Shown here: in pieces, positions 1 to 64,000 of the stretch | Layout: every line of letters starts with the position of its first letter | How positions within the stretch are numbered: position 1 is the stretch's first letter | Assembly: GCF_000484635.1 (NCBI RefSeq) | Contig: NZ_AXVM01000005.1 | Location: 1 to 64,000, forward strand | Length of the DNA: 64,000 nt | Source: Comamonas badia DSM 17552 | GTDB lineage: Bacteria; Pseudomonadota; Gammaproteobacteria; Burkholderiales; Burkholderiaceae_C | Reading direction: 5' to 3' | Notes under the pieces: model-generated | What the model saw: only the letters and a program-made list of their open reading frames with translations | The model's database searches: none | Told to the model about the DNA's origin: nothing | Program-made: the position numbers and the translations under genes

Positions 1-1
1 A

Positions 2-184
2 TTACAGACGGCACGGGTCAAGGACGCCTATCGTCGACGCAAGCACATCGTTGAGCCACCCAATGGGTGGATCAAGTCGGTCCTGGGGTTCCGCCAGTTC
101 AGTCTGCGCAGCTTCGCCAAAGCCAGATGCGAGTGGAAACTCGTCTGCATGGCGCTGAATCTGCGGCGCATGGCGTACTTGTGA
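2..184 (+). CDS. IS1182-family transposase, C-terminal fragment
   Basis: The window opens inside a reading frame whose last 60 codons end at TGA 182-184. The tail contains RRKHIVEPPNGWIKSVLG and ends WKLVCMALNLRRMAYL, the conserved end of DDE transposases of the IS1182 type. The N-terminus lies outside the window, so I cannot tell whether the element is intact. It is the only transposase beside the polysaccharide region and marks a mobile-element boundary immediately upstream of the first toxin-antitoxin pair. I did not find a convincing right terminal inverted repeat in the following 200 bases. Confidence 0.8.
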   Translation, partial: LQTARVKDAYRRRKHIVEPPNGWIKSVLGFRQFSLRSFAKARCEWKLVCMALNLRRMAYL

Positions 185-368
185 GGCAAAACACAAGGCA
201 AAACCTTCTCGAACCCGCTGCCGCCCGAATGGCGACTCGATACTCGACCCTGCAGCGCATCGGATGCGCGTTCCTTGGTCTTCGCACCAACGGCTCGGTG
301 CCTGCAGTGGCGTCGAACAGCTCATCATTTCACGTCTGCCGCGCAGACTCCTAGGTTTTTGAATTTGG

Positions 369-388
369 CTAAGTTAGACTAACCTAAG
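369..388. promoter_or_regulatory. Operator-like palindrome of the Phd/PIN toxin-antitoxin module
   Basis: The 11-base perfect palindrome GTTAGACTAAC (373-383) sits inside a longer pair of CTAAG direct repeats, in an AT-rich stretch just upstream of the antitoxin start. Phd-type antitoxins usually autorepress by binding such palindromes. The position and symmetry are visible; the function is inferred. Confidence 0.5.
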
Positions 389-411
389 AAAATCAAATGC
401 CAAGGATGCAC

Positions 412-657
412 ATGCCAACTGTCAACATGTTCGAAGCCAAGTCCTCGCTTTCACGCCTTGTCGAGGCGGTGGAGACGGGGCGTGAGCGCGAAATCACCAT
501 CGCACGCAACGGCCGTCCTGCGGCCCGTCTGGTTCCTGTTGCTGCCGAACACGCAGGCCAGCGCATTGGGGTGGCCAAAGGGGTGTTTCAGGTACCCGAG
601 AGCATAGACGGCGGCAATGCCGAGGTCGCCGTGCTGTTTTCAGGGCTGGCATCGTGA
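412..657 (+). CDS. Type II antitoxin, Phd/YefM family
   Basis: This 81-residue protein starts MPTVNMFEAKSSLSRLVE and continues with a charged segment and RNGRPAARLVPV, the typical Phd/YefM DNA-binding fold. It should neutralise the PIN toxin encoded immediately downstream and repress the operon. An in-frame ATG at 397 would add five residues. I prefer 412 because AAGG at 402-405 is correctly spaced for it, and family members begin near this point. The stop codon overlaps the toxin start by four bases, which suggests translational coupling. Confidence 0.85.
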   Translation: MPTVNMFEAKSSLSRLVEAVETGREREITIARNGRPAARLVPVAAEHAGQRIGVAKGVFQVPESIDGGNAEVAVLFSGLAS

Positions 658-1040
658 GGCTGCTGCTGGACACGCACATTGCGTTATGGGCCATCGTCGA
701 TGACATTCGGCTACCTGTCATGGCGCGTGGGCTTATCGAGGGCGCGGCCAATGAGGTGTGGGTGAGTGCAGCCTCCCTCTGGGAAATTGCCATCAAGCGT
801 GCCTTGGGCCGTGGTGACATGCCGATATCGAGTGCGGATGCGTTGCGCTATTTCCAGGCGTCAGGCTACGGAATTTTGAGTATTTCAGCCGAGCATGCCA
901 TGGGGGTGGAAGGATTGCCCGGGCACCATCAAGATCCGTTTGACCGGCTTCTGATCGCCCAGGCCATGACCGAGCCCATGCGGCTTGTGACGCATGATCG
1001 CCATGTGGCGCTCTATAGCGACACGGTGATTTTTGTTTGA
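654..1040 (+). CDS. PIN-domain ribonuclease toxin (VapC-like)
   Basis: The protein has 128 residues and starts at a GTG that overlaps the antitoxin stop. The PIN-domain acidic residues are visible: LLLDTH at the N-terminus, the Glu of SLWEIAIK near residue 45, and DPFDRLLIAQA near residue 95, followed by LVTHDRHVALY. PIN toxins are magnesium-dependent endoribonucleases that cut tRNA or mRNA when the antitoxin is lost. All expected catalytic positions are kept, so the toxin looks active. The pair lies between a transposase fragment and the polysaccharide exporter genes. Confidence 0.88.
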   Translation: MRLLLDTHIALWAIVDDIRLPVMARGLIEGAANEVWVSAASLWEIAIKRALGRGDMPISSADALRYFQASGYGILSISAEHAMGVEGLPGHHQDPFDRLLIAQAMTEPMRLVTHDRHVALYSDTVIFV

Positions 1041-1109
1041 TACGAATTGTGATTCAAATTGGGCTTCAGTGCATATGGGACAAGCGCCAAAAGCTATACT
1101 CCCGATAGC

Positions 1110-1910
1110 ATGACAGCTCTCTTTCAGGAACTCGCCCAGCTCTGGCGCCTGCGCGCGCTGCTGCGCGTGCTCACGCGCCGCGAGGTGCATGCGCGCTACC
1201 AGGGTTCGGCGGCGGGTGTGGCCTGGGCCTATGTGCAGCCGCTGCTGACGGTGGCGGCGTATTACCTGGTGTTCGACATCGTCTTCGGCATGCGCCTGGG
1301 CGACAAGGCGCCCACGGGCCGCGTGGGCACCTATCTCATCGTCGGCAGCCTGCCCTGGATGGCGTTCTGCGATGCGGTGGGCCGGGGCACTTCCAGCCTG
1401 CTGGATGCGGGCGGCCTGTTGCAGAAAAACGCCTTGCCGCCCGCGCTGTTTCCGCTGCGCACGGTGGCCGCCAGCGCGGTGGTGTATGGGCCGCTGCTGC
1501 TGCTGCTGGTGCTGGCCTATGCGCCGCTGCACCACTTTGCGCTTGCCGTGGTGGCGGTGCTGCCGCTGCTGCTGTTGATGCTGCTGATGGCGGTGCTGCT
1601 GGCCTGGCTGCTGGCCATCATGGCGGCGGCGCTGCGCGATGTGGTGCAGGTGGTGGGGTTTGGGCTGGCCATCGGCATCTTCCTCTCGCCGGTGCTGTTC
1701 CCCATCACGCTGTTCCCCGCGGCGTGGCGCTGGGTGCTGTGGTGCAACCCGATGACGCCGGTGGTGCTGGGCCTGCAGTCGCTGCTGCTGCAGGGCGCCT
1801 GGCCGCCTGCGGCGGTGTGGGTGGCGTTGCTGGCGTGGATCGCTGTGCTGGCTGGGGCGCTGTCGCTGCTGGTGGCGCGCAGCCGCGAGCAGTTGGTGGA
1901 TTGGCTGTGA
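1110..1910 (+). CDS. wzm: Polysaccharide ABC exporter, permease (Wzm)
   Basis: This 266-residue inner-membrane protein belongs to the ABC-2 polysaccharide export family. The N-terminus has the amphipathic run RREVHARYQGSAAGVAW, typical of O-antigen and teichoic-acid exporters, followed by about six hydrophobic helices rich in Leu, Val and Ala. It should form the channel that moves undecaprenyl-linked glycan to the periplasm together with Wzt. A longer frame opens with a TTG at 1059, but the ATG at 1110 gives the normal family start. The stop overlaps the wzt GTG start (GTGA), so the two subunits are coupled. Confidence 0.88.
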   Translation: MTALFQELAQLWRLRALLRVLTRREVHARYQGSAAGVAWAYVQPLLTVAAYYLVFDIVFGMRLGDKAPTGRVGTYLIVGSLPWMAFCDAVGRGTSSLLDAGGLLQKNALPPALFPLRTVAASAVVYGPLLLLLVLAYAPLHHFALAVVAVLPLLLLMLLMAVLLAWLLAIMAAALRDVVQVVGFGLAIGIFLSPVLFPITLFPAAWRWVLWCNPMTPVVLGLQSLLLQGAWPPAAVWVALLAWIAVLAGALSLLVARSREQLVDWL

Positions 1911-3190
1911 GTGCTGATTCGCGGCTGAAGCCGCTCCCACAAAGCCAGGCCGAGTCCTCTCCTGTGGGAGCGGCTTCAGCCGCGAACTCCCCCACCGTCC
2001 TGCGTGCCGACGCCCTGGCCAAGGAATACCGCCTCTACGCCTCGCCGCGCGAACGCTTTCGCGCGCTGTTCACGCGCCGGGCGCTGCACCGCAGCCATTG
2101 GGCCTTGCGGGGCGTGACGTTTGAACTGCAGCGCGGCCAGTGCCTGGGCGTGATCGGGGACAACGGCGCGGGCAAGAGCACCCTGCTCAAACTGCTGACG
2201 GGCACGATACAGCCCAGCAGCGGCAGCGTCTGGCACGCCGGGCGGGTGACCGCGATTCTGGAGTTGGGAGCGGGCTTCCACCCCGATTTCAGCGGGCGCG
2301 ACAACCTGTACTTTGGCGGCAGCCTGATCGGCATAGGCGCGGAGCAGATGGCGCGGCTGGAGCCCGAAATCATCGCCTTCTCCGAACTGGGCGAAGCCAT
2401 GGACCGGCCGGTGAAGACCTATTCCTCGGGCATGGTGGTGCGCCTGGCGTTCGCGCTGGTCACCGCCGTGCAGCCCGATGTGCTCATCATCGACGAGGCG
2501 CTGGCCGTGGGCGACCAGCATTTCCAGAAGAAGTGCACCGAGCGCATCATGGCCTTTCGCGAAAGCGGCTGCGCCATCGTGTTCTGCTCGCACAGTTCCT
2601 ACCACATCCGCCACATGTGCGATAGGGCGCTGTGGCTGCGCGATGGCCAGGTGGTGGAGCAGGGCGAGACCGAGGCGGTGATGGGTGCCTACGAGCTGCA
2701 CAGCCGCCTGCGCGAGCAGGCGCTGGCGCCGCTGCAGGCCGATGGGGAGCCCGCGGCAGACGCCAGGCGCATGCCGCAGACCGATGCCCAGGGCGCCTGC
2801 CTGATGGCGGTGACGATCGACGACTTGGACGGCGACCGCCCGGCGCTGCTCGCCAGCCCCGATCTGGTGGTGCGCTTCACGGTGCGCGGGCGGGGCGATG
2901 AATGCCCGAACCTGGGTTTCATGATCGAACTGGCGCAGGGCTCGGGCATCACCTCGCTGGCCACGCACGAGGAGGGCGCGCGCCCCATCCTCCAGCCGGA
3001 TGGCACCTGGCAGGCGGTGCTGACCTTTCCCGACTTGCCGCTGCACAGCGGCGAGTATGTGGTGAGCGCCTATCTATTCGACGAAACCGGGCTGGTGCTG
3101 TACGACGCGTGGCTGCAGTACCAGCGCTTTCGCTTCGTCTCGCCGACGCTGATGCCGGGGCTGGTGCGGCTGCCGCATCGGTGGGGGTGA
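1907..3190 (+). CDS. wzt: Polysaccharide ABC exporter, ATPase with sugar-binding C-domain (Wzt)
   Basis: The protein has 427 residues. The ATPase domain has Walker A GDNGAGKST near residue 85, signature SSGMVVRLAFA, and Walker B VLIIDEALAVGDQ. After about residue 290 comes a beta-rich domain like the C-terminal carbohydrate-binding domain of Wzt proteins that recognise the capped end of an O-antigen. The only credible start is the GTG overlapping the wzm stop. As a result, residues about 5-26 are encoded by a REP-like repeat pair (1918-1986), an extension not expected in the family. Nearby methyltransferases could supply the chain cap. Confidence 0.88.
   Translation: MSADSRLKPLPQSQAESSPVGAASAANSPTVLRADALAKEYRLYASPRERFRALFTRRALHRSHWALRGVTFELQRGQCLGVIGDNGAGKSTLLKLLTGTIQPSSGSVWHAGRVTAILELGAGFHPDFSGRDNLYFGGSLIGIGAEQMARLEPEIIAFSELGEAMDRPVKTYSSGMVVRLAFALVTAVQPDVLIIDEALAVGDQHFQKKCTERIMAFRESGCAIVFCSHSSYHIRHMCDRALWLRDGQVVEQGETEAVMGAYELHSRLREQALAPLQADGEPAADARRMPQTDAQGACLMAVTIDDLDGDRPALLASPDLVVRFTVRGRGDECPNLGFMIELAQGSGITSLATHEEGARPILQPDGTWQAVLTFPDLPLHSGEYVVSAYLFDETGLVLYDAWLQYQRFRFVSPTLMPGLVRLPHRWG
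1918..1986. repeat. REP-like repeat A, inverted pair, inside wzt
   Basis: Two inverted 24-base units (1918-1941 and 1963-1986) of the form TGTGGGAGCGGCTTCAGCC plus GCGAA, separated by 21 bases. Each unit has its own GGCTTCAGCC-type hairpin. This copy is inside the open reading frame of wzt. Confidence 0.9.
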
Positions 3191-3204
3191 GGGTGGATGG
3201 TAAA

Positions 3205-3230
3205 ATGTAATACGTATACCGTATTTACAT
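3205..3230. promoter_or_regulatory. Operator-like imperfect palindrome of the MazEF-type module
   Basis: A 26-base near-palindrome begins ATGTAATACG and ends CGTATTTACAT, centred on TATAC. It ends 11 bases before the antitoxin ATG and stands out as AT-rich in GC-rich surroundings. This is the expected place for autoregulation by the ribbon-helix-helix antitoxin. Confidence 0.55.
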
Positions 3231-3241
3231 GAGGCTGCTCA

Positions 3242-3475
3242 ATGCACAGAAAAATGACCATCACCCTCGATGAGGCGGTGTATGAGGGACTTTACCGAAC
3301 CGTGGGACGCCGCAAGATGAGCCAGTTCATTGAAGATCTGATTCGCCCGCATGTGGCGGATACCTCGCTGGACAGCGGCTACCAGGCCATGGCTGCCGAC
3401 AAAGAACGCGAGGCCGAGGCCGCGCAATGGTGCAACGCGCTGGCTGCCGACATGGCCGATGATGCGACGCGGTGA
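3242..3475 (+). CDS. Ribbon-helix-helix antitoxin (MazE-type partner)
   Basis: This 77-residue protein begins MHRKMTITLDEAVYEGL and continues GRRKMSQFIEDLIRP, a short beta strand followed by two helices as in ribbon-helix-helix DNA-binding antitoxins. The acidic C-terminal tail would bind the toxin. It overlaps the downstream MazF-like gene by 17 bases. An imperfect palindrome directly upstream is a plausible binding site. The exact antitoxin subfamily is not certain from sequence alone. Confidence 0.8.
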   Translation: MHRKMTITLDEAVYEGLYRTVGRRKMSQFIEDLIRPHVADTSLDSGYQAMAADKEREAEAAQWCNALAADMADDATR

Positions 3476-3788
3476 AGTCTGGTGGGTCGAGTTCGACCCA
3501 GCGGTGGGCAGTGAAATCCGCAAGACGCGGCCGGCCGTGATCGTGAGCAACGATGCGGCCAATCGCCATCTCGCGCGTGTGGTGGTGGTTCCGGTAACCA
3601 GCAATACGGGGCGGCAGTACCCCGGTGAAGCCGTGGTTACGGTTGGCGAACAAAGCAGCAAGGCCATGGCCGACCAGATCATGGCAGCCGACAAATCGCG
3701 GCTCAAAAGCCGGGTCGGCTTGCTTGCCAAGGCAGATATGCAGGCGGTTGAAGATGCGATCAAGGTGCATCTCGCCTTGCCGCGATAG
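3459..3788 (+). CDS. mazF: MazF/PemK-family endoribonuclease toxin
   Basis: The product has 109 residues (108 if the adjacent ATG at 3462 is used). It starts RRGEVWWVEFDPAVGSEIRK, then TRPAVIVSNDAANR and VVVPVTSNTG, the standard MazF/PemK SH3-like barrel with the catalytic Arg/Thr region. It should cleave mRNA at short motifs when freed from the antitoxin. The gene overlaps the antitoxin gene in another frame. Together with the Phd/PIN pair upstream, it places a toxin-antitoxin module on each side of wzm-wzt. Confidence 0.87.
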   Translation: MMRRGEVWWVEFDPAVGSEIRKTRPAVIVSNDAANRHLARVVVVPVTSNTGRQYPGEAVVTVGEQSSKAMADQIMAADKSRLKSRVGLLAKADMQAVEDAIKVHLALPR

Positions 3789-3846
3789 TGATCCGGCTGC
3801 TGAACGAAGGGTTCTCGCCGCGATTTGATTTTCCCCAAACATCCCT

Positions 3847-4734
3847 ATGACGCAAACAACAACCCAAGGCCAGCACTGGCTGAGCGAAGCCGAGCGCCTG
3901 CTGGCGCAAGGCGACCGTGCGGGCGCGGGCGAGCTGCTGGTGCGTGCGCGCGACGAGCGCGACACGCGCCTGGCGGCGCACCGGCTGATCGAGCGCGAAT
4001 TCCCCCTGCTGTCCTACGGGCAGTGGATGGGCTGCCCCTGCGAAATTTCCGAAGCGGACGACATCTTCAAGTTCTTCGCGGCGCACCCGTCCAGCCTGAA
4101 CCCGATCCGCGACTACCTGGCCGATGGCTGGCGCACCATGGCCGAGCTGGTGCTGCTGCTGGAGGCGGCCGGCCATCCGCTGCTGCAGACGCGCAGCTTT
4201 CTGGAGTTCGCCAGCGGCCACGGCCGCTTCACGCGCCACCTGGTCAAGGCGCTGGGCGCGCCGCGGGTGGTGGTGTCCGACGTGGTGGCGGATGCGGTGG
4301 ACTTCGCGCGCTCGGCGCTCGGGGTTTCGGGTTTTGTCTCGGCGTCCGTGCCCGAACAGGTGGCGCACGCGCAGCAGCACGACGTGGTGTTCGTGCTCTC
4401 GCTGTTCAGTCACCTGCCGCGTTCGACCTGGGCGCGCTGGCTGGTGCGCATCTACGCCATGGTGGCGCCCGGTGGCGTGCTGGTGTTCACCACGCACGGC
4501 GATGCGGCGGTGCGCAAGCAGGGCGTGACGCTGGAGCCGGATGGATTCTTTTTCACGCCGTCGAGCGAATCGAATGCGATTGACGCGCAGGAGTACGGCA
4601 CCGCCTTCAGCTCCGAAGCATTCGTGCGCGCCTGCATCGCCCAGCACCTGCCGGATGCGGTGGTGCGGGGTTTTTCACCCCAGCATTTCTGGCACCACCA
4701 GGATGCCTGGGTGCTGGAAAAACCCGCGCATTGA
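3847..4734 (+). CDS. SAM-dependent methyltransferase, polysaccharide locus
   Basis: The protein has 295 residues. After a helical N-terminal 110 residues, a class I methyltransferase fold begins with LEFASGHGRFTRHLVKALG (SAM-binding motif I, near residue 120). An acidic loop VVSDVVADAVDFA and the later motif MVAPGGVLVFTTHG follow. It lies directly downstream of the exporter and MazF genes and ten bases upstream of a second methyltransferase, so methylation of a glycan or of a lipid-linked intermediate is likely. The substrate cannot be read from the sequence. Methyl caps are a known chain-termination signal for Wzm/Wzt systems with a Wzt C-domain, which makes that role attractive but unproven. 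Confidence 0.75.
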   Translation: MTQTTTQGQHWLSEAERLLAQGDRAGAGELLVRARDERDTRLAAHRLIEREFPLLSYGQWMGCPCEISEADDIFKFFAAHPSSLNPIRDYLADGWRTMAELVLLLEAAGHPLLQTRSFLEFASGHGRFTRHLVKALGAPRVVVSDVVADAVDFARSALGVSGFVSASVPEQVAHAQQHDVVFVLSLFSHLPRSTWARWLVRIYAMVAPGGVLVFTTHGDAAVRKQGVTLEPDGFFFTPSSESNAIDAQEYGTAFSSEAFVRACIAQHLPDAVVRGFSPQHFWHHQDAWVLEKPAH

Positions 4735-4743
4735 GGAGGCGGC

Positions 4744-5346
4744 ATGCATACGAGTTCGCTGGCCCATGTGCAGGGCCTGGTGCATCAGTACCTTTCGGAG
4801 CGCACGGCAGAGCCGCTGTCCATCGTCGATATCGGCAGCTACGACGTCAACGGCAGCTACAAGCAGTTCTTCCTGCATCCCGCGTGGCGCTATACCGGCG
4901 TGGATCTGGCGGCGGGGCCAAATGTGGATGTGGTGCTGACCTCGCCCTACCGGCTGCCGCTGGCCAGCCATTCGGTGGACGTGATCGTCTCCGGGCAGGC
5001 GTTCGAGCATGTGGAATATTTCTGGCTCACCTGGCTGGAGATGGCGCGCGTGCTCAAGCCCGGGGGGCTGATCTTTCTGCTGGCGCCGTCGCGCGGGCCG
5101 GAGCACCGCTATCCGCAGGATTGCTGGCGGTTTTATCCGGATGGGTTCCGGGCACTGGCCAAATACGCGGGCATGGAACTGCTGCGCGTGAGCACCGACT
5201 GGCAGCCGCACCCAAGCGAGGACAGCGCGCCCTGGGGTGACACCGTGGGTGTGTTTCGCCAGCCCATGCTGTCCGCTGCGCAAAAGCTGCACCGCAGGGC
5301 GATGCAGCGGCTGCGCTACTGGACGGTACCCGGGTATCGCGGCTGA
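4744..5346 (+). CDS. Small class I methyltransferase, polysaccharide locus
   Basis: The protein has 200 residues. SAM-binding motif I is IVDIGSYDVNGSYKQ near residue 30, followed by YTGVDLAAGPNVDVV (acidic ribose-binding loop), VIVSGQAFEHVEYFW, and MARVLKPGGLIFLLAP. A strong ribosome-binding site (GAGGAGG) precedes the ATG. The Methyltransf_11-like core is complete but there is little beyond it. It follows the preceding methyltransferase by nine bases and is probably co-transcribed. The acceptor is unknown. Confidence 0.75.
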   Translation: MHTSSLAHVQGLVHQYLSERTAEPLSIVDIGSYDVNGSYKQFFLHPAWRYTGVDLAAGPNVDVVLTSPYRLPLASHSVDVIVSGQAFEHVEYFWLTWLEMARVLKPGGLIFLLAPSRGPEHRYPQDCWRFYPDGFRALAKYAGMELLRVSTDWQPHPSEDSAPWGDTVGVFRQPMLSAAQKLHRRAMQRLRYWTVPGYRG

Positions 5347-5350
5347 AAGT

Positions 5351-6925
5351 TCAGAACTTGCCCAGCCCTGCGAGCACGCCGTTGCGGTCTTTCACGCGCA
5401 GGACGTAGATGGTGCTGGTTTCGTCATGGCTGCCGATGGCGCGGCCGTTGACGGGTGTAAAGCGGTAGTCATCGATGGACGTGAAGGTTTGGTCCGTGCA
5501 CTTCACCGCCTCGGCCGCGCCGCCAGGGTAGTTGCAGCGGATGGAGAGCAGGGCGCCAGTGCCTGTCGCGACGGTTGGGTCACCCGCGTACACATGGTCG
5601 AGGGTGTAGTACTCCAGCTGGTTTTTGCCGGGATCAAAGATCATCCAGCCGCCAAAGAGCGACTCTGGCTGCGGAGCCGCGGCGTCGCCAAATTGATAGC
5701 GTTGCATGGAAACGGCAGGTTCACCGGGGAATTGGATGGTGCCCTTGGTCGGACTGGTGAAATTGACCTGCACCGGGCCCGCATCCCCGGCTGCATGGGC
5801 GATGAGCGCCGGCCCGCCGTAGTACCGGCCACCTTCGTAGCGGATGAGCGAGTCGGCAGCCTTGCCCTGTGCGTAGTCCGCTACGGCCATGTGGAATGTG
5901 GAGGCGCCCGATGTTTCATAGTTGTAGACCTGCATCACCAGTTTGCCGGACTGCACGTCAATGGCCATGCCGCGGCCGGGCTTGCCGTCCAGCTCGGACG
6001 TGATGATCCAGTTGCCCGGATCGGGCGCCGGCTGGTAGATGGGTGGCGACATGGAGGCCGACGGGGCGTCCATCTGCCAATCCACTTTGACTGCGGAGGA
6101 GGTGTCTCCGATCCCCAGGCGCATGCCGACGACGCGCCGCGTGGTGGGTGGGCAGGGCGAGAAGGTGCAGCCCCCGGTGGCGCTGATCCGGCCGGACATG
6201 CTCTCCAGGTTCTTGGACCACACCAGTTTGCGCTTGCCTGGCGTCCCGTCGAACTGGATGTCGCAGGTGAATTGCTGCGTGGCGCTGGCGTAGCTGCAGA
6301 TGGTGAAGGCGCCGCTGCCGTCCTTGAAGGATTGCGCGGTGTTGATCGCGGGGACGTTCATGGGGCCGGGGGAAAAGCCCGTGGTGGTGGTGTAGAGCAG
6401 GATGGCATTGACGGGTTTGTCGCTGTCGTCCAGCTCGGCCAGCAGCCACTGTTCGGTGGTCTTGGGCCCCGACAGGGTGCCCGCGGGAATGTTGTCGAAG
6501 TTGTAGCGCGAGATGGCCACCGCGGGCTCACCCGGGAACTGGATGGTGCCGGTGGTGGCGGAAGTGAAATTCACCTGCACGTCGCCGGCGCTGCCGTATT
6601 CCTCGGCGCTCCTGGGGCCGCTGCCGTAGTAGCGCCCGTCCTTGTACTGGCGCAGCGCGCCGCTGAAGTGGTTGGCGGTGATGGGGCCGTAGCTCATGTG
6701 AAACGTGGGCTGGCCGGCGATGTCGTAGTTGTAGACCTGCATCACCAGCGTGCCGTCCTGCACGTCGATGTTCATGCCGCGTCCGGGCTCGCCGTTGAGT
6801 TCGGAGGTGACCACCCAGTTGCCGTTCTGCACCGTGAAGCTGCCGGCCGCCTGGGCACCCAAGGCAGCGAAGAGGACGCTGCCGGCGAGTGCGGCGGAGC
6901 GTTGAAACTGTCTGGCGTGCATCAT
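5351..6925 (-). CDS. Secreted protein with a tandem-duplicated unknown domain
   Basis: The start is ATG 6925, preceded by GAGGG, and gives 524 residues. The first 26 residues form a signal peptide ending near ALGAQAAGS. Two copies of a roughly 110-residue unit follow. Unit 1 has NWVVTSELNGEPGRGMNIDV, LVMQVYNYD, FHMSY, GRYYGSG, VQVNFTS and TIQFPGEPAV. Unit 2 has NWIITSELDGKPGRGMAIDV, LVMQVYNYE, FHMAV, GRYYGGP, VQVNFTS and TIQFPGEPAV. Each unit is followed by a different C-terminal part. I recognise no enzyme motif. It is convergent with the methyltransferase gene and only four bases from it. Function is unknown; periplasmic or extracellular location is likely. Confidence 0.72.
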   Translation of the reverse strand: MMHARQFQRSAALAGSVLFAALGAQAAGSFTVQNGNWVVTSELNGEPGRGMNIDVQDGTLVMQVYNYDIAGQPTFHMSYGPITANHFSGALRQYKDGRYYGSGPRSAEEYGSAGDVQVNFTSATTGTIQFPGEPAVAISRYNFDNIPAGTLSGPKTTEQWLLAELDDSDKPVNAILLYTTTTGFSPGPMNVPAINTAQSFKDGSGAFTICSYASATQQFTCDIQFDGTPGKRKLVWSKNLESMSGRISATGGCTFSPCPPTTRRVVGMRLGIGDTSSAVKVDWQMDAPSASMSPPIYQPAPDPGNWIITSELDGKPGRGMAIDVQSGKLVMQVYNYETSGASTFHMAVADYAQGKAADSLIRYEGGRYYGGPALIAHAAGDAGPVQVNFTSPTKGTIQFPGEPAVSMQRYQFGDAAAPQPESLFGGWMIFDPGKNQLEYYTLDHVYAGDPTVATGTGALLSIRCNYPGGAAEAVKCTDQTFTSIDDYRFTPVNGRAIGSHDETSTIYVLRVKDRNGVLAGLGKF

Positions 6926-7048
6926 GGGATTCCCTCTGCGTCGTGGTTGCGGGCGTGCCGCGGGGCACGTGCAGCCATTCTGTGGCGCCACGAGAGGGTG
7001 GACAAGTGACTTTGGTCACTGTCTGAGGTTGATGATTTGCGGAAGTCG

Positions 7049-7121
7049 TTCGCGGCTGAAGCCGCTCTCACAGCAAAAATAGAGGTATCTGGGTTTTTGT
7101 GGGAGCGGCTTCAGCCGCGAA
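7049..7121. repeat. REP-like repeat A, inverted pair
   Basis: Inverted units at 7049-7072 and 7098-7121, between the secreted-protein gene and the end of the giant glycosyltransferase gene. The left unit carries one substitution (CTCTCACA for CTCCCACA). The remaining sequence between 6926 and 7125 shows no gene. Confidence 0.9.
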
Positions 7122-7125
7122 CGAA

Positions 7126-10100
7126 TCAGGCCTGCAGCCAGGTCTTGACGCGCTGCTGCCAGTGCGCGGGCACGGCGCGCGCGACGCTGCGCAGCAGGGG
7201 CAGGCTGCGCAGCCGCACGAGCACACCGAGCAGGCCGGTCTTGACCACGGCATCGGCGCCGGGCTGGGGCAGCCAGGCGGCGAGCGCGGCGGCCGTCAGG
7301 GGCGGCGCGCCGGAGGCGACGGGCGCGGGCAGGCCCGCCAGGTAGTCGCGCTCATAGCGCCAGTCGGCCGCGGCACCGTGCGTGCCCACGGGTGGTTCGG
7401 GCGGCGTGGCGCTGGCAAAGTGGGCGCTGCGCAGCCCGGTGAAAAATGCCACCCATTGCGCCGCGCTCTGGTCCCACGGGTGTACCCAGCTCCAGGGGCG
7501 GCCCGCGACGCGTTCGGCAAAGGCGCCGATGTCGGGCACGGCCACGGGCAGGCCGGCCTGCAGCACCGCGCTCAGCGTGTAGCTGTAGGTTTCCGGCCAT
7601 TGGGCCGGGAACCACACCAGGTCGGGCTGCAGCCAGGCCAGCAGCCCGGGCAGGTCTTCGTCCTGGTACTCGCCGTGCACCGTGAGGCGCGCGCGCGGCT
7701 GGGTCTGCAGGTGGCGGTAGCAGTAGCCCAGCAGGTGGAATTCCAGCGGTGCGTTGCGCCTGGCGGCTTCCAGCGCTGCCGCTTCGAGTACGTCGGCACC
7801 CTTGATGACGCTGAGCGCGCCGATGACGACGATCTTCAGCGGGCGGCCCTCACCCCTGCTCTCTCCCAGAGGGAGAGGGGGAAAGAAAGGGGCGGGCGCT
7901 GGGGTGGGCAGGTGCGTGCCGGGTGCGATGTCGGTGTGCGGCACGACGAGCACGCTGGCTGCCGGGGCAAATGCGGCGATGCGCGCGCCGCAGTCGTGGC
8001 TGGGGGTGAAGACGTGGCGTGCGTTGGTCAGCAGGTAGGCGTTGGCGCCGCGCCATTGGGCGACGGTTTTGGCATCCGAGGGTGCGTCCCCCGGCGCGGC
8101 CATCTCGGGCGGGCAGCAGCGGCACTGGCCCGGGGCGCTCTCGCCTTCGTAGTGACTGCCTTTGCCGGTCATGCTGATGTAAGTGCAATAGCTGTAGTAA
8201 TCGTGCACCGTGCAGTCGTAGGCCACATGCAGCAGCGCGGGCAGGTCGCGCACGCGCGCATCGTGCCCGAGCAGGTGGTGGTAGTGCAGATGGCGGACGC
8301 CGAGCTGGCGCAGCACGGTGAGCAGATCGTTCCACTGGTCTTTCAGGCGGAAGGCGAGGGTGAAGCCTTCGCCCCGGCCTGCCATGCGCAGCAGCACGCG
8401 GCCGCCGGCCGCCGGCGTGAGCGTGAGAAACTGCGCCGTGCCGGCAAGGTGCAGGGCCAGTTCGCGCACATGCCGCACCGTACCGCCGGCGCGGTCGTGC
8501 AGCACGGCGAGGATGGTGGGCCGGTGCGCGACCTGCAGACGGGCCACGTCCAGCGCCAGCCGGTACGGCGCGGCCGGGTCGGCCTGCACGAAGGCCTGCA
8601 CCTCGCGCGCATAGCGCGGGTACAGGCGGTCCAGGGTCTGCATGGCGGCGCGCTCGCGCGGGCTCTTGCTGTCGCCGAAGCTCACGCCGCCGGTGTGCAG
8701 CACGAAGGTGTCGAGCAGATGCAGGTTGCGCCAGCCCCTGGCGGCGGCGCGCTGGCAGAAGTCGTTTTCTTCGCCGTAGCCCTTGCCGAAGTTGGCCACG
8801 TCGAAGAGGCCCACGTCACGCAGGCAGTCGCGGCGGATGTACATGCAGAAACCCACGCCGGTGGGCACGTCGACGACCGCGCCGGGGTGGGTGCGGGCGC
8901 ACAGCGCATCCAGGCTGGCGGTGGTTTCGCCCGGCGGCAGCGGGTTGTCCTTGCAGAAGCGCGGGTAGCTGCAGATGGTGGCGTTGGTCGAGAACGGCGT
9001 GACGCTGGCGACCTTGGCGTCGCCATAGGCGGCGGCGCGGATGCGGTCGAGCCAGTCGTTTGCCACCTCGGTGTCGCTGTTGAGCAGCAGCACGTCGTTG
9101 TCGCTGGAATGCTGCATGCCGCGGTTCACCGTGGCGACGAAGCCGAGGTTCTCCTCGTTTTCGAGCAGCGTGATGCGGTCCGGGTGCTGCGCGGCAATCT
9201 CGCGCAGCCAGGCGGTGACTTCGGGCTCGGGGCTGCAATCGTTGATCACGACCAGGCGCCAGTCGCAGGCCAGCGGCGCCGCGAGCACCGAGGCGATGCA
9301 GCGCCGGGTATCGGCCAAGCCCTTGTAGACCGGGATGATGATGTCCACCGGGTGGGCGGCGGGGGCGATGGGTGTGGCGGCCGGGCGGCGCGCGGCGCGC
9401 AGGCGCCTGGGCGTGCGGCCCAGCAGGCGATCGACTTGCATCTTGGCGGCGACCAGCGGGCGCGTGGCCCGGAAGATGGTGGAATTCTCTATGGCCGTGA
9501 GGTGTTCGCCCAGGCCGCGCAGTTCGTGGCGCAGGCGGGCGGTCTCGCGCTGCCACTGGTCGGCCTGCTGCTGAAAGCTGCTGCTTTGTTCCTGCAGCAG
9601 CCGGGTCTGGGCAAGGCTGGTCTGGAGTTGCGGCTCCAGCACGCCCAGACGCGCCAGCAGCGGCTGGACGGTGGCCGAGAGCGCCAGATAGTCGGCCGAC
9701 ATCGGCCAGCCCAGTTCCACCTCCAGCCGCGCGGCGCCCGAGAGCTGCGCGGCGGGGATGGGCAGTTCAAGCCACGGGTCCTCGCCGGTCAGCAGCAGCA
9801 GCGCGGGGCTGCTGGCGGGCAGCGGGCCCTGCCAGACGATGGATTGCAGCCGGGTGTTGGCCAGCAGCGCGCCGGCGCCGTCCGCACTGGTCCATTGCCA
9901 CAGGCAATGGGCCTGCGCATCGAGCAGGCGCAGGCGGTGCAGGTGCAGAAAGCCGGGGCGGTCGGCCGGGTCCAGGCGGATGGTGGTGGGCGGCGCGGCG
10001 CTGTCGGGCAGCGTGAAGTGCAGCGTTTGCCGCTCCTGCCCCAGCACGCCGGTGGCGCTGCGCTTGTCCTGCTCGGCAAAGCCCTGGCGGCCATAGGCCA

Positions 10101-10863
10101 CGTACAGCTGCGCGGTGAACAGCGCGGTGGCGGGCGCGTCGTTGGCGCCGAAGTCGTTGGCCACCACCTCCGGGGCGGGTTCGGCGGCGCCGATGAACTG
10201 GTAGGCCAGCGCATCGGGCGTGGCCAGCAGGTAGCGCGCGACGGCGGGCGGCAGCTCGTCAAAGCGGGTTTTGAACTCCGATTCCGGCAGTTCGCGGCGG
10301 ATGGTGTCCAGCTGACGCAGCGCCCATCGGTTTTCTCCGAGGAAGCGGCTGAGCGAGCGGCGCGTGAAAAAGCGCAGGTGGGTGCGGTCGAGCAATCCTT
10401 CCTCGCGGTAGCGGAACTCGCCCTGCAGCAGTTCGGCGATCAGCCCGGCGTAGCCGGCGTTGGGGACGGATGTCAGCAGTTGCCCGCCGCTTTTGAGCAG
10501 CAGGCGGCAGGCATCGAGCACGCGCTCGGGCTGGCTCAGGTGTTCGAGCACGTCGGCACAGACGATGGTGTCGTAACTGTTGTGCTCGAATGTTTCCAGC
10601 AGATCGCAGGTCTCCAGGTTGTCGACGACCACGCGGCGGTAGTGCGGGCGGGCGTGCGCGGCCTCGGCTTCGCTCCAGGTCAGGCCGTCGACGGTGCACT
10701 GGCGGGTTTCGCGCAGGTACTGGCCGAGCGCGCCGCTGCCGCAGCCGAGATCCAGCACCGTGGCGCCGGGTGGGGCGAGGCTGGCAAGAACGGAGAGCGA
10801 GGTGCGTTCGCCCTCGCGGATGCTGCGCAGGTAGACGTGCAGATCCGTGATGGTTTGTGTCAT
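7126..10863 (-). CDS. Giant methyltransferase / GT2 / GT4-like glycosyltransferase
   Basis: This 1245-residue protein has at least three modules. Residues 30-200 are a SAM methyltransferase (VLDLGCGSGALGQYL, then VCADVLEHLSQPERVL). Residues about 380-500 are variable and partly coiled-coil. Residues about 500-760 are a family 2 glycosyltransferase (VDIIIPVYKG, VINDCSPEPEV, ENEENLGFVATVNRGM, DVLLLNSDTEV near residue 590). The last 450 residues resemble a GT-B (family 4/1) transferase, with GTVRHVREL at its start and LKIVVIGALSVIKGADVLE in its second half. It probably adds and modifies several sugars during O-chain synthesis. A type B repeat encodes residues about 991-1005 (PPLPLGESRGEG), between the two GT-B halves. 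Confidence 0.85.
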   Translation of the reverse strand: MTQTITDLHVYLRSIREGERTSLSVLASLAPPGATVLDLGCGSGALGQYLRETRQCTVDGLTWSEAEAAHARPHYRRVVVDNLETCDLLETFEHNSYDTIVCADVLEHLSQPERVLDACRLLLKSGGQLLTSVPNAGYAGLIAELLQGEFRYREEGLLDRTHLRFFTRRSLSRFLGENRWALRQLDTIRRELPESEFKTRFDELPPAVARYLLATPDALAYQFIGAAEPAPEVVANDFGANDAPATALFTAQLYVAYGRQGFAEQDKRSATGVLGQERQTLHFTLPDSAAPPTTIRLDPADRPGFLHLHRLRLLDAQAHCLWQWTSADGAGALLANTRLQSIVWQGPLPASSPALLLLTGEDPWLELPIPAAQLSGAARLEVELGWPMSADYLALSATVQPLLARLGVLEPQLQTSLAQTRLLQEQSSSFQQQADQWQRETARLRHELRGLGEHLTAIENSTIFRATRPLVAAKMQVDRLLGRTPRRLRAARRPAATPIAPAAHPVDIIIPVYKGLADTRRCIASVLAAPLACDWRLVVINDCSPEPEVTAWLREIAAQHPDRITLLENEENLGFVATVNRGMQHSSDNDVLLLNSDTEVANDWLDRIRAAAYGDAKVASVTPFSTNATICSYPRFCKDNPLPPGETTASLDALCARTHPGAVVDVPTGVGFCMYIRRDCLRDVGLFDVANFGKGYGEENDFCQRAAARGWRNLHLLDTFVLHTGGVSFGDSKSPRERAAMQTLDRLYPRYAREVQAFVQADPAAPYRLALDVARLQVAHRPTILAVLHDRAGGTVRHVRELALHLAGTAQFLTLTPAAGGRVLLRMAGRGEGFTLAFRLKDQWNDLLTVLRQLGVRHLHYHHLLGHDARVRDLPALLHVAYDCTVHDYYSYCTYISMTGKGSHYEGESAPGQCRCCPPEMAAPGDAPSDAKTVAQWRGANAYLLTNARHVFTPSHDCGARIAAFAPAASVLVVPHTDIAPGTHLPTPAPAPFFPPLPLGESRGEGRPLKIVVIGALSVIKGADVLEAAALEAARRNAPLEFHLLGYCYRHLQTQPRARLTVHGEYQDEDLPGLLAWLQPDLVWFPAQWPETYSYTLSAVLQAGLPVAVPDIGAFAERVAGRPWSWVHPWDQSAAQWVAFFTGLRSAHFASATPPEPPVGTHGAAADWRYERDYLAGLPAPVASGAPPLTAAALAAWLPQPGADAVVKTGLLGVLVRLRSLPLLRSVARAVPAHWQQRVKTWLQA
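7849..7890. repeat. Type B repeat inside the giant glycosyltransferase gene
   Basis: The sequence CCTCACCCCTGCTCTCTCCC followed by AGAGGGAGAGGG has the composition and hairpin of the intergenic type B repeats elsewhere. It is read in frame on the minus strand as a Pro/Gly/Glu-rich linker. Confidence 0.8.
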
Positions 10864-10919
10864 GGGCGCGGATTATCCCAAGGCGGGGCGGGCCGCCGTG
10901 CGGCGACAATAGCGGCCTC

Positions 10920-11708
10920 ATGGGAGCGGTGCATTTTCCGGTGCGGGAGGGTCTTGTGGTGTCCGTGGTCAGCCACGGACATGGCGCGGCCGTGCGCGAG
11001 CTGCTGCAAGACCTGGCGAGGCTCAGCCCGGGTGTGGTCACGCGCGTGGTGCTGACGCTGAACCTGCCGGGCGAGCCGGCGCCGGCCGGCCCCACGGATC
11101 GGTGGCCTTTCGTGCTCCAGGTGCGCCGCAATGCCCGCCCGCTGGGCTTTGGCGCCAACCATAACCGTGCGCTCGCCGGCGCGCAAGAGCCGTGGGTCTG
11201 CGTGCTCAACCCGGATGTGCGCCTGGCGAATGATCCGTTTGCCGGCCTGATCGCCCAGGCGGGCGGCGCGGGCGTGGGGGCGGCCTATCCTTTGCAGCGG
11301 GATGCGCGGGGGCGCTTGCAGGACAGCGAACGTGCGCTGCCCACGCCGATGGCGTTGTGGCGCCGGCGTGTGCTGGGCCGAAGCGAGCCGCGCACGGACT
11401 GGGTCAACGCGGCCTGCCTGGTGTTGCCGGCGCCCGTGTGGCGGCAGCTGGGCGGGTTTGATGAACGCTATTACATGTATTGCGAGGATGTGGACCTGAG
11501 CCTGCGCCTGCGCCTGGCCGGTCTGCGCCTGGTGCGTGCGCCGGTCACGGTGGTGCATGCCGGGCAGCGGGCCAGCCACCGCAGCCTGCGGCATCTGGCC
11601 TGGCATCTGCGCAGCCTGCTGCGCCTGTGGTGTTCGCCCACATTCAGGGCCGCGGGCCGGCTCGCGCCCGCGCCCTTGACGCCGCTGGCGCACGAAGGAC
11701 GGCCATGA
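10920..11708 (+). CDS. Family 2 glycosyltransferase (rhamnosyltransferase-like)
   Basis: The protein has 262 residues, starting at ATG 10920. The GT-A features are VSVVSHGHG near the N-terminus, GFGANHNRAL, VCVLNPDVRL (acidic donor/metal site, near residue 95), and GFDERYYMYCEDVDLSLRLR, the acceptor-side motif typical of WbbL-like rhamnosyltransferases. It is soluble or membrane-associated and should add a sugar to the undecaprenyl-linked chain. The next gene, a sugar-phosphate transferase, overlaps its stop by four bases (ATGA). It diverges from the giant glycosyltransferase with a gap of only 56 bases. Confidence 0.85.
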   Translation: MGAVHFPVREGLVVSVVSHGHGAAVRELLQDLARLSPGVVTRVVLTLNLPGEPAPAGPTDRWPFVLQVRRNARPLGFGANHNRALAGAQEPWVCVLNPDVRLANDPFAGLIAQAGGAGVGAAYPLQRDARGRLQDSERALPTPMALWRRRVLGRSEPRTDWVNAACLVLPAPVWRQLGGFDERYYMYCEDVDLSLRLRLAGLRLVRAPVTVVHAGQRASHRSLRHLAWHLRSLLRLWCSPTFRAAGRLAPAPLTPLAHEGRP

Positions 11709-12805
11709 TCGTGCTGGCCGTGGTGGCGTTTCTGGTGACCTTGTGCTCCGCGGCCCTGGTGATTCGCTGGCTGGGGTGGCGGTCCGTGCGGTATGGCCTG
11801 GGCAAGCCGCAGCGGTTCCACATGGGGGAGGTGCCGCGCCTGGGCGGGATCGCCCTTTTGCTGGGCTTGTGCGCGGGCTGGTTTGCCGGGGCCTGGCAGA
11901 CGCTGACTGGCGATCCCGGTTCATTGCAGTTGGGTGGCGGCGTGGTGCACTGGCTGGCCGTGCTGCTGCCGGCGGTGCTGTGCGGCATTGCAGAGGATTT
12001 GACGCAGCGACTGAAGGTGGCGTGGCGCCTGGCGATGACGCTGGTATCGGGCTTGCTGGCGCTGTGGCTTCTGGGCCTGGAGGTGCAGCGGCTGGACTTG
12101 CCCTGGGTCGATGGGCTGCTGCATGCTGCGCCCTGGCTGGGCATGGGGGTTGTCCTGCTGGCGGTGGCGGGCCTGCCGCACGCGTTCAACATCATCGACG
12201 GCTACAACGGGCTGGCCGGCATGGTGGCCTTCATCATCAGCCTGGCGCTGGTGCATGTCTGCCTGCAGGTGGGAGACAGGCAGCTGGCGGCCATCGTGGT
12301 CTGCATGGCGGGTGCGACGGCGGGGTTTCTGGTATGGAACTATCCGCGCGGCCTGCTGTTTGCGGGGGATGGCGGCGCCTACCTCTGGGGTGGCGTGGTG
12401 GCGCTGGCGAGCATTGCCCTGGTGCAGCGCCACCCGCAGGTTTCTCCCTGGTTTCCGGTGCTGCTGCTGATCTATCCGGTCTGGGAGACGGTGTTTTCCA
12501 TCTACCGCAAACTGGCGCGCGGCGAGTCTCCCGGCATGGCGGATGCGCTGCATTTTCACCAGCTGATTTACCGGCGCATCGTGCGCAGCGTGCTGTTCGA
12601 GGACGAAGCGCGGCGCATGCTCAAGCGCAACAACCGCACCGCGCCCTACCTGTGGGCCTTCACCATGCTGTCCGTCGTGCCGGCGGTGCTGTTCTGGAGC
12701 AACACGCCGGTGCTGCTCGGGCTGTGCCTGCTGTTCTGCGTGAGCTATGTGGCAGCCTACGTGGCCATCGTGCGCTTCAAGGTGCCGGACTGGATGAAGT
12801 TTTGA
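11705..12805 (+). CDS. WecA/WbpL-like undecaprenyl-phosphate sugar-1-phosphate transferase
   Basis: This 366-residue polytopic membrane protein has about ten hydrophobic segments and belongs to the MraY/WecA family. Family signatures are GLGKPQRFHMGEVPRLGG after the first helix, GIAEDLTQRLKV (the DD/ED site), HAFNIIDGYNGLAGM, LLFAGDGGAYLWG (the nucleotide loop GD.GS equivalent), and the cytoplasmic HFHQLIYRR. Enzymes of this type start glycan assembly by moving a sugar-1-phosphate onto undecaprenyl phosphate at the inner membrane. The sugar is not predictable. It is coupled to the upstream glycosyltransferase by overlap. Confidence 0.85.
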   Translation: MIVLAVVAFLVTLCSAALVIRWLGWRSVRYGLGKPQRFHMGEVPRLGGIALLLGLCAGWFAGAWQTLTGDPGSLQLGGGVVHWLAVLLPAVLCGIAEDLTQRLKVAWRLAMTLVSGLLALWLLGLEVQRLDLPWVDGLLHAAPWLGMGVVLLAVAGLPHAFNIIDGYNGLAGMVAFIISLALVHVCLQVGDRQLAAIVVCMAGATAGFLVWNYPRGLLFAGDGGAYLWGGVVALASIALVQRHPQVSPWFPVLLLIYPVWETVFSIYRKLARGESPGMADALHFHQLIYRRIVRSVLFEDEARRMLKRNNRTAPYLWAFTMLSVVPAVLFWSNTPVLLGLCLLFCVSYVAAYVAIVRFKVPDWMKF

Positions 12806-12883
12806 TTTTGTAATGGGTTTCGGGTGAGAGATTGTTCGGCTATTTCGTAGCCCAATTGACCACTGATCGGCCGATCCATCGGC

Positions 12884-12945
12884 CAGAGGGCTGGCCTCCT
12901 ACAAAACAACCCCCTTCTCTGTGGGAGCGGCGCCCTCGCCGCGAT
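12884..12945. repeat. Left bracket repeat of the DUF4143 ATPase gene
   Basis: CAGAGGGCTGGCCTCCTACA, then AAACAACC, and a variant of repeat A (GTGGGAGCGGCGCCCTCGCC). The same two blocks recur in the same orientation beyond the other end of the ATPase gene (14323-14403). The rest of 12806-12951 has no gene. Confidence 0.75.
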
Positions 12946-12951
12946 GACACG

Positions 12952-14274
12952 CTATCCCCCATCGCCCAGCAACCACACGCTGGCCTGATGCAACTCCATT
13001 CCATCAGGCAAGGCAACCTTGGCCGGCATGTATTGCGCCACCAACAAGCAGCGTGCCCGCGGCCACAAAGCTTGCGCATCTTGCAAGGCACGCACCTCGC
13101 GCTGCGGGGTAGCGGCGTCGCCTATGTCCAGACACACCTGCACCAGCCATTGCTGACCATCTGGCAGATGGGCGTAAAAATCCACCTCAAACCCGCCAGG
13201 CGTCAGCACATAGCCCACCTGCGCACCCCGGCGCAGCAGTGCATGCAGCACCGCCGTCTCCAGCGCATGGCCGCCATTGGGTTTGCCGGATTTGTCAAAC
13301 AGCGCCATCAACCCCGTATCCACCGGATAAACCTTGCGCGGGTTGACCTGCTGGCGGCGAACAGAGTCGGTTGCAAGGGCCACGCTGTGAAGCAAAAAGG
13401 CATCTTCCAGATGCGCCAGCATCTGGTGCAAAGTCTCCTTGGCCACAGGCACCCCGCGCGAGCGCAAATCGGCGTGAAATTTATTGATGCTGAAGCCCCC
13501 CGCCGCATTGCCCAAGAGCTGCTGCACCAACCAGCGCAACACCTGGGGCTGGCTCAGGTTATGGCGTTCCAGCACATCGCGCAGCAGCACCACGTCCACA
13601 TAACTGCGCAGCAGCTCGCCGCGGCTGCGCGCATCCAGCCCCTGAGCCTCAGGAAAGCCCCCCTCAGCCAGATAACGATCCAGCGCCGCATCCAACTGCG
13701 ACAGCTCCGCCTTGGGCAGACGGTCACTCGCAACAGCGGGCTCTTGCCCCGCATGGCGCAGCGCCTCACGCAAGCTGAAGGGCGACACCACCGCTTCCAG
13801 TGCGCGCCCGCGCATGCTGGTGGCCACCTCGCGCGAAAGCAGCTTGGCTGACGAGCCGGACAAGAACAGCTCCACGTTTTCGCTGTCGAGCAAGCGGCGC
13901 GCAAACAGCTCCCAGCCCGGCACCACTTGAATTTCGTCCAGGAAAAACGTGCATCGCCGCTGATCCCGCCACTGCGGGTGCAGGCGGTAATACTCATCCA
14001 GCAGCATGTCCAGATCGCTGCCCTGCAAGCCCGCCAGTCGCTCGTCCTCGAAGCTGAAGTACAGCAGCCCCTGGCGTGGCATACCCTGGGCATGGCGCTG
14101 CGCCAACAGTTGCCACAAAAAGCTGGTCTTGCCCGCGCGGCGCATGCCAATCACCGCCAAGGCCTTGCCCGGTACCGCAGGCAGCCACACATCGCGTCGC
14201 GTGAGTGCGGGCAATGGCGCGGCCTGCGTGTCCAAAATTTTTTGACGGAAAATGGCGCGAAATTGATCGTTCAT
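12952..14274 (-). CDS. ATPase of the AAA/DUF4143 family
   Basis: The product has 440 residues, starting at ATG 14274. The P-loop is AVIGMRRAGKTSFLW near residue 42, Walker B is CTFFLDEIQVVPGWE near residue 110, and the sensor region is ELFLSGSSAKLLSREVATS. The second half is the DUF4143 domain with VDTGLMALFDKSG and a nuclease-like fold segment (HALETAVLHALLRRG, FEVDFYA). These widespread single-gene ATPases have no agreed function; a role as a mobile or defence-related gene has been suggested in general terms. Its upstream region is AT-rich. Matching repeat blocks on both sides suggest it arrived as a cassette. Confidence 0.82.
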   Translation of the reverse strand: MNDQFRAIFRQKILDTQAAPLPALTRRDVWLPAVPGKALAVIGMRRAGKTSFLWQLLAQRHAQGMPRQGLLYFSFEDERLAGLQGSDLDMLLDEYYRLHPQWRDQRRCTFFLDEIQVVPGWELFARRLLDSENVELFLSGSSAKLLSREVATSMRGRALEAVVSPFSLREALRHAGQEPAVASDRLPKAELSQLDAALDRYLAEGGFPEAQGLDARSRGELLRSYVDVVLLRDVLERHNLSQPQVLRWLVQQLLGNAAGGFSINKFHADLRSRGVPVAKETLHQMLAHLEDAFLLHSVALATDSVRRQQVNPRKVYPVDTGLMALFDKSGKPNGGHALETAVLHALLRRGAQVGYVLTPGGFEVDFYAHLPDGQQWLVQVCLDIGDAATPQREVRALQDAQALWPRARCLLVAQYMPAKVALPDGMELHQASVWLLGDGG

Positions 14275-14322
14275 GAAAGTCAATTTTATTTGAATACGTC
14301 CGTTTAAAAAATACAATTTAAC

Positions 14323-14403
14323 TTGTGGGAATGGCACCCTCGCTGCGCTGGATTTCGCACCAACAGCCATCTTTCAGAGGGCTGGCTTCTTACAAAACAA
14401 CCA
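14323..14403. repeat. Right bracket repeat of the DUF4143 ATPase gene
   Basis: TTGTGGGAATGGCACCCTCG matches the variant repeat A, and CAGAGGGCTGGCTTCTTACA then AAACAACC matches 12884-12911 with two differences in the first 20 bases. The two blocks are in reversed order relative to the left copy but each in the same orientation. Confidence 0.72.
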
Positions 14404-14455
14404 ACTTTTGGGTGAGTGGTTAGGACGACGCCCAGCCGTAATGCAACGCTTGCAC

Positions 14456-14692
14456 CAGCCATTGGCTAGCGCGCTGGTGGTGCACAGCAGCGGCAGCGTG
14501 GTGCCGCTGTTTCGAAGGCAGTTGCGTCATGGCGGGCCTTTGACGGTGACGCACGCCGAGCTGGTTCCTGCCCTGCTGGAATTGCGCTGCGCCGCCAAGG
14601 CGGGCGACACAGAAGCGATCCACAGTCTTCTTGCGCAATTGGTAGGAGGCTACCGCCACGAGCAGCTCGCCACGGAGTCCGCAGCTACCTGA
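14456..14692 (+). pseudogene. Remnant of a CapD/WbpM-type nucleotide-sugar epimerase/dehydratase
   Basis: The translated stretch has SSGSVVPLFRRQLRHGGPLT followed by VTHAEL, the segment found in the middle of CapD/WbpM-like nucleotide-sugar dehydratases. It then jumps directly to a tail (LLELRCAAKAGDTEAIHSLL, LVGGYRHEQ) resembling the extreme C-terminus of those proteins. The catalytic Rossmann part and everything between the two segments are missing. It is best read as a deletion remnant of a large polysaccharide gene. Such enzymes make the sugar that WecA/WbpL-like transferases use, so the loss may have changed the surface glycan. Confidence 0.65.
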
Positions 14693-14738
14693 GTGCGCCA
14701 CAATGATTGATCCGGCTAGGTGAAGTCTGTACTGAGAT

Positions 14739-14790
14739 TGTGGGAGCGGCTTCAGCCACGCAACCGTTCGCGGCTGAAGCCGCTCCCACG
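14739..14790. repeat. REP-like repeat A, inverted pair, upstream of argB
   Basis: Inverted units (14739-14760 region and 14767-14790) with a short central gap, ending 61 bases before the argB start. One arm carries an A for G change (CAGCCACG). Confidence 0.88.
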
Positions 14791-14851
14791 ACTGGAGACC
14801 TCATCGGGCCTGATCAATAACGCTGTTTCCAATTACCTTGAGTGTCCGCCC

Positions 14852-15739
14852 ATGACCGAATCTGCATCCATCGCCGCCCGCGACAAGGCCGAAATCCTGG
14901 CCCAGGCGCTGCCCTACATCCGCCAGTTCCACGGCAAGACGCTGGTCATCAAATACGGCGGCAACGCCATGACCGACCCGGCGCTGCAGCAGGATTTCGC
15001 CGAGGACGTGGTGCTGCTCAAATTGGTGGGCATGAACCCGGTGGTGGTGCATGGCGGCGGGCCGCAGATCGAGGCGGCCCTGAAGCGCCTGGGCAAGGAG
15101 GGCCGATTCATCCAGGGCATGCGCGTGACCGACGCCGAGACCATGGAGGTGGTCGAATGGGTGCTGGCCGGCGAGGTGCAGCAGGACATCGTGGGCCTGA
15201 TCAACCAGGCGGGCGGCAAGGCGGTGGGTTTGACCGGGCGCGACGGCGGCCTGATGCGCGCGAAAAAGCTCAAGATGCTCGACCACAAAGACCCCAGTCT
15301 GGAACACGACGTGGGCCAGGTGGGCGAGATCGTCGCGATCGATTCGAGCGTGGTGAAGGCGCTGCAGGACGATGCCTTCATCCCCGTGGTCAGCCCGATC
15401 GGCTTTGGCGCGGACAACGAAAGCTACAACATCAACGCCGACGTGGTGGCCAGCCGCCTGGCGACCGAGCTGAGAGCGGAAAAGCTGCTGCTGCTCACCA
15501 ACATCCCCGGCGTGCTGGATAAACAGGGCAAGCTGCTGCCCGAGCTCACAGCGGCGCAGATCGATGGCCTGATCCAGGATGGCACCATCTCCGGCGGCAT
15601 GCTGCCCAAGCTGGCCGGCGCGATCGATGCCGCCAAGGCCGGGGTGAACGCGGTGCACATCGTCGATGGGCGCGTGCCGCACGCGATGCTGCTGGAAATC
15701 CTGACGGACCAGGCCTACGGCACGATGATCCGCGGGTAG
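14852..15739 (+). CDS. argB: Acetylglutamate kinase
   Basis: The protein has 295 residues, the usual ArgB length. It phosphorylates N-acetyl-L-glutamate in the second step of arginine biosynthesis in the cytoplasm. Visible family signatures are [12 protein letters not shown] (phosphate-binding Lys/Gly), [45 protein letters not shown] and SGGMLPKL. An N-terminal helix of about 25 residues precedes the core, as in arginine-inhibited hexameric forms. An upstream in-frame extension would translate the repeat at 14739-14790; ATG 14852 is the conserved start. It is monocistronic here. Confidence 0.97.
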
Positions 15740-15778
15740 CGCAGTGGCTTGTTGCTCCGGCGCTATGCAATCTCCAGT

Positions 15779-15834
15779 TGTGGGAGCGGCTTCAGCCGCG
15801 AATGCAGCCGTTCGCGGCTGAAGCCGCTCCCACA
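15779..15834. repeat. REP-like repeat A, inverted pair, downstream of argB
   Basis: Perfect inverted 24-base units with an eight-base gap, 40 bases after the argB stop. argB is therefore flanked by a repeat pair on each side. Confidence 0.92.
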
Positions 15835-15917
15835 AGCGGTACAAACTTCACAGGGTCGGATCAATAGGGCAGCCGCCCTAATTTTTGTCGCGGTGGAACT
15901 GGCAGTGCAGCAGACTT

Positions 15918-15943
15918 TCGTGCAAAATAGCACGACCGTTCGT
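15918..15943. promoter_or_regulatory. Operator-like palindromes before the TetR gene
   Basis: TCGTGC and GCACGA (15918-15923 and 15930-15935) form a perfect inverted repeat around AAAATA. A second, overlapping one is ACGACCGTTCGT (15932-15943). They end nine bases before the TetR ATG, the normal place for autoregulation. Binding is inferred. Confidence 0.5.
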
Positions 15944-15951
15944 TTTATTTC

Positions 15952-16596
15952 ATGCCAAACCAGACCGCTCCATCACGTTCCTCCGCGCACCGCGCGGTGG
16001 GCCGCCCTGCGCACAAGGGGCAACAGACCAAGGCGATGATCGTCGATGCGGCGCTGCAGCTCGCCAGCCAGATCGGGCTGGAAGGGCTTTCCATAGGTGC
16101 GGTGGCGGATGAGACGGGCATGAGCAAATCGGGCGTGTTCGCCCATTTCGGCTCGCGCGAAGAACTGCAGATTTCCGTCGTGCACGAATACCACCAGCGC
16201 TTCGAGCAGGAGGTGTTCTACCCCGCGATGCAGGAAGAGCGCGGCCTGCCGCGGCTGAAGGCGCTGTTTGACCGCTGGATGCAGCGCACCTCGGTGGAGA
16301 TCGATTCGGGCTGCATCTACATCAGCGGCGCGGCGGAGTTCGACGACCGCCCCGGCCCGGTACGCGAGGCCCTGGCCGGTTCGGTGCGCACCTGGCTGGC
16401 GGCGATGCGCCGCGCCATCGCGCAGTGCAAGGAATGCGGGCAGCTGCGCGCCGACACCGATGAAGAACAGGTGCTGTTCAGCATTCACGGAATGATTCTG
16501 GCGCTGCACTACGAGGCGCGCTTCCTGCAGACCCCCGGATCGCTGGAGCGTGCGCACCGGGGCTTCGACAACATCCTCACGCGCTACGCCGCCTGA
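15952..16596 (+). CDS. TetR/AcrR-family regulator of the first beta-oxidation operon
   Basis: The protein has 214 residues. The helix-turn-helix lies at about residues 45-65 (IGAVADETGMSKSGVFAHFG), within a standard TetR N-terminal domain. The C-terminal ligand domain contains DSGCIYISGAAEFDDRPGPV, similar to TetR proteins located beside acyl-CoA dehydrogenase genes. It lies 38 bases upstream of the acyl-CoA dehydrogenase gene, so acyl-CoA-responsive repression of the operon is the likely role. Palindromes immediately upstream suggest autoregulation. Confidence 0.87.
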   Translation: MPNQTAPSRSSAHRAVGRPAHKGQQTKAMIVDAALQLASQIGLEGLSIGAVADETGMSKSGVFAHFGSREELQISVVHEYHQRFEQEVFYPAMQEERGLPRLKALFDRWMQRTSVEIDSGCIYISGAAEFDDRPGPVREALAGSVRTWLAAMRRAIAQCKECGQLRADTDEEQVLFSIHGMILALHYEARFLQTPGSLERAHRGFDNILTRYAA

Positions 16597-16634
16597 GGTT
16601 TTTCTTTTCATCCATTCAACACAGGAGCCCATCC

Positions 16635-18431
16635 ATGCCCAGCTACACCCCACCCCTGCGCGACATGCAGTTCGTGATGCATGAGGTGTTCAACGCGAGC
16701 GACGAATTCAAGGCCATGCCGCGCTATGCGGAGGTGGATGCGGACACCATCAATGCGGTGCTGGAAGAGGCCGGCAAATTCGCCGCCGAAGTGACCTTCC
16801 CGCTCAACATCAGCGGCGACGGCGAGGGCTGCCAGCTCGACCAGACCACGCACGAGGTGACGCCGCCCAAGGGCTTCAAAGAGGCCTATCGGCAGTATGT
16901 GGAAGGCGGCTGGCCCGCGCTGTCGTGCGAGACGGAATACGGCGGCCAGGGCCTGCCGTTCGTGGTGAACCAGTGCCTGTACGAGATGCTCAACAGCGCC
17001 AACCAGGCCTGGACCATGTACCCCGGCCTCTCGCACGGCGCCTATGAAGCTCTGCACGCGCATGGCACGGAGGAGCAGAAGAAGACCTATCTGCCCAAGC
17101 TCACCAGCGGCGAGTGGACCGGCACCATGTGCCTGACCGAGCCGCATTGCGGCACCGACCTGGGCCTGCTGCGCACCAAGGCCGAGCCCTTGCCCGATGG
17201 CAGCTACAGGATCACCGGCAACAAGATCTTCATCAGCGCGGGCGAGCATGATTTCACCAGCAACATCGTGCACCTGGTGCTGGCGCGCCTGCCCGATGCG
17301 CCCAAGGGCAGCAAGGGCATCAGCCTGTTCGTTGTGCCCAAATTTGTGGTGAAGCCCGATGGTTCTTTGGGCGAGCGCAACCCGGTGTTCTGCACCGCGC
17401 TGGAGCACAAGATGGGCATCCACGGCAACGCCACCTGCGCGATCAGCCTGGATGGCGCGGTAGGCACCCTGGTGGGCGAGCCCAACAAAGGCCTGGCGGC
17501 GATGTTCGTGATGATGAACGCGGCGCGCCTGGGCGTGGGCAACCAGTCGCTGGGCCTCACGGAGGTGGCCTTCCAGAATGCGCTGGCCTACGCCAAGGAC
17601 CGCCTGCAGATGCGCAGCCTCTCGGGCAAGAAGGCCAAGGACAAGGAGGCCGACCCCATCATCGTGCACCCCGACGTGCGCAAGATGCTGCTCACCGCCC
17701 GCGCATATGCCGACGGCGGCCGGGCGCTGCAGGTGTTCTGCGCGCTGCTGCTGGACAAGGCGCACCACCACCCCGATGAAAAAGTGCGCAAGGAGAGCGA
17801 TGACCTGGTGGCCTTGCTCACGCCCATCGTCAAGGCCTTCATCACCGACAACGGCTTTGCTGCGACCAACGCCTGCATGCAGGTCTTCGGCGGCCACGGC
17901 TACATCAAGGAATGGGGCATGGAGCAGTTCGTGCGCGATGCCCGCATCAACCTGATCTACGAGGGCACGAACACCGTGCAGTCGCTCGATCTGCTGGGCC
18001 GCAAGGTGCTGGGCGATCAGGGCGCGGTGCTGAAGAAACTGGGCAAACTCGTCGGCCAGCTGGTGCAGGAAGAGGGCGTGAACGAGGCCATGGCCGAGTT
18101 CATCAACCCGATCGCTATCCTGGGCGAGCAGATGACCAAATTCACCACCGAGATCGGCTTCAAGGGCTTTCAGAACCCCGACGAGGTGGGCGCCGCCGCC
18201 GTGGACTACCTGCGCGTGGCGGGGCACCTAGTGTTTGGCTACATGTTCGCGCGCATGGCGCAGGTGGCGCTGCGCAAGATTGCGGCGGGCGACACCGACC
18301 CGTTCTACACCGCCAAGCTGCAGACGGCGCGTTTTTACTTCGCCAAGCTCTTCCCCGAGATCCATTCGCTGATGCGCACCGCGCGTGCGGGCGGCAAATC
18401 GCTGATGGATACGGATGCGGTGCTGGCTTGA
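16635..18431 (+). CDS. Acyl-CoA dehydrogenase, large DmdC-like form
   Basis: This flavoprotein has 598 residues, about 200 longer than ordinary acyl-CoA dehydrogenases, with the extra C-terminal domain of the DmdC/AcdH type. The FAD-binding motif is MCLTEPHCGTDLG, and the canonical catalytic Glu is present in LIYEGTNTVQS. The C-terminal domain follows from about residue 460. It should oxidise a straight-chain or 3-methylthiopropionyl-like acyl-CoA to the enoyl-CoA. AGGAG precedes the ATG. It heads an operon with the FadN-like and thiolase genes, which favours fatty-acid beta-oxidation. Confidence 0.92.
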   Translation: MPSYTPPLRDMQFVMHEVFNASDEFKAMPRYAEVDADTINAVLEEAGKFAAEVTFPLNISGDGEGCQLDQTTHEVTPPKGFKEAYRQYVEGGWPALSCETEYGGQGLPFVVNQCLYEMLNSANQAWTMYPGLSHGAYEALHAHGTEEQKKTYLPKLTSGEWTGTMCLTEPHCGTDLGLLRTKAEPLPDGSYRITGNKIFISAGEHDFTSNIVHLVLARLPDAPKGSKGISLFVVPKFVVKPDGSLGERNPVFCTALEHKMGIHGNATCAISLDGAVGTLVGEPNKGLAAMFVMMNAARLGVGNQSLGLTEVAFQNALAYAKDRLQMRSLSGKKAKDKEADPIIVHPDVRKMLLTARAYADGGRALQVFCALLLDKAHHHPDEKVRKESDDLVALLTPIVKAFITDNGFAATNACMQVFGGHGYIKEWGMEQFVRDARINLIYEGTNTVQSLDLLGRKVLGDQGAVLKKLGKLVGQLVQEEGVNEAMAEFINPIAILGEQMTKFTTEIGFKGFQNPDEVGAAAVDYLRVAGHLVFGYMFARMAQVALRKIAAGDTDPFYTAKLQTARFYFAKLFPEIHSLMRTARAGGKSLMDTDAVLA

Positions 18432-18440
18432 GTGGAGCTA

Positions 18441-18497
18441 TTCGCGGCTGAAGCCGCTCCCACAAATGGTGGATGTAGGAGCGGCTTCAGCCGCGAA
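18441..18497. repeat. REP-like repeat A, inverted pair
   Basis: Two inverted units separated by a short spacer, directly after the acyl-CoA dehydrogenase stop and 27 bases before the DUF2147 gene. It could stabilise the upstream part of the transcript. Confidence 0.9.
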
Positions 18498-18524
18498 TTT
18501 TGAAAAAATATCAACGGAGACCTT

Positions 18525-18953
18525 ATGTACAAAGCGCTGGCAGCTCTCTTTGCAATAGCAATCGCCGCCCCGGCATGGGCGCAGATGACCCCCGTGGGCA
18601 CCTGGAACAGCATTGACGACAAGACCAACCAGCCCAAGGCCGAAATTCAGATCGTGGACAACGCCGGGGCCCTGAGCGGCAAGATTCTCAAGACGCTCAA
18701 GCCCGACGCCAAACCCACTTGCACCGAATGCACGGACGACCGCAAGGACAAGCCCATCGCGGGCCTGGAGATCATCCGCGGCGGCACGCAGGCCGAAAGC
18801 GGTGATGTGTGGGAAGGCGGCAAGATTCTCGACCCGGAAAACGGCAAGGAATACCGCGCCACCTTCACGCCGATCGAAGGCGGCAAGCAACTGCAGGTGC
18901 GGGGTTTCATCGGCCCGTTCTTCCGCACGCAGGTGTGGAAGCGGGTGCAGTAA
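18525..18953 (+). CDS. Exported DUF2147 protein
   Basis: The protein has 142 residues with an N-terminal signal peptide ending AAPAWAQ, then the DUF2147 pattern: PVGTWNSIDDKTNQPKAEIQ, ALSGKILK, a CTECTD pair of cysteines near residue 65, EGGKILDPENGKEYRA, LQVRGFIGPFFRTQVWKR. DUF2147 proteins form small periplasmic lipocalin-like barrels of unknown ligand. It lies between two beta-oxidation genes and is probably co-transcribed, so a role in handling hydrophobic acids or envelope adaptation is conceivable but unproven. Confidence 0.88.
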   Translation: MYKALAALFAIAIAAPAWAQMTPVGTWNSIDDKTNQPKAEIQIVDNAGALSGKILKTLKPDAKPTCTECTDDRKDKPIAGLEIIRGGTQAESGDVWEGGKILDPENGKEYRATFTPIEGGKQLQVRGFIGPFFRTQVWKRVQ

Positions 18954-18959
18954 GCGCAT

Positions 18960-19051
18960 CTCTCCCTCCCCCTCTGGGGGAGGGCAGGGGTGGGGGCCAG
19001 CGCGGCATGTTGCGAGCCCCCATCCCCGCCTTCCCCCGAAGGGGGAAGGAG
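18960..19051. repeat. Type B repeat pair
   Basis: TCCCTCCCCCTCTGGGGGAG then GGCAGGGGTGGGGGC, followed after about 30 bases by the inverted counterpart CCCCCATCCCCGCCTTCCCC then CGAAGGGGGAAGGAG. Each half forms its own hairpin and the halves are mutually complementary. Confidence 0.85.
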
Positions 19052-19076
19052 CCTGAAAACCGAATTTGGAAGTGCC

Positions 19077-21497
19077 ATGACCCGATTCAACGTGAAAAAA
19101 GTCGCCGTGCTCGGCGCGGGCGTGATGGGTGCGCAGATTGCCGCCCACCTCGTCAATGTGAAGGTGCCGGTCATCCTGTTTGACCTGCCCGCCAAAGAGG
19201 GGCCCAAGAGCGGCATTGCGCTGGGTGCCATCGCCAACCTGAAGAAGCTCAAGCCCTCGCCGATCGGCGTGGCCGTTGACGCAGACCTGATCCAGCCCGC
19301 GAACTACGAGGAGCACATGGCGCTGCTTGCCGACTGCGATCTGGTGATCGAGGCGATCGCCGAGCGCATGGACTGGAAGCAGGACCTCTACCACAAGATC
19401 GCGCCGCATGTGGCGGATCACGCGCTGCTGGCGTCCAACACCTCGGGCCTGTCGATCACCAAGCTCTCGGAAGCCTTGCCCGAGCAGCTGCGCCCGCGCT
19501 TTTGCGGCATCCACTTCTTCAACCCGCCGCGCTACATGCCGCTGGTGGAGCTGATCAAGACGCCGACGACCGAGCCGCAGGTACTCGACCACCTCGAAGC
19601 CTTTGTCACCAGCGGCCTGGGCAAGGGTGTGGTGCGCGCCAAGGACACGCCCAACTTCGTCGCCAACCGCATCGGCATCGCGGGCATCCTCTCGACCCTG
19701 CAGGAAGTTGAAAAATACGGCCTGACGTTCGACGTGGTGGACGACCTCACGGGCAAGAAGCTCGGCCGTGCATCGAGCGGCACTTTCCGCACCGCCGACG
19801 TGGTGGGCCTGGACACGCTTGCGCACGTCATCAAGACCATGCAGGACAACCTGAGCCTCGCGACCGACCCGTTCTACGACAGCTTCAAGACGCCCGCGGT
19901 GCTGGCCAAGCTGATTGAGCTGGGAAATCTGGGCCAGAAGACCAAGGCGGGCTTCTTCAAGAAGGTGGGGCGCGACATCCTGCGCTTTGATCTGGAAAGC
20001 GGTGAATACGTCGCTGCCGGCGCCAAGGCCGACGACGTGTATGCCCGCATGCTCAAGCGCCCGGCAGCCGAGCGTTTGAAGCTGCTGCGCGAGGCGACGG
20101 GTGCCGAGGGCCAGTTCCTCTGGGCGATTCTGCGCAACGGCTTTCACTACGCCGCCGTGCATCTGGCCGACATCGCCGAGACCGCGCGCGACGTGGATCA
20201 GGCGATGCGCTGGGGCTTTGGCATGAAGCAGGGGCCGTTCGAGCTCTGGCAGGAAGCCGGCTGGGCCGAAGTGGCCAGAATGGTGCAGGAAGACATAGAC
20301 GCCGGCAAGGCGCTGTGCAAGACGCCGCTGCCCGACTGGGTCTTCAAGGGCCCGGTGGCGGATGCCGGTGGCGTGCACACCGCGCAGGGTTCGTGGAGCC
20401 CGTCTGCTGGCAAATTCGTAGCGCGTCGCGCGCTGCCCGTCTACGCAAGGCAGTATTTCCCTGAAAAACTGCTGGGCGAGGACAACCTGCCCGATTGGCG
20501 CGTGGCGGGCACCACGATCAGCGAGGGCGACGGCGTGCGCGTCTGGACGCTGGACCAGAACTGCGCCGATGAAGACCGGGTGCTGATCGCCTCGATCAAA
20601 AGCAAGATGCACGCGATCAGCCCGGCGGTGATCGAGGAACTGGGCGAGGCGCTGCAATTGGCCGAGCGCGAATACGCCGGCATGGTGATCTGGTCGGGCG
20701 ACGCGCCCTTCAGCGTGGGCGCCGACCTGCAGGCCGCGATGCCGGCCTTCATCGCTGCGGGCATCGATGCCATCGACGGCCTGCAGCAGGAACTGCAGGG
20801 CCTGATGCTGCGCATCCGCTATGCGCAGGTGCCGGTGATTTCGGCCATTCATGGCATGGCGCTGGGCGGGGGCTGTGAGCTCGCGGTGCACAGCGCGCGG
20901 CGCGTGGCGCACATGGAGAGCTACATTGGCCTCGTCGAAGTGGGCGTGGGCCTGGTGCCGGGTGCCGGGGGCCTGACCTACATCGCACGCCGTGCGGCCG
21001 AGAACGCCGCCAGCAGCACCGGCAAGGATTTGCTGCCCTTCCTCACCGAAGGCTTTACCGCTGCCGCCATGGCCAAGGTGGGCACCAGCGCGATCGAGTC
21101 GCGTGCGCTTGGCTACCTGCTCGATTCGGACCTCATCGTGCCGCACAAGGACGAGCTGCTGTTCGTCGCCATCAACGAGGCGCGCTCCATGGCGCGCGGC
21201 GGCTGGCGGGCGCCGCTCAAGCGCAATTTTGCGGTGGCGGGCAGGAGCGGCATCGCCACCATCCGCGGCTCGCTCGTCAACATGCGCGGCGGGGGTTTCA
21301 TCAGCGACCACGACCAGCACATCGCCACCCTGATCGCCGAGGTGGTCTGCGGCGGCGACGTGGACGCGGGCACGCTGGTGAACGAGGAATACCTGATGAG
21401 CCTGGAGCGCAAGGCCTTCTGCGCGCTGATCCAGCATCCGAAGACGCAGGAGCGGATTCTGGGCATGCTCAATACCGGCAAGCCGGTGAGGAATTGA
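19077..21497 (+). CDS. FadN-type 3-hydroxyacyl-CoA dehydrogenase / enoyl-CoA hydratase
   Basis: This 806-residue bifunctional enzyme has the NAD domain first and the crotonase domain last, the FadN order rather than the FadB/FadJ order. The NAD site is VAVLGAGVMGAQIA at residues 8-21; NTSGLSIT and GIHFFNPPRYMPLVE follow. The crotonase part has ALGGGCELAVH near residue 600. It hydrates enoyl-CoA and oxidises the 3-hydroxyacyl-CoA in beta-oxidation. The conserved start is ATG 19077; upstream in-frame codons are repeat sequence. The partner thiolase lies downstream after a DUF559 gene. Confidence 0.93.
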   Translation: MTRFNVKKVAVLGAGVMGAQIAAHLVNVKVPVILFDLPAKEGPKSGIALGAIANLKKLKPSPIGVAVDADLIQPANYEEHMALLADCDLVIEAIAERMDWKQDLYHKIAPHVADHALLASNTSGLSITKLSEALPEQLRPRFCGIHFFNPPRYMPLVELIKTPTTEPQVLDHLEAFVTSGLGKGVVRAKDTPNFVANRIGIAGILSTLQEVEKYGLTFDVVDDLTGKKLGRASSGTFRTADVVGLDTLAHVIKTMQDNLSLATDPFYDSFKTPAVLAKLIELGNLGQKTKAGFFKKVGRDILRFDLESGEYVAAGAKADDVYARMLKRPAAERLKLLREATGAEGQFLWAILRNGFHYAAVHLADIAETARDVDQAMRWGFGMKQGPFELWQEAGWAEVARMVQEDIDAGKALCKTPLPDWVFKGPVADAGGVHTAQGSWSPSAGKFVARRALPVYARQYFPEKLLGEDNLPDWRVAGTTISEGDGVRVWTLDQNCADEDRVLIASIKSKMHAISPAVIEELGEALQLAEREYAGMVIWSGDAPFSVGADLQAAMPAFIAAGIDAIDGLQQELQGLMLRIRYAQVPVISAIHGMALGGGCELAVHSARRVAHMESYIGLVEVGVGLVPGAGGLTYIARRAAENAASSTGKDLLPFLTEGFTAAAMAKVGTSAIESRALGYLLDSDLIVPHKDELLFVAINEARSMARGGWRAPLKRNFAVAGRSGIATIRGSLVNMRGGGFISDHDQHIATLIAEVVCGGDVDAGTLVNEEYLMSLERKAFCALIQHPKTQERILGMLNTGKPVRN

Positions 21498-21507
21498 TGC
21501 GTCTTTG

Positions 21508-21617
21508 CTCCTTCCCCCTCCGGGGGAAGGTTGGGATGGGGGCGCACGGCGCCAAACAGGCCAGGCGGCTTGCCACGCTGGCCCCCACCCCAGCCCTCCC
21601 CCGGGAGGGGAGGGAGC
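21508..21617. repeat. Type B repeat pair, left of the DUF559 gene
   Basis: CTCCTTCCCCCTCCGGGGGA then AGGTTGGGATGGGGGC, and the inverted partner GCCCCCACCCCAGCCCTCCC then CCGGGAGGGGAGGGAGCC, separated by about 40 bases. It begins about ten bases after the FadN-like gene. Confidence 0.85.
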
Positions 21618-21649
21618 CAATACTGCGAGCCGCCATTTTTTGTAGAACG

Positions 21650-22069
21650 ATGCGAAACCAGGCCACACCGCGTGCTTACGCCAATGCCCAGGCATTGCGC
21701 AGCGCCATGACCGACTCGGAGCGCAAGCTCTGGAGCGGCCTGCGCGGCGAGCAGCTCGGCGTGAAATTTCGGCGCCGGCATCCGCTGGGCTCCTACATCG
21801 CGGACTTTGCCTGCCTGGAGCCCAGGTTGATCGTCGAGCTCAATGGCTCGCAGCATCAGGAACAGGCTGGGTACGACGCACGCCGTGATGCGTTTTTTCG
21901 TTTCCAAGGCTTTGACGTGCTGCGCTTTCCGTCCAATACGCCGTTGCTGGAATTGGAAGGCGTGTTGCAGGCTATTGCCGAGCGGCTGGCGGATCTGCAG
22001 CGCCAGCCCCCATCCCCACCTTCCCCCAGAGAGGGGAAGGAGTTGAAGTCACAAGGAGTCAGACCATGA
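21650..22069 (+). CDS. DUF559 endonuclease-fold protein
   Basis: The protein has 139 residues. The DUF559 signature is clear: LRSAMTDSERKLWSGLRGEQ, GVKFRRRHPLGSYIADFAC, LIVELNGSQHQEQAGYDARRD and VLRFPSNTPL. The Glu in ERKLW, the Asp in ADFAC, and the Glu and Gln around ELNGSQH match the catalytic pattern of very-short-patch-repair/PD-(D/E)XK-like nucleases. Its true target is unknown. It interrupts an otherwise continuous fad operon, is flanked on both sides by type B repeats, and its last 20 residues are encoded partly by one (QPPSPPSPREGKE). Its stop overlaps the thiolase ATG. Confidence 0.85.
   Translation: MRNQATPRAYANAQALRSAMTDSERKLWSGLRGEQLGVKFRRRHPLGSYIADFACLEPRLIVELNGSQHQEQAGYDARRDAFFRFQGFDVLRFPSNTPLLELEGVLQAIAERLADLQRQPPSPPSPREGKELKSQGVRP
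22006..22042. repeat. Type B half-repeat inside the end of the DUF559 gene
   Basis: GCCCCCATCCCCACCTTCCC then CCAGAGAGGGGAAGGAG matches the right halves of other type B copies. It codes for residues about 119-131 of the DUF559 protein and ends just upstream of the thiolase ribosome-binding region. Confidence 0.85.
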
Positions 22070-23268
22070 CCAAGCAAATCCAGGACGCCTACATCGTCGC
22101 CGCCACGCGCACGCCGATCGGCAAATCACACAAGGGCTTTTTCCGCAATACGCGGCCCGACGACCTGCTGGCCACCATCCTCCGCGCGGCGCTGGCCCAG
22201 GTGCCCAGCCTCGACCCGGCGGCGGTGGAAGACGTGATCTCCGGCTGCGCCATCCCCGAGGCGCAGCAGGGCCTGAACGTGGCGCGTATTGCCGCCGTGC
22301 TCGCGGGCCTGCCCAAGAGCGTGGGCGGCATCACCGTCAACCGCTTCTGCGCTTCAGGCCTGTCGGCGGTGCAGATGGCGGCCGACCGCATCCGCGTGGG
22401 CGAGGCCGAGGTGATGATCGCCGCGGGCGTGGAGAGCATGAGCATGGTGCCCATGATGGGCAACAGCCCCAGCCTTTCGCCCAACATTTTTGCCAACGGC
22501 GATGAGGACGTGGGCATTGCCTACGGCATGGGCCTGACGGCCGAGAAGGTGGCGCAGCAGTGGAAGGTGACGCGCGAGGCGCAGGATGCCTTTGCGGTGG
22601 AATCCAACCGCCGCGCGGTGGCGGCGCAGCAGGCCGGGCGCTTTGCCAACGAGATCACGCCGATCGAGGTGGTGGCGCGCGGGCTGGACCTGGCGACGGG
22701 CGAGCCCACGAGCGCCACACGCACGGTGAACCTGGACGAAGGCCCGCGCCCCGACACCACCATGGAAGGCCTGGCCAAGCTGCGCACGGTGTTCGCCGCG
22801 CGCGGCACGGTGACGGCGGGCAACAGCAGCCAGACCAGCGACGGCGCGGGCGCCTTGATCCTGGCCAGCGAAGCGGCCGTGAAGCGCTTCAATCTCAAAC
22901 CCCTGGCGCGCTTCGTGAGCTTTGCCAGCCGCGGCGTGCGCCCCGAGATCATGGGCGTGGGGCCGATCGAGGCGATTCCGGCGGCGCTCAAGCTCGCGGG
23001 CCTGAAGCACGAGGACATGGGCTGGATCGAGCTCAATGAGGCCTTTGCCGCGCAGTCGCTCGCCGTCATCCGCACGCTCGGGCTGAACACCGACGTGGTC
23101 AACCCCATGGGCGGCGCGATCGCGCTCGGCCACCCGCTGGGCGCCACGGGCGCGATCCGCTCGGCCACCGTGGTGCATGCGCTGCAGCGCGAGAACCTGA
23201 AGTACGGCATGGTCACGATGTGCGTCGGCATGGGGCAGGGTGCGGCGGGGATTTTCGAGCGCGTTTGA
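22066..23268 (+). CDS. Acetyl-CoA acyltransferase (thiolase)
   Basis: This 400-residue thiolase is of normal length. The nucleophilic Cys is in VNRFCASGLSAVQ (about residue 92), the active-site His in [12 protein letters not shown], and the second Cys in TMCVGMGQGAAGIFE. It cleaves 3-ketoacyl-CoA into acetyl-CoA and a shortened acyl-CoA in the last step of beta-oxidation. It probably partners the FadN-like protein encoded upstream. Its start overlaps the DUF559 stop by four bases, so its translation may depend on that gene. Confidence 0.95.
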   Translation: MTKQIQDAYIVAATRTPIGKSHKGFFRNTRPDDLLATILRAALAQVPSLDPAAVEDVISGCAIPEAQQGLNVARIAAVLAGLPKSVGGITVNRFCASGLSAVQMAADRIRVGEAEVMIAAGVESMSMVPMMGNSPSLSPNIFANGDEDVGIAYGMGLTAEKVAQQWKVTREAQDAFAVESNRRAVAAQQAGRFANEITPIEVVARGLDLATGEPTSATRTVNLDEGPRPDTTMEGLAKLRTVFAARGTVTAGNSSQTSDGAGALILASEAAVKRFNLKPLARFVSFASRGVRPEIMGVGPIEAIPAALKLAGLKHEDMGWIELNEAFAAQSLAVIRTLGLNTDVVNPMGGAIALGHPLGATGAIRSATVVHALQRENLKYGMVTMCVGMGQGAAGIFERV

Positions 23269-23278
23269 TCTTCATCGC

Positions 23279-24175
23279 ATGCAGCAGCAAATCACCCTCA
23301 GCGACAGCGGCGCGCCCATCGCCGTCCAGAGCCATGAGAGCCCGGGCGCGGCGCGCGCGCAGGTGGTCATCGGCAACGCCGTCGGCGTGCACCAGCGCTA
23401 CTACCAGGACTTTGCCGCCTGGCTCGCGCGCCAGGGCTTTCACGCCTGGACCTTCGACTGGCGCGGCCAGGGTGCGTCGCTTGCGGGCAGCCTGCGCGCC
23501 GTGCACCCCACGCTGCAGGACTGGGTGGCCGACTACGAGGCGGTGATCGCCCACGCCAAAGCCTTGATGCCGAGGAAACCCCTGCTGCTCGTCGGCCACA
23601 GCCTGGGCGCGCAGCTACCGGGACTGTTCACGCACCCCGAGCGCGTGGACGGCATGCTGGCCGTGGCGGCAGGCAGCGGCTATTGGCGCGTGAATGCGCC
23701 GCAGTTGCGCAAAAGCATCCTGCCGTTCTGGTATGCCGTGATGCCCGTGGCCACGGCGCTCTGCGGCTACTTCCCCGGCGCGCGGCTGGGCATGGTGGGC
23801 GACCTGCCCGCGAGCATCGCCTGGCAGTGGCGCCGCTGGTGCCTGAACCCGCGGTACGGCATGGGCGCCGAGAACGCGCGCGATGCTTATGCGCGCGTGC
23901 GCTTTCCCATCCACCTGCTGCGCATGCACGACGACGAGATGATGAGCGAGCAGGCCAACCGCGATCTGCTGGCGATGTACCCCGCAAGCAGCCAGCAGAT
24001 ACAGACGCTCACGGCGCAGGATGCGGCGGGCCAGCGCATCGGCCATCTGGGGTTCTTCAAGCCGCGTTTTGAAACCACGCTCTGGCCGCGCGCGGCCACG
24101 GCGCTGAATCGGCTCGCGCAAGTCGCCACCATGACGCCGCTGCAGAGCAATTGCGGGCACACTGCGGCGCCATGA
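23279..24175 (+). CDS. Alpha/beta hydrolase
   Basis: The protein has 298 residues. The nucleophile elbow is LLVGHSLGAQ near residue 106, the early strand FDWRGQGAS supplies the usual post-strand loop, and GHLGFFKP near residue 262 contains the probable catalytic His. There is no signal peptide, so it is cytoplasmic. It lies between thiolase and thioesterase genes and overlaps the latter by four bases, so it may hydrolyse an acyl ester or acyl-CoA by-product. The substrate cannot be assigned. Confidence 0.83.
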   Translation: MQQQITLSDSGAPIAVQSHESPGAARAQVVIGNAVGVHQRYYQDFAAWLARQGFHAWTFDWRGQGASLAGSLRAVHPTLQDWVADYEAVIAHAKALMPRKPLLLVGHSLGAQLPGLFTHPERVDGMLAVAAGSGYWRVNAPQLRKSILPFWYAVMPVATALCGYFPGARLGMVGDLPASIAWQWRRWCLNPRYGMGAENARDAYARVRFPIHLLRMHDDEMMSEQANRDLLAMYPASSQQIQTLTAQDAAGQRIGHLGFFKPRFETTLWPRAATALNRLAQVATMTPLQSNCGHTAAP

Positions 24176-25005
24176 CATCACATACCCACATCCACCCGCT
24201 GGACGATGCGCTGCTGCTGCAGCCCACTGCGCCTGGCGTCTTCACCGGCCGCACCACCGAGCCTTACTGGAACATGGTCGGGCCCTATGGCGGCGTGACG
24301 GCGGCGACGCTGCTGCAGGGCGTGCTGCAGCACCGGGGCCGCCTGGGCGATCCGCTCTCGCTCACCGTGAACTACGCCGGTGCCGTCACCGAGGGCGCGT
24401 TCACCGTACGTGCGCAGGCGGTGCGCACCAACCGCTCCACCCAGCACTGGTGGGTAACGCTCTCGCAGGCCGATGCCGAGGGCGTGGAGCAGGTGGCGAC
24501 GACGGCCACCGTGATCACCGCCGTGCGCCGCGGCACCTGGAGCAGCACGGAAACGCCGATGCCCACCGTGCAAAAACCTGCCGATTACCCGGCGATCGAC
24601 GGCCTGTTTCCCGTGCAGTGGGTGCGCCGCTACGAGATGCGCCCCATCGCAGGGCCGCTGCCCGCGCAGTGGGATGGCGCCGAGCACGACAGCCTCACCC
24701 GGCTCTGGGTGCGCGATACGCCCGCACGCGCGCTGGACTTTGCCGCTCTGGCCGGCATCAGCGACGTGTTCTTTCCGCGCATCTGGCGCAGGCGCGCCAC
24801 GCGCGTGCCCATCGGCACCGTCTCGATGACGGTGTACTTTCACGCCGGTGCCGAGCTGCTGGCGCACACCGGCGGCGGCTACCTGCTGGCGCAGGCGCGC
24901 GCGCAGGAGTTTCGCAACGGCTTTTTCGACCAGACCGCGCAGCTGTGGAACGAGGCGGGCGAGATGCTCGTCACCACGCAGCAGATCGTTTACTACAAGG
25001 AATGA
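24172..25005 (+). CDS. Acyl-CoA thioesterase, double hot-dog (TesB-like)
   Basis: The protein has 277 residues. Features of thioesterase family proteins are WNMVGPYGGVTAATLLQGVL, LTVNYAGAVTEGAFTVRAQ and RSTQHWWVTLSQ in the first half, and a second hot-dog with RLWVRDTPARALDFAALAGI and SMTVYFHA. It should release free acids from acyl-CoA, protecting the CoA pool during beta-oxidation. ATG 24172 overlaps the hydrolase stop. The enoyl-CoA hydratase gene follows after four bases. Confidence 0.85.
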   Translation: MTSHTHIHPLDDALLLQPTAPGVFTGRTTEPYWNMVGPYGGVTAATLLQGVLQHRGRLGDPLSLTVNYAGAVTEGAFTVRAQAVRTNRSTQHWWVTLSQADAEGVEQVATTATVITAVRRGTWSSTETPMPTVQKPADYPAIDGLFPVQWVRRYEMRPIAGPLPAQWDGAEHDSLTRLWVRDTPARALDFAALAGISDVFFPRIWRRRATRVPIGTVSMTVYFHAGAELLAHTGGGYLLAQARAQEFRNGFFDQTAQLWNEAGEMLVTTQQIVYYKE

Positions 25006-25009
25006 CACC

Positions 25010-25801
25010 ATGACCACCGCCACGCAGGACATCCTGGTGCACGCCGATGCCGGCGTGACCACCATCACCTTCAACCGGGTGGAGAAGAAGAACTCCTTCA
25101 CCGAAGTGATGTACGGCGCCATGGCCGACGTGCTGGAAGCGGCGGCGCAGGATGCGGCCGTGCGCTGCGTTGTCATCCAGGGCGACGCGACGGTGTTCAG
25201 CGCCGGCAACGACATCGGCGACTTTCTGCGCCAGGGCCAGCAGACGCAGCCCGCCGAGATGACCGAGCGCCCGGTCTGGCGCTTCCTCAAGGCGATTGCC
25301 GGCTTTCCCAAGCCGCTCGTGGCCGCCGTCTGCGGCCCGGCCGTGGGCGTGGGCACCACGCTGCTGCTGCACTGCGATCTGGTCTACGCGGGCGACAACG
25401 CCGCCTTCGCGCTGCCCTTCGTCAACCTGGGGCTGTGCCCGGAGGCGGCCTCCAGCCTGCTGCTGCCAAAAATGTTCGGCATGCACCGCGCGGCCGAGGC
25501 GCTGATGCTGGGCGAGCCCTTCATGGCCGAGGCGGCGCTGGAAGTGGGGCTGGTCAACCGCGTGGTGCCGCCCACCGAGTGCAATGCGCTGGCGCAGCAG
25601 CAGGCCAGGAAGCTGGCCGCCAAGCCGCTGTCGTCGCTGATGGCCACCAAGCGCCTGATGAAGGGCGCGCAGACCGAACAGGTGCTGCAGGTGATGCTGG
25701 ACGAATCCAGGGAATTTGGCCGATTGATGCGCGAACCCGCGGCGCGCGAGGCTTTTGGCGCCTTTCTGGAGAAGCGCAAGCCTGACTTTTCGGGAATGTA
25801 A
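25010..25801 (+). CDS. Enoyl-CoA hydratase/isomerase family protein
   Basis: This 263-residue crotonase-fold protein has an oxyanion-hole segment FSAGNDIGDFL near residue 65, the second one CGPAVGVGTTLLLHCDLVYA, and FALPFVNLGLCPEAASSLLL where hydratases usually have catalytic Glu residues. That region and the C-terminal KRKPDFSG resemble delta-isomerase/PaaG-like members rather than classical hydratases. Isomerisation of unsaturated acyl-CoA may therefore be its job. It is the last gene of the operon; a hairpin follows 15 bases later. Confidence 0.87.
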   Translation: MTTATQDILVHADAGVTTITFNRVEKKNSFTEVMYGAMADVLEAAAQDAAVRCVVIQGDATVFSAGNDIGDFLRQGQQTQPAEMTERPVWRFLKAIAGFPKPLVAAVCGPAVGVGTTLLLHCDLVYAGDNAAFALPFVNLGLCPEAASSLLLPKMFGMHRAAEALMLGEPFMAEAALEVGLVNRVVPPTECNALAQQQARKLAAKPLSSLMATKRLMKGAQTEQVLQVMLDESREFGRLMREPAAREAFGAFLEKRKPDFSGM

Positions 25802-25816
25802 GGCGCAGGGTGCTTT

Positions 25817-25838
25817 ATCGTCCTGTGGGCAGGACGAT
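25817..25838 (+). terminator. Hairpin after the first beta-oxidation operon
   Basis: ATCGTCCTG and CAGGACGAT form a perfect nine-base-pair stem with a TGGG loop, 16 bases after the last stop codon. Only a weak T run follows (CCGTTTTG), so termination efficiency is uncertain. Confidence 0.5.
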
Positions 25839-25856
25839 GAAACCGTTTTGCCGGTC

Positions 25857-25884
25857 TTGTATCTCGGCAGACAGTTCCTATCAT
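25857..25884 (+). promoter_or_regulatory. Possible sigma-70 promoter of the pirin pair
   Basis: TTGTAT, 16 bases, then TATCAT, ending 50 bases before the first pirin start. The -10 box is good and the -35 box weak. Confidence 0.3.
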
Positions 25885-25934
25885 GAGGGCATCGCGTCCA
25901 AACTCCGCGGGCGCATTGCATGAGGAAATCTGCC

Positions 25935-26819
25935 ATGACCGAAGCCGCCACTCTCGTTCGCAAGACCGTGCTTTCCACCCACGCCGCGCCGCCGCGCCAT
26001 TGGGTGGGCGACGGCTTTCCGGTGCATGGCATGTTCGGCTACAGCGGCGCCGGCGTGGCCGAGCGCAGCCCCTTCCTGATCCTGGATTACGCCGCGCCGA
26101 CGGAATTCACCCCCACCAGCCAGCGCCGCGGCGTGGGCAGCCACCCGCACAAGGGGTTTGAAACGGTGACCATCGTCTATGAAGGCGAGGTCGAGCACCG
26201 CGATTCCACCGGCGCCGGCGGCGTGATCCGCCAGGGCGATGTGCAGTGGATGACGGCCGGCGGCGGCATCGTGCACGAGGAGTTCCATTCACGCGACTAC
26301 GCCACCAAGGGCGGGCCGTTCGAGATGGTGCAGCTCTGGGTCAACCTGCCGGCCAGGGACAAGGAAACACCCGCGCATTACCAGGGCATCACCGACGCGC
26401 AGATTCCGGTGGCCGTGCTGCCCGGTGGCCGCGTGCGCGTGATCGCCGGCGGTGTGGCTGAGGTGCGCGGCCCGGCGCGCACCTTCACTTCCATGAACGT
26501 GCTGGATGTGCGGATTGGCGCAGGCCAGACCATGGAGTTGCCCCAGCCCGAGGGCTGGACCACGCTTGTCGTGGTGCTGGCGGGCAGCGTGCGCATCAAC
26601 GGCAGCGAAACGGTGGGTGCGGCGCAGATGGCCACGCTTTCCACGGCGGGCGAGGGCCTGACGCTGCAGGCGGCTGAAGCCTCCAAGGTGCTGGTGCTCT
26701 CCGGCGAGCCGATCAACGAACCGGTCGCGGCCTACGGCCCCTTCGTGATGAACACGCGCGAGGAGCTGGTGCAGGCGGTCGATGATTTCAACAGCGGGCG
26801 CTTTGGCCGCCTGCATTGA
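25935..26819 (+). CDS. Pirin-family protein
   Basis: The protein has 294 residues in two cupin halves. The N-terminal cupin has the metal-binding pattern SHPHKGFETVTIVYEGEVEH (two His and a Glu) and QWMTAGGGIVHEE, which are pirin hallmarks. Bacterial pirins bind iron or other metals; some act as quercetinases or modulate pyruvate metabolism. AGGAAA at 25922 supports ATG 25935 over the in-frame ATG at 25920. It is the first of two consecutive pirin genes, 13 bases apart and clearly co-transcribed. Confidence 0.9.
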   Translation: MTEAATLVRKTVLSTHAAPPRHWVGDGFPVHGMFGYSGAGVAERSPFLILDYAAPTEFTPTSQRRGVGSHPHKGFETVTIVYEGEVEHRDSTGAGGVIRQGDVQWMTAGGGIVHEEFHSRDYATKGGPFEMVQLWVNLPARDKETPAHYQGITDAQIPVAVLPGGRVRVIAGGVAEVRGPARTFTSMNVLDVRIGAGQTMELPQPEGWTTLVVVLAGSVRINGSETVGAAQMATLSTAGEGLTLQAAEASKVLVLSGEPINEPVAAYGPFVMNTREELVQAVDDFNSGRFGRLH

Positions 26820-26832
26820 AGGAGGCGACACG

Positions 26833-27732
26833 ATGACTGCCCTCACCGTCCCGCAGCGCTACCAGTCCCGCCCGGCCATTCTGGGCGAAGACACGCGCAT
26901 CACCCGTGCCTTGCCGCACCGCGCGCGGCGCACGGTGGGTGCGTGGTGCTTCCTGGACCATCTGGGCCCGGTGCATTTCGCGCCGGGCAAGGGCATGCAC
27001 GTCGGCGCGCATCCGCACATCGGCCTGCAGACCTTCACCTGGATGATCGAAGGCGAAGTCGTTCACCGCGATTCGCTGGGCAACGAGCAGGTGATCCGTC
27101 CCGGGGAGGTCAACCTCATGACCGCCGGGCGTGGCATTGCGCACACCGAGGATTCGTTGCACGACGGCGCGACCGCGCACGCGGCGCAGCTGTGGATTGC
27201 GCTGCCCCGAAGCGAGGCGCGGCGCGAACCGGCGTTTGCCCATTACCCCGATCTGCCGCAGACGGCGCTGGGCGGCTTTCATGCGACGGTGCTCGCGGGC
27301 AGCGCCTTTGGCCTGCAGGCGCCCGCGCAGGTGCACACGCCGCTGGTCGGCATCGATTTCACCGCACCGCGGGCCGCCAGTGCCAGCGTGCCGTTGCGTG
27401 CCGATTTCGAATACGCGGCGATGGTGCTGCGCGGCACGGCGCGGATGGCGGGCGAAGCCTTGGCGCCGGGCGAGTGGCTGTACTTTGCGCCCGGGCGTAC
27501 CGAACTGGCGGTTGCCTGCGATGCCGAAGCGCAATTTCTGCTGCTGGGTGGCGAGCCGATGGGTGAAGGCTTGATCATCTGGTGGAACTTCGTCGGCCGC
27601 ACGCAGGCTGAAATCGAGGCCGCACTGGACGAATGGAACGCCGGGCGCCTGGCGCCGCCGGTGCGTGCCGGCAGCAGCGCCGGGCCGCTGGCAGCGCCCA
27701 GCCTGGCGGGAGTGCGGTTGCGGGCGGCGTGA
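26833..27732 (+). CDS. Pirin-family protein, second copy
   Basis: The protein has 299 residues with a strong ribosome-binding site (AAGGAGG). The metal-site pattern is VGAHPHIGLQTFTWMIEGEV followed by NLMTAGRGIAHTE. Overall similarity to the preceding pirin is low outside the cupin motifs, so the pair looks like two different subfamilies rather than a recent duplication. Possible roles are the same as for the first pirin, and the sequence does not separate them. Confidence 0.9.
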   Translation: MTALTVPQRYQSRPAILGEDTRITRALPHRARRTVGAWCFLDHLGPVHFAPGKGMHVGAHPHIGLQTFTWMIEGEVVHRDSLGNEQVIRPGEVNLMTAGRGIAHTEDSLHDGATAHAAQLWIALPRSEARREPAFAHYPDLPQTALGGFHATVLAGSAFGLQAPAQVHTPLVGIDFTAPRAASASVPLRADFEYAAMVLRGTARMAGEALAPGEWLYFAPGRTELAVACDAEAQFLLLGGEPMGEGLIIWWNFVGRTQAEIEAALDEWNAGRLAPPVRAGSSAGPLAAPSLAGVRLRAA

Positions 27733-27735
27733 GGC

Positions 27736-28023
27736 GTGAGATCTGCATTGGCGCGCCCGCAGGATCTGGATACTTACGGAGCGCCGGATGCGGCCGCACT
27801 GGCCGCCGCCTACGGCTGGGGTATTGCGCGCACCCCCCCTTTCATTGACGGCAACGAGCGCACGGCATTCGTGGCGACCGAGCTGTTCTTGCGTCTGAAC
27901 GGGTACGAACTGGTGGCGGATGATGCTGCGTGCGTGATCACCATGCTCTCCGTCGCCGCCGGCGCCATTGACGAAGACGCCTTCGCCCGCTGGCTGCGCG
28001 AGCACACCGCAGCCCGCACCTGA
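27736..28023 (+). pseudogene. Truncated death-on-curing (Doc/Fic) toxin remnant
   Basis: The 95-codon frame (GTG start) has RSALARPQDLDTYGAPD, YGWGIARTPPFIDGNERTAF, ELFLRLNGYELVADDAA and AGAIDEDAFARWLREH, a clear match to Doc toxins. Family members normally have about 30 more N-terminal residues, and the core motif normally reads NHPF.DGNKR. Here it reads TPPFIDGNER, so the key His is lost and the Lys is changed. No antitoxin gene is adjacent. It is most likely a dead toxin left after loss of its module. Confidence 0.7.
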
Positions 28024-28033
28024 TATTTTTACC

Positions 28034-28053
28034 AAGCAAGCGCTTGATTAAAT
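28034..28053. promoter_or_regulatory. Operator-like site before the Atu-cluster TetR gene
   Basis: AAGCAAGCGCTTGATTAAAT contains the perfect palindrome CAAGCGCTTG (28037-28046) and lies 25 bases before the TetR start. The same 20-base sequence, differing at three positions, is upstream of the acyl-CoA dehydrogenase gene at 60533-60552. It is a likely TetR binding site. Confidence 0.6.
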
Positions 28054-28078
28054 AAAACAGCTTTGCTATCCTGCGCGG

Positions 28079-28762
28079 ATGGCACGTTCCCCAGCTCTTG
28101 TTCCCGCTGCCGACGCACCGGCGCCTCGCCCGCGCGGGCGCCCGCGCAAGAGCACGCAGGACGCGGATGACAGCGGCCGCCGCCACGAGCTCATGGAGCA
28201 GGCGGCGCGGCTGTTTCTCACCCAGGGCTACGCCGCCACCACCACGCGCGACATCGCCGCCGCGATGGGCATGCACAGCGGCTCGCCGTTCTACTATTTC
28301 AAGAGCAAGAGCGCGCTGCTCTACGCCGTGATGCGCGAGGGCATGGAAATGGCCAGCGCCAGCCAGCAGCGGGCGCTGCAGGCGGTGGCGGGCATGGATG
28401 CGCGCACGCAGATGCGCGCGCTGGTGCGCCACCATTTCGAGATCCTGCTTGGCCCGCGCAGCGGTTTCATCCCGGTGATGCTGTACGAGTGGCGCTCGCT
28501 CACGGCGGCGCAGAGAAAAGGCGTCTCCCAGATCAAGGACGCGTACGAAGCCGCCTGGATGCCCGCGCTCGACGCGCTGGCGCGGCAAGGGGCGCTGCAT
28601 GCCGAGCCTGCCATCGCGCGGCTGTTCATCTTCGGTGCGCTCAACTGGGCGGTGAAGTGGTTCGACCGGCGCGGCACGCGCACGCTCGATCAACTCACCG
28701 AAGACGCACTCGCCCTCTTTTTCGGCGGCGCAGCCGCTTCCATTCCTTCCCATTCACCATGA
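28079..28762 (+). CDS. TetR-family regulator of the Atu-like cluster
   Basis: The protein has 227 residues. After a Pro/Arg-rich leader (RPRGRPRKS), the TetR domain includes LFLTQGYAATTTRDIAAAMG and SGSPFYYFKSKSALLYAVM (recognition helix near residue 65). The C-terminal domain is of the type found in regulators of acyl-CoA catabolism. It heads the cluster and overlaps the GST gene by four bases. The palindrome at 28037-28046 upstream is its probable operator, and the similar site at 60533 suggests a second target. Confidence 0.88.
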   Translation: MARSPALVPAADAPAPRPRGRPRKSTQDADDSGRRHELMEQAARLFLTQGYAATTTRDIAAAMGMHSGSPFYYFKSKSALLYAVMREGMEMASASQQRALQAVAGMDARTQMRALVRHHFEILLGPRSGFIPVMLYEWRSLTAAQRKGVSQIKDAYEAAWMPALDALARQGALHAEPAIARLFIFGALNWAVKWFDRRGTRTLDQLTEDALALFFGGAAASIPSHSP

Positions 28763-29433
28763 TCGAGCTTTATCACTGCATCGACGCGCGCTCGCTGCGC
28801 CCCCTCTGGGTGCTGGAGGAAATGCGCCTGCCCTACCGGCTGCATGTGCTGCCCTTCCCGCCGCGCGCGTTCGCGTCCGGCTACAAGGAGAAGAACCCGC
28901 TGGGCACCATCCCCTTGATGCTCGATGGCGGCGTGCGCATGACGGAATCCGCCGCCATCTGCCAGTACCTGGCCACGCGCCATGGCCCCTCGCCGCTGGC
29001 CGTGGGCGTGGAGGAGCCGGACTACGGCGCCTTTCTGAACTGGCTGCATTTCGGCGAGGCGACGCTCACCTTTCCGCAGACCCTGGTGCTGCGCTATGCG
29101 CGCTTCGAGCCGCCCGAACGCCGCCAGCCGCAGGTGGCGCAGGACTACGCGCAGTGGTTTCTGGCGCGCCTGCGCGCGATCGAGACAGTGATGGCTGATC
29201 GGGAATGGCTCTGCGCCGGGCGCTTCACGGCGGCGGATGTCTCCGTGGGCTATGCGCTGCTGCTGGCCAATGAATTGGGGTTGAACGCGCAGTTCACGCC
29301 CCACGTGGCCGCCTACTGGGCGCGGCTGCAGCAGCAGGATGGACTGGTACGCGCCCGCGCGGCGCAGTGGAAGGCGGCAGAGGCCGCCGGACTCAGGCTG
29401 GGCCCCATGGGCATGCCGATCAAGGAAGGTTGA
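28759..29433 (+). CDS. Glutathione S-transferase family protein
   Basis: The protein has 224 residues with a thioredoxin-like N-terminal domain (IELYHCIDARSLRPLWVLEE, then NPLGTIPLML and MTESAAICQYLA) and an all-helical C-terminal domain (FTAADVSVGYALLLANELG). It is cytoplasmic and may conjugate or isomerise reactive unsaturated intermediates. Being coupled to tetR and four bases from the carboxylase beta gene, it is part of the cluster. GST is not among the classical atu genes, so it is an addition here. Confidence 0.88.
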   Translation: MIELYHCIDARSLRPLWVLEEMRLPYRLHVLPFPPRAFASGYKEKNPLGTIPLMLDGGVRMTESAAICQYLATRHGPSPLAVGVEEPDYGAFLNWLHFGEATLTFPQTLVLRYARFEPPERRQPQVAQDYAQWFLARLRAIETVMADREWLCAGRFTAADVSVGYALLLANELGLNAQFTPHVAAYWARLQQQDGLVRARAAQWKAAEAAGLRLGPMGMPIKEG

Positions 29434-29437
29434 TGCG

Positions 29438-31081
29438 ATGAAGCCATTCGACTCTGGCTGGAATGCCGCCAGCAGCACTGCCCAGGCGCGGCAGGCGCGG
29501 ATGCTTGCGCGCATCGATCAACTGCGCGCGCTGGAAGAACGCGCCGCCGCCGTCTCCGCCCAGGCCGGGCCACGCTTTGCCAAACGCGGCCAGCTGCTGC
29601 CGCGCGAGCGCGTGGCGCTGCTGCTGGACGCAGGCAGCCCCTGGCTGCCGCTGGCCACGCTGGCGGGCTATCTGCGCGATACCGAGGATGCCGAAAAGTC
29701 CATCCCCGGCGGCAGCGTGATCGCCGGCATCGGTTTTGTCTCCGGCACGCGCTGCATGGTGGTGGCGAGCGATTCGGGCATAGACGCCGGCGCGCTGGTG
29801 CCCATGGGCCTGTACAAGGTGCTGCGCGTGCAGGAGATCGCGCTGGCCGAGCGCCTGCCCTTCATCCACCTGGTGGAGAGCGCGGGCGCCAATCTGGCGG
29901 ATTACAAGGTCAACACCTTCGTCGAGGGCGGTTCGCTGTTCCGCAACCTGGCGCGGCTGTCGGCCGCGGGCATTCCGGTCATCACCGTGCAGCACGGCTC
30001 GGGCACGGCGGGCGGCGCCTACATGCCCGGCCTGTCGGATGTCGTCATCATGGTCGAAGGCCGCTCGCGCGCCTTTCTGGCCGGGCCGCCGCTGCTCAAG
30101 GCCGCCACTGGCGAGGTGGCGACCGAAGAAGAACTGGGCGGCGCGCTGATGCACACCACCGTCTCCGGCCTGGGCGAATACCTGGCGCGTGACGACCGCG
30201 AGGCGCTGGGCCTGGCGCGCGAGGTGGTGGCGCAATTGCAATGGTCAAATAAGCCTGCAGCGCAAGCCAGTCAAGCGCAAACAGCTATCAATACAGGATA
30301 TGCGGAGCCGCCCTGGCCGCAGGATGAACTGCTCGCCCTGATGCCCGCCCACCACCGCGAGCCGGTGGACATGCGCGAAGTGGCGGCGCGCATCGCCGAT
30401 GGCGGCGCGCTGCTGGAATTCAAGAGCGGCTACGGCAGCGCCACCGTCTGCCTGCAGGCAGCCATCCACGGCCACGCCATCGGCATCATCACCAACAACG
30501 GGCCCATCGACATCGCCGGTGCCAACAAGGCCACGCACTTCATCCAGTGGATGTGCCAGCTCGGCCACCCGCTCATCTACCTGCAGAACACCACCGGCTA
30601 CATGGTGGGCAAGGACGTGGAGCAGGGCGGCATCATCAAGCACGGCAGCAAGATGATTCAGGCGGTAACCAACGCCACCGTGCCGCAGCTCACCATCCAG
30701 TGCGGCGCGAGTTTTGGCGCCGGCAACTACGGCATGTGCGGGCGCGGCTACGCGCCGCGTTTTCTCTTCACCTGGCCGAGCGCCGTCACCGCCGTGATGG
30801 GCGGCGAGCAGGCCGCCGGCACCATGCGCATCGTCACCGAGGCCGCCATTCGCCGCAAAGGCGTGGAGCCCGACCCCGCGCGCATGCAACAGCAGTTCGA
30901 TGCCATCGTGCAGATGTTCGAGCGCCAGCAGGACGCCTTTTACACCAGCGGCGGCCTGCTGGACGACGGCGTGATCGACCCGCGCGACACCCGCGCCGTG
31001 CTGGGCTTTTGCCTGGACACCATCGCCGAAGGCGCGGCGCGGCCGGTGCGGCCCATGCAGTTTGGGGTGGCGCGGATGTGA
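29438..31081 (+). CDS. atuC: Acyl-CoA carboxylase beta subunit (geranyl/methylcrotonyl-CoA type)
   Basis: This 547-residue carboxyltransferase has two crotonase-fold halves. Half 1 has HGSGTAGGAYMPGLSDVVIM and RAFLAGPPLLKAATGE; half 2 has IITNNGPIDIAGANKATHFI and GASFGAGNYGMCGRGY. With the biotin subunit encoded downstream it carboxylates a 3-methyl-2-enoyl-CoA. Wording such as AYMPGLSD and the surrounding genes (AtuA, SDR, dehydrogenases) favour geranyl-CoA carboxylase over methylcrotonyl-CoA carboxylase, but this is inference. A type C repeat (30243-30298) codes for about 18 residues between the halves (KPAAQASQAQTAINTG). Confidence 0.82.
   Translation: MKPFDSGWNAASSTAQARQARMLARIDQLRALEERAAAVSAQAGPRFAKRGQLLPRERVALLLDAGSPWLPLATLAGYLRDTEDAEKSIPGGSVIAGIGFVSGTRCMVVASDSGIDAGALVPMGLYKVLRVQEIALAERLPFIHLVESAGANLADYKVNTFVEGGSLFRNLARLSAAGIPVITVQHGSGTAGGAYMPGLSDVVIMVEGRSRAFLAGPPLLKAATGEVATEEELGGALMHTTVSGLGEYLARDDREALGLAREVVAQLQWSNKPAAQASQAQTAINTGYAEPPWPQDELLALMPAHHREPVDMREVAARIADGGALLEFKSGYGSATVCLQAAIHGHAIGIITNNGPIDIAGANKATHFIQWMCQLGHPLIYLQNTTGYMVGKDVEQGGIIKHGSKMIQAVTNATVPQLTIQCGASFGAGNYGMCGRGYAPRFLFTWPSAVTAVMGGEQAAGTMRIVTEAAIRRKGVEPDPARMQQQFDAIVQMFERQQDAFYTSGGLLDDGVIDPRDTRAVLGFCLDTIAEGAARPVRPMQFGVARM
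30243..30298. repeat. Type C repeat inside the carboxylase beta gene
   Basis: AATAAGCCTGCAGCGCAAGC then CAGTCAAGCGCAAACAGC and TATCAATA. It shares GCGCAAACAGCTATCAAT with the copy in atuA (38383-38430). It is translated in frame in the hinge between the two carboxyltransferase halves. Confidence 0.75.
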
Positions 31082-31107
31082 ACTTCCAATACGCGTTGCC
31101 GATTTTC

Positions 31108-31211
31108 TCCTTCCCCCTCTGGGGGAAGGCCGGGATGGGGGCTTGCGTTGCAGGGCGATCCACGTGCCGCACCAGCTCCCACCCCACCCTCCCCCCAGAG
31201 GGGGAGGGGGT
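31108..31211. repeat. Type B repeat pair
   Basis: CTCCTTCCCCCTCTGGGGGA then AGGCCGGGATGGGGGC, with the inverted partner ending CCCAGAGGGGGAGGGGG. It fills the gap between the carboxylase beta gene and the next acyl-CoA dehydrogenase gene. Confidence 0.85.
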
Positions 31212-31234
31212 AACACCATCATCAGGAGACACCC

Positions 31235-32413
31235 ATGCAACTCACCCCCGAACACGAACAAATCCGCGACACGCTCAAGCGCTTCATTGCCGAGAAGATC
31301 AACCCGCATGTGGACACATGGGAAGCCGCCGAAATCTTCCCCGCGCACCAGGTTTTCAAAGGCCTGGGCGACCTGGGCCTGCTGGGCCTGACCAAGCCGG
31401 TGGAATACGGCGGCATGGGGCTGGACTATTCCTACAGCATGCTGATGGCCGAGACCATGGGGCTGGTGAACTGCGGTGCGATCCCCATGGCCGTCGGCGT
31501 GCAGACCGACATGTGCACCCCGGCGCTGGCGCGCTTTGGCGGCGATGAACTCAAGCGCGATTACCTTGCCCCGGCGATTGCAGGGGACATGGTGGGCTGC
31601 ATCGGCGTCTCCGAGCCGGGCGCGGGCAGCGACGTGGCGGGCATCAAAAGCCATGCGCGCAAGGATGGGGATGACTACGTGATCACCGGGCAGAAGATGT
31701 GGATCACCAACAGCCTGCAGGCCGATTGGATGTGCATGCTGGTGAACACCGGCGAGGGTGCCATCCACAAGAACAAGAGCCTGATCATCGTGCCCATGCG
31801 CGATGGACCCAATGGCAAGCTGACGCCCGGGATCAGCGTCGCGCAGAAGATCAAGAAGATCGGCATGCACGCCAGCGACACCGGCCTGATCTACTTTGAC
31901 GAGGTGCGCGTGCCGCAGCGCAATTTGATCGGCGCCGAGGGGCAGGGCTTCATCTACCAGATGCAGCAGTTTCAGGAAGAACGTTTGTGGGCGGCGGCCA
32001 ATGCGATCACCGGGCTGGACGTGGCGATCCGCGAGACCATCGAATACACGCGCCAGCGCAAGATGTTTGGCAGCACGCTGCTGGATCAGCAGTGGGTGCA
32101 GTTCAAGCTGGTGGAACTGCAGACCGAAGTGGAGGCGCTGCGTGCCCTCACCTGGACGGCCTGTGAGCGCTATGTGGCGGGCGACGATGTGCTGCAGTGG
32201 GCCAGCATGGCCAAGTTGAAGGCCGGGCGCCTCACGCGCGAGGTGGCCGACACCTGTCTGCAGTTCTGGGGCGGCATGGGCTTTACCTGGGACAACCGCG
32301 TCTCGCGCCTGTACCGCGATGGGCGGCTGGGCTCGATCGGCGGTGGCGCGGACGAGGTGATGATGGGCATCATCGCCAAGACCATGGGCATGGCCAAGCG
32401 GAGCGCGGCATGA
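31235..32413 (+). CDS. Acyl-CoA dehydrogenase, isovaleryl/citronellyl-CoA-like (AtuD position)
   Basis: This 392-residue FAD enzyme has the FAD motif CIGVSEPGAGSDVAGI and substrate segment WITNSLQADW. The usual C-terminal catalytic Glu (YEG..) is replaced in IGGGADEVMMG. A Glu is instead found in FQEERLWAAANA, where isovaleryl-CoA dehydrogenase carries its base. This relocation suits substrates branched at C3, such as citronellyl-CoA. Its place between the carboxylase subunit genes matches AtuD in Pseudomonas atu clusters. Substrate assignment is inferred. Confidence 0.9.
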   Translation: MQLTPEHEQIRDTLKRFIAEKINPHVDTWEAAEIFPAHQVFKGLGDLGLLGLTKPVEYGGMGLDYSYSMLMAETMGLVNCGAIPMAVGVQTDMCTPALARFGGDELKRDYLAPAIAGDMVGCIGVSEPGAGSDVAGIKSHARKDGDDYVITGQKMWITNSLQADWMCMLVNTGEGAIHKNKSLIIVPMRDGPNGKLTPGISVAQKIKKIGMHASDTGLIYFDEVRVPQRNLIGAEGQGFIYQMQQFQEERLWAAANAITGLDVAIRETIEYTRQRKMFGSTLLDQQWVQFKLVELQTEVEALRALTWTACERYVAGDDVLQWASMAKLKAGRLTREVADTCLQFWGGMGFTWDNRVSRLYRDGRLGSIGGGADEVMMGIIAKTMGMAKRSAA

Positions 32414-32430
32414 CAGGCTTTGGCATTTTC

Positions 32431-32605
32431 TCCTTCCCCTTTCGGGGGAAGGCAGGGATGGGGGCGAGCGGCGCTGGAGTTAGAGACGTCGCCAGCCCCC
32501 ACCCCAACCCCGGTGCTGGCGGCGAGACGCCGCCGCTCTTCGATCTGTCCCGCTTCGCGCAGGCGAAGCGTGAGCCTCAGCTCTCAGCCCCGAAAGGGGA
32601 GGGAG
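32431..32605. repeat. Type B repeat, composite copy with inserted hairpin
   Basis: The left half (TCCTTCCCCTTTCGGGGGAA then GGCAGGGATGGGGGC) and right half (CAGCCCCGAAAGGGGAGGGA) are separated by extra sequence containing GGCGGCGAGACGCCGCC, a strong hairpin flanked by CCCCGGTGCT. The same inserted hairpin occurs inverted in the copy at 35987-36107. Confidence 0.8.
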
Positions 32606-32621
32606 AAATTCAGGGGAACGC

Positions 32622-32738
32622 ATGAACAAGATACTGATTGCCAACCGCGGCGTTCATGCCGCAGGCATGGCGAAGCAAATTGCCCGGGTACGCGCAGCGT
32701 GCGTGCGGGCGATCGAGCCGCGGAGGTGCTGCGCATGA
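32622..32738 (+). other. Upstream ORF duplicating the start of the carboxylase alpha subunit
   Basis: A 38-codon frame with its own AGGGGA begins MNKILIANRG, almost the same ten residues as the carboxylase (MKKILIANRG), then diverges (VHAAGMAKQIARV). Its stop overlaps the real start codon (ATGA). It looks like a partial tandem duplication of the gene start that now acts as an upstream ORF, possibly coupling translation. It may also simply be debris. Confidence 0.6.
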
Positions 32739-34822
32739 AGAAGATCCTGATAGCCAACCGTGGCGAGATCGCCCGCCGCGTCATCGCCACGGCGCAGCGC
32801 ATGGGCATAGACACCGTCGCCGTGCATTCCGATGCCGATGCCCACGCGCCCCATGTGCGCGAGGCCACGCAGGCTTATGCGCTCGGCGGCAACACCTCGG
32901 CTGAAAGCTATCTGCGCGTAGACAAGCTGCTGGCCGCGGCCAAGGCCACGGGCGCGGATGCGATCCATCCGGGCTACGGCTTCTTGAGCGAAGACGCGAG
33001 CTTTGCCCAGGCCGTCATTGATGCAGGACTGGTGTGGATAGGCCCGCCGCCCGCCGCCATCCGCGCGCTGGGCGACAAGGGCGCGGCCAAGCGGCTGGCG
33101 GTGGCGCAGGCCGTGCCGGTGCTGCCCGGCTATGCGGGCGAAGACCAGTCGCCGGAGCGCTTTGCCCAAGAGGCCGACAAGATCGGCTACCCGGTGATGG
33201 TCAAGGCCGTCGCGGGTGGCGGCGGGCGCGGCATGCGCCTCGTGATGCAGGCGGGCGATCTGCACGCGGCGATGCAGAGCGCCAGCTCCGAGGCACTGGC
33301 CGGGTTTGGCAACGGCCAGCTCCTGATCGAGCGCGCCGTGATGCAGCCGCGCCATGTCGAGGTGCAGGTGTTTGCCGATGCGCTGGGGCATTGCATCCAT
33401 CTGGGCGAGCGCGATTGTTCCGTGCAGCGGCGCCACCAGAAAATCATTGAAGAGGCACCGTCCCCGGCGGTCTCTGCCGAACTGCGCGCCAGCATGGGCG
33501 AGTGCGCCGTGGCGCTGGCCCAGGGCGCGGGCTACGTGGGCGCGGGCACGGTGGAGTTTCTGCTGGAGGGCGACGCCTTCTACCTGATGGAGATGAACAC
33601 CCGTCTGCAGGTGGAGCACCCGGTGACCGAGGCGATCACCGGGCTGGATCTGGTCGAATGGCAGATCCGCGTGGCGCGGGGCGAGGCGCTGCCGCTCACG
33701 CAGGATCAGGTGCCACTGAGCGGCCATGCGATCGAGGTCCGCCTGTGCGCCGAGGACGAGAACTACACCTCGCACGCCGGGCGCATCCTGCACTTTGCCG
33801 AGCCGCCGGGCGCGAGTCACTTCGCGCGTTCTGCGCTGCGCTTTGACCATGCGATCGCTTCCGGCGCCGAGGTCACGCCGTTCTACGACGCGATGCTGGG
33901 CAAGCTCATCGTCCACGCCCCCACGCGTGCCGAGGCGATCGCCGCGCTGGCCGGGGCATTGGCGCAGACCGAGGTGCTGGGCCTGCCCACCAACCGCGCC
34001 TTCCTGGTCGAATGCCTGCGCGATGCGCGCTTTGGTGCGGGGCAGGCGCTGATTTCCTTCCTTGATATGCATGGCGACGCACTGCGCGCAACGCTCCTTG
34101 AAAGAGAGCTGCTTGCGCATGTCCATCATGCGCTGGCGGCGGTTTTGCCTTTGAACCAAGGCCTGGCCTGCGCCTACGCTGCGCCGCGCCGATTGGTGCA
34201 CCGGGACAAGGCGCAAACGCTGGCCGTGCGTGCCGTGGCTGGTGGCTGGCAGGTGCAGGAGGTGGGTAGCCCGCTGCCCGACCTCTCTGGTAGGAGCGGT
34301 TTCAGCCGCGAAGAAGCGCCTTCGCGGCTGAAGCCGCTCCCACAGCAGCAGCAGGGGGACGCCCCGCCACCATGGCGCACCATCGCCGTGCAGCCGCTCG
34401 CCGATGGCAGCCTGCGCTGCACCGAAGACGGCCTGGCCGAGCGCGTGCGCGCCGTGGCCGTGCCCGGTGGCGTGGGCGGCGAGGGCGGCCAGCGCTGGCA
34501 TGCGCAATCGGGCGGCGTGGATTGGTGGTTTGAAGACGTCACCTATCTGCCGCAAGCGGGCGCCGGTGGTGCGCTGGCAGCTACGGAATTGAAAGCGCCG
34601 TTCAATGGCCGCGTGGTACGCATCGCGGTGCAGCCGGGCCAGGCGCTGGCCCAGGGCGAGGCGGCGCTGGTGGTCGAATCGATGAAGCTGGAGCACAGCC
34701 TCGCGCCGCGCGCCGCCGTCACGGTGGCCGAGGTGCTGGTGGAGGTCGGCCAGCAGGTCACGCCGGGCCAGATATTGCTGCGCTTTGCCAAGCCAGAGCA
34801 GCAGCAAAAGGAGGCCGCATGA
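32735..34822 (+). CDS. atuF: Acyl-CoA carboxylase alpha subunit with biotin domain
   Basis: This 695-residue protein has a biotin carboxylase part at residues 1-450 (KKILIANRGEIARR; ATP-grasp loop KAVAGGGGRGMR; EMNTRLQVEHPVTE) and a biotinyl domain at the C-terminus, with the biotin-accepting Lys about residue 651 in VVESMKLEHS. It transfers CO2 to biotin for the beta subunit encoded upstream. The start ATG 32735 has GGAGG and overlaps an upstream ORF. Between the domains, a type A repeat is translated (GRSGFSREEAPSRLKPLPQ, residues about 519-537). It overlaps the next gene by four bases. Confidence 0.87.
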   Translation: MKKILIANRGEIARRVIATAQRMGIDTVAVHSDADAHAPHVREATQAYALGGNTSAESYLRVDKLLAAAKATGADAIHPGYGFLSEDASFAQAVIDAGLVWIGPPPAAIRALGDKGAAKRLAVAQAVPVLPGYAGEDQSPERFAQEADKIGYPVMVKAVAGGGGRGMRLVMQAGDLHAAMQSASSEALAGFGNGQLLIERAVMQPRHVEVQVFADALGHCIHLGERDCSVQRRHQKIIEEAPSPAVSAELRASMGECAVALAQGAGYVGAGTVEFLLEGDAFYLMEMNTRLQVEHPVTEAITGLDLVEWQIRVARGEALPLTQDQVPLSGHAIEVRLCAEDENYTSHAGRILHFAEPPGASHFARSALRFDHAIASGAEVTPFYDAMLGKLIVHAPTRAEAIAALAGALAQTEVLGLPTNRAFLVECLRDARFGAGQALISFLDMHGDALRATLLERELLAHVHHALAAVLPLNQGLACAYAAPRRLVHRDKAQTLAVRAVAGGWQVQEVGSPLPDLSGRSGFSREEAPSRLKPLPQQQQGDAPPPWRTIAVQPLADGSLRCTEDGLAERVRAVAVPGGVGGEGGQRWHAQSGGVDWWFEDVTYLPQAGAGGALAATELKAPFNGRVVRIAVQPGQALAQGEAALVVESMKLEHSLAPRAAVTVAEVLVEVGQQVTPGQILLRFAKPEQQQKEAA
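34291..34344. repeat. REP-like repeat A, inverted pair, inside the carboxylase alpha gene
   Basis: TAGGAGCGGTTTCAGCCGCG and the inverted partner TTCGCGGCTGAAGCCGCTCC, with a gap of about 10 bases. One arm has a T for C change. The copy lies in the linker between the carboxylase and biotinyl domains and keeps the reading frame. Confidence 0.92.
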
Positions 34823-35979
34823 GCTTCACCCCCGAAGAACTGCGCGAGGCGACGACCCAGCTCGCCGATACCGTCGCCCGCTTTGCCCGCAGCGAGATCG
34901 CGCCGCACGCCACCGAGTGGGACCAGGCGGGTGAATTCCCGCGCCAGCTCTACCGCCGCGCGGCCGATCTGGGCCTGCTCGGCCTGGGCTACCCCGAGGC
35001 GCTCGGTGGCACGCCCGCGCCCTACGCGCTGCGCATGCCGGCCTGGCGCGCGCTGTGCCGTCATGGCGCCTCGGGCGGGGTGCAGGCCAGCCTGTTTTCA
35101 CACAACATCGCGTTGCCGCTGGTGGTGGCGCTGGGTGCGCCCGAGGTGCAGCGCGAGGTGGTGCCGCCGGTGCTGGCGGGCGAGAAAATTGCCGCGCTGG
35201 GCATCACCGAACCCGGCGGCGGTTCGGACGTCGCGCAACTCAAAACCACTGCGCGGCGCGACGGCGGCGACTACGTCATAGACGGCGAAAAAATCTTCAT
35301 CACCTCCGGCATGCGCGCCGACTGGTTCACGCTGGCGGTGCGCACCGATGCGGCCAGCAAGGGCGCGGGCGGCATCAGCCTGATCGTGGTGCCGGGCGAT
35401 ACCCCCGGCCTTTCGCGCACGCGGCTGGACAAGATGGGCTGGCTGTCTTCGGACACCGCCCACCTGCGCTTTGACGGCGTGCGCGTGCCCGCGCGCTACC
35501 TGCTGGGGGCAGAGGGCGCGGGCTTCAAGGGCATCATGGGCAACTTCAACGGCGAGCGGCTTGGCCTGGCGGCAGGCGCCGTCGGCTTTGCCGAGGCGTG
35601 TCTGGATGAAGCGCTCTCCTGGGCGCGCCAGCGCAGCACCTTCGGCCAGCCGCTGGTGGCGCACCAGGTGATCCGCCACAAGCTGGTGGACATGCGCCAG
35701 CGCATCTGCGCCACCGCCGCCTGGCTGGATGCCGTGGCCGCGCGCGCCGATGCGGGCGACACCAGCCCCGACTGGGTGGCCGAGGTTTGCACCCTTAAAA
35801 ATCAGGCCACGCAGACGATGCAGTTCTGCGCCGATGCGGGCGTGCAGATTCTGGGCGGCATGGGCTATATGCGCGGCACGGTGTGCGAGCGCATCTACCG
35901 CGAGGTCAAGGTGATCACCATAGGCGGCGGCACCGAGGAAATCATGAAGGAGCTGGCGGCGCGCCAGTGGGGGTTTTGA
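34819..35979 (+). CDS. Acyl-CoA dehydrogenase, second of the Atu-like cluster
   Basis: The enzyme has 386 residues. Its FAD motif is ALGITEPGGGSDVAQL; ITSGMRADWFTLAVR and the helix RQRSTFGQPLVAHQVIRHK follow. The C-terminal base position reads TIGGGTEEIMKE (no Glu at the YEG site), while FNGERLGLAAG supplies the alternative Glu seen in branched-chain dehydrogenases. It starts inside the stop of the biotin subunit gene. A second dehydrogenase is expected for shorter intermediates after carboxylation and hydration of the branched chain. Confidence 0.9.
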   Translation: MSFTPEELREATTQLADTVARFARSEIAPHATEWDQAGEFPRQLYRRAADLGLLGLGYPEALGGTPAPYALRMPAWRALCRHGASGGVQASLFSHNIALPLVVALGAPEVQREVVPPVLAGEKIAALGITEPGGGSDVAQLKTTARRDGGDYVIDGEKIFITSGMRADWFTLAVRTDAASKGAGGISLIVVPGDTPGLSRTRLDKMGWLSSDTAHLRFDGVRVPARYLLGAEGAGFKGIMGNFNGERLGLAAGAVGFAEACLDEALSWARQRSTFGQPLVAHQVIRHKLVDMRQRICATAAWLDAVAARADAGDTSPDWVAEVCTLKNQATQTMQFCADAGVQILGGMGYMRGTVCERIYREVKVITIGGGTEEIMKELAARQWGF

Positions 35980-35986
35980 CTTTTTC

Positions 35987-36107
35987 ACTCCCTCCCCCGA
36001 AGAGCGGCGGCGTCTCGCCGCCAGCACCGGGGTAGGGGCCAGCCAGCCAGCCACCGTGCTTCTGCGAGCCGCCCCCATCCTGCCTTCCCCCAGAGAGGGA
36101 AGGAGTC
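35987..36107. repeat. Type B repeat, composite copy with inserted hairpin
   Basis: CTCCCTCCCCCGAAGAGCGG then the hairpin GGCGGCGTCTCGCCGCC and CAGCACCGGGG, ending with CCCCCATCCTGCCTTCCCCC then AGAGAGGGAAGGAG. The hairpin portion is the inverse of that in 32431-32605. Confidence 0.82.
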
Positions 36108-36132
36108 GAATTCTGAATCGAGGAATATACGC

Positions 36133-36897
36133 ATGACGGAACTGCTGGTTCAACGCAAAGACGGTGTCCTCTGGCTCACCATTGCCCGCGAAGAGCGGCG
36201 CAATGCGATGAGCGCGGCGGTGGTCGAAGGCCTCACGCGGCAATTGCAGCAGGCCAATGCCGACCGCAGCCTGCGCGCCATCGTGCTCACCGGCGCGGGT
36301 GAGAAGGCCTTCTGTGCCGGGGCCGATCTGGCCACGGGCAAGTCGTTCAAGTTTGACTATTCCGAACCGCAGCAGGGCTTTGCCAACCTGCTGCGCGCGG
36401 CGCATGCCACGCATCTGCCCTTGATTGCACGCGTGAACGGTGCCTGCATGGCGGGCGGCATGGGGCTGCTTGCGATGTGCGACCTGGCGGTGGCCGCGCC
36501 GCACGCGCGCTTTGGCCTGCCGGAGGTGAAGGTGGGCGTATTCCCCGCGCAGGTGCTCACCGTGCTGCAGGGCTTGGTCGGCCGGCGCGCGCTGGCAGAT
36601 TTGTGTATCACCGGCGAACCGATGGACGCGCAGCAGGCGCTGGCCATTGGCCTGATCAACGAGGTGGCCGAGGATCTGGACGCCGCAGTGGGCAAGCTCC
36701 TTGCGCGCATCCTGGATAAATCCCCCGCCGCCATCCGCCGCGGGCTGTATCTGATGAAGCACCTGGACGGCCTGCCGTTCGCGCAGTCCATGGCCTTTAC
36801 CGAAAGCCAGATTGGCCTTTTTGCGCTGACCGAAGACGCGGCCGAGGGGCAGGCCGCCTTCCGTGAAAAGCGGGCACCGAACTGGAGTGGCAAATGA
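36133..36897 (+). CDS. Enoyl-CoA hydratase (AtuE-like)
   Basis: This 254-residue crotonase has oxyanion loops AFCAGADLATGKS (about residue 60) and ACMAGGMGLLAMCDLAVAA, and the Glu in FGLPEVKVGVFPAQV corresponds to a catalytic hydratase Glu. In Pseudomonas, AtuE hydrates isohexenyl-glutaconyl-CoA produced by the carboxylase. This position and length fit, but 3-methylglutaconyl-CoA is also possible. The stop overlaps the atuA start (ATGA). Confidence 0.88.
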   Translation: MTELLVQRKDGVLWLTIAREERRNAMSAAVVEGLTRQLQQANADRSLRAIVLTGAGEKAFCAGADLATGKSFKFDYSEPQQGFANLLRAAHATHLPLIARVNGACMAGGMGLLAMCDLAVAAPHARFGLPEVKVGVFPAQVLTVLQGLVGRRALADLCITGEPMDAQQALAIGLINEVAEDLDAAVGKLLARILDKSPAAIRRGLYLMKHLDGLPFAQSMAFTESQIGLFALTEDAAEGQAAFREKRAPNWSGK

Positions 36898-38771
36898 CGG
36901 ACACAAAAATCATCCGCATCGGCGGCGCCTCCGGCTTCTGGGGCGATTCCAGCGTGGGCGCGCCGCAGCTGGTGGCGAGCGGCCAGGTGGACTACCTGGC
37001 GTTCGATTACCTCGCCGAGCTCACCATGTCCATCCTGGCCGGCGCGCGCATGAAAAAGCCCGAGCTGGGCTATGCGACCGACTTCGTCACGGTGGCGATG
37101 CGCGCCGTGCTCAAGGACGTGGTGGCCCAGGGCATTCGCGTGGTGAGCAACGCCGGCGGCGTGAACCCCGAGGGCTGCGCCGATGCGCTGCGCGCGCTGG
37201 CCGCCGAGCTGGGCGTGGCGGTGAAGATTGCTGTCGTCACGGGTGACGACGTGATGCCGCAATTGCCCGCCCTGCGCGATCGCCAGCCGCCGGTGGCCGA
37301 GTTGCAGAGCGGCGCGCCACTGCCCGCCAAGATCGTCACCGCCAACGCCTACCTGGGCGCGCTGCCCATCCAGGCGGCGCTGGATGCGGGCGCGCAGATC
37401 GTCATCACCGGCCGCTGCGTGGATTCGGCGGTGACGCTGGGCATCCTGATGCACGAGTTCGGCTGGCAGGCTGATGACTACGACCGCCTGGCGGGAGGCA
37501 GCCTGGCCGGCCACATCATCGAATGCGGCTGCCAGGGCACGGGCGGGCTGCATACGGATTGGGAGGCGGTGCCCGACTGGGCGCATATCGGCTACCCCAT
37601 CGTCGAATGCGCGGCGGATGGCAGCTTCACCGCCACCAAGCCCGCGGGCACCGGCGGGCTGGTCGCGCCGCAGGTGGTGGCCGAGCAGATGCTGTATGAA
37701 ATCCACGACCCGAAAGCCTATCTGCTGCCCGATGTGGTCTGCGATTTCACGCAGGTGACCATGGTGCAGACGGGCGCCGATCGTGTGCGGGTGGCAGGCG
37801 CGCGCGGCGTGGCGCCGACGGGCAGCTACAAGGTCTGCGCGACGTACATCGATGGTTTCAAGACCTCGGCGCAATTGACCATCGTCGGTATCGACGCCGT
37901 GGCCAAGGCGCGGCGCACCGGCGAGGCGATTCTGGAGCGTGTGGGCGGTTTGCTTGCCGCGCAGGGCATGGCGCCGTTCAGCGCCACGCACATCGAGGTG
38001 CTGGGGGCCGAGTCCGGCTGGGGGGCGCTGGCCAACCTAGCCGTGCAGCACACGCGCGAAGCGGTGCTGCGGCTCACCGCGCGCCATGCCGACAGGAAGG
38101 CGCTGGAGCTGCTGGCGCGCGAGATCGCGCCTGCGGGCACCTCGTTCGCTCCGGGCACCACCGGCGCGGGTGGGCGGTCTGGGGTGTCGCCGCTGATACG
38201 GCAATACGCGTTTTTGCTGGACAAGGCGAGCGTGGCGCCTGTGGTCGTGCTGGAGGGTGTTCTGGTCGCCGTCGGCCCTCACCCCCGCCCTCTCCCAGAG
38301 GGAGAGGGAGCAAATGCATCCCCGGTATCTCCCCCTCTCCCTCTGGGAGAGGGCAGGGGTGAGGGCTTGCATTCAAATCGGCCTGTAGCGCTTGACCACC
38401 CTGCGCAAACAGCTATCAATAATGAAGAGCAGACAGTACAAGTGCCTCTCATCCGCCTCGCCTGGGCCCGCTCGGGCGACAAGGGCGACACCTCCAACAT
38501 CGGTGTGATCGCGCGCAAGCCCGAGTGGCTGCCCCTGCTGCGCGCCCAGCTCACGCCCGAGGCGGTGAAGGCCTACCTGGCCCACGCCATCCAGGGCCAG
38601 GTCACACGCCATGAGGTGCCCGGCATCCACGCCTTCAACTTCGTCTGTGAACAGGCGCTGGGCGGCGGCGGCATGGCGTCGCTCAACAACGACGCGCTGG
38701 GCAAGGGCATGGGGCAGATGCTGCTGACCATGCCGATCCAGGTGCCAAGCGCATGGGGGTTGAAAGCATGA
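36894..38771 (+). CDS. atuA: Acyclic terpene utilisation protein AtuA
   Basis: This 625-residue protein is of the AtuA (DUF1446) type. The main domain, residues 1-450, contains IRIGGASGFWGDSSVGAPQL, VSNAGGVNPEGCADALR and ITGRCVDSAVTLG; a C-terminal ferredoxin-like AtuA domain starts at about residue 520 (LIRLAWARSGDKGDTSNIGV). AtuA is required for citronellol/geraniol growth in Pseudomonas, but its reaction is unknown. The linker between domains (residues 462-512) is made of translated repeat sequence: a type B copy (PRPLPEGEGANA, then PPLPLGEGRGEG) followed by a type C copy (HPAQTAINNE). Confidence 0.9.
   Translation: MTDTKIIRIGGASGFWGDSSVGAPQLVASGQVDYLAFDYLAELTMSILAGARMKKPELGYATDFVTVAMRAVLKDVVAQGIRVVSNAGGVNPEGCADALRALAAELGVAVKIAVVTGDDVMPQLPALRDRQPPVAELQSGAPLPAKIVTANAYLGALPIQAALDAGAQIVITGRCVDSAVTLGILMHEFGWQADDYDRLAGGSLAGHIIECGCQGTGGLHTDWEAVPDWAHIGYPIVECAADGSFTATKPAGTGGLVAPQVVAEQMLYEIHDPKAYLLPDVVCDFTQVTMVQTGADRVRVAGARGVAPTGSYKVCATYIDGFKTSAQLTIVGIDAVAKARRTGEAILERVGGLLAAQGMAPFSATHIEVLGAESGWGALANLAVQHTREAVLRLTARHADRKALELLAREIAPAGTSFAPGTTGAGGRSGVSPLIRQYAFLLDKASVAPVVVLEGVLVAVGPHPRPLPEGEGANASPVSPPLPLGEGRGEGLHSNRPVALDHPAQTAINNEEQTVQVPLIRLAWARSGDKGDTSNIGVIARKPEWLPLLRAQLTPEAVKAYLAHAIQGQVTRHEVPGIHAFNFVCEQALGGGGMASLNNDALGKGMGQMLLTMPIQVPSAWGLKA
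38278..38365. repeat. Type B repeat pair inside atuA
   Basis: CCTCACCCCCGCCCTCTCCC then AGAGGGAGAGGGAG, and the inverse CTCCCCCTCTCCCTCTGGGA then GAGGGCAGGGGTGAGGGC. Translated in frame in the interdomain linker of AtuA. Confidence 0.85.
38383..38430. repeat. Type C repeat inside atuA
   Basis: CCTGTAGCGCTTGACCACCC then TGCGCAAACAGCTATCAAT, directly following the type B copy. It matches the 3' half of the copy at 30243-30298. Confidence 0.75.
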
Positions 38772-39571
38772 ATGTTCAATTCGATTTCTCCGGCCGCCAC
38801 GCCGTGGTCTTTGGCGGCACCACCGGCATCAACCTCGGTATCGCTCAGGCCTTTGCCGCTGCGGGTGCCGATGTGACGGTCGTCAGCCGCAAGCAGGCGA
38901 ATGTGGACGCCGCCGTGGCCACGCTGGGTGCGCGCGGCTTTGGCACCGTGGCCGATGTGCGCGACGAGGCCAGCGTGCGCGCCGCGCTGGCGGCGGCCCA
39001 TGACAAGCACGGCCCCATCGACGTACTGGTTTCGGGCGCGGCGGGCAACTTCCTTGCGGATGTGAACAGCATGTCGTCCAACGCCTTCAAGGTGGTGGTG
39101 GACATCGATCTGGTGGGCAGCTTTCACGTCGCGCGCCATGCGTTTGAGCATCTTCGCAAGCCCGGCGCGAGCGTGCTCTTCATCAGCGCGCCGCAGGCGG
39201 TCGTGCCCATGCCCTGGCAGGCGCATGTGGGCGCGGCCAAGGCCGGCATAGACCAGTTTGCGCGCGTGCTGGCGCTGGAGTGGGGCGCGGCCGGGGTGCG
39301 GGTGAACGCCATCTCGCCCGGGCCGATTGCCGGCACCGAAGGCATGAAGCGCCTGGCCCCGCAAGGCCCTGAAGGCGATGCGCTGGTGCGCGCCATGGTG
39401 CCGCTGGGGCGCATGGGCACGCCGCGGGACATCGCCCACCTGGCGATGTTTCTTGGCTCGGATGCCGCGGCCTACCTCTCGGGCACCGTGATTGCCTGCG
39501 ACGGCGGCGCCCAGAACATGCTCACGCCCATGATCACCGCTGCCATCGGGCAGGGCATGGCAACTCGTTGA
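38768..39571 (+). CDS. SDR oxidoreductase, 2,4-dienoyl-CoA-reductase-like (AtuB/AtuG position)
   Basis: This 267-residue short-chain dehydrogenase has the nucleotide site VVFGGTTGINLGIAQAF at the N-terminus. The usual catalytic Tyr-X3-Lys reads WQAHVGAAKAGID, with His in place of Tyr, as in peroxisomal-type 2,4-dienoyl-CoA reductases. ISPGPIAGTEGMKRL is also typical of that group. It therefore probably reduces a dienoyl-CoA with NADPH rather than oxidising a hydroxyl. Its ATG overlaps the atuA stop. Confidence 0.87.
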   Translation: MNVQFDFSGRHAVVFGGTTGINLGIAQAFAAAGADVTVVSRKQANVDAAVATLGARGFGTVADVRDEASVRAALAAAHDKHGPIDVLVSGAAGNFLADVNSMSSNAFKVVVDIDLVGSFHVARHAFEHLRKPGASVLFISAPQAVVPMPWQAHVGAAKAGIDQFARVLALEWGAAGVRVNAISPGPIAGTEGMKRLAPQGPEGDALVRAMVPLGRMGTPRDIAHLAMFLGSDAAAYLSGTVIACDGGAQNMLTPMITAAIGQGMATR

Positions 39572-39600
39572 ACTTCACGACGTAAACAGGAGACCCACCC

Positions 39601-41190
39601 ATGATCGAGATTCCCACCACCGACGCCCTGCGCCGCATCCGCCGCGTGGCGCTGGGCGACTTCGTGCACCGCAGCGCGCTGAAATTCCCCGGGCGCACCG
39701 CCGTGGTCGATGGCGACCTGCGCCTGAGCTATGCCGAGCTCGATGCGCGCAGCTCGCGCTTTGCACACTACCTGCTCGACACCATAGGCAGCGGCTGCCA
39801 GGTCGGCATGCTGTGCCTGAACTCGGCCGACATGGTGGTGGCCTACAACGGCATCCACAAATCCGGCAACGTCTGGGTGCCGGTGAATGTGCGGCTCGAT
39901 GCCGACACCATCGCCTACGTCCTGCGCCACGCCGAGGTGTCGGCCGTGGTGGTGGACGAGGCCTTCATGGCCATGCCCGAACTCGCCGCCGTGCTGCGCG
40001 AGCTGGCGGTGCCGCTTATCCTGAGCATGGCGGCGGGCGCCGCGCCCCATGGCGCTATCGCGTTTGCGCAGGCCTGGGCGGGCCGCAGCGCGGCGCTGCC
40101 CGACGCCGTGATCGGCAGCGACCAGCCCGCGCTCATCATGTACACCAGTGGCACCACCGGCAGGCCCAAGGGCGTGGTGCACTCGCACGCCTCGGTGGCG
40201 GCCGCGCTCATGGGCAACATGGTGGGCATGCAGATCACGCAGCAGGATGTGTTCTCGGGCGTGCTGCCGCTGTTCCACTGCGCCCAGCATTGCCTGGTGG
40301 CCACCGCCCATGCGGCCGGCGCCACGGTGGTGCTGCTGCGCGGCTTCGTGCCCGACGAGGTGCGTGCCTCCATCCTGCGCGAGAACTACACCATCTTCAC
40401 CGGCCTGCCGATGATGTACGGCGCGCTGCTGATGGAGCCGACGTTCCGTGCGCCATCGGTGCGCCTGGCGATGTACGCCATGGCGCCCATTCCCAAGCCG
40501 CTCATCGCCCAGATCGCCGGGCGCATGACGCCCGAGGTGATGCTCGCCACGGGCCAGACCGAGATGTACCCCGGCACCATGACCTTCCGCCCCGGCGACT
40601 GGCCGGATCTGGACGCCAACTACTGGGGCACCTCGCTGCCGCACAACGAAACGGCAGTGATGGACGACGACGGGAATCTGCTGGGCGAAGGCCAGCCGGG
40701 CGAGATCGTGCACCGCGGAGCCAACGCCATGCTCGGCTACTTCAAGGACCCCGAGGCAACGACGGCCGCGCAGCGCTTTGGCTGGCACCACACGGGCGAC
40801 CTGGGCATGTGGGGCCCGCAGGGGCAGATGATGTTCCTCGACCGCAAGAAGGACATGATCAAGACCGGCGGCGAGAACGTCGCCAGCGTCAAGGTCGAGG
40901 CGGTGATCCTCGCGCACCCGGCGGTGGCCGGTGTGGGCGTCATCGGCCTGCCGCATCCGCGCTGGATCGAGGCGGTCTGCGCCTTCGTGGTGAAGAAGCC
41001 CGGCGCCGACTTGGATGAAGAGGCGCTGCTCGCGCATTGCCGCGCCCAGCTGGGCGGCTTTGAGGTGCCCAAGCTCGTGCGCTTCATCGATGCCTTGCCT
41101 GCAACCTCGACGGGCAAGGTGCAAAAGCATATGCTGCGCAAGCAGTTCGAGGCGGTGGCGCAAGAGGCCTGGGGGCAGGACGGAGCGTGA
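39601..41190 (+). CDS. Acyl-CoA ligase (AMP-forming), first
   Basis: The enzyme has 529 residues of the ANL superfamily. The phosphate loop is MYTSGTTGRPKGVVHSHAS (about residue 180), followed by LPLFHCAQHC, TGQTEMYPG, HHTGDLGMWGP, DRKKDMIKTGGENVAS and the catalytic Lys in ATSTGKVQKHML. It activates a carboxylic acid to its CoA thioester through an acyl-adenylate. Position after the SDR gene matches AtuH in function, so citronellate or a related branched acid is a fair guess. A ribosome-binding site (AGGAG) lies in a 29-base gap. Confidence 0.92.
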   Translation: MIEIPTTDALRRIRRVALGDFVHRSALKFPGRTAVVDGDLRLSYAELDARSSRFAHYLLDTIGSGCQVGMLCLNSADMVVAYNGIHKSGNVWVPVNVRLDADTIAYVLRHAEVSAVVVDEAFMAMPELAAVLRELAVPLILSMAAGAAPHGAIAFAQAWAGRSAALPDAVIGSDQPALIMYTSGTTGRPKGVVHSHASVAAALMGNMVGMQITQQDVFSGVLPLFHCAQHCLVATAHAAGATVVLLRGFVPDEVRASILRENYTIFTGLPMMYGALLMEPTFRAPSVRLAMYAMAPIPKPLIAQIAGRMTPEVMLATGQTEMYPGTMTFRPGDWPDLDANYWGTSLPHNETAVMDDDGNLLGEGQPGEIVHRGANAMLGYFKDPEATTAAQRFGWHHTGDLGMWGPQGQMMFLDRKKDMIKTGGENVASVKVEAVILAHPAVAGVGVIGLPHPRWIEAVCAFVVKKPGADLDEEALLAHCRAQLGGFEVPKLVRFIDALPATSTGKVQKHMLRKQFEAVAQEAWGQDGA

Positions 41191-41274
41191 TAGCGGGGTG
41201 GCCGGCGTCGACACGGTGCTTCGGCCGATAGATGTCATACGGATTTTGAAGCAGCATTGATGGGGGGACTCACC

Positions 41275-42834
<1,560 letters not shown>

Positions 42835-42913
42835 CGACCCTGTAGCAGGCATCCCAAGCCGGGAAATTTCACGGCATGACGATGGGGTATCGGTTGTCAA
42901 TGAGTAGTTTCCC

Positions 42914-43393
42914 ATGATCCGAGCGGACTATGGCAATGGGCTTGCAGCATTGGATTGTCCGGACAATGCAGGAACTGGGTACCAGCATGGGGTGGTCTCT
43001 TCGCCCAATACGGCGTTCAACGGATACGCCAACCCGGCCAGCTTCTCTCGCGCCATCGAGTTCACGCTGAACAGCCTCTACCTCACCCGTGCGTGGAATG
43101 ACGGCACGACGCGTTTCGAGGGTTTCAACGGCGTGAATTCACTGTTCGTGCTGGATGTGTTCGCGACGACCAGCGCACCCACCCTGGTGAATTTTGGCTG
43201 GGCCGGCATCACCCGGGTGCGCATGACCACCCTGGGCGGCGACCGGTCGCACGCCGCGATAGACGACATCACCGTGAATGCCGCTGTGAGCGCCGTGCCG
43301 CTGCCGGCCGCGGCCCTGCTGCTGGGTTCCGGTCTGCTGGGCATGCTCGGCATCGGTCGCAAAAAGCGTGCGCCGGCTGGGCTGGCGGCGTAG
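42914..43393 (+). CDS. VPLPA-type PEP-CTERM-like protein, truncated at the N-terminus
   Basis: The C-terminus reads AVPLPAAALLLGSGLLGMLG then IGRKKR, a sorting tail of the PEP-CTERM/VPLPA class: motif, hydrophobic helix, basic end. The preceding 130 residues are beta-rich, ending with AIDDITVNA, typical of surface proteins of this class. There is no signal peptide, although such proteins require one, so the 5' end has probably been lost. Whether this organism has the matching sortase-like exosortase is not visible here. Confidence 0.6.
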   Translation: MIRADYGNGLAALDCPDNAGTGYQHGVVSSPNTAFNGYANPASFSRAIEFTLNSLYLTRAWNDGTTRFEGFNGVNSLFVLDVFATTSAPTLVNFGWAGITRVRMTTLGGDRSHAAIDDITVNAAVSAVPLPAAALLLGSGLLGMLGIGRKKRAPAGLAA

Positions 43394-43422
43394 ACAGGCT
43401 AGTACGTTTTCGCTCCCGTGAG

Positions 43423-43450
43423 AAAGCGACCGCAAGGTCGCTTTTTGTTT
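43423..43450 (+). terminator. Rho-independent terminator
   Basis: AAAGCGACC, loop GCAA, GGTCGCTTTTTGTTT: a strong stem followed by a T run, 30 bases after the VPLPA gene. The right arm (GGTCGCTTTTTG) recurs at 48187, before the intact MFS gene, as part of the duplication. Confidence 0.85.
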
Positions 43451-43506
43451 GAGATGCATCCGCTGATGCAGCGGCATGCCGTTGTCAGTGCGTGGACAAT
43501 CGCCTG

Positions 43507-43650
43507 ATGCCTGACAACGCCCCTCCTGCCCCGCCCACCGCAACTGGATCCTCGCCGGCCTGGCGCTGGTGAGCTGGGTGTTTTCCATCTACCTCGTCGC
43601 GCAGACGATGACGATTCCGATCTACGGCAAGCTCTCCGATCTGTTCGAGC
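43507..43650 (+). pseudogene. Broken copy of the start of the MFS gene at 48263
   Basis: From 43562 the DNA matches 48406-48486 almost base for base (three differences seen): it encodes LALVSWVFSIYLVAQTMTIP then IYGKLSDLF. Before that, a short N-terminus like that of the intact gene is present but frameshifted. About 30 codons (the first membrane helix) are deleted between two Gly-Leu points. The copy ends abruptly in a transposase remnant. It cannot make a transporter. Confidence 0.8.
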
Positions 43651-43769
43651 GCAGCTTTGCGTGGCTGGACAAGAACAGGCGGCTGTGGAAGAACTGCGAG
43701 CGGTTCCTGAACACCAGCTTGCGGTTGGTCCACTTGGCATTCTTGGCACTGCTAATCAGAAGATCGTGA
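43648..43769 (+). mobile_element. IS5-type transposase C-terminal remnant fused to the MFS fragment
   Basis: The frame continues from the MFS fragment without a stop into ERSFAWLDKNRRLWKNCERF, LNTSLRLVHLAFLALLIRRS and a stop. This is the standard C-terminus of IS5/IS427-type transposases. Only about 40 codons remain. The fusion records an insertion into, and later deletion across, a copy of the MFS gene. Confidence 0.8.
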
Positions 43770-43777
43770 ACGCGTTC

Positions 43778-44299
43778 TCAGAGCATGCGCCGCAGTGTAT
43801 TGTCCTTCTTGACGACGTGGTGCACCAGGGCCATGCCGATGTGGCCAATGACCATCACCAGCAGCAACCAGGCGACCGGCGAGTGCAGGGCACCCCCCAC
43901 GCTGGCCAGCCACGGCACCTCGGCGTCTTTGGCGACCAGCTCGATGCCGAACACGGTCAGGCCATAACCCTTGCCGATCAGGATCGCGATGCCGGTCAGC
44001 GGCAGCAGCACCATGCCGGCATACAGCAGGACGTGCCCGGCCTTGGCCAGAAAAGCCATCAGCGGTTCGCGCGATGCCAGGGGGCGGTTGTAGCGCTGCC
44101 AGACGATGCGCAATGCCACCAGCAGCAGCAACAGCGTGCCGATCGAGACGTGCCAGGACACCAGGGTCTGGCCAACCCAGTGCTCGCCGTCGCCGATGCG
44201 GTCGAAGAACTTGAGGAACTGCCAGCCCACCAGTAGGGCCATGCCCCAGTGGAGCAGCCGCGAAGTGGCGCCGTAGCGTTCTTGGGAGTCGATGTTCAT
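43778..44299 (-). CDS. Cytochrome b561
   Basis: This 173-residue protein has four membrane helices. The haem-ligand histidines appear in RLLHWGMALLVG, SWHVSIGTLLLLL, KAGHVLLYAGM and GHIGMALVHHVV, the pattern of bacterial di-haem cytochrome b561. It should pass electrons between the quinone pool and a periplasmic or cytoplasmic partner. It is the last gene of a four-gene minus-strand operon. The stop lies only nine bases from the IS5 remnant, so the operon end abuts the rearrangement point. Confidence 0.9.
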   Translation of the reverse strand: MNIDSQERYGATSRLLHWGMALLVGWQFLKFFDRIGDGEHWVGQTLVSWHVSIGTLLLLLVALRIVWQRYNRPLASREPLMAFLAKAGHVLLYAGMVLLPLTGIAILIGKGYGLTVFGIELVAKDAEVPWLASVGGALHSPVAWLLLVMVIGHIGMALVHHVVKKDNTLRRML

Positions 44300-44360
44300 G
44301 AGGATCTCTTTTTCTGCTTGGGTTGAACAGGGCCGCCCGCCCGCGTGGGCGGCGGGGCGG

Positions 44361-45305
44361 TTACTGGTCGCTGGCCGCGTTCAGCTTGTCCACGGCGGCG
44401 GCGGGCAGCGACAGATCGGCAGCGCGCAGGATGTCGTCGAGTTGCCCGATGCTGGTGGCGCTGGCGATCGGCGCCGTGAGGCTGGGGCGGCCGATGAGCC
44501 AGGCCAATGCGACCTGCGCCGGAGTGGCCGACACCTCGGCCGCCACCTGGCGCAGCACGTCCAGCAGCTTCAGGCCGCGCGCGTCGAAGTAGCCCTTGAG
44601 GAAGCCTTCGCGGGCCGAGCCCTTCAAGTCGTCGGCGCTGCGGTACTTGCCGGTCAGGAAGCCGCTGGCCAGCGAAAAGTAGCTGACCACGCCCAGCTCA
44701 TGCTCCTGGGCCACCCCCGCCAGCGCCGACTCGAAGCTGGCGCGTTCGTACAGGTTGTACTGTGGCTGGACGACCTCGTAACGCGGCAGGCCTTGCGCCT
44801 TGGAGACCGCCAGGGCGTCGCGCAGCCGCTCGGCGCCGTAGTTGGACGCCCCCAGGGCGCGCACCTTGCCGGCCTCGACCAGCCGGCCGAAGGCGCCCAG
44901 GGTCTCGGCCAGCGGCACCTCGGCGTCGTCGATGTGGGCGAAGTACACGTCGATGTAATCGGTGCGCAGGCGCTTGAGCGAGTCGTCCACGGCGGCGGCG
45001 ATGTTGCCCGCCGACAGGCCCTTGCGCGGAGCCCACATGCCGACCTTGGTCATCAGCACCACGTCGTCGCGGCGGCCGCGCTTGGCGAGCCAGTGGCCGA
45101 TGACGGTTTCGGATTCGCCGCCGGCCAGGCCCGGGCCCCAGGATGAATAGACGTCGGCGGTGTCGATGGCGTTGAAGCCGCGTTCGACGAAGCGGTCGAG
45201 CAGCTGGAAGGAGGTCGTCTCGCCGGCCGTCCAGCCGAAGACGTTGCCGCCGAAGACCAGCGGGGAAATGCTCGGGCCGGAGCGGCCCAGTTGACGTTGT
45301 TGCAT
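44361..45305 (-). CDS. Aldo/keto reductase
   Basis: The enzyme has 314 residues. The catalytic tetrad is visible: Asp and Tyr in DTADVYSSWG, Lys in LMTKVGMW, His in FAHIDDAEV. The NADPH-binding end includes IASATSIGQL. It reduces aldehydes or ketones with NADPH in the cytosol. It resembles the YajO/Tas-like group of potassium-channel-beta-type reductases. It is co-oriented with the SDR and dioxygenase genes upstream; the true substrate is unknown. Confidence 0.92.
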   Translation of the reverse strand: MQQRQLGRSGPSISPLVFGGNVFGWTAGETTSFQLLDRFVERGFNAIDTADVYSSWGPGLAGGESETVIGHWLAKRGRRDDVVLMTKVGMWAPRKGLSAGNIAAAVDDSLKRLRTDYIDVYFAHIDDAEVPLAETLGAFGRLVEAGKVRALGASNYGAERLRDALAVSKAQGLPRYEVVQPQYNLYERASFESALAGVAQEHELGVVSYFSLASGFLTGKYRSADDLKGSAREGFLKGYFDARGLKLLDVLRQVAAEVSATPAQVALAWLIGRPSLTAPIASATSIGQLDDILRAADLSLPAAAVDKLNAASDQ

Positions 45306-45350
45306 GATCGGTTCCTCGGATAGGTTGGTTGATGTCCGCTCGCCAATGTG

Positions 45351-46133
<783 letters not shown>

Positions 46134-46166
46134 GGGGTATCTCCTGTAAAGGTAAAGAGGGCTGGA

Positions 46167-47003
46167 TCAGCCGAAACGGAAGGCGGAAAGGGTGGTTTTC
46201 ATCACTTCCTCCGAATAAATCTTGCGGCCTTCGGAGCCCGCGCCCGCACCGGCGGCGACCAGCAGCGGCAGCAGATGCTCTTCGCCGCCCGGTGGGTGGC
46301 TGTCGCGGGCGTGGGGCGCGCTTGCCCACTCGCGCAGCAGCGCCTCGCGCTGTTCGGTATCGCTTTCGACCGCCGCGCTCAGCCAGTCGTCGAACTTGGC
46401 CGAGACCGGCGTGTAGCGCGGGTCGCCGTAGCCGCGCATGTTGTGGAAACTCATGCCGCTGCCCACAATCAGCACGCCCTCATCGCGCAGCGCGGCCAGC
46501 GCGCGGCCGGCGGCGATGTGCGCGGCCGGGTCCATGTCATGGCGCAGTGAAAGCTGCACCACCGGCACCTCGGCCTTGGGGAACATCAGCTTGAGCGGAA
46601 TGAAGACGCCGTGGTCGTAGCCGCGTTGCGGATCGACCCGCGCCTGCGCGCCGGCTTCGCCCAGCCGTTGGACGATGCGCTCGGCCAGGGCCGGATCGCC
46701 GGGTGCCGGGTAGGTCAGCTCGTAGGTGTGCGCCGGGAAGCCGCTGTAGTCGTAGATCAGACCTGGCCGTGCGTGGCCGGTGACGCTGAAGCCGCGCTCG
46801 AGCCAGTGGCCCGATACCAGCACGATCGCACGTGGCGTCCCCGGCAGAGTGCCGGCGACACCCTTGAGGAAGGCGGCCATGTGGTCCCAGGTGTCGGCCG
46901 GATTCCAGTCCATGAAGAAGCAGGGGCCGGCACCGTGGGGGATGAAGAAAACCGGCATGCGCGCGCTGTGGTTGATCGCGGTGGAGGTGGTGATCGTGTT
47001 CAT
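46167..47003 (-). CDS. Class III extradiol dioxygenase, DOPA-4,5-dioxygenase/YgiD-like
   Basis: This 278-residue LigB-fold protein has metal-binding histidines in FFIPHGAGP, VLVSGHWLERG, RGYDHGVFIPLK and SFHNMRGYG. Relatives include plant and bacterial 4,5-DOPA extradiol dioxygenases and YgiD, which open catechol rings. ATG 47003 is the family start; the longer frame begins at 47057. It heads the operon and diverges from a LysR gene. Confidence 0.9.
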   Translation of the reverse strand: MNTITTSTAINHSARMPVFFIPHGAGPCFFMDWNPADTWDHMAAFLKGVAGTLPGTPRAIVLVSGHWLERGFSVTGHARPGLIYDYSGFPAHTYELTYPAPGDPALAERIVQRLGEAGAQARVDPQRGYDHGVFIPLKLMFPKAEVPVVQLSLRHDMDPAAHIAAGRALAALRDEGVLIVGSGMSFHNMRGYGDPRYTPVSAKFDDWLSAAVESDTEQREALLREWASAPHARDSHPPGGEEHLLPLLVAAGAGAGSEGRKIYSEEVMKTTLSAFRFG

Positions 47004-47088
47004 GGTTGTTATTTTTATCTCCAATGAATAAAAATAGAATCTGTCAATGGAGACCAATACTTCATACTGATAGTGCTAAATTAAAGGC
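47004..47088. promoter_or_regulatory. Divergent promoter region between the dioxygenase and LysR genes
   Basis: This AT-rich 85-base gap is unlike the surrounding GC-rich DNA. On the minus strand a perfect TTGACA (47043-47048) points toward the dioxygenase gene. LysR regulators normally bind such divergent gaps. I could not fix a convincing -10 box. Confidence 0.5.
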
Positions 47089-47988
47089 ATGGACCGGATC
47101 ACCAGCATGCGCGTCTTCGTGCGCGCCGCCACCGACGGCAGCCTCTCGGCGGCCGCGCGCCACCTGGGCATGTCGCCCGCCATGGCCACCAAGCACGCCA
47201 ATGCGCTGGAGGCGCGCCTGGGCGTCAAGCTGTTTCACCGCACGACTCGGCGCCTGGCCCTGACAGAGGCCGGCAGCGACTACCTGGACGCCTGCCTGCG
47301 CATCCTGCCCGAGATTGACGAAGCCGAGGCCGCTGCGACCTCGCAGCGGATCAAGGCCACCGGCCTGTTGCGGATGAACGTGCCGCTGTCCTTCGGCCGC
47401 TGCTTCGTGGCGCCGCTGATGCCGGCGTTCAGCCGCCGCTATCCCGAGGTGACGGTGGAACTGGGGCTGAGCGACGCCGAGCTTGACCTCATCGCCGGCA
47501 GCTGGGATCTGGCCATTCGCATCGGCCGCCTGGCCGACAGCCCGCTACAGGTGCGCCGCCTGGGCGACAGCCCCATGCGGGTGTGCGCCTCGCCCGCCTA
47601 CCTGGACGAGCGAGGCGTTCCGCGCCACGTGACCGAGCTGGTCCAGCACAACTGCCTGGGCTACACGCTCTCGGGCACCCAGGGCCGCGAGCACTGGGCC
47701 TTTGGCACCCAGGGCGAGGTGCATGTGCCGATCAGCGGCAACCTGATGGCCAACAACGGCGATGCCCTGCTGGCAGCTGCGGTGCGCGGCCAGGGAATCA
47801 TTTACCAGCCGGAGTTCATCGTTGGCGAGGCGGTGGCGCGCGGCGATCTGGTGGCGCTGGAACTCGACAGGCCACTGGTGGACCTGGGCGGCATCCACGT
47901 GCTCTACCCGCCCGACCGCCGCCCGCCGGCCAAGGTCCGGGTGATGGTCAACTACCTGGTCGAGGCCTTCGCGGCGAATCCGGTCTGA
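47089..47988 (+). CDS. LysR-family transcriptional regulator
   Basis: The protein has 299 residues. The winged helix-turn-helix (GSLSAAARHLGMSPAMATKH) occupies residues 17-36 and the effector-binding domain follows from about residue 90. It belongs to the large group that often sits beside SDR or oxidoreductase genes. Divergent orientation to the dioxygenase/SDR/reductase/cytochrome operon makes it the likely controller of that operon. The 274 bases that follow before the MFS gene hold no gene that I can support. Confidence 0.92.
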   Translation: MDRITSMRVFVRAATDGSLSAAARHLGMSPAMATKHANALEARLGVKLFHRTTRRLALTEAGSDYLDACLRILPEIDEAEAAATSQRIKATGLLRMNVPLSFGRCFVAPLMPAFSRRYPEVTVELGLSDAELDLIAGSWDLAIRIGRLADSPLQVRRLGDSPMRVCASPAYLDERGVPRHVTELVQHNCLGYTLSGTQGREHWAFGTQGEVHVPISGNLMANNGDALLAAAVRGQGIIYQPEFIVGEAVARGDLVALELDRPLVDLGGIHVLYPPDRRPPAKVRVMVNYLVEAFAANPV

Positions 47989-48262
47989 GGAGGCGACTTT
48001 TCGTGGGCCGGTGGTTTCAATCGGCATAGGGGGCAATCATTATTGACGGCACCCCTGCCACAGACAGGGACGCTCCCGGTTTGTTAACTACAAAATTGGG
48101 AAGCCCGTTCGCCCCTGTCTGCTCAAATGCACGCCTGGCCGATGGAAGGCCCGAGCTGCCTCCCAATCTTCCGCGACATGCCACCACCTCGCACGGTCGC
48201 TTTTTGCTTGGGCTGCGTCCCGAGGCTGCCGTTCGCGGTTTCGGCGGGTAGAGAATCGGGCG

Positions 48263-49762
48263 ATGTCTGCCACCTCCGCGCCCGCACCTGCCCACCGTGG
48301 CTGGATTCTCATCGGCCTGATGGCCATGATGATGCTGGCGGCGATGGACACCACCATCGTCTCCACCGCCATCCCGCAGATCGTCGGCGACCTGGGCGGG
48401 CTGGCACTGGTGAGCTGGGTGTTCTCCATCTACCTCGTCGCGCAGACGGTGACGATTCCGATCTACGGCAAGCTCTCCGATCTGTTCGGGCGCAAGCCCG
48501 TGCTGCTGGGCGGCACGGTGCTGTTCCTGATCGGCTCGGTCGCCTGCTCCATGGCGTGGAACATGCACGCCCTCATTGCCTTCCGCGGCCTGCAGGGTCT
48601 GGGCGCGGGCGCGATCATGGCGACGGTGATGACACTGGCGGGGGACCTCTACACCGTGCAGGAGCGCGGCGCGGTGCAGGGCTGGCTGTCCAGCGTCTGG
48701 GGCATGGCGGCGATCGCCGGGCCGCTGCTGGGCGGGGCGTTTGCCGAATACGCCTCATGGCGCTGGATTTTCCTCGTGAACCTGCCGATCGGCGCGCTGG
48801 CGCTGCTGCTGGTGGGGCGGGAGCTGCATGAAACCTTTCACCGGCGCGAGGCGCGCATCGACGTCGCGGGCGCGGTGCTGCTGTTCGTCGCGCTCAGCCT
48901 GCTGATCTTTGGCGTGCTGGAGGGCGGGCAGGCCTGGCCCTGGGCATCGTGGCAGATGGGCTTGATTGGCGTGCTGGCGGTGCTCTCGCTGGCGGCGCTG
49001 GTGCTGGTGGAGCGCCGCGCGGCGGAGCCGATTTTGCCGGGCTGGCTGTGGCGCCGGCGCGAGCTGGCGGGCTCCAACCTGGCGGCGATCGGCATGGGGC
49101 TGGTGATGATGGCGCCCAGCATCTTTCTGCCCACCTTTCTGCAATCGGTGCAGGGGCTGGGAGCGATTGCCGCCGGCTTCGTGCTGGCCACGCTCAGCCT
49201 GGGCTGGCCGGCGGCGTCCGCGCTGTCGCCGCCGCTGTACGCGCGTTTTGGCTTTCGCGATGCGGGGCTGTTCGGCTGCGCGCTGATCTTGCTGGCCTCG
49301 CTCGCCTTTCTCTGGCTGCCGCGTCCGCAGCCGGTGCCGTGGGTGCTGCTCGACCAGGTGCTGCTGGGCGCCGGACTGGGCTTCTTTTCCACGCCGATTC
49401 TGGTGGGCATGCAGTCCACCGTCGATTGGGGGCAGCGCGGCGTGGTGACGGGCTCGCACATGTTTGCGCGCTACCTCGGACAAAGCCTGGGCGCGGCGCT
49501 GTTTGGCGCCATCTTCAATGCGGCGCTGGGCGCGCGGCTGGCGGGTGCTCCCCAGGCCCTGGCGGGGCAGGTGCCGCAGACGGTGGATGCCGTCATGGGG
49601 GCGCTGCACTCGCCCGCCACCGCCCCGGCGGTGGGTGCCTGGCTGCGCGGTGCAATGGGTGCGGCGACCGATGCGCTCTATCGGGGCATGAGCGTGATTG
49701 CGTTGCTGATGCTGCTCGTGCTGCTGGTGGCGCCGCGCCGATTTCCAGTCATCGAGGAATAG
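48263..49762 (+). CDS. MFS drug-efflux transporter, DHA2 (14-helix) family
   Basis: This 499-residue integral membrane protein has about 14 hydrophobic segments. Motif A is GKLSDLFGRKPVLL after helix 2, and motif C-like residues are in GMAAIAGPLLGGAFAEY. LAAMDTTIVSTAIPQI in helix 1 is the DHA2 (EmrB/QacA) signature with its conserved Asp. It exports drugs or toxic organics by proton antiport. A broken copy of its 5' end lies 4.7 kb upstream, on the other side of the dioxygenase module. Confidence 0.93.
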   Translation: MSATSAPAPAHRGWILIGLMAMMMLAAMDTTIVSTAIPQIVGDLGGLALVSWVFSIYLVAQTVTIPIYGKLSDLFGRKPVLLGGTVLFLIGSVACSMAWNMHALIAFRGLQGLGAGAIMATVMTLAGDLYTVQERGAVQGWLSSVWGMAAIAGPLLGGAFAEYASWRWIFLVNLPIGALALLLVGRELHETFHRREARIDVAGAVLLFVALSLLIFGVLEGGQAWPWASWQMGLIGVLAVLSLAALVLVERRAAEPILPGWLWRRRELAGSNLAAIGMGLVMMAPSIFLPTFLQSVQGLGAIAAGFVLATLSLGWPAASALSPPLYARFGFRDAGLFGCALILLASLAFLWLPRPQPVPWVLLDQVLLGAGLGFFSTPILVGMQSTVDWGQRGVVTGSHMFARYLGQSLGAALFGAIFNAALGARLAGAPQALAGQVPQTVDAVMGALHSPATAPAVGAWLRGAMGAATDALYRGMSVIALLMLLVLLVAPRRFPVIEE

Positions 49763-49848
49763 AGGGAACCAAGGGTTAACCCTTGTTTCCAAAATAACCC
49801 CGCCTGCGGCAGGATGGCGCTCTCGCTCTCTTTTCTGGATGGAGTCCC

Positions 49849-52800
49849 ATGGCGGCCACTACCCTGGGTATCAAGGTCGATGACCTGCAGCGCGATCGCA
49901 TTCACGCCGCGGCGCGGCAGATCGGGCGGACACCGCACTGGCTGGTGAAGCAGGCGGCGATGCTCTATGTGGATGCCGTCGAGCGCGGCGCCACGGACAT
50001 CTCGCTGCGCGGCCTGCCCGGCGGACCGGAGGAAGCAACAGCCGAGGCGGTGCAACCAGCTTCGGCGCAAGAGGTGCAACCATTTCTTGCCTTTGCCCAG
50101 TCCATCCTGCCGCAAACCCCGCTGCGCGCGGCGATTACGGCAGCCTGGCATCGCCCGGAGCCCGAGTGTCTGGCCACCCTGCTGCCGCAGGCGCGCCTGA
50201 GCGATGAGGGGGAACTCGCCAAGGTCGGCGCGCTGGCCGCCCGCCTGGTGCAGGGCCTGCGCGATGCGCCGGTCACGAGCGGTGTGGCGGCGCTGGTGCG
50301 GGAGTTCTCGCTCTCCAGCCAGGAAGGCGTGGCGCTGATGTGCCTGGCCGAGGCGCTGCTCCGCATTCCCGACCGCGCCACGCGCGACGCGCTGATCCGG
50401 GACAAGATCAGCCGCGGCGACTGGCGCGCGCATGTGGGGCGCTCGCCCTCGCTGTTCGTGAATGCCGCCGCCTGGGGTCTGGTGCTCACCGGCAAGCTCA
50501 CGGCCACGAGCAGCGAAAGGACGCTATCGGCGGCGCTCACGCGTGTGATCGGCAAGGGCGGCGAGCCGCTGATCCGTCAGGGCGTGCACCGCGCGATGAA
50601 ACTCATGGGCGAGCAGTTCGTCACCGGCCAGAACATCGCCGAGGCGCTGGCCAACAGCCGCGCCCACGAAAAGCAGGGCTTTCGCTACAGCTACGACATG
50701 CTGGGCGAGGCGGCGACGACGGAGCAGGACGCGCAGCGCTATCTGGCCCATTACCAGCAGGCCATCCACGCGATAGGCAGTGCGTCCAACGGACGCGGCA
50801 TCTTCGATGGCCCCGGCATCTCCATCAAGCTCTCGGCGCTGCACCCGCGCTATGCGCGCGCGCAGTACGAGCGCGTGATGCAGGAGCTGCTGCCGCGCGT
50901 GCTGCACCTGGCGGAGCTCGCGCGCCAGTACGACATCGGCATGAACATCGACGCCGAAGAGGCCGACCGGCTGGAGCTCTCGCTCGACATTCTGGAGGCC
51001 CTGTGCGCCGCGCCGTCGCTCAAGGGTTGGAGCGGCATAGGCTTCGTGGTGCAGGCCTACCAGAAGCGCTGCCCGCAGGTGATTGATTACCTGGTTGATT
51101 TGGCGCGCCGCAGCCGCCGCCGCCTGATGGTGCGCCTGGTCAAGGGCGCCTACTGGGACAGTGAAATCAAGCGCGCCCAGATCGACGGCTACGCGGGCTA
51201 TCCCGTCTACACGCGCAAGGCCTACACCGATGTGAGCTACATCGCCTGCGCCAAAAAGCTGCTCTGCGCACCCGATGCGATCTACCCGCAATTTGCCACG
51301 CACAACGCGCAGACGCTGGCCAGCATCCACCACCTGGCGCTGGCCGTGGGCGGCAGCTACTACAGTGGGCAATACGAATTCCAATGCCTGCACGGCATGG
51401 GCGAGCCGCTGTACGCGCAGGTGGTGGGGCCGACGGCCGAGGGCAAACTTGCGCGGCCGTGCCGCATCTACGCGCCGGTGGGCAACCACGAAACGCTGCT
51501 CGCCTACCTGGTGCGGCGCCTCTTGGAAAACGGTGCCAACACCTCGTTCGTGAACCGCATAGGCGACGCCAGCATTCCCGTGGCCGAGCTGGTGCGCGAC
51601 CCGGTGGATGATGTGCGCGCGATCGCGCAGGCCGAAGGGCAATTGGGCGCGCCGCACCCGGGCATTGCCCTGCCCAGGGACTTGTACCTGAATCAGCCCA
51701 TGTTCTCGCGGGCCAATTCCCACGGGCTCAACCTGCACAACGAGCAGCGCCTGGCCTCCCTGGCCGTGGCCCTGCTGCAGAGCACCAGCCACCCCTGGTG
51801 GGCCGCCGCGCCCGGCGTGGAGCCGCCGCCCGACCCGGCGCAGGCCGATGGCTGGCAGGCGGTGCGCAACCCGGCGCAGCTCACCGACACCGTGGGCTGG
51901 GTGCGCGAGGCCTCGGCCGACGAAGCCGACCTGGCCGTGCGGCGCGGCGCGCAGGCGCTGCCGATCTGGGCCGGCATGCCGCCCGCGGGCCGCGCCGATG
52001 CGCTGCTGCGCGCGGCCGACCTGCTGGAGCAGCGCGGCCAGACACTGATGGGGCTGATCCAGCGCGAGGCCGGCAAGACCCTGGCCAGCGCGCTCGGCGA
52101 GGTGCGCGAGGCGGCGGACTTCATGCGCTACTACGGCGCGCAGGTGGCGGCGCAGTTCGACAACGCGGCGCAGCGCCCGCTGGGCGTGGTGCTGTGCATC
52201 AGCCCCTGGAATTTCCCGCTCGCGATCTTCACCGGGCAACTCGCGGCGGCGCTCGCCGCGGGCAACGTGGTGCTGGCCAAACCGGCGGAACAGACGCCGC
52301 TCACCGCCGCCGCCATGGTGGCCATACTGCACGAGGCGGGCGTGCCGCAGGATGCGCTGCAGCTGCTGCCGGGCCAGGGCGAAACCGTGGGCGCGCAGCT
52401 CGTGGCGCACCCGCTGGTGGCGGGCGTGATGTTCACCGGTTCCACGCAGGTGGCGCGGCGGCTGGCGCGCCAGCTGGCCACGCGCCTCTCGCCCGATGGC
52501 CATGCCGTGCCCCTGATTGCCGAGACCGGCGGCCTGAACGCGCTGGTGGTGGATTCCTCCGCGCTCGCCGAACAGGTGGTGCTCGACGTGCTGACCTCGG
52601 CCTTCGATTCCGCCGGGCAGCGCTGCTCGGCGCTGCGCCTCTTGTGCCTGCAGGAGGATGTGGCGGCGCGCCAGCTCACCATGCTGAAAGCGGCGCTGCA
52701 GGAGTGGCGCATGGGCAACCCCGATCGCCTCGCCACCGACGTGGGCCCGGTGATCGACGAGGCCGCGCGCGCGCAGATCGAGGCGCACATCGACGCCATG

Positions 52801-53844
52801 CAGGCCGCGGGCCAGAAGGTCACGCGCCTGCACCAGAGCGATGGCAATGGTTGGTTCGTGGCGCCCGCAATTATCGAAATTGATATCGCCTCGCGCTTGA
52901 CACACGAGGTTTTTGGGCCGGTTTTGCATGTGGTTCGCTACCAGCGCGATCACCTCGATGAACTCATCGCGCAGATCAACGCCAGCGGCTACGGCCTCAC
53001 CTTTGGCGTGCACAGCCGCATCGACGAAACCATAGAACACCTCACCGACCAGGTGCAGGCGGGCAACATCTACGTGAACCGCAACATCATCGGCGCCGTG
53101 GTGGGCGTGCAGCCCTTTGGCGGCATGGGGCTCTCGGGCACCGGCCCCAAGGCGGGCGGGCCGCTGTACCTGCACCGCCTGGTGCAGGAGGCGCCGGGCG
53201 ACGCGCTGGCGCTGCTGCCCAAGGCGCAGGCCACGGTGGGCGAGCCTTCGGGGGCGGTGCTCGCCCCACTCGCCGGCGCGAATCTGCCGCAGGTGGACGG
53301 CGCGCAGGCAAAGGCCTTGATCGATGCGGCCATGCGCGCCTCGCGCCTCCATGAGCGCTGGCTGCTCGCGGGCCCCACGGGCGAATCCAATGCCTGGCGG
53401 CTGCTGCCGCGCGGCCCGGTCTGGGCGCTGCCCGCGAGCCCACTGGGGCTGCTCGCGCAGGTGGTGGCGGCGCTGGCCAGCGGCAACCGCTGCCATGCGG
53501 TGCTGCCCGAGGACGGGGGCGCCTGCGCCGCGCTGTGGCAGGCGCTGCGCGCCGCGCTGGGTGCCGCCGCCGAGGGCCGCTTGCGGCAGGGCAGGCATGA
53601 GGACATCGCCGACGGCGCGCTGCCCGTGGCGGCGCTGCTCTTTGAAGGCGATGGCGATGCGCTGAAACAGCTTCTGGGCACCGTGGCCGAACGCGCCGGT
53701 GCGCTGGCGCGGGTGAGCCGCCGCACGGTCTTCGAGCTGCAGGCCGGCCGGGGCTACGACCTCGCGGCGCTGGTGCATGAGCAGTCGATCAGCACCAACA
53801 CGGCAGCGGCCGGAGGCAACGCGCAGCTCATGACGATGGCGTGA
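49849..53844 (+). CDS. putA: Bifunctional proline dehydrogenase / glutamate-semialdehyde dehydrogenase PutA
   Basis: This 1331-residue trifunctional PutA has an N-terminal ribbon-helix-helix (residues 1-47, TTLGIKVDDLQRDRIHAAAR), a proline dehydrogenase barrel (YSYDMLGEAA near residue 280; RLVKGAYWDSEIKRAQ near 430), and an aldehyde dehydrogenase (ISPWNFPLAIFTGQLAAAL; catalytic Cys 926 in AGQRCSALRL). The C-terminal 180 residues are the PutA C-terminal domain. It oxidises proline to glutamate on the membrane when proline is present and otherwise represses its own gene. No putP is adjacent; an MFS gene follows instead. Confidence 0.96.
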   Translation: MAATTLGIKVDDLQRDRIHAAARQIGRTPHWLVKQAAMLYVDAVERGATDISLRGLPGGPEEATAEAVQPASAQEVQPFLAFAQSILPQTPLRAAITAAWHRPEPECLATLLPQARLSDEGELAKVGALAARLVQGLRDAPVTSGVAALVREFSLSSQEGVALMCLAEALLRIPDRATRDALIRDKISRGDWRAHVGRSPSLFVNAAAWGLVLTGKLTATSSERTLSAALTRVIGKGGEPLIRQGVHRAMKLMGEQFVTGQNIAEALANSRAHEKQGFRYSYDMLGEAATTEQDAQRYLAHYQQAIHAIGSASNGRGIFDGPGISIKLSALHPRYARAQYERVMQELLPRVLHLAELARQYDIGMNIDAEEADRLELSLDILEALCAAPSLKGWSGIGFVVQAYQKRCPQVIDYLVDLARRSRRRLMVRLVKGAYWDSEIKRAQIDGYAGYPVYTRKAYTDVSYIACAKKLLCAPDAIYPQFATHNAQTLASIHHLALAVGGSYYSGQYEFQCLHGMGEPLYAQVVGPTAEGKLARPCRIYAPVGNHETLLAYLVRRLLENGANTSFVNRIGDASIPVAELVRDPVDDVRAIAQAEGQLGAPHPGIALPRDLYLNQPMFSRANSHGLNLHNEQRLASLAVALLQSTSHPWWAAAPGVEPPPDPAQADGWQAVRNPAQLTDTVGWVREASADEADLAVRRGAQALPIWAGMPPAGRADALLRAADLLEQRGQTLMGLIQREAGKTLASALGEVREAADFMRYYGAQVAAQFDNAAQRPLGVVLCISPWNFPLAIFTGQLAAALAAGNVVLAKPAEQTPLTAAAMVAILHEAGVPQDALQLLPGQGETVGAQLVAHPLVAGVMFTGSTQVARRLARQLATRLSPDGHAVPLIAETGGLNALVVDSSALAEQVVLDVLTSAFDSAGQRCSALRLLCLQEDVAARQLTMLKAALQEWRMGNPDRLATDVGPVIDEAARAQIEAHIDAMQAAGQKVTRLHQSDGNGWFVAPAIIEIDIASRLTHEVFGPVLHVVRYQRDHLDELIAQINASGYGLTFGVHSRIDETIEHLTDQVQAGNIYVNRNIIGAVVGVQPFGGMGLSGTGPKAGGPLYLHRLVQEAPGDALALLPKAQATVGEPSGAVLAPLAGANLPQVDGAQAKALIDAAMRASRLHERWLLAGPTGESNAWRLLPRGPVWALPASPLGLLAQVVAALASGNRCHAVLPEDGGACAALWQALRAALGAAAEGRLRQGRHEDIADGALPVAALLFEGDGDALKQLLGTVAERAGALARVSRRTVFELQAGRGYDLAALVHEQSISTNTAAAGGNAQLMTMA

Positions 53845-53918
53845 AACGCTGCAAGAAATGCTGACAGGCGGCGCCGCGCCGGCATCGTCGCCGCCAAACG
53901 CGGACAATCGCGCCGCCC

Positions 53919-55133
53919 ATGACCTCATCCGACGAAATCTTCAGCCTGCGGCGGCTGGCGCTGCCCGCGTTCGGCCCTTCCCTGATGTTCGGCCTGTGCG
54001 AGGGTACCATCCTGCCGGTGCTCGCGCTCAGCGCGCGAGCGCTCGGCGCGAGCCTGGCCGAGGCCGGGTTCATCGTCGCGCTGGTGGGTCTGGGCTCGTT
54101 CCTGGCCAACATCCCTGCCGCCTGGCTGGCCAGCCGCTTTGGCGAGCGCCGGGCGATGATCGGCGCCTCCGTGTGTTCGCTGCTGGCGCTGGTCGTCTGT
54201 CTGGTGGCGCCCGCGGTGTGGCTGTTTGGCCTGGGTGTGCTGATGGTGGGGCTGTCGCGCGCCGTGTTTCTGCTGGCGCGCCAGAGCTTCCTGGTCGAGG
54301 CGGCGCCCCCGGGCGTGCGCGCGCGGGCGATGGCGATGCTGGGCGGCGTGCACCGCATCGGCATGTTCATCGGGCCTTTTCTCGGGGCGGCGGCCATCCA
54401 TGGCCTGGGGCTTTCGGGCGCCTATTGGGCGGCGCTGGTGGTGACGCTGGCCATGGGCGCGCTGTCGGCGCTGGTGCCGGATCTGGAGCCTGTTGGCGCG
54501 CCCGCCGATGCGCCATCGCCGGCCGCGCCCACCACGCTGCAGCTGCTGCGCGATCACCGCCCTGTGCTGCTGACCCTGGGCGTGGCGAGCGCGCTGGTGT
54601 CCGCCATCCGCGCCTGCCGCCAGGTGGTGATACCGCTGTGGGCCAGCCACATCGGGCTGGATGCCGCCACCACCTCGCTGATTTACGGCCTGATGGGCGC
54701 GGTGGACATGCTGCTGTTCTACCCCGCGGGGCGCGTGATGGACCAGCGCGGGCGCCGTGCGGTGACCATCCCCAGCCTGCTCATCATGGGCACCAGCCTG
54801 CTGGTGATGCCGCTCACCGGCGGCTTTGCCAGCCTGCTGGCCGCGAGCATGCTGCTGGGCGTGGGCAATGGCATAGGCGCGGGCATCGTGCTCACCATCG
54901 GCGCGGATGCCTCGCCGGTGCAGGGGCGCACGCAGTTCCTTGGCCTGTGGCGCGTGATCACCGACATCGGCGGCGGCGGCGGGCCGCTGCTGCTGTCGGG
55001 GCTGACGGCGCTCATCACGCTGGCGGGCGGCATCGTGGTGACGGGCGGGCTGGGGTTTGTGTCCGCCTGGATGTTCTGGCGCTGGCTGCCGCGCAAGCAG
55101 GCCGCGGCGCGCAGCCGGTCCGCCACGCCCTGA
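53919..55133 (+). CDS. MFS transporter, 12-helix
   Basis: The transporter has 404 residues with about 12 hydrophobic helices. AAWLASRFGERRAMI is motif A after helix 2, and AGRVMDQRGRRAVTIPSL is the repeat in the second half. LFGLCEGTILPVLALSARAL in helix 1 resembles exporters of the YajR/MdtG-like groups. The substrate is unknown; proximity to putA does not identify it as a proline carrier, because those are sodium symporters of another family. Confidence 0.88.
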   Translation: MTSSDEIFSLRRLALPAFGPSLMFGLCEGTILPVLALSARALGASLAEAGFIVALVGLGSFLANIPAAWLASRFGERRAMIGASVCSLLALVVCLVAPAVWLFGLGVLMVGLSRAVFLLARQSFLVEAAPPGVRARAMAMLGGVHRIGMFIGPFLGAAAIHGLGLSGAYWAALVVTLAMGALSALVPDLEPVGAPADAPSPAAPTTLQLLRDHRPVLLTLGVASALVSAIRACRQVVIPLWASHIGLDAATTSLIYGLMGAVDMLLFYPAGRVMDQRGRRAVTIPSLLIMGTSLLVMPLTGGFASLLAASMLLGVGNGIGAGIVLTIGADASPVQGRTQFLGLWRVITDIGGGGGPLLLSGLTALITLAGGIVVTGGLGFVSAWMFWRWLPRKQAAARSRSATP

Positions 55134-55175
55134 GCGGCGCCATCCGCGAATGGAGCACGGCGCGGCCCGCCAGGC

Positions 55176-55718
55176 TCACTGCGGCGCAAGAATGATTTCG
55201 GTGAGCTTCCAGCCGAGCCCGCGCCGGCCCAGCACGAATTGCGTGTCGCCGCCGCGCCCGTGGGCGGTCACGACGAAGCGGTTCCACGAGCGGTAGCCCA
55301 TGTCGGCCTGGGCGAGCGGCTGGCGCGCGTCCCCGCCGGCTTCGTTCTCCGGGCCGGCGGGCGTGGGAGGCTGCGGCTTCTTTGGATTGCCGCCGGCCAT
55401 GAGCTCGGCGACCCCGGCGGGGGTGACGTAGGCGTCCACCAGCCTGTCCACCACCGCACCCGCCAGCGGCGCCACCAGAGCAGCCAGCGGGTTCAGCTCG
55501 TTGCCGCCGCCCTCGGCCATGGTGTGCAGCAGCCGTGCATTCATCTGGTCTTTCAGGCTCTGGCGCACACTGGCGAAATCCACGTGGCCTGCCAGGGCCT
55601 GGGCATCGCGTGCCTGGGCGGCGTCACGGATGCGGACCACCGTGAGCCACGGCGCCGCGATGATCCAGGCCAGCAGCAAGGCGGCAAGTGCCAGGGCGAC
55701 AGCGGATTTGCGGTTCAT
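55176..55718 (-). CDS. DUF2939 membrane-anchored protein
   Basis: The protein has 180 residues with an N-terminal transmembrane or signal anchor (ALALAALLLAWIIAAPWLTV), then the DUF2939 pattern RIRDAAQARDAQALAGHVDF and VRQSLKDQMNARLL. A central Pro-rich segment is followed by SWNRFVVTAHG and FVLGRRGLGWKLTEIIL. Function of the family is unknown; it is likely periplasmic. ATG 55718 places the positively charged MNRKS before the membrane helix. Confidence 0.82.
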   Translation of the reverse strand: MNRKSAVALALAALLLAWIIAAPWLTVVRIRDAAQARDAQALAGHVDFASVRQSLKDQMNARLLHTMAEGGGNELNPLAALVAPLAGAVVDRLVDAYVTPAGVAELMAGGNPKKPQPPTPAGPENEAGGDARQPLAQADMGYRSWNRFVVTAHGRGGDTQFVLGRRGLGWKLTEIILAPQ

Positions 55719-55762
55719 CGCATGCAGCATACCGCGTCTGCATGCCTGCCTGGCTGCGCGGT

Positions 55763-57931
55763 TCAGCGCTGTGGCTGGTGTGCCGTGATCGCCTTGCGCG
55801 CGGCCGCATCCAGCGCAAAACCGGCGCCATGCCGCGTGGCGAGTTCATCCGCGCGCCGGAGGAACGCCTCCACGCCCGTGCCATGGATGAACTGCATCGC
55901 CCCGCCCGTCCAGGCCGGGAAGCCGATGCCGAAGATCGAGCCGATGTTGGCGTCGTGCGCGCTGGTGAGCACGCCTTCGGCCAGGCAGCGCGCGGTCTCT
56001 ATCGCCTGGCGGTAGAGGATGCGGTCCTGGATGTCCTGCACGTTCCAGGCGGCGCCGGGTTTCTCGAACAGGCTTGTGAGCCGCGGCCAGAGTTCTTTCC
56101 TGCCGCCCTGCGGGTAGTCGTAGAAGCCGCCGCCGCCCGCGCGCCCCGGGCGCCCCAGTTCCTTGACCATGCGCTCCACCAGCAGTTCGCCGAGCGTGGC
56201 GCCGTAGGTCTTGCCTTCGGCGGCCAAGTCGGCGCGGGTCTGGTCCATGACGTGCACGCCCAGGGACAGTGAGGTTTCATCGAGCACCGCCAGCGGCCCG
56301 ACGGGCATGCCGGCCTGCATCGCGGCGTTTTCGATGACGGCGGCGGGGATGCCCTCGGCCAGCATCGCCGCGCCTTCCATCACGAAGGTGGCGAAGGTGC
56401 GGCTGGTGTAGAAGCCGCGTGAATCGTTGACGACGATGGGCACCTTGCCCAGCGCCTGCACGTAGTCGAACGCGCGCGCCACGGTGGCGTCGCTGGTTTG
56501 CTTGCCGCGGATGATTTCCACCAGCCGCATCTTGTCCACCGGGCTGAAGAAGTGGATGCCGATGAATGTCTCCGGCGCCTTGCTGGCGCTGGCCAGGCCG
56601 CTGATCGGCAGCGTGGAGGTGTTGCTGGCGAAGAAACCGCCCGCCGCCAGGTGCGGCTCGGCCTCCTGTGTGACCTGGGCCTTGAGGGCGCGGTTCTCGA
56701 ACACGGCCTCGATGATGAGATCGCAGCCGTTCAGATCGGCCGCGTTGGCGGTGGGTGTGATGCGCGCGAGCAGCGCCTCGGCCGCCTCGGCGCTCATGCG
56801 GCCTTTTTCCACGCGCCTGGCAGCCAGCCTGGCGCTGTAGGCCTTGCCCGCTTCGGCCTTCTCCAGGCTCACATCCTTGAGGATGGTGGCGATGCCGCGG
56901 CTGGCCTGCGCCCAGGCGATGCCCGCGCCCATCATGCCGGCGCCCAGGATGCCGACCTTGGCGGGCTTGAAGCGCTCCTTGACGGGCGGGCGCGATTTGC
57001 CGCTCTTGATCGCGTTCAGGTCGAAGAAGAAGGCGCTGACCATGTTGCGCGCCACCTGCCCGGTCATGACCTTGGCCAGATACCGGCTTTCGATGCGCAG
57101 CGCGGTGTCGTAATCGACGATCGCCCCTTCGACCATGCAGCTCAATGCCGCCTCGGGTGCCGGGTAGCGGCCGCGCGTGGTCTTGCGCAGCATGGCGGGC
57201 GCCACGGCCAGGCCGGCGGCGATCTTGGGGTTGCTCGGCGTGCCGCCCGGAATCTTGTAGCCCTTCTCGTCCCAGGGCTGGTGCGCCTCGGGGTGGGCGG
57301 CAATCCAGGCCAGCGCCGCGGGCAGCAGCGCGTCCCTGCCTGCGGCCAGTGCATGCACCAGCCCGAGCTCCTTCGCTTTTGAAGGGTTGAAGAGCTTGCC
57401 TTCGAGCACATAGGGCTGCGCGCCCATCAGGCCGAGCAGCCGCACCATCTTGGTGATGCCGCTGGCGCCGGGGATCAGGCCCAGCGTGACCTCGGGCAGG
57501 CCGAGCTGGATCCTGGCGTCATCGACGGCGATGCGGTGGTGCGCGATCAGCGCCACCTCCCAGCCACCGCCCAGCGCCGAGCCGTTGAGGCAGGCGACGA
57601 CGGGAATGCCCAGCGTCTCCAGCGTGCGCGCCTGCTTCTTCAGGCGCTCGATTTGCGCGAACGCCTGTGGTGCGTCGGCTTCGGTCAGGCGCAGCACGGC
57701 CCTGAGATCGGCGCCGGCGAAGAAGCTGCTCTTGGCCGAGGCGAGGGCTATGCCCTTGAGCGCGCCGCCCAGCTTTTCGCGGTCGGCCAGCACCTGCGCG
57801 GTGACCTCGGCAAAGTCGTCCTGCCATTGCTGGCACATGGTGTTGACGGGCGAATCCGGCTCATCAAAGGTGATGAGGGCGACCTGGCCTTCGCCCTGCG
57901 CGGCGATGCGTTCGTAGCGGATGGTTTTCAT
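55763..57931 (-). CDS. FadB/FadJ-like enoyl-CoA hydratase / 3-hydroxyacyl-CoA dehydrogenase
   Basis: This 722-residue multifunctional enzyme has the crotonase domain first (SSFFAGADLRAVL; NGSALGGGWEVALIAHHRI; FNPSK) and the NAD domain from about residue 330 (VGILGAGMMGAGIAWAQ; ASNTSTLPISGLA; GIHFFSPVDKMRLVE). This is the FadB/FadJ order, the reverse of the FadN-like protein at 19077. It works with the thiolase encoded upstream in the operon. Two different architectures for the same two steps occur in one window. Confidence 0.94.
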   Translation of the reverse strand: MKTIRYERIAAQGEGQVALITFDEPDSPVNTMCQQWQDDFAEVTAQVLADREKLGGALKGIALASAKSSFFAGADLRAVLRLTEADAPQAFAQIERLKKQARTLETLGIPVVACLNGSALGGGWEVALIAHHRIAVDDARIQLGLPEVTLGLIPGASGITKMVRLLGLMGAQPYVLEGKLFNPSKAKELGLVHALAAGRDALLPAALAWIAAHPEAHQPWDEKGYKIPGGTPSNPKIAAGLAVAPAMLRKTTRGRYPAPEAALSCMVEGAIVDYDTALRIESRYLAKVMTGQVARNMVSAFFFDLNAIKSGKSRPPVKERFKPAKVGILGAGMMGAGIAWAQASRGIATILKDVSLEKAEAGKAYSARLAARRVEKGRMSAEAAEALLARITPTANAADLNGCDLIIEAVFENRALKAQVTQEAEPHLAAGGFFASNTSTLPISGLASASKAPETFIGIHFFSPVDKMRLVEIIRGKQTSDATVARAFDYVQALGKVPIVVNDSRGFYTSRTFATFVMEGAAMLAEGIPAAVIENAAMQAGMPVGPLAVLDETSLSLGVHVMDQTRADLAAEGKTYGATLGELLVERMVKELGRPGRAGGGGFYDYPQGGRKELWPRLTSLFEKPGAAWNVQDIQDRILYRQAIETARCLAEGVLTSAHDANIGSIFGIGFPAWTGGAMQFIHGTGVEAFLRRADELATRHGAGFALDAAARKAITAHQPQR

Positions 57932-57949
57932 GGGGTGTCTCCTCGGTGC

Positions 57950-59155
<1,206 letters not shown>

Positions 59156-59168
59156 GCTGGGGTCTCCT

Positions 59169-59225
59169 AAAATCTTAATAGAAACTGGCTTTAACGCTTG
59201 CTCATCATGCGCTATCAGCTATGCA
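59169..59225. repeat. Type C repeat, intergenic
   Basis: AACTGGCTTTAACGCTTGCT then CATCATGCGCTATCAGCTAT. It matches the type C pattern (CGCTTG, then ATCAGCTAT) and lies just upstream of the thiolase gene, next to a type B copy. It shows the form these repeats take outside genes. Confidence 0.65.
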
Positions 59226-59227
59226 TT

Positions 59228-59333
59228 TATCTCCTTCCCCCTTTGGGGGAAGGCAGGGATGGGGGCGGGCTGGCAAAGGCGCGGCGGCAGGCTGGCCCCC
59301 ACCCCAGCCCTCCCCCAGAGGGGGAGGGAGCCG
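59228..59333. repeat. Type B repeat pair
   Basis: ATCTCCTTCCCCCTTTGGGG then GAAGGCAGGGATGGGGGC, with the inverted partner GCCCCCACCCCAGCCCTCCC then CCAGAGGGGGAGGGAGCC, between the acyl-CoA dehydrogenase and thiolase genes. Confidence 0.87.
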
Positions 59334-59348
59334 ATACCGGAGGGACGC

Positions 59349-60518
59349 TCATTTGGCGCCACCCAACCCCATGCTGCGCGAAATCACTTCCTTCATGATC
59401 TCGTTGGTGCCACCGTAGATGCGCTGCACGCGTGCATCGGCCCAGGCGCGGGTGATGGGGTACTCCCACATGTAGCCGTAACCGCCGAAGAGCTGCACAC
59501 ACTCGTCCATCACCTTGAATTGCAGGTCGCTGGTCCAGTATTTGGCCATGCTGGCGGTGGCGGTGTCGAGCTGGTCCTTGAGGATCAGCTCGCAGCACTT
59601 GTCCACGAAAACCCGCGCCACCTGCACTTCGGTCTGCAGTTCGGCCAGCGTGTAGCGTGTGTTCTGGAACGCAGCCACGGTCTGGCCGAAGACCTTGCGC
59701 TGCTTGACGTAGTCCAGCGTCCAGTCGATCGCGGCCTGCGCGGCGGCGACGGCGGTGATGGCGATCTGCAGCCGCTCCCACGGCAGCTGCTCCATCAGGC
59801 AGATGAAGCCCTTGCCCTGCATCGCGGCGCCGCCCAGCAGGTTTTCGACCGGCACCTTCACGTCGTTGAAGAACAGCTCGGAGGTGTCCTGCGCCTTCAT
59901 GCCGGCCTTTTTCAGGCGCTGGCCTTTCTCGAAGCCCGGCATGCCGCGCTCGATGAGCAGCAGGCTGGTGCCCTTGGCGCCCGCGGCCGGGTCGGTCTTG
60001 GCGACCAGGATGACCAGATCCGCATGCCAGCCGTTGGTGATGAAGGTCTTGCTGCCGTTGACCACGTAGTGGCTGCCGTCCGGCGACAGCAGGGCGGTGG
60101 TCTTCACGCCCTGCAGATCGCTGCCGGCCGCGGGTTCGCTCATGGCGATGGCGCCCACCATTTCGCCGCTGGCAAGCTGGGGCAGGTATTTCTTCTTTTG
60201 CGCCTCGGTGCCGTAGTGCAGGATGTAGGGCGCGACGATCTCGCTGTGCAGGCCAAAGCCTATGCCGGTGCAGCCCGCACGCCCGATGGCCTCCATCTGC
60301 ACGACGGAGTAGCGCTTGTCGGCGCCCGCGCCGCCGTAGGCCTCGGGCATGCTCATGCACAGAAAGCCGTTGGCGCCGGCCTTGCGCCAGACCTCGCGGT
60401 CCACATAGCCCTGTTCTTCCCAGCTGGCGTGGTGCGGCGTGATCTCTTTCTCGATGAAGCGGTGGAAGCTGTCGGCGAACGACAGGTGGTCGGCATCAAA
60501 AAGCGTGCGTTCGATCAT
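59349..60518 (-). CDS. Acyl-CoA dehydrogenase, isovaleryl-like, heading the second beta-oxidation operon
   Basis: The enzyme has 389 residues. Its FAD motif is AIAMSEPAAGSDLQGV; FITNGWHADLVILV and VKQRKVFGQTVAAFQ follow. The C-terminal site reads QRIYGGTNEIMKEV (Gly where medium-chain enzymes have the catalytic Glu), and LPWERLQIAIT supplies the alternative Glu. ATG 60518 is preferred; the longer frame would translate the operator. A palindromic site 14 bases upstream matches the one before the TetR gene at 28079, so that regulator may control this operon. Confidence 0.92.
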   Translation of the reverse strand: MIERTLFDADHLSFADSFHRFIEKEITPHHASWEEQGYVDREVWRKAGANGFLCMSMPEAYGGAGADKRYSVVQMEAIGRAGCTGIGFGLHSEIVAPYILHYGTEAQKKKYLPQLASGEMVGAIAMSEPAAGSDLQGVKTTALLSPDGSHYVVNGSKTFITNGWHADLVILVAKTDPAAGAKGTSLLLIERGMPGFEKGQRLKKAGMKAQDTSELFFNDVKVPVENLLGGAAMQGKGFICLMEQLPWERLQIAITAVAAAQAAIDWTLDYVKQRKVFGQTVAAFQNTRYTLAELQTEVQVARVFVDKCCELILKDQLDTATASMAKYWTSDLQFKVMDECVQLFGGYGYMWEYPITRAWADARVQRIYGGTNEIMKEVISRSMGLGGAK

Positions 60519-60532
60519 GGCGGTATTTCCCA

Positions 60533-60552
60533 AAGCAATTGCTTGATTTAAT
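60533..60552. promoter_or_regulatory. Operator-like site before the second beta-oxidation operon
   Basis: AAGCAATTGCTTGATTTAAT includes the perfect palindrome AAGCAATTGCTT. It matches 28034-28053 at 17 of 20 positions. It lies upstream of the acyl-CoA dehydrogenase gene on the minus strand. Confidence 0.6.
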
Positions 60553-60586
60553 TGTGGCAGCCTGGTGCGGCAAACCCAGTCGCCCA

Positions 60587-60621
60587 AACGACAAACCGCC
60601 CGGAGGCGGTTTGTGTCGTGG
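60587..60621 (-). terminator. Hairpin after the ABC binding-protein gene
   Basis: ACGACAAACCGCC and GGCGGTTTGTGTCGT pair around CGGA to form a long stem with one bulge. It lies 12 bases beyond the stop codon of the binding-protein gene, with TTTGTCGTTT on the exit side. Confidence 0.65.
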
Positions 60622-60632
60622 TTCGGTAAAAA

Positions 60633-61802
60633 TTATTTGGTGTGGTACTGCGAGACCACCTTCCACTTGCCATCCTGCACCTGCGACAGGCGCCAGGCGG
60701 TGCTGCCCAGGTGCTTGGTCGCGGTAAAGGTGGTGGGGGCACTGCCGAAGATGTCCGTCTGCGTGCTGAAGTTCTCCATCGTCTTGATGAAGCCGTCGGT
60801 CGTCAGGTTCGGGCCGGTCTTGGCCACGGCCTGCAGGAATGCGTCCATCACGATGTAGCCATAGGCCGAGAAAATGCCGCCGTCTTCATTGAACCTGGTC
60901 TTGTACTTGGTGGCCCAGAACGCCAGCGGCTTGTTGCTGGCGTCATCCGTGTAGGGCACCTGCGCCGCCATGGTGGCGTAGAGGCCGTCCATCGCCTTGC
61001 CGGCGAGCTTGGGAATCAGTTCGCTGTAGGCGGCGGCCGAGCCGAGGAACACCGGGTTGAAGCCCATCTTCTTGGCCGTGCCTATGGTGCCTATGGTCTC
61101 GCGGATGATGGTGCCCAGCGTCACCAGCTCGCAGCCCGCGGCCTTGGTCTTGGCGACCTGCGAGGAGAAATCGGTGGCGCCGCGCTTGAAGCTGGCCTTC
61201 TCGGCCAATGGCATGCCGATGTCCTTGAGGCCGTCTTCGGTGCCCTTGAGCACCTCCTCGCCGAATTCGTCGTCCTGGTAGATCACGCAGACCTTGGTGA
61301 GCTTTTTCTCCTTGACCATCTCCGGCACGGCTTCGCGGATTTGCTGGTAGTAGGGCGCGATGAAGGCGTAGGTCAGCGGGTTCAGCGGCTCGTACATCTC
61401 GCGCGCGGCCGTGAGCGGCATGAAATTGAAGACCTTCTTGGGGAACAGCACCGGGAAGGTGGCCAGGTTGGCGGCCGTGCCGATATGGCCCACCATGGCG
61501 AAAACCTTTTCCTGGTTCACCAGTTTTTGCGCGGCGAGCACGGCGCGCTTGGGGTCGTAGCCGTCGTCCTCGACCTTGAGCACGATCTTGCGGCCGTTGA
61601 TGCCGCCCTGTTCGTTGGCCTCGTCCACGCGCAGCTGCATGCCGTCGCGCGCCTGCTTGCCGATCGCCGCGATCGGACCGGAGAGGTCCTGGATGGTGGC
61701 GATCTTGAGCTCGGTCTTGGTGATGCCCTGGTTCTGCGCCAGCGCCGATCCGGCAAAGCCCAGGGCGCAAGCCAGGGCCAGAAGGCGGTATTTCGTCTGC
61801 AT
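60633..61802 (-). CDS. Liv-type ABC transporter periplasmic binding protein
   Basis: The protein has 389 residues with a signal peptide ending GFAGSALAQ. The mature part has the two-lobed LivK/Peripla_BP_6 fold: ELKIATIQDLSGPIAAIGKQ, NEQGGINGRKIVLKVEDDGY, VFAMVGHIGTAANLATFPVL and VCVIYQDDEFGEEVLKG. Binding proteins of this group serve branched-chain amino acids, amides or aromatic acids. Here the neighbouring acyl-CoA ligase and beta-oxidation genes point to a carboxylic acid ligand, which is inference. Confidence 0.92.
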   Translation of the reverse strand: MQTKYRLLALACALGFAGSALAQNQGITKTELKIATIQDLSGPIAAIGKQARDGMQLRVDEANEQGGINGRKIVLKVEDDGYDPKRAVLAAQKLVNQEKVFAMVGHIGTAANLATFPVLFPKKVFNFMPLTAAREMYEPLNPLTYAFIAPYYQQIREAVPEMVKEKKLTKVCVIYQDDEFGEEVLKGTEDGLKDIGMPLAEKASFKRGATDFSSQVAKTKAAGCELVTLGTIIRETIGTIGTAKKMGFNPVFLGSAAAYSELIPKLAGKAMDGLYATMAAQVPYTDDASNKPLAFWATKYKTRFNEDGGIFSAYGYIVMDAFLQAVAKTGPNLTTDGFIKTMENFSTQTDIFGSAPTTFTATKHLGSTAWRLSQVQDGKWKVVSQYHTK

Positions 61803-61859
61803 GGGAAGTCCTCCTTGTGTGGGTGAAACGATTGTGGACAGTGGGGTGCCTGCAGGGGC

Positions 61860-63731
61860 TCAGGGTTTACCCGTGCCGCCCGCGTACATGGCGTCGATCT
61901 GCGCCGCGTATTTCTTCTCGACCAGCTTGCGCTTGAGCTTCATCGTCGGCGTGAGTTCTTCGTCTTCCGCCGTCAGCTGGGTGTCGAGCAGGAAGAATTT
62001 CTTGATCTGCTCGACGCGCGCGAACTTGCCGTTGACCTCGTCGATCACGTTCTGGATCAGCGCCTGCACCTCGGCCGCGCGCGTCAGGCTGGCGTAGTTG
62101 GAGAAGGGTACGTCGTGGTCCTGCGCGAATTTTTCCACGTTCTCCTGGTCGATCATGACGATCACCGTGAGGTAGGCGCGCCGGTCGCCGATCACCACCG
62201 CGTCGGTGATGTAGGGGCTGAATTTGAGCTCGTTCTCGATCTCGCTGGGCGTGATGTTCTTGCCGCCCGCCGTGATGATGATGTCCTTCATGCGGTCGGT
62301 GATGCGGTAGAAGCCCTCTGCATCCACCGTGCCCACGTCGCCGGTGCGCAGCCAGCCGTCTTCGGTGAAGGTCTCGGCTGTTTTCTCGGGCTGGTTCAGG
62401 TAGCCCGCGAAGACGTTGGGCCCCCTGACCTGGATTTCGCCGGTCTGCGCATCGATGCGCACCTGGTTGTAATGCGCCGCCGGGCCGATGGAGCCGGGCT
62501 TGATGTGCGTGGGCAGCACCGCCGTCGATACGCCGCAGGTCTCGGTCATGCCCCAGACTTCGAGCATCGGGATGCCGAGCGAGAGATACCACTTGATGAG
62601 TTCGGGCGAGATCGGCGCCGCGCCGGTGACCAGATAGCGCGCGCGGTGGATGCCTATCATCTTGCGCACGTTGTTCAGCACCAGCCAGCGCGCGATGTGA
62701 AAGCGCCCCTTGAGCGTGGCGGGTATGGCCTCGCCCGCCAGCACCTTGTCGGCGATGCGCCGGCCCACGGCTATCGCCCAGGCGTAGGCCAGCTGCTGCA
62801 GCCGCGTGCTTTCCTTGAGCGCGATCGTCACGCCGGAATAGAACTTCTCCCACACGCGCGGCACGGCGACGAAGACCGTGGGCGCGATCTCGCGCACGTT
62901 CTCGGGCACGGTGTCGGGGTTCTCGACGAAATTGAGCTTGCAGCCGGAATAGAGCGAGAGGTATTCGCCGCCCATGCGCTCGGCGATGTGGCACAGCGGC
63001 AGAAAGGCCATGGCTTCGTCCGCCCCGCTGCGCGCGATCACGGTGTTCAGCCCGCGCACGGTGGCCACCAGCGCGCTGTGCGTGTGCATCGCGCCCTTGG
63101 GCTTGCCGGTGGTGCCCGAGGTGTAGACCAGAATCGCCAGATCTTCGGGTTTCACGGCGGCCACGCGCTGCGGCAGGGCCTGCGGATGCTGCGCGTTCCA
63201 TTGACGGCCGAGTTCGCGCAACGCGGCCAGGCTCATCACGCCCGCGTCATCGAGCTGGTGCAGGCCCTCCATGTCGAAGACGATGATCTTGCGCAGGCCC
63301 GGCAGCTGCCCGCGCACCGCCAGCGCCTTGTCCAGCTGCTCGTCGTCTTCCACGAAGAGGAAGCTGCTGTGCGAATCCTCGGTGAGGTAGTGCACCTGCG
63401 CCGCCGCATCGGTGGGATAGATGCCGCTGGCCACGCCGGCGCAGGAGAGCACCGCCAGATCGGCCAGCACCCATTCCAGGATGGTGTTGGAGAGGATGGA
63501 GGCGGTGTGCCCGGCCTCGAAGCCCAGCGCCATCAGGCCGCCCGCGATCTCGCGCACCGCGTCGCCCACCTGCGTCCAGGTCCAGGCCCGCCACAGGCCG
63601 AGCTTCTTCTCGCGCAGCCAGACCTGCGGCCCGCGTTGCGCCACGCCATTCCAGAACATCGCGGCCAGGGTGTCGCCCTGCATGGCGAGGCCTTCGCGCG
63701 TGGCGCAATCGGGGTTCCAGAGCACGCTCAT
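61860..63731 (-). CDS. Long-chain acyl-CoA ligase (AMP-forming)
   Basis: This 623-residue ANL enzyme is of the long-chain FadD15/FACL type. It has ILVYTSGTTGKPKGAMHTHS near residue 210, FLPLCHIAERMGG, VWGMTETCGVSTAV, WLRTGDVGTVDAEGFYRITD, MKDIIITAGGKNITPSEIE and the C-terminal ELTPTMKLKRKLVEKKYA with the catalytic Lys. It lies between livF and the binding-protein gene, an arrangement that couples uptake with CoA activation. The gap to the partial livF gene is four bases. Confidence 0.94.
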   Translation of the reverse strand: MSVLWNPDCATREGLAMQGDTLAAMFWNGVAQRGPQVWLREKKLGLWRAWTWTQVGDAVREIAGGLMALGFEAGHTASILSNTILEWVLADLAVLSCAGVASGIYPTDAAAQVHYLTEDSHSSFLFVEDDEQLDKALAVRGQLPGLRKIIVFDMEGLHQLDDAGVMSLAALRELGRQWNAQHPQALPQRVAAVKPEDLAILVYTSGTTGKPKGAMHTHSALVATVRGLNTVIARSGADEAMAFLPLCHIAERMGGEYLSLYSGCKLNFVENPDTVPENVREIAPTVFVAVPRVWEKFYSGVTIALKESTRLQQLAYAWAIAVGRRIADKVLAGEAIPATLKGRFHIARWLVLNNVRKMIGIHRARYLVTGAAPISPELIKWYLSLGIPMLEVWGMTETCGVSTAVLPTHIKPGSIGPAAHYNQVRIDAQTGEIQVRGPNVFAGYLNQPEKTAETFTEDGWLRTGDVGTVDAEGFYRITDRMKDIIITAGGKNITPSEIENELKFSPYITDAVVIGDRRAYLTVIVMIDQENVEKFAQDHDVPFSNYASLTRAAEVQALIQNVIDEVNGKFARVEQIKKFFLLDTQLTAEDEELTPTMKLKRKLVEKKYAAQIDAMYAGGTGKP

Positions 63732-63735
63732 GCCG

Positions 63736-64000
63736 CTATCTCCAGTTTTTCTTCTTTTTCCAGCGCCGCTCGCCGCGCACGCCGTCGCCCTTCATGCCGA
63801 GATAGAACTCCTTGATGTCCTCCTTCTCGCGCAGCACCTCGCAGGCGCCCTCCATCACGATGCGGCCGTTCTCCAGCACGTAGCCGAAATCGGCGGCGTT
63901 CAGCGCCATGTTGGCGTTCTGCTCCACCAGCAGCATGGTGGTGCCGCGCTCGCGGTTGATGCGCACCACGATCTCGAAGATTTCCTTGGTCAGGCGCGGC
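63736..64000 (-). CDS. livF: Liv-type ABC transporter ATPase LivF, C-terminal part
   Basis: The last 87 codons of an ABC ATPase run off the window end. APRLTKEIFEIVVRINRE is followed by TTMLLVEQNANMALNAADFG and VLENGRIVMEG, the D-loop/H-loop end of LivF proteins, with the switch His region replaced by EQN as usual in this family. The tail GMKGDGVRGERRWKKKKNWR is an unusual basic extension. The other Liv components should lie beyond 64000. Confidence 0.9.
   Translation of the reverse strand, partial: PRLTKEIFEIVVRINRERGTTMLLVEQNANMALNAADFGYVLENGRIVMEGACEVLREKEDIKEFYLGMKGDGVRGERRWKKKKNWR

Follow-up and report, generated by a model that had tools for sequence, protein, structure and literature searches.

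The DNA analysed here, referred to as the window, comprises positions 1 to 64,000 of contig NZ_AXVM01000005.1 from Comamonas badia DSM 17552 (genome G000). The locus raises the question of whether dispersed palindromic repeats are translated as parts of proteins, and how such repeats spread. An earlier note had claimed that copies of three repeat families lie in frame inside at least six genes of the window, where their insertion seemed to create protein linkers. The features concerned are listed in Table 1.

Table 1. Genes and repeat elements of the window, with the basis of each assignment
Feature	Position	Strand	Basis
F1 (REP-like) inverted pair at wzm/wzt junction	1918..1986	.	pattern + reading frame
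Methyltransferase / family-2 glycosyltransferase gene holding F2	7126..10863	-	Pfam, coding score
F2 (BoxC) element, translated by the minus-strand gene as FFPPLPLGESRGEG	7846..7885	+	Pfam, coding score, cluster survey
F2 (BoxC) element 5' of DUF559	21504..21543	-	pattern, HMM
F2 (BoxC) element 5' of DUF559	21563..21623	+	pattern, HMM
DUF559 (YcjD/Vsr-like) predicted nuclease gene, probably starting at ATG 21650, domain 21677-21988	21650..22069	+	Pfam PF04480, profile
F2 (BoxC) at DUF559 3' end, read as C-terminal tail PPSPPSPREGKE	22002..22042	+	pattern, reading frame
cbxB, geranyl-CoA-carboxylase-like beta subunit	29438..31081	+	Pfam; best solved relative 5ikl
F3 element in cbxB linker, translated WSNKPAAQASQAQTAINT	30244..30293	+	orthologue comparison, HMM
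Inverted F2 doublet in the intergenic gap from cbxB to the next gene	31103..31217	.	locus comparison
cbxA, carboxylase alpha subunit	32735..34822	+	Pfam
F1 inverted pair in cbxA, biotin-carboxylase/biotinyl domain gap, translated GRSGFSREEAPSRLKPLP	34290..34344	+	orthologues, Pfam
atuA	36894..38771	+	Pfam
Composite F2(+), F2(-), F3(+), translated, AtuA/ferredoxin-like domain gap	38274..38421	+	orthologues, Pfam

Three families of dispersed repeats

The genome contains three real families of dispersed repeats, F1, F2, and F3, as the earlier note had proposed, and their patterns match far more often than reversed controls. F1 (GTGGGAGCGGCTTCAGCCGCGAA) is present in 40 half-copies across the genome at up to 2 mismatches, against 0 for the reversed pattern. 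It fits the GTAG-type REP, with a GT(A/G)G foot (GTRGGAGCGG..), a short hairpin, and inverted pairs; by manual count, 17 of 22 F1 places contain at least two halves. F1 shares the foot and the inverted pairs with GTAG-type REPs that have a RAYT, but the RAYT family PF01797 gave 0 matches in G000 (controls matched 5/14), and a RAYT was rejected as the mobiliser in this genome.

F2 is composed of a stem, CCCTC(C/T)CCC-loop-GGG(A/G)GAGGG, and a third C-rich arm. At up to 2 mismatches its pattern matches 78+83 times genome-wide (control 4+4), most places being counted on both strands because F2 is palindromic. Judged by its sequence, F2 is BoxC/PIT/TMECO: it has the CCCTC-type stem, the short loop, and the third C-rich (G-rich) arm of the motifs in Table 1 of Holder et al. 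2015 (PMC4666352), with the same stem and third arm. That paper treats TMECO motifs as intergenic instability motifs, with 23 copies in E. coli K-12, reports no mobility gene near the sites, and leaves the means of BoxC spread open. The name ycjD is absent from it; K-12 copy no. 9 adjoins ycjD.

In G000, F2 usually forms closely spaced inverted doublets that share one orientation and resemble a REPIN. A neighbour lies within 200 nt of 60 of the 85 elements, and 24 of 31 neighbour pairs are ordered '-+', 23 spaced at 16-44 nt and one at 85 nt. The doublet downstream of cbxB is absent from the compared loci L001, L002, L005, L006, L008, L009, and L011, which have a 20-28 nt gap there.

F3 is 54 bp long and ends in ...GCGCAAGCAGCTATCAATA. 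With 3 mismatches or fewer allowed, its pattern matches 27+27 times (control 1+0), and a covariance model finds at least 141 matches, with 150 of 4534 candidates scored. A strong RNA hairpin was rejected for F3, which has 4 pairs only and slight covariation. Rfam annotation of F3 in six sources gave nothing above threshold except a TPP riboswitch.

Repeats inside protein-coding genes

Repeat clusters were surveyed in 72 sequences, some overlapping, that total 582 kb including the window and were picked for holding repeats. An automatic rule places 43 of 156 clusters inside genes (F3 23/81, F2 16/44, F2+F3 4/9, F1 0/21, F1+F2 0/1). The statement that REP-like elements are normally extragenic holds for F1, with 0/22 F1-containing clusters intragenic by the rule and one (cbxA) by orthologues. 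Earlier work describes REPs inside genes in many species (PMC3733652). Some weak F3 calls are probably chance matches, as in FemAB and DsbD, where the HMM values are about 1e-6 and 6e-8 and the match lies in the other open frame. An F3 pattern match in an AraC gene that the HMM does not match is likewise probably chance, and two RsmB-like matches, which occupy comparable positions in the two proteins, may be chance too.

The F3 element of cbxB lies in a linker that varies among orthologues. All 18 insertions of at least 5 aa, found by comparing 80 orthologues with the window protein, fall in this one linker. From MKPFDSGW onward, the length is near-constant across 81 sequences but for one 30-residue stretch, with a length SD of 9.9; the second largest elsewhere is 0.88. 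A recognised repeat is present in 38 of the 81 linkers, which are then 20-61 aa long. Five repeat families occupy the linker; a quick tree, in which the labels of L023 and L079 (repeat-bearing) and L020 (none) are weak, shows 20 label changes. Repeat-free orthologues are common, and they mostly do not carry equally long unrelated sequence at the site: 39 of the 43 repeat-free linkers measure 17-24 aa, the exceptions being L011 (33), L078 (32), L020 (30), and L027 (29).

Empty sites in cbxA are clean. The F1 insert is present in the window, L001, and L002, and the other aligned orthologues lack it (71 found). The coding score is low upstream of this copy because the flank is itself linker, which is also why the automatic coding rule missed the insert. 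The orthologue alignments of cbxA and cbxB thus bear out the claim that repeats lie in frame within genes, in linkers.

Four of the six genes named in the earlier note hold internal in-frame copies (the giant gene, cbxB, cbxA, and atuA). The giant glycosyltransferase had been placed on the plus ORF 7099-11055, which was rejected as a gene since it lacks a Pfam match and has a negative coding score; the real gene is on the minus strand, and its F2 call is based on the open frame and the coding scores on both sides. In wzt, the F1 pair is N-terminal and is translated only with the start GTG 1907; an alternative start, GTG 1964, lies inside F1. The F2 copy at DUF559 is a flanking repeat.

Rickettsia palindromic elements occur in a host group other than the present one. 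They are cited in Di Nocera et al. 2013 (PMC3733652) as palindromes inserted in frame in proteins, and by that description they share with the present repeats in-frame insertion in protein genes; several families at once are involved here. The same paper describes GTAG/CGTC REPs translated in frame in uvrA, recBCD, and truB, suggests that they form linkers or loops, and includes one recB pair in which nearly the same site is occupied by different REPs. In-frame palindromes are therefore already known, and translated repeats as such are not new. Unlike in those cases, five families share one linker here, across many genera; F2, as BoxC, is neither GTAG nor CGTC; F3 adds another family. Neither Comamona- nor Acidovorax occurs in the main text of PMC3733652. 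One enzyme linker rewritten repeatedly by unrelated repeats is a natural experiment on insertion tolerance.

DUF559 genes bracketed by BoxC-type palindromes

The DUF559 protein is predicted to be a PD-(D/E)XK/Vsr-like, EDxHD-type nuclease. Residues E15, D43, E54, H60, and D67 are invariant among 19 aligned sequences, and the profile matches the solved relative 3hrl (E 1.7e-40). The window's copy has N at position 56 ('VELNG'), which is D in at least 90% of the 19 aligned proteins, and may be impaired. The YcjD/Vsr-like nucleases of PMC1189080 and the Caulobacter VsrA of PMC12907096 belong to the same family; VsrA is discussed as a possible mismatch-repair type nuclease, and the available text of both papers states no link between DUF559-type nucleases and repeats.

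In the window, the order is '-+ gene +'. F2-type palindromes flank 52 of 64 DUF559 loci on at least one side and 27 on both. These loci are the top-scoring matches, not a random draw; several sit at corresponding chromosomal positions in related species, so that the 64 do not count as independent, and the counts leave out the weak matches L153 and L163-L167 and the truncated loci L171, L186, and L187. Among loci of the window's taxonomic order, 32/37 are flanked, 19 on both sides; the values are 12/14 and 6 for other orders of the class, and 8/13 and 2 for other classes. Random places, all drawn from the window's own taxonomic family and none from other classes, are flanked in 88/2959 cases and on both sides in 0/2959. 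Outer windows of the same 37 loci contain any motif in 2/37. PF01797 loci are flanked in 1/23 cases, none on both sides, after removal of 7/30 as truncated. The standard motif is missing within 400 nt at 12/64 DUF559 loci, and an HMM built from the F2 elements of G000 has no match at 24/64.

The palindromes show a preferred orientation 3' of the gene, 26 to 6 by HMM. On the 5' side the HMM gives 17 to 10 (p 0.25), and a looser motif 24 to 6. The two flanks share a k-mer match at 20/40 loci, compared with 44/592 random places. In E. coli K-12, the 3' end of ycjD is a degenerate BoxC. In E. coli, a clean empty ycjD site was rejected, as the two ycjD-lacking strains examined carry different genes beside sapF.

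Spread of BoxC and origin of the linker inserts

The explanation that we favour, with a probability of about 0.6, combines palindrome insertion into linkers with mobilisation of BoxC doublets by DUF559. Several small palindromic mobile repeat families would keep inserting in this lineage; most surviving copies lie outside genes. Frame-keeping copies would survive where extra residues are tolerated, in inter-domain linkers, loops, and tails. Copies in genes would be translated, to judge from their open frames, and then decay or are replaced, as comparison of orthologues shows. F2, taken as the most abundant intragenic palindrome, is BoxC/PIT/TMECO, and its doublet would be a non-autonomous unit mobilised by the Vsr/EDxHD-type nuclease. 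DUF559 would play the role of a RAYT, its gene being bracketed by the same palindromes as a RAYT gene is by REPs. Since BoxC brackets DUF559 genes in many bacteria, DUF559 may spread BoxC. Bracketing, co-occurrence, and the variant match of one genome are observed; cutting, copying, and insertion by DUF559 are the activities that they suggest. At about even odds, DUF559 nucleases mobilise BoxC-type palindromes throughout Proteobacteria as a second REPtron-like system, the doublets being non-autonomous derivatives, the nuclease co-varying with the palindrome of its lineage, and insertions seeding and rewriting linkers.

The identification of F2 as BoxC together with DUF559 genes bracketed by F2-type palindromes looks new. 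In the available text of Bertels and Rainey 2011 (PMC3116915), REPIN inverted doublets are dispersed and a nuclease gene lies near the same repeats. F2 doublets are likewise a dispersed unit that has a nuclease gene close by, but the nuclease is DUF559 (PF04480) and not a tyrosine HUH transposase, and F2 lacks the GTAG foot. The mechanism of BoxC/PIT spread is not given in PMC4666352, and the role of DUF559/YcjD, a predicted nuclease, is unsettled. Given the bracketing and the co-occurrence, both questions can be tested in E. coli K-12. If correct, mobilisation by DUF559 would account both for a repeat that has been known since the 1990s and for the nuclease family to which E. coli ycjD belongs.

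Neutral survivorship without a part for DUF559 is a clearly less probable explanation. Repeats would spread otherwise (RAYTs in trans, replication slippage, or horizontal transfer), insertions outside linkers would be purged, and DUF559 would merely sit in BoxC-rich intergenic space. It agrees with the minority of clusters that are intragenic and with the consensus sequences, which are stop-free in 6/6 frames for F2, 4 for the F1 pair, and 2 for F3, so that neutral survival of tolerated insertions suffices; PMC3733652 takes an equally neutral view of linkers. The earlier idea of linker creation stands as far as in-frame linker insertion goes, and adaptation is not implied. PF01797 also correlates with F2 (62/184 vs 14/116), more weakly than DUF559. 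However, F2 reaches at least 5 copies in 56/86 DUF559-positive genomes (E<=1e-10; 37 weaker matches among the 300 genomes were taken as negative) and in 20/214 negative ones, an association of abundance with OR 6.3 and p 2e-8 when stratified by family. DUF559 still predicts F2 in the 116 PF01797-negative genomes (10/15 with DUF559, 4/101 without), which, like G000 itself, have no PF01797 match. The link is not strict, as 15 of the 86 DUF559-positive genomes lack standard F2 copies altogether and 13 DUF559-negative genomes have at least 10. The frequency of both-sided flanks, with nearly motif-free outer windows, also argues against a passenger gene. So does genome G033, which lacks standard F2: its DUF559 gene has CCCCTCCTT..AAGGAGGGG on both sides, the 3' copy being ~360 nt away, and the genome carries 100 copies of this variant, found in any number in 8/300 genomes.

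Somewhat less probable still, and on the whole unlikely, is that DUF559 is a homing-type nuclease that lands in BoxC palindromes and invades BoxC without spreading it. The gene does lie between palindromes, the 3' one, where found, at less than 60 nt in 36/41 cases; extra palindromes occur outside the bracket at some loci; and the profile matches 3r3p, a 'mobile intron protein', at E 3e-4. However, at the homologous chromosomal place, L002 and L006 have a gap of 22-24 nt without F2, in contrast to 482-1098 nt with F2 and DUF559 in the window (L152) and six other loci. The palindromes thus came or went jointly with the DUF559 gene there. The 4 F2 elements in 18 kb of L006, which lacks DUF559 at this place, count instead against mobilisation by DUF559. 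Homing would also leave BoxC spread unexplained, and co-occurrence would require BoxC first.

Selection of the repeat peptides as linkers, the adaptive domestication suggested in the earlier note, is improbable. F3-derived cbxB linkers are mostly 30 aa and retain this length across Comamonas and Ottowia, and decayed BoxC-like peptides are kept in atuA of L001 and L002, loci without recognisable F2. Against this, the cbxB linkers of the orthologues span 17-61 aa, repeat families replace each other (L003), and many orthologues do without a repeat. That the repeats lie untranslated in mis-called or dead genes is very improbable: it is true of the rejected plus ORF and possibly of the wzt N-terminus, but the frames of cbxB, cbxA, and atuA are open through the repeat with conserved domains on both sides, coding scores are positive on either flank of the cbxB and atuA copies, and the frame spans the linker in 80/80 cbxB loci.

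Inserts in further proteins have similar locations. The threonine synthase insert coincides with a 10-residue gap in 3v7n, the Mfd insert lies between aligned segments 23-365 and 405-1207, and the KdtA insert (267-285) comes before the part of the protein that aligns with 4bfc. Both an E2 acyltransferase and a CT_C_D/CT_A_B fusion carry their inserts between Pfam domains. The pairs in atuA and in the cbxB linkers of Hydrogenophaga have the order '+-', in contrast to the commoner '-+'.

Repeat families of the genome

The genome that contains the window measures 3.68 Mb and is Comamonas/Ottowia-like, its nearest named loci being Comamonas MAGs. Three families of dispersed repeats are found in the window. 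F1, a REP-like hairpin that has a GTRG foot, mostly comes in inverted pairs. F2 has a stem rich in C/G plus a third arm, and F3 is a 54-bp element with at least 141 matches in the genome by covariance model. HMMs of F2 and F3 gave no matches in reversed-sequence controls.

On sequence grounds, F2 is the BoxC/PIT/TMECO motif: stem and third arm are the same as in the available Table 1 of PMC4666352. The accessible text of that paper counts over 260 genomes with the motif and reports that no mobility functions were found beside its E. coli copies. Enterobacter sp. 638 contains 100 such palindromes, with a presumed role in transcription termination according to the accessible part of PMC2869309.

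In the stretches of the genome read, 85 F2 elements can be told apart, and 60 of them have a neighbour within 200 nt. The order and orientation is '-+' in 24 of 31 neighbour pairs, 23 of which are spaced by 16-44 nt. F2 thus forms a dispersed inverted doublet, the same anatomy as that of the REPIN in the available text of PMC3116915. One doublet lies between cbxB, a geranyl-CoA-carboxylase-like beta subunit gene, and the next gene. Among related loci it is present in L003 and wholly missing, with a gap of 20-28 nt, from L001, L002, L005, L006, L008, L009 and L011; L004, L007 and L010 carry other sequence there. A further palindromic element, GGTGCTGGCGGCGAGACGCCGCCGCTCTTCG, is embedded in BoxC-like sequence in the window and in L010, which suggests that BoxC itself is a target of insertion.

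Coordinates of features in the window and in two other loci
Feature	Locus	Positions	Strand
Giant methyltransferase/glycosyltransferase gene	window	7126-10863	minus
DUF559 domain	window	21677-21988	
GGTGCTGGCGGCGAGACGCCGCCGCTCTTCG element in BoxC-like sequence	window	32413-32735	
GGTGCTGGCGGCGAGACGCCGCCGCTCTTCG element in BoxC-like sequence	window	35979-36133	
Short ORF directly upstream of cbxA	window	32600-32735	
UvrA-like gene, 2078 aa	L094	1933-8166	minus
CT_C_D/CT_A_B fusion gene	L117	4772-6490	minus

DUF559 genes bracketed by BoxC palindromes

The DUF559 gene of the window has F2 on either side. For the order, 40 DUF559 loci were taken, 3 of them truncated; of the remaining 37, 32 have an F2-type stem within 400 nt on one or both sides, and 19 have it on both. 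The outer windows of the same loci contain one in 2 of 37. Random places in L001-L080, a control drawn from the window's own family, score 88/2959 and 0/2959, respectively; random places in the F2-rich window, its DUF559 gene included, score 334/3000 and 5/3000. Flanking extends to other orders of the class (12 of 14 loci, 6 on both sides) and to other classes (8 of 13, 2 on both sides), giving 52 of 64 flanked and 27 of 64 flanked on both sides. An HMM trained solely on F2 of this genome finds 40 and 19 of the same 64, and 3 in far windows. These loci are top-scoring matches. They are also not independent, since several occupy one and the same chromosomal position in related species. Loci of PF01797, the REP-associated transposase domain, are flanked by an F2-type stem in 1 of 23 cases.

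The orientation of the elements is firm on the 3' side, where the nearest one is '+' in 24 of 29 determinable cases by loose motif and in 26 of 32 by HMM (p 0.0005). It is only suggestive on the 5' side, with '-' in 24 of 30 and 17 of 27 (p 0.25), respectively; the nearest 5' element in the window is '+'. If this orientation is real, the '-+' order is common to the bracket and the dispersed doublet.

The place of the DUF559 gene in the window, defined by the same two flanking genes, is occupied in some relatives and empty in others. It measures 22-24 nt with no palindrome in L002 and L006. It measures 544-1098 nt in L003, L152 (the window), L155, L157, L159 and L160, and 482 nt in L158, and there contains DUF559 and 2-10 F2 stems; the genomes of L003 and L155 may be almost identical. 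The Acidovorax-type loci L043, L048, L052, L055 and L065 have 543-561 nt there and no F2. In E. coli, ycjD is present in 3365 of 5426 genomes. The K-12 gene runs at its 3' end into a degenerate BoxC and stops inside it; TMECO no. 9 follows about 165 nt beyond that end.

DUF559 genes of other classes in L237, L244 and L251 lie next to another stem, ATCTCCCCC..GGGGGAGAT, which the L244 gene has on both sides. It is perhaps a further variant of the DUF559/palindrome system.

Co-occurrence and the DUF559 protein

Over 300 genomes, at least five F2 copies are found in 56 of 86 DUF559-positive and 20 of 214 other genomes (p 3e-22). The association persists when stratified by family (odds ratio 6.3, p 2e-8), and the window's own family has 4/4 vs 0/6. 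PF01797 is more weakly associated (62 of 184 positive vs 14 of 116 negative genomes); within PF01797-negative genomes, the counts are 10/15 with DUF559 vs 4/101 without. Fifteen DUF559-positive genomes lack standard F2. In G033, the one followed up, a variant stem, CCCCTCCTT..AAGGAGGGG, occurs on either side of the DUF559 gene, at distances from the domain of about 100 nt (upstream) and 360 nt (downstream). G033 has 100 copies of this variant, which is found at all in only 8 of 300 genomes and exceeds five copies only in G033, G121 and G158, all DUF559-positive.

Five residues (E, D, E, H and D) are invariant among nineteen aligned DUF559 proteins. The DUF559 profile matches the solved structures 3hrl ('endonuclease-like protein', 1.7e-40) and 3r3p ('mobile intron protein', 3e-4), the latter presumably an EDxHD homing nuclease. 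At position 56, the window protein has N (VELNG) where at least 90% of relatives have D (VELDG or similar), and this copy may be impaired. The available text of PMC1189080 assigns YcjD to the PD-(D/E)XK superfamily, close to Vsr.

The bracketing of DUF559 nuclease genes by BoxC palindromes across Proteobacteria is likely new, as is the tendency of BoxC towards high abundance in DUF559-bearing genomes. Among the papers listed from the accessible literature on DUF559, ycjD, boxC and palindromes or inverted repeats with nucleases, none showed a DUF559-repeat link; nor did the accessible text of PMC12907096, on DUF559. We put the probability that DUF559 mobilises BoxC at about one half.

Repeats translated within proteins

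Repeats had been described in the earlier note as translated in frame inside at least six proteins. This holds for cbxB, cbxA (the alpha subunit) and atuA, whose frames stay open through the repeat with Pfam domains on either side. The giant gene also stands as a case, by its open frame and the coding scores on either side of the repeat, with its strand corrected to minus; a plus-strand ORF there is ruled out by a negative coding score and the lack of a Pfam match. In wzt, the repeat pair covers the stop of wzm and the earliest possible codons of wzt, and may be translated, depending on which start is used. The DUF559 repeat is a flanking element translated as a tail. With these corrections the observation is real and of a known kind: the available text of PMC3733652 already covers intragenic REPs, linkers and neutrality, and cites RPEs.

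The cbxB linker stands out as an especially clear example. Across 81 sequences, the 30-residue segments from MKPFDSGW onward are all almost constant in length (SD ≤0.88), except 304-333, which spans 17-61 aa (SD 9.9). All 18 insertions of at least 5 aa relative to the window protein fall in this segment, and 5ikl, the closest relative of known structure, is shorter by 7 residues at this point. DNA motifs identify a repeat in 38 of 81 linkers: F3 (17), BoxC-type (12), CGTC-type REP (5), TTGAGCG-type (2) and GTTCGCCCTGAG-type (2), the last two names being coined here. On a quick tree made without the linker, the labels, some of them weak for F3, require 20 changes, gains and losses pooled; counting starred branches only, the minimum is 6 for F3, 6 for F2, 3 for CGTC, 2 for TTGAGCG and 2 for GTTCGCCCTGAG. 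L003 carries a TTGAGCG-type repeat within a clade of F3 carriers and thus shows repeat turnover.

The F1 pair of cbxA is shared with L001 and L002. All other aligned orthologues, from 71 found of which some are partial, lack it and are much shorter there. Among nine atuA orthologues, of which L008 ends short at the insert site, the F2 pair is common to the window, L003 and L010, decayed in L001 and L002, and missing from L006, L009, L011 and L053. The L001 and L002 loci have no recognisable F2 copy, so the old atuA copies outlive the family there.

In 582 kb of the genome (the window and 71 stretches picked for holding repeats), a coding test places 43 of 156 repeat clusters inside genes. Host genes, named by interpretation of Pfam content, include UvrA (4 clusters), an HrpA-like helicase (2), Mfd, a UvrD-type helicase, three MmeI-like enzymes, TruB, threonine synthase, KdtA, an E2 acyltransferase, a CT_C_D/CT_A_B (PxpB-PxpC-like) fusion and, less certainly, two RsmB-like enzymes. 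The list recalls the bias toward repair and RNA-modification genes reported in the accessible part of PMC3733652. The insert corresponds to a 10-residue gap in a solved relative of threonine synthase, lies between two segments aligned to a solved relative in Mfd, and precedes the segment aligned to 4bfc in KdtA.

By manual placement, 13 of 20 intragenic F2-containing clusters lie outside the reported Pfam best stretches, one (the second HrpA-like) lies inside, two fall at a break within an MmeI methyltransferase domain, and the four in UvrA resist clear placement, one being in a weak SMC_N match. The F2 consensus is stop-free in all six frames, which makes in-frame survival easy; the F1 pair is open in four and F3 in two. 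Read manually, 17 of 27 intragenic F3-containing clusters share one frame (SN..QAQAAIN).

The UvrA-like gene of L094 contains four clusters by the coding-test rule, as does an MmeI-like gene in L098. The linker of the L117 fusion consists of F2 and F3, as if repeat insertion took out the stop between two genes. The short ORF before cbxA begins MNKILIANRG, nearly identical to the cbxA N-terminus (MKKILIANRG), and is possibly a leader peptide or a duplication relic; L010 and L006 have the same arrangement.
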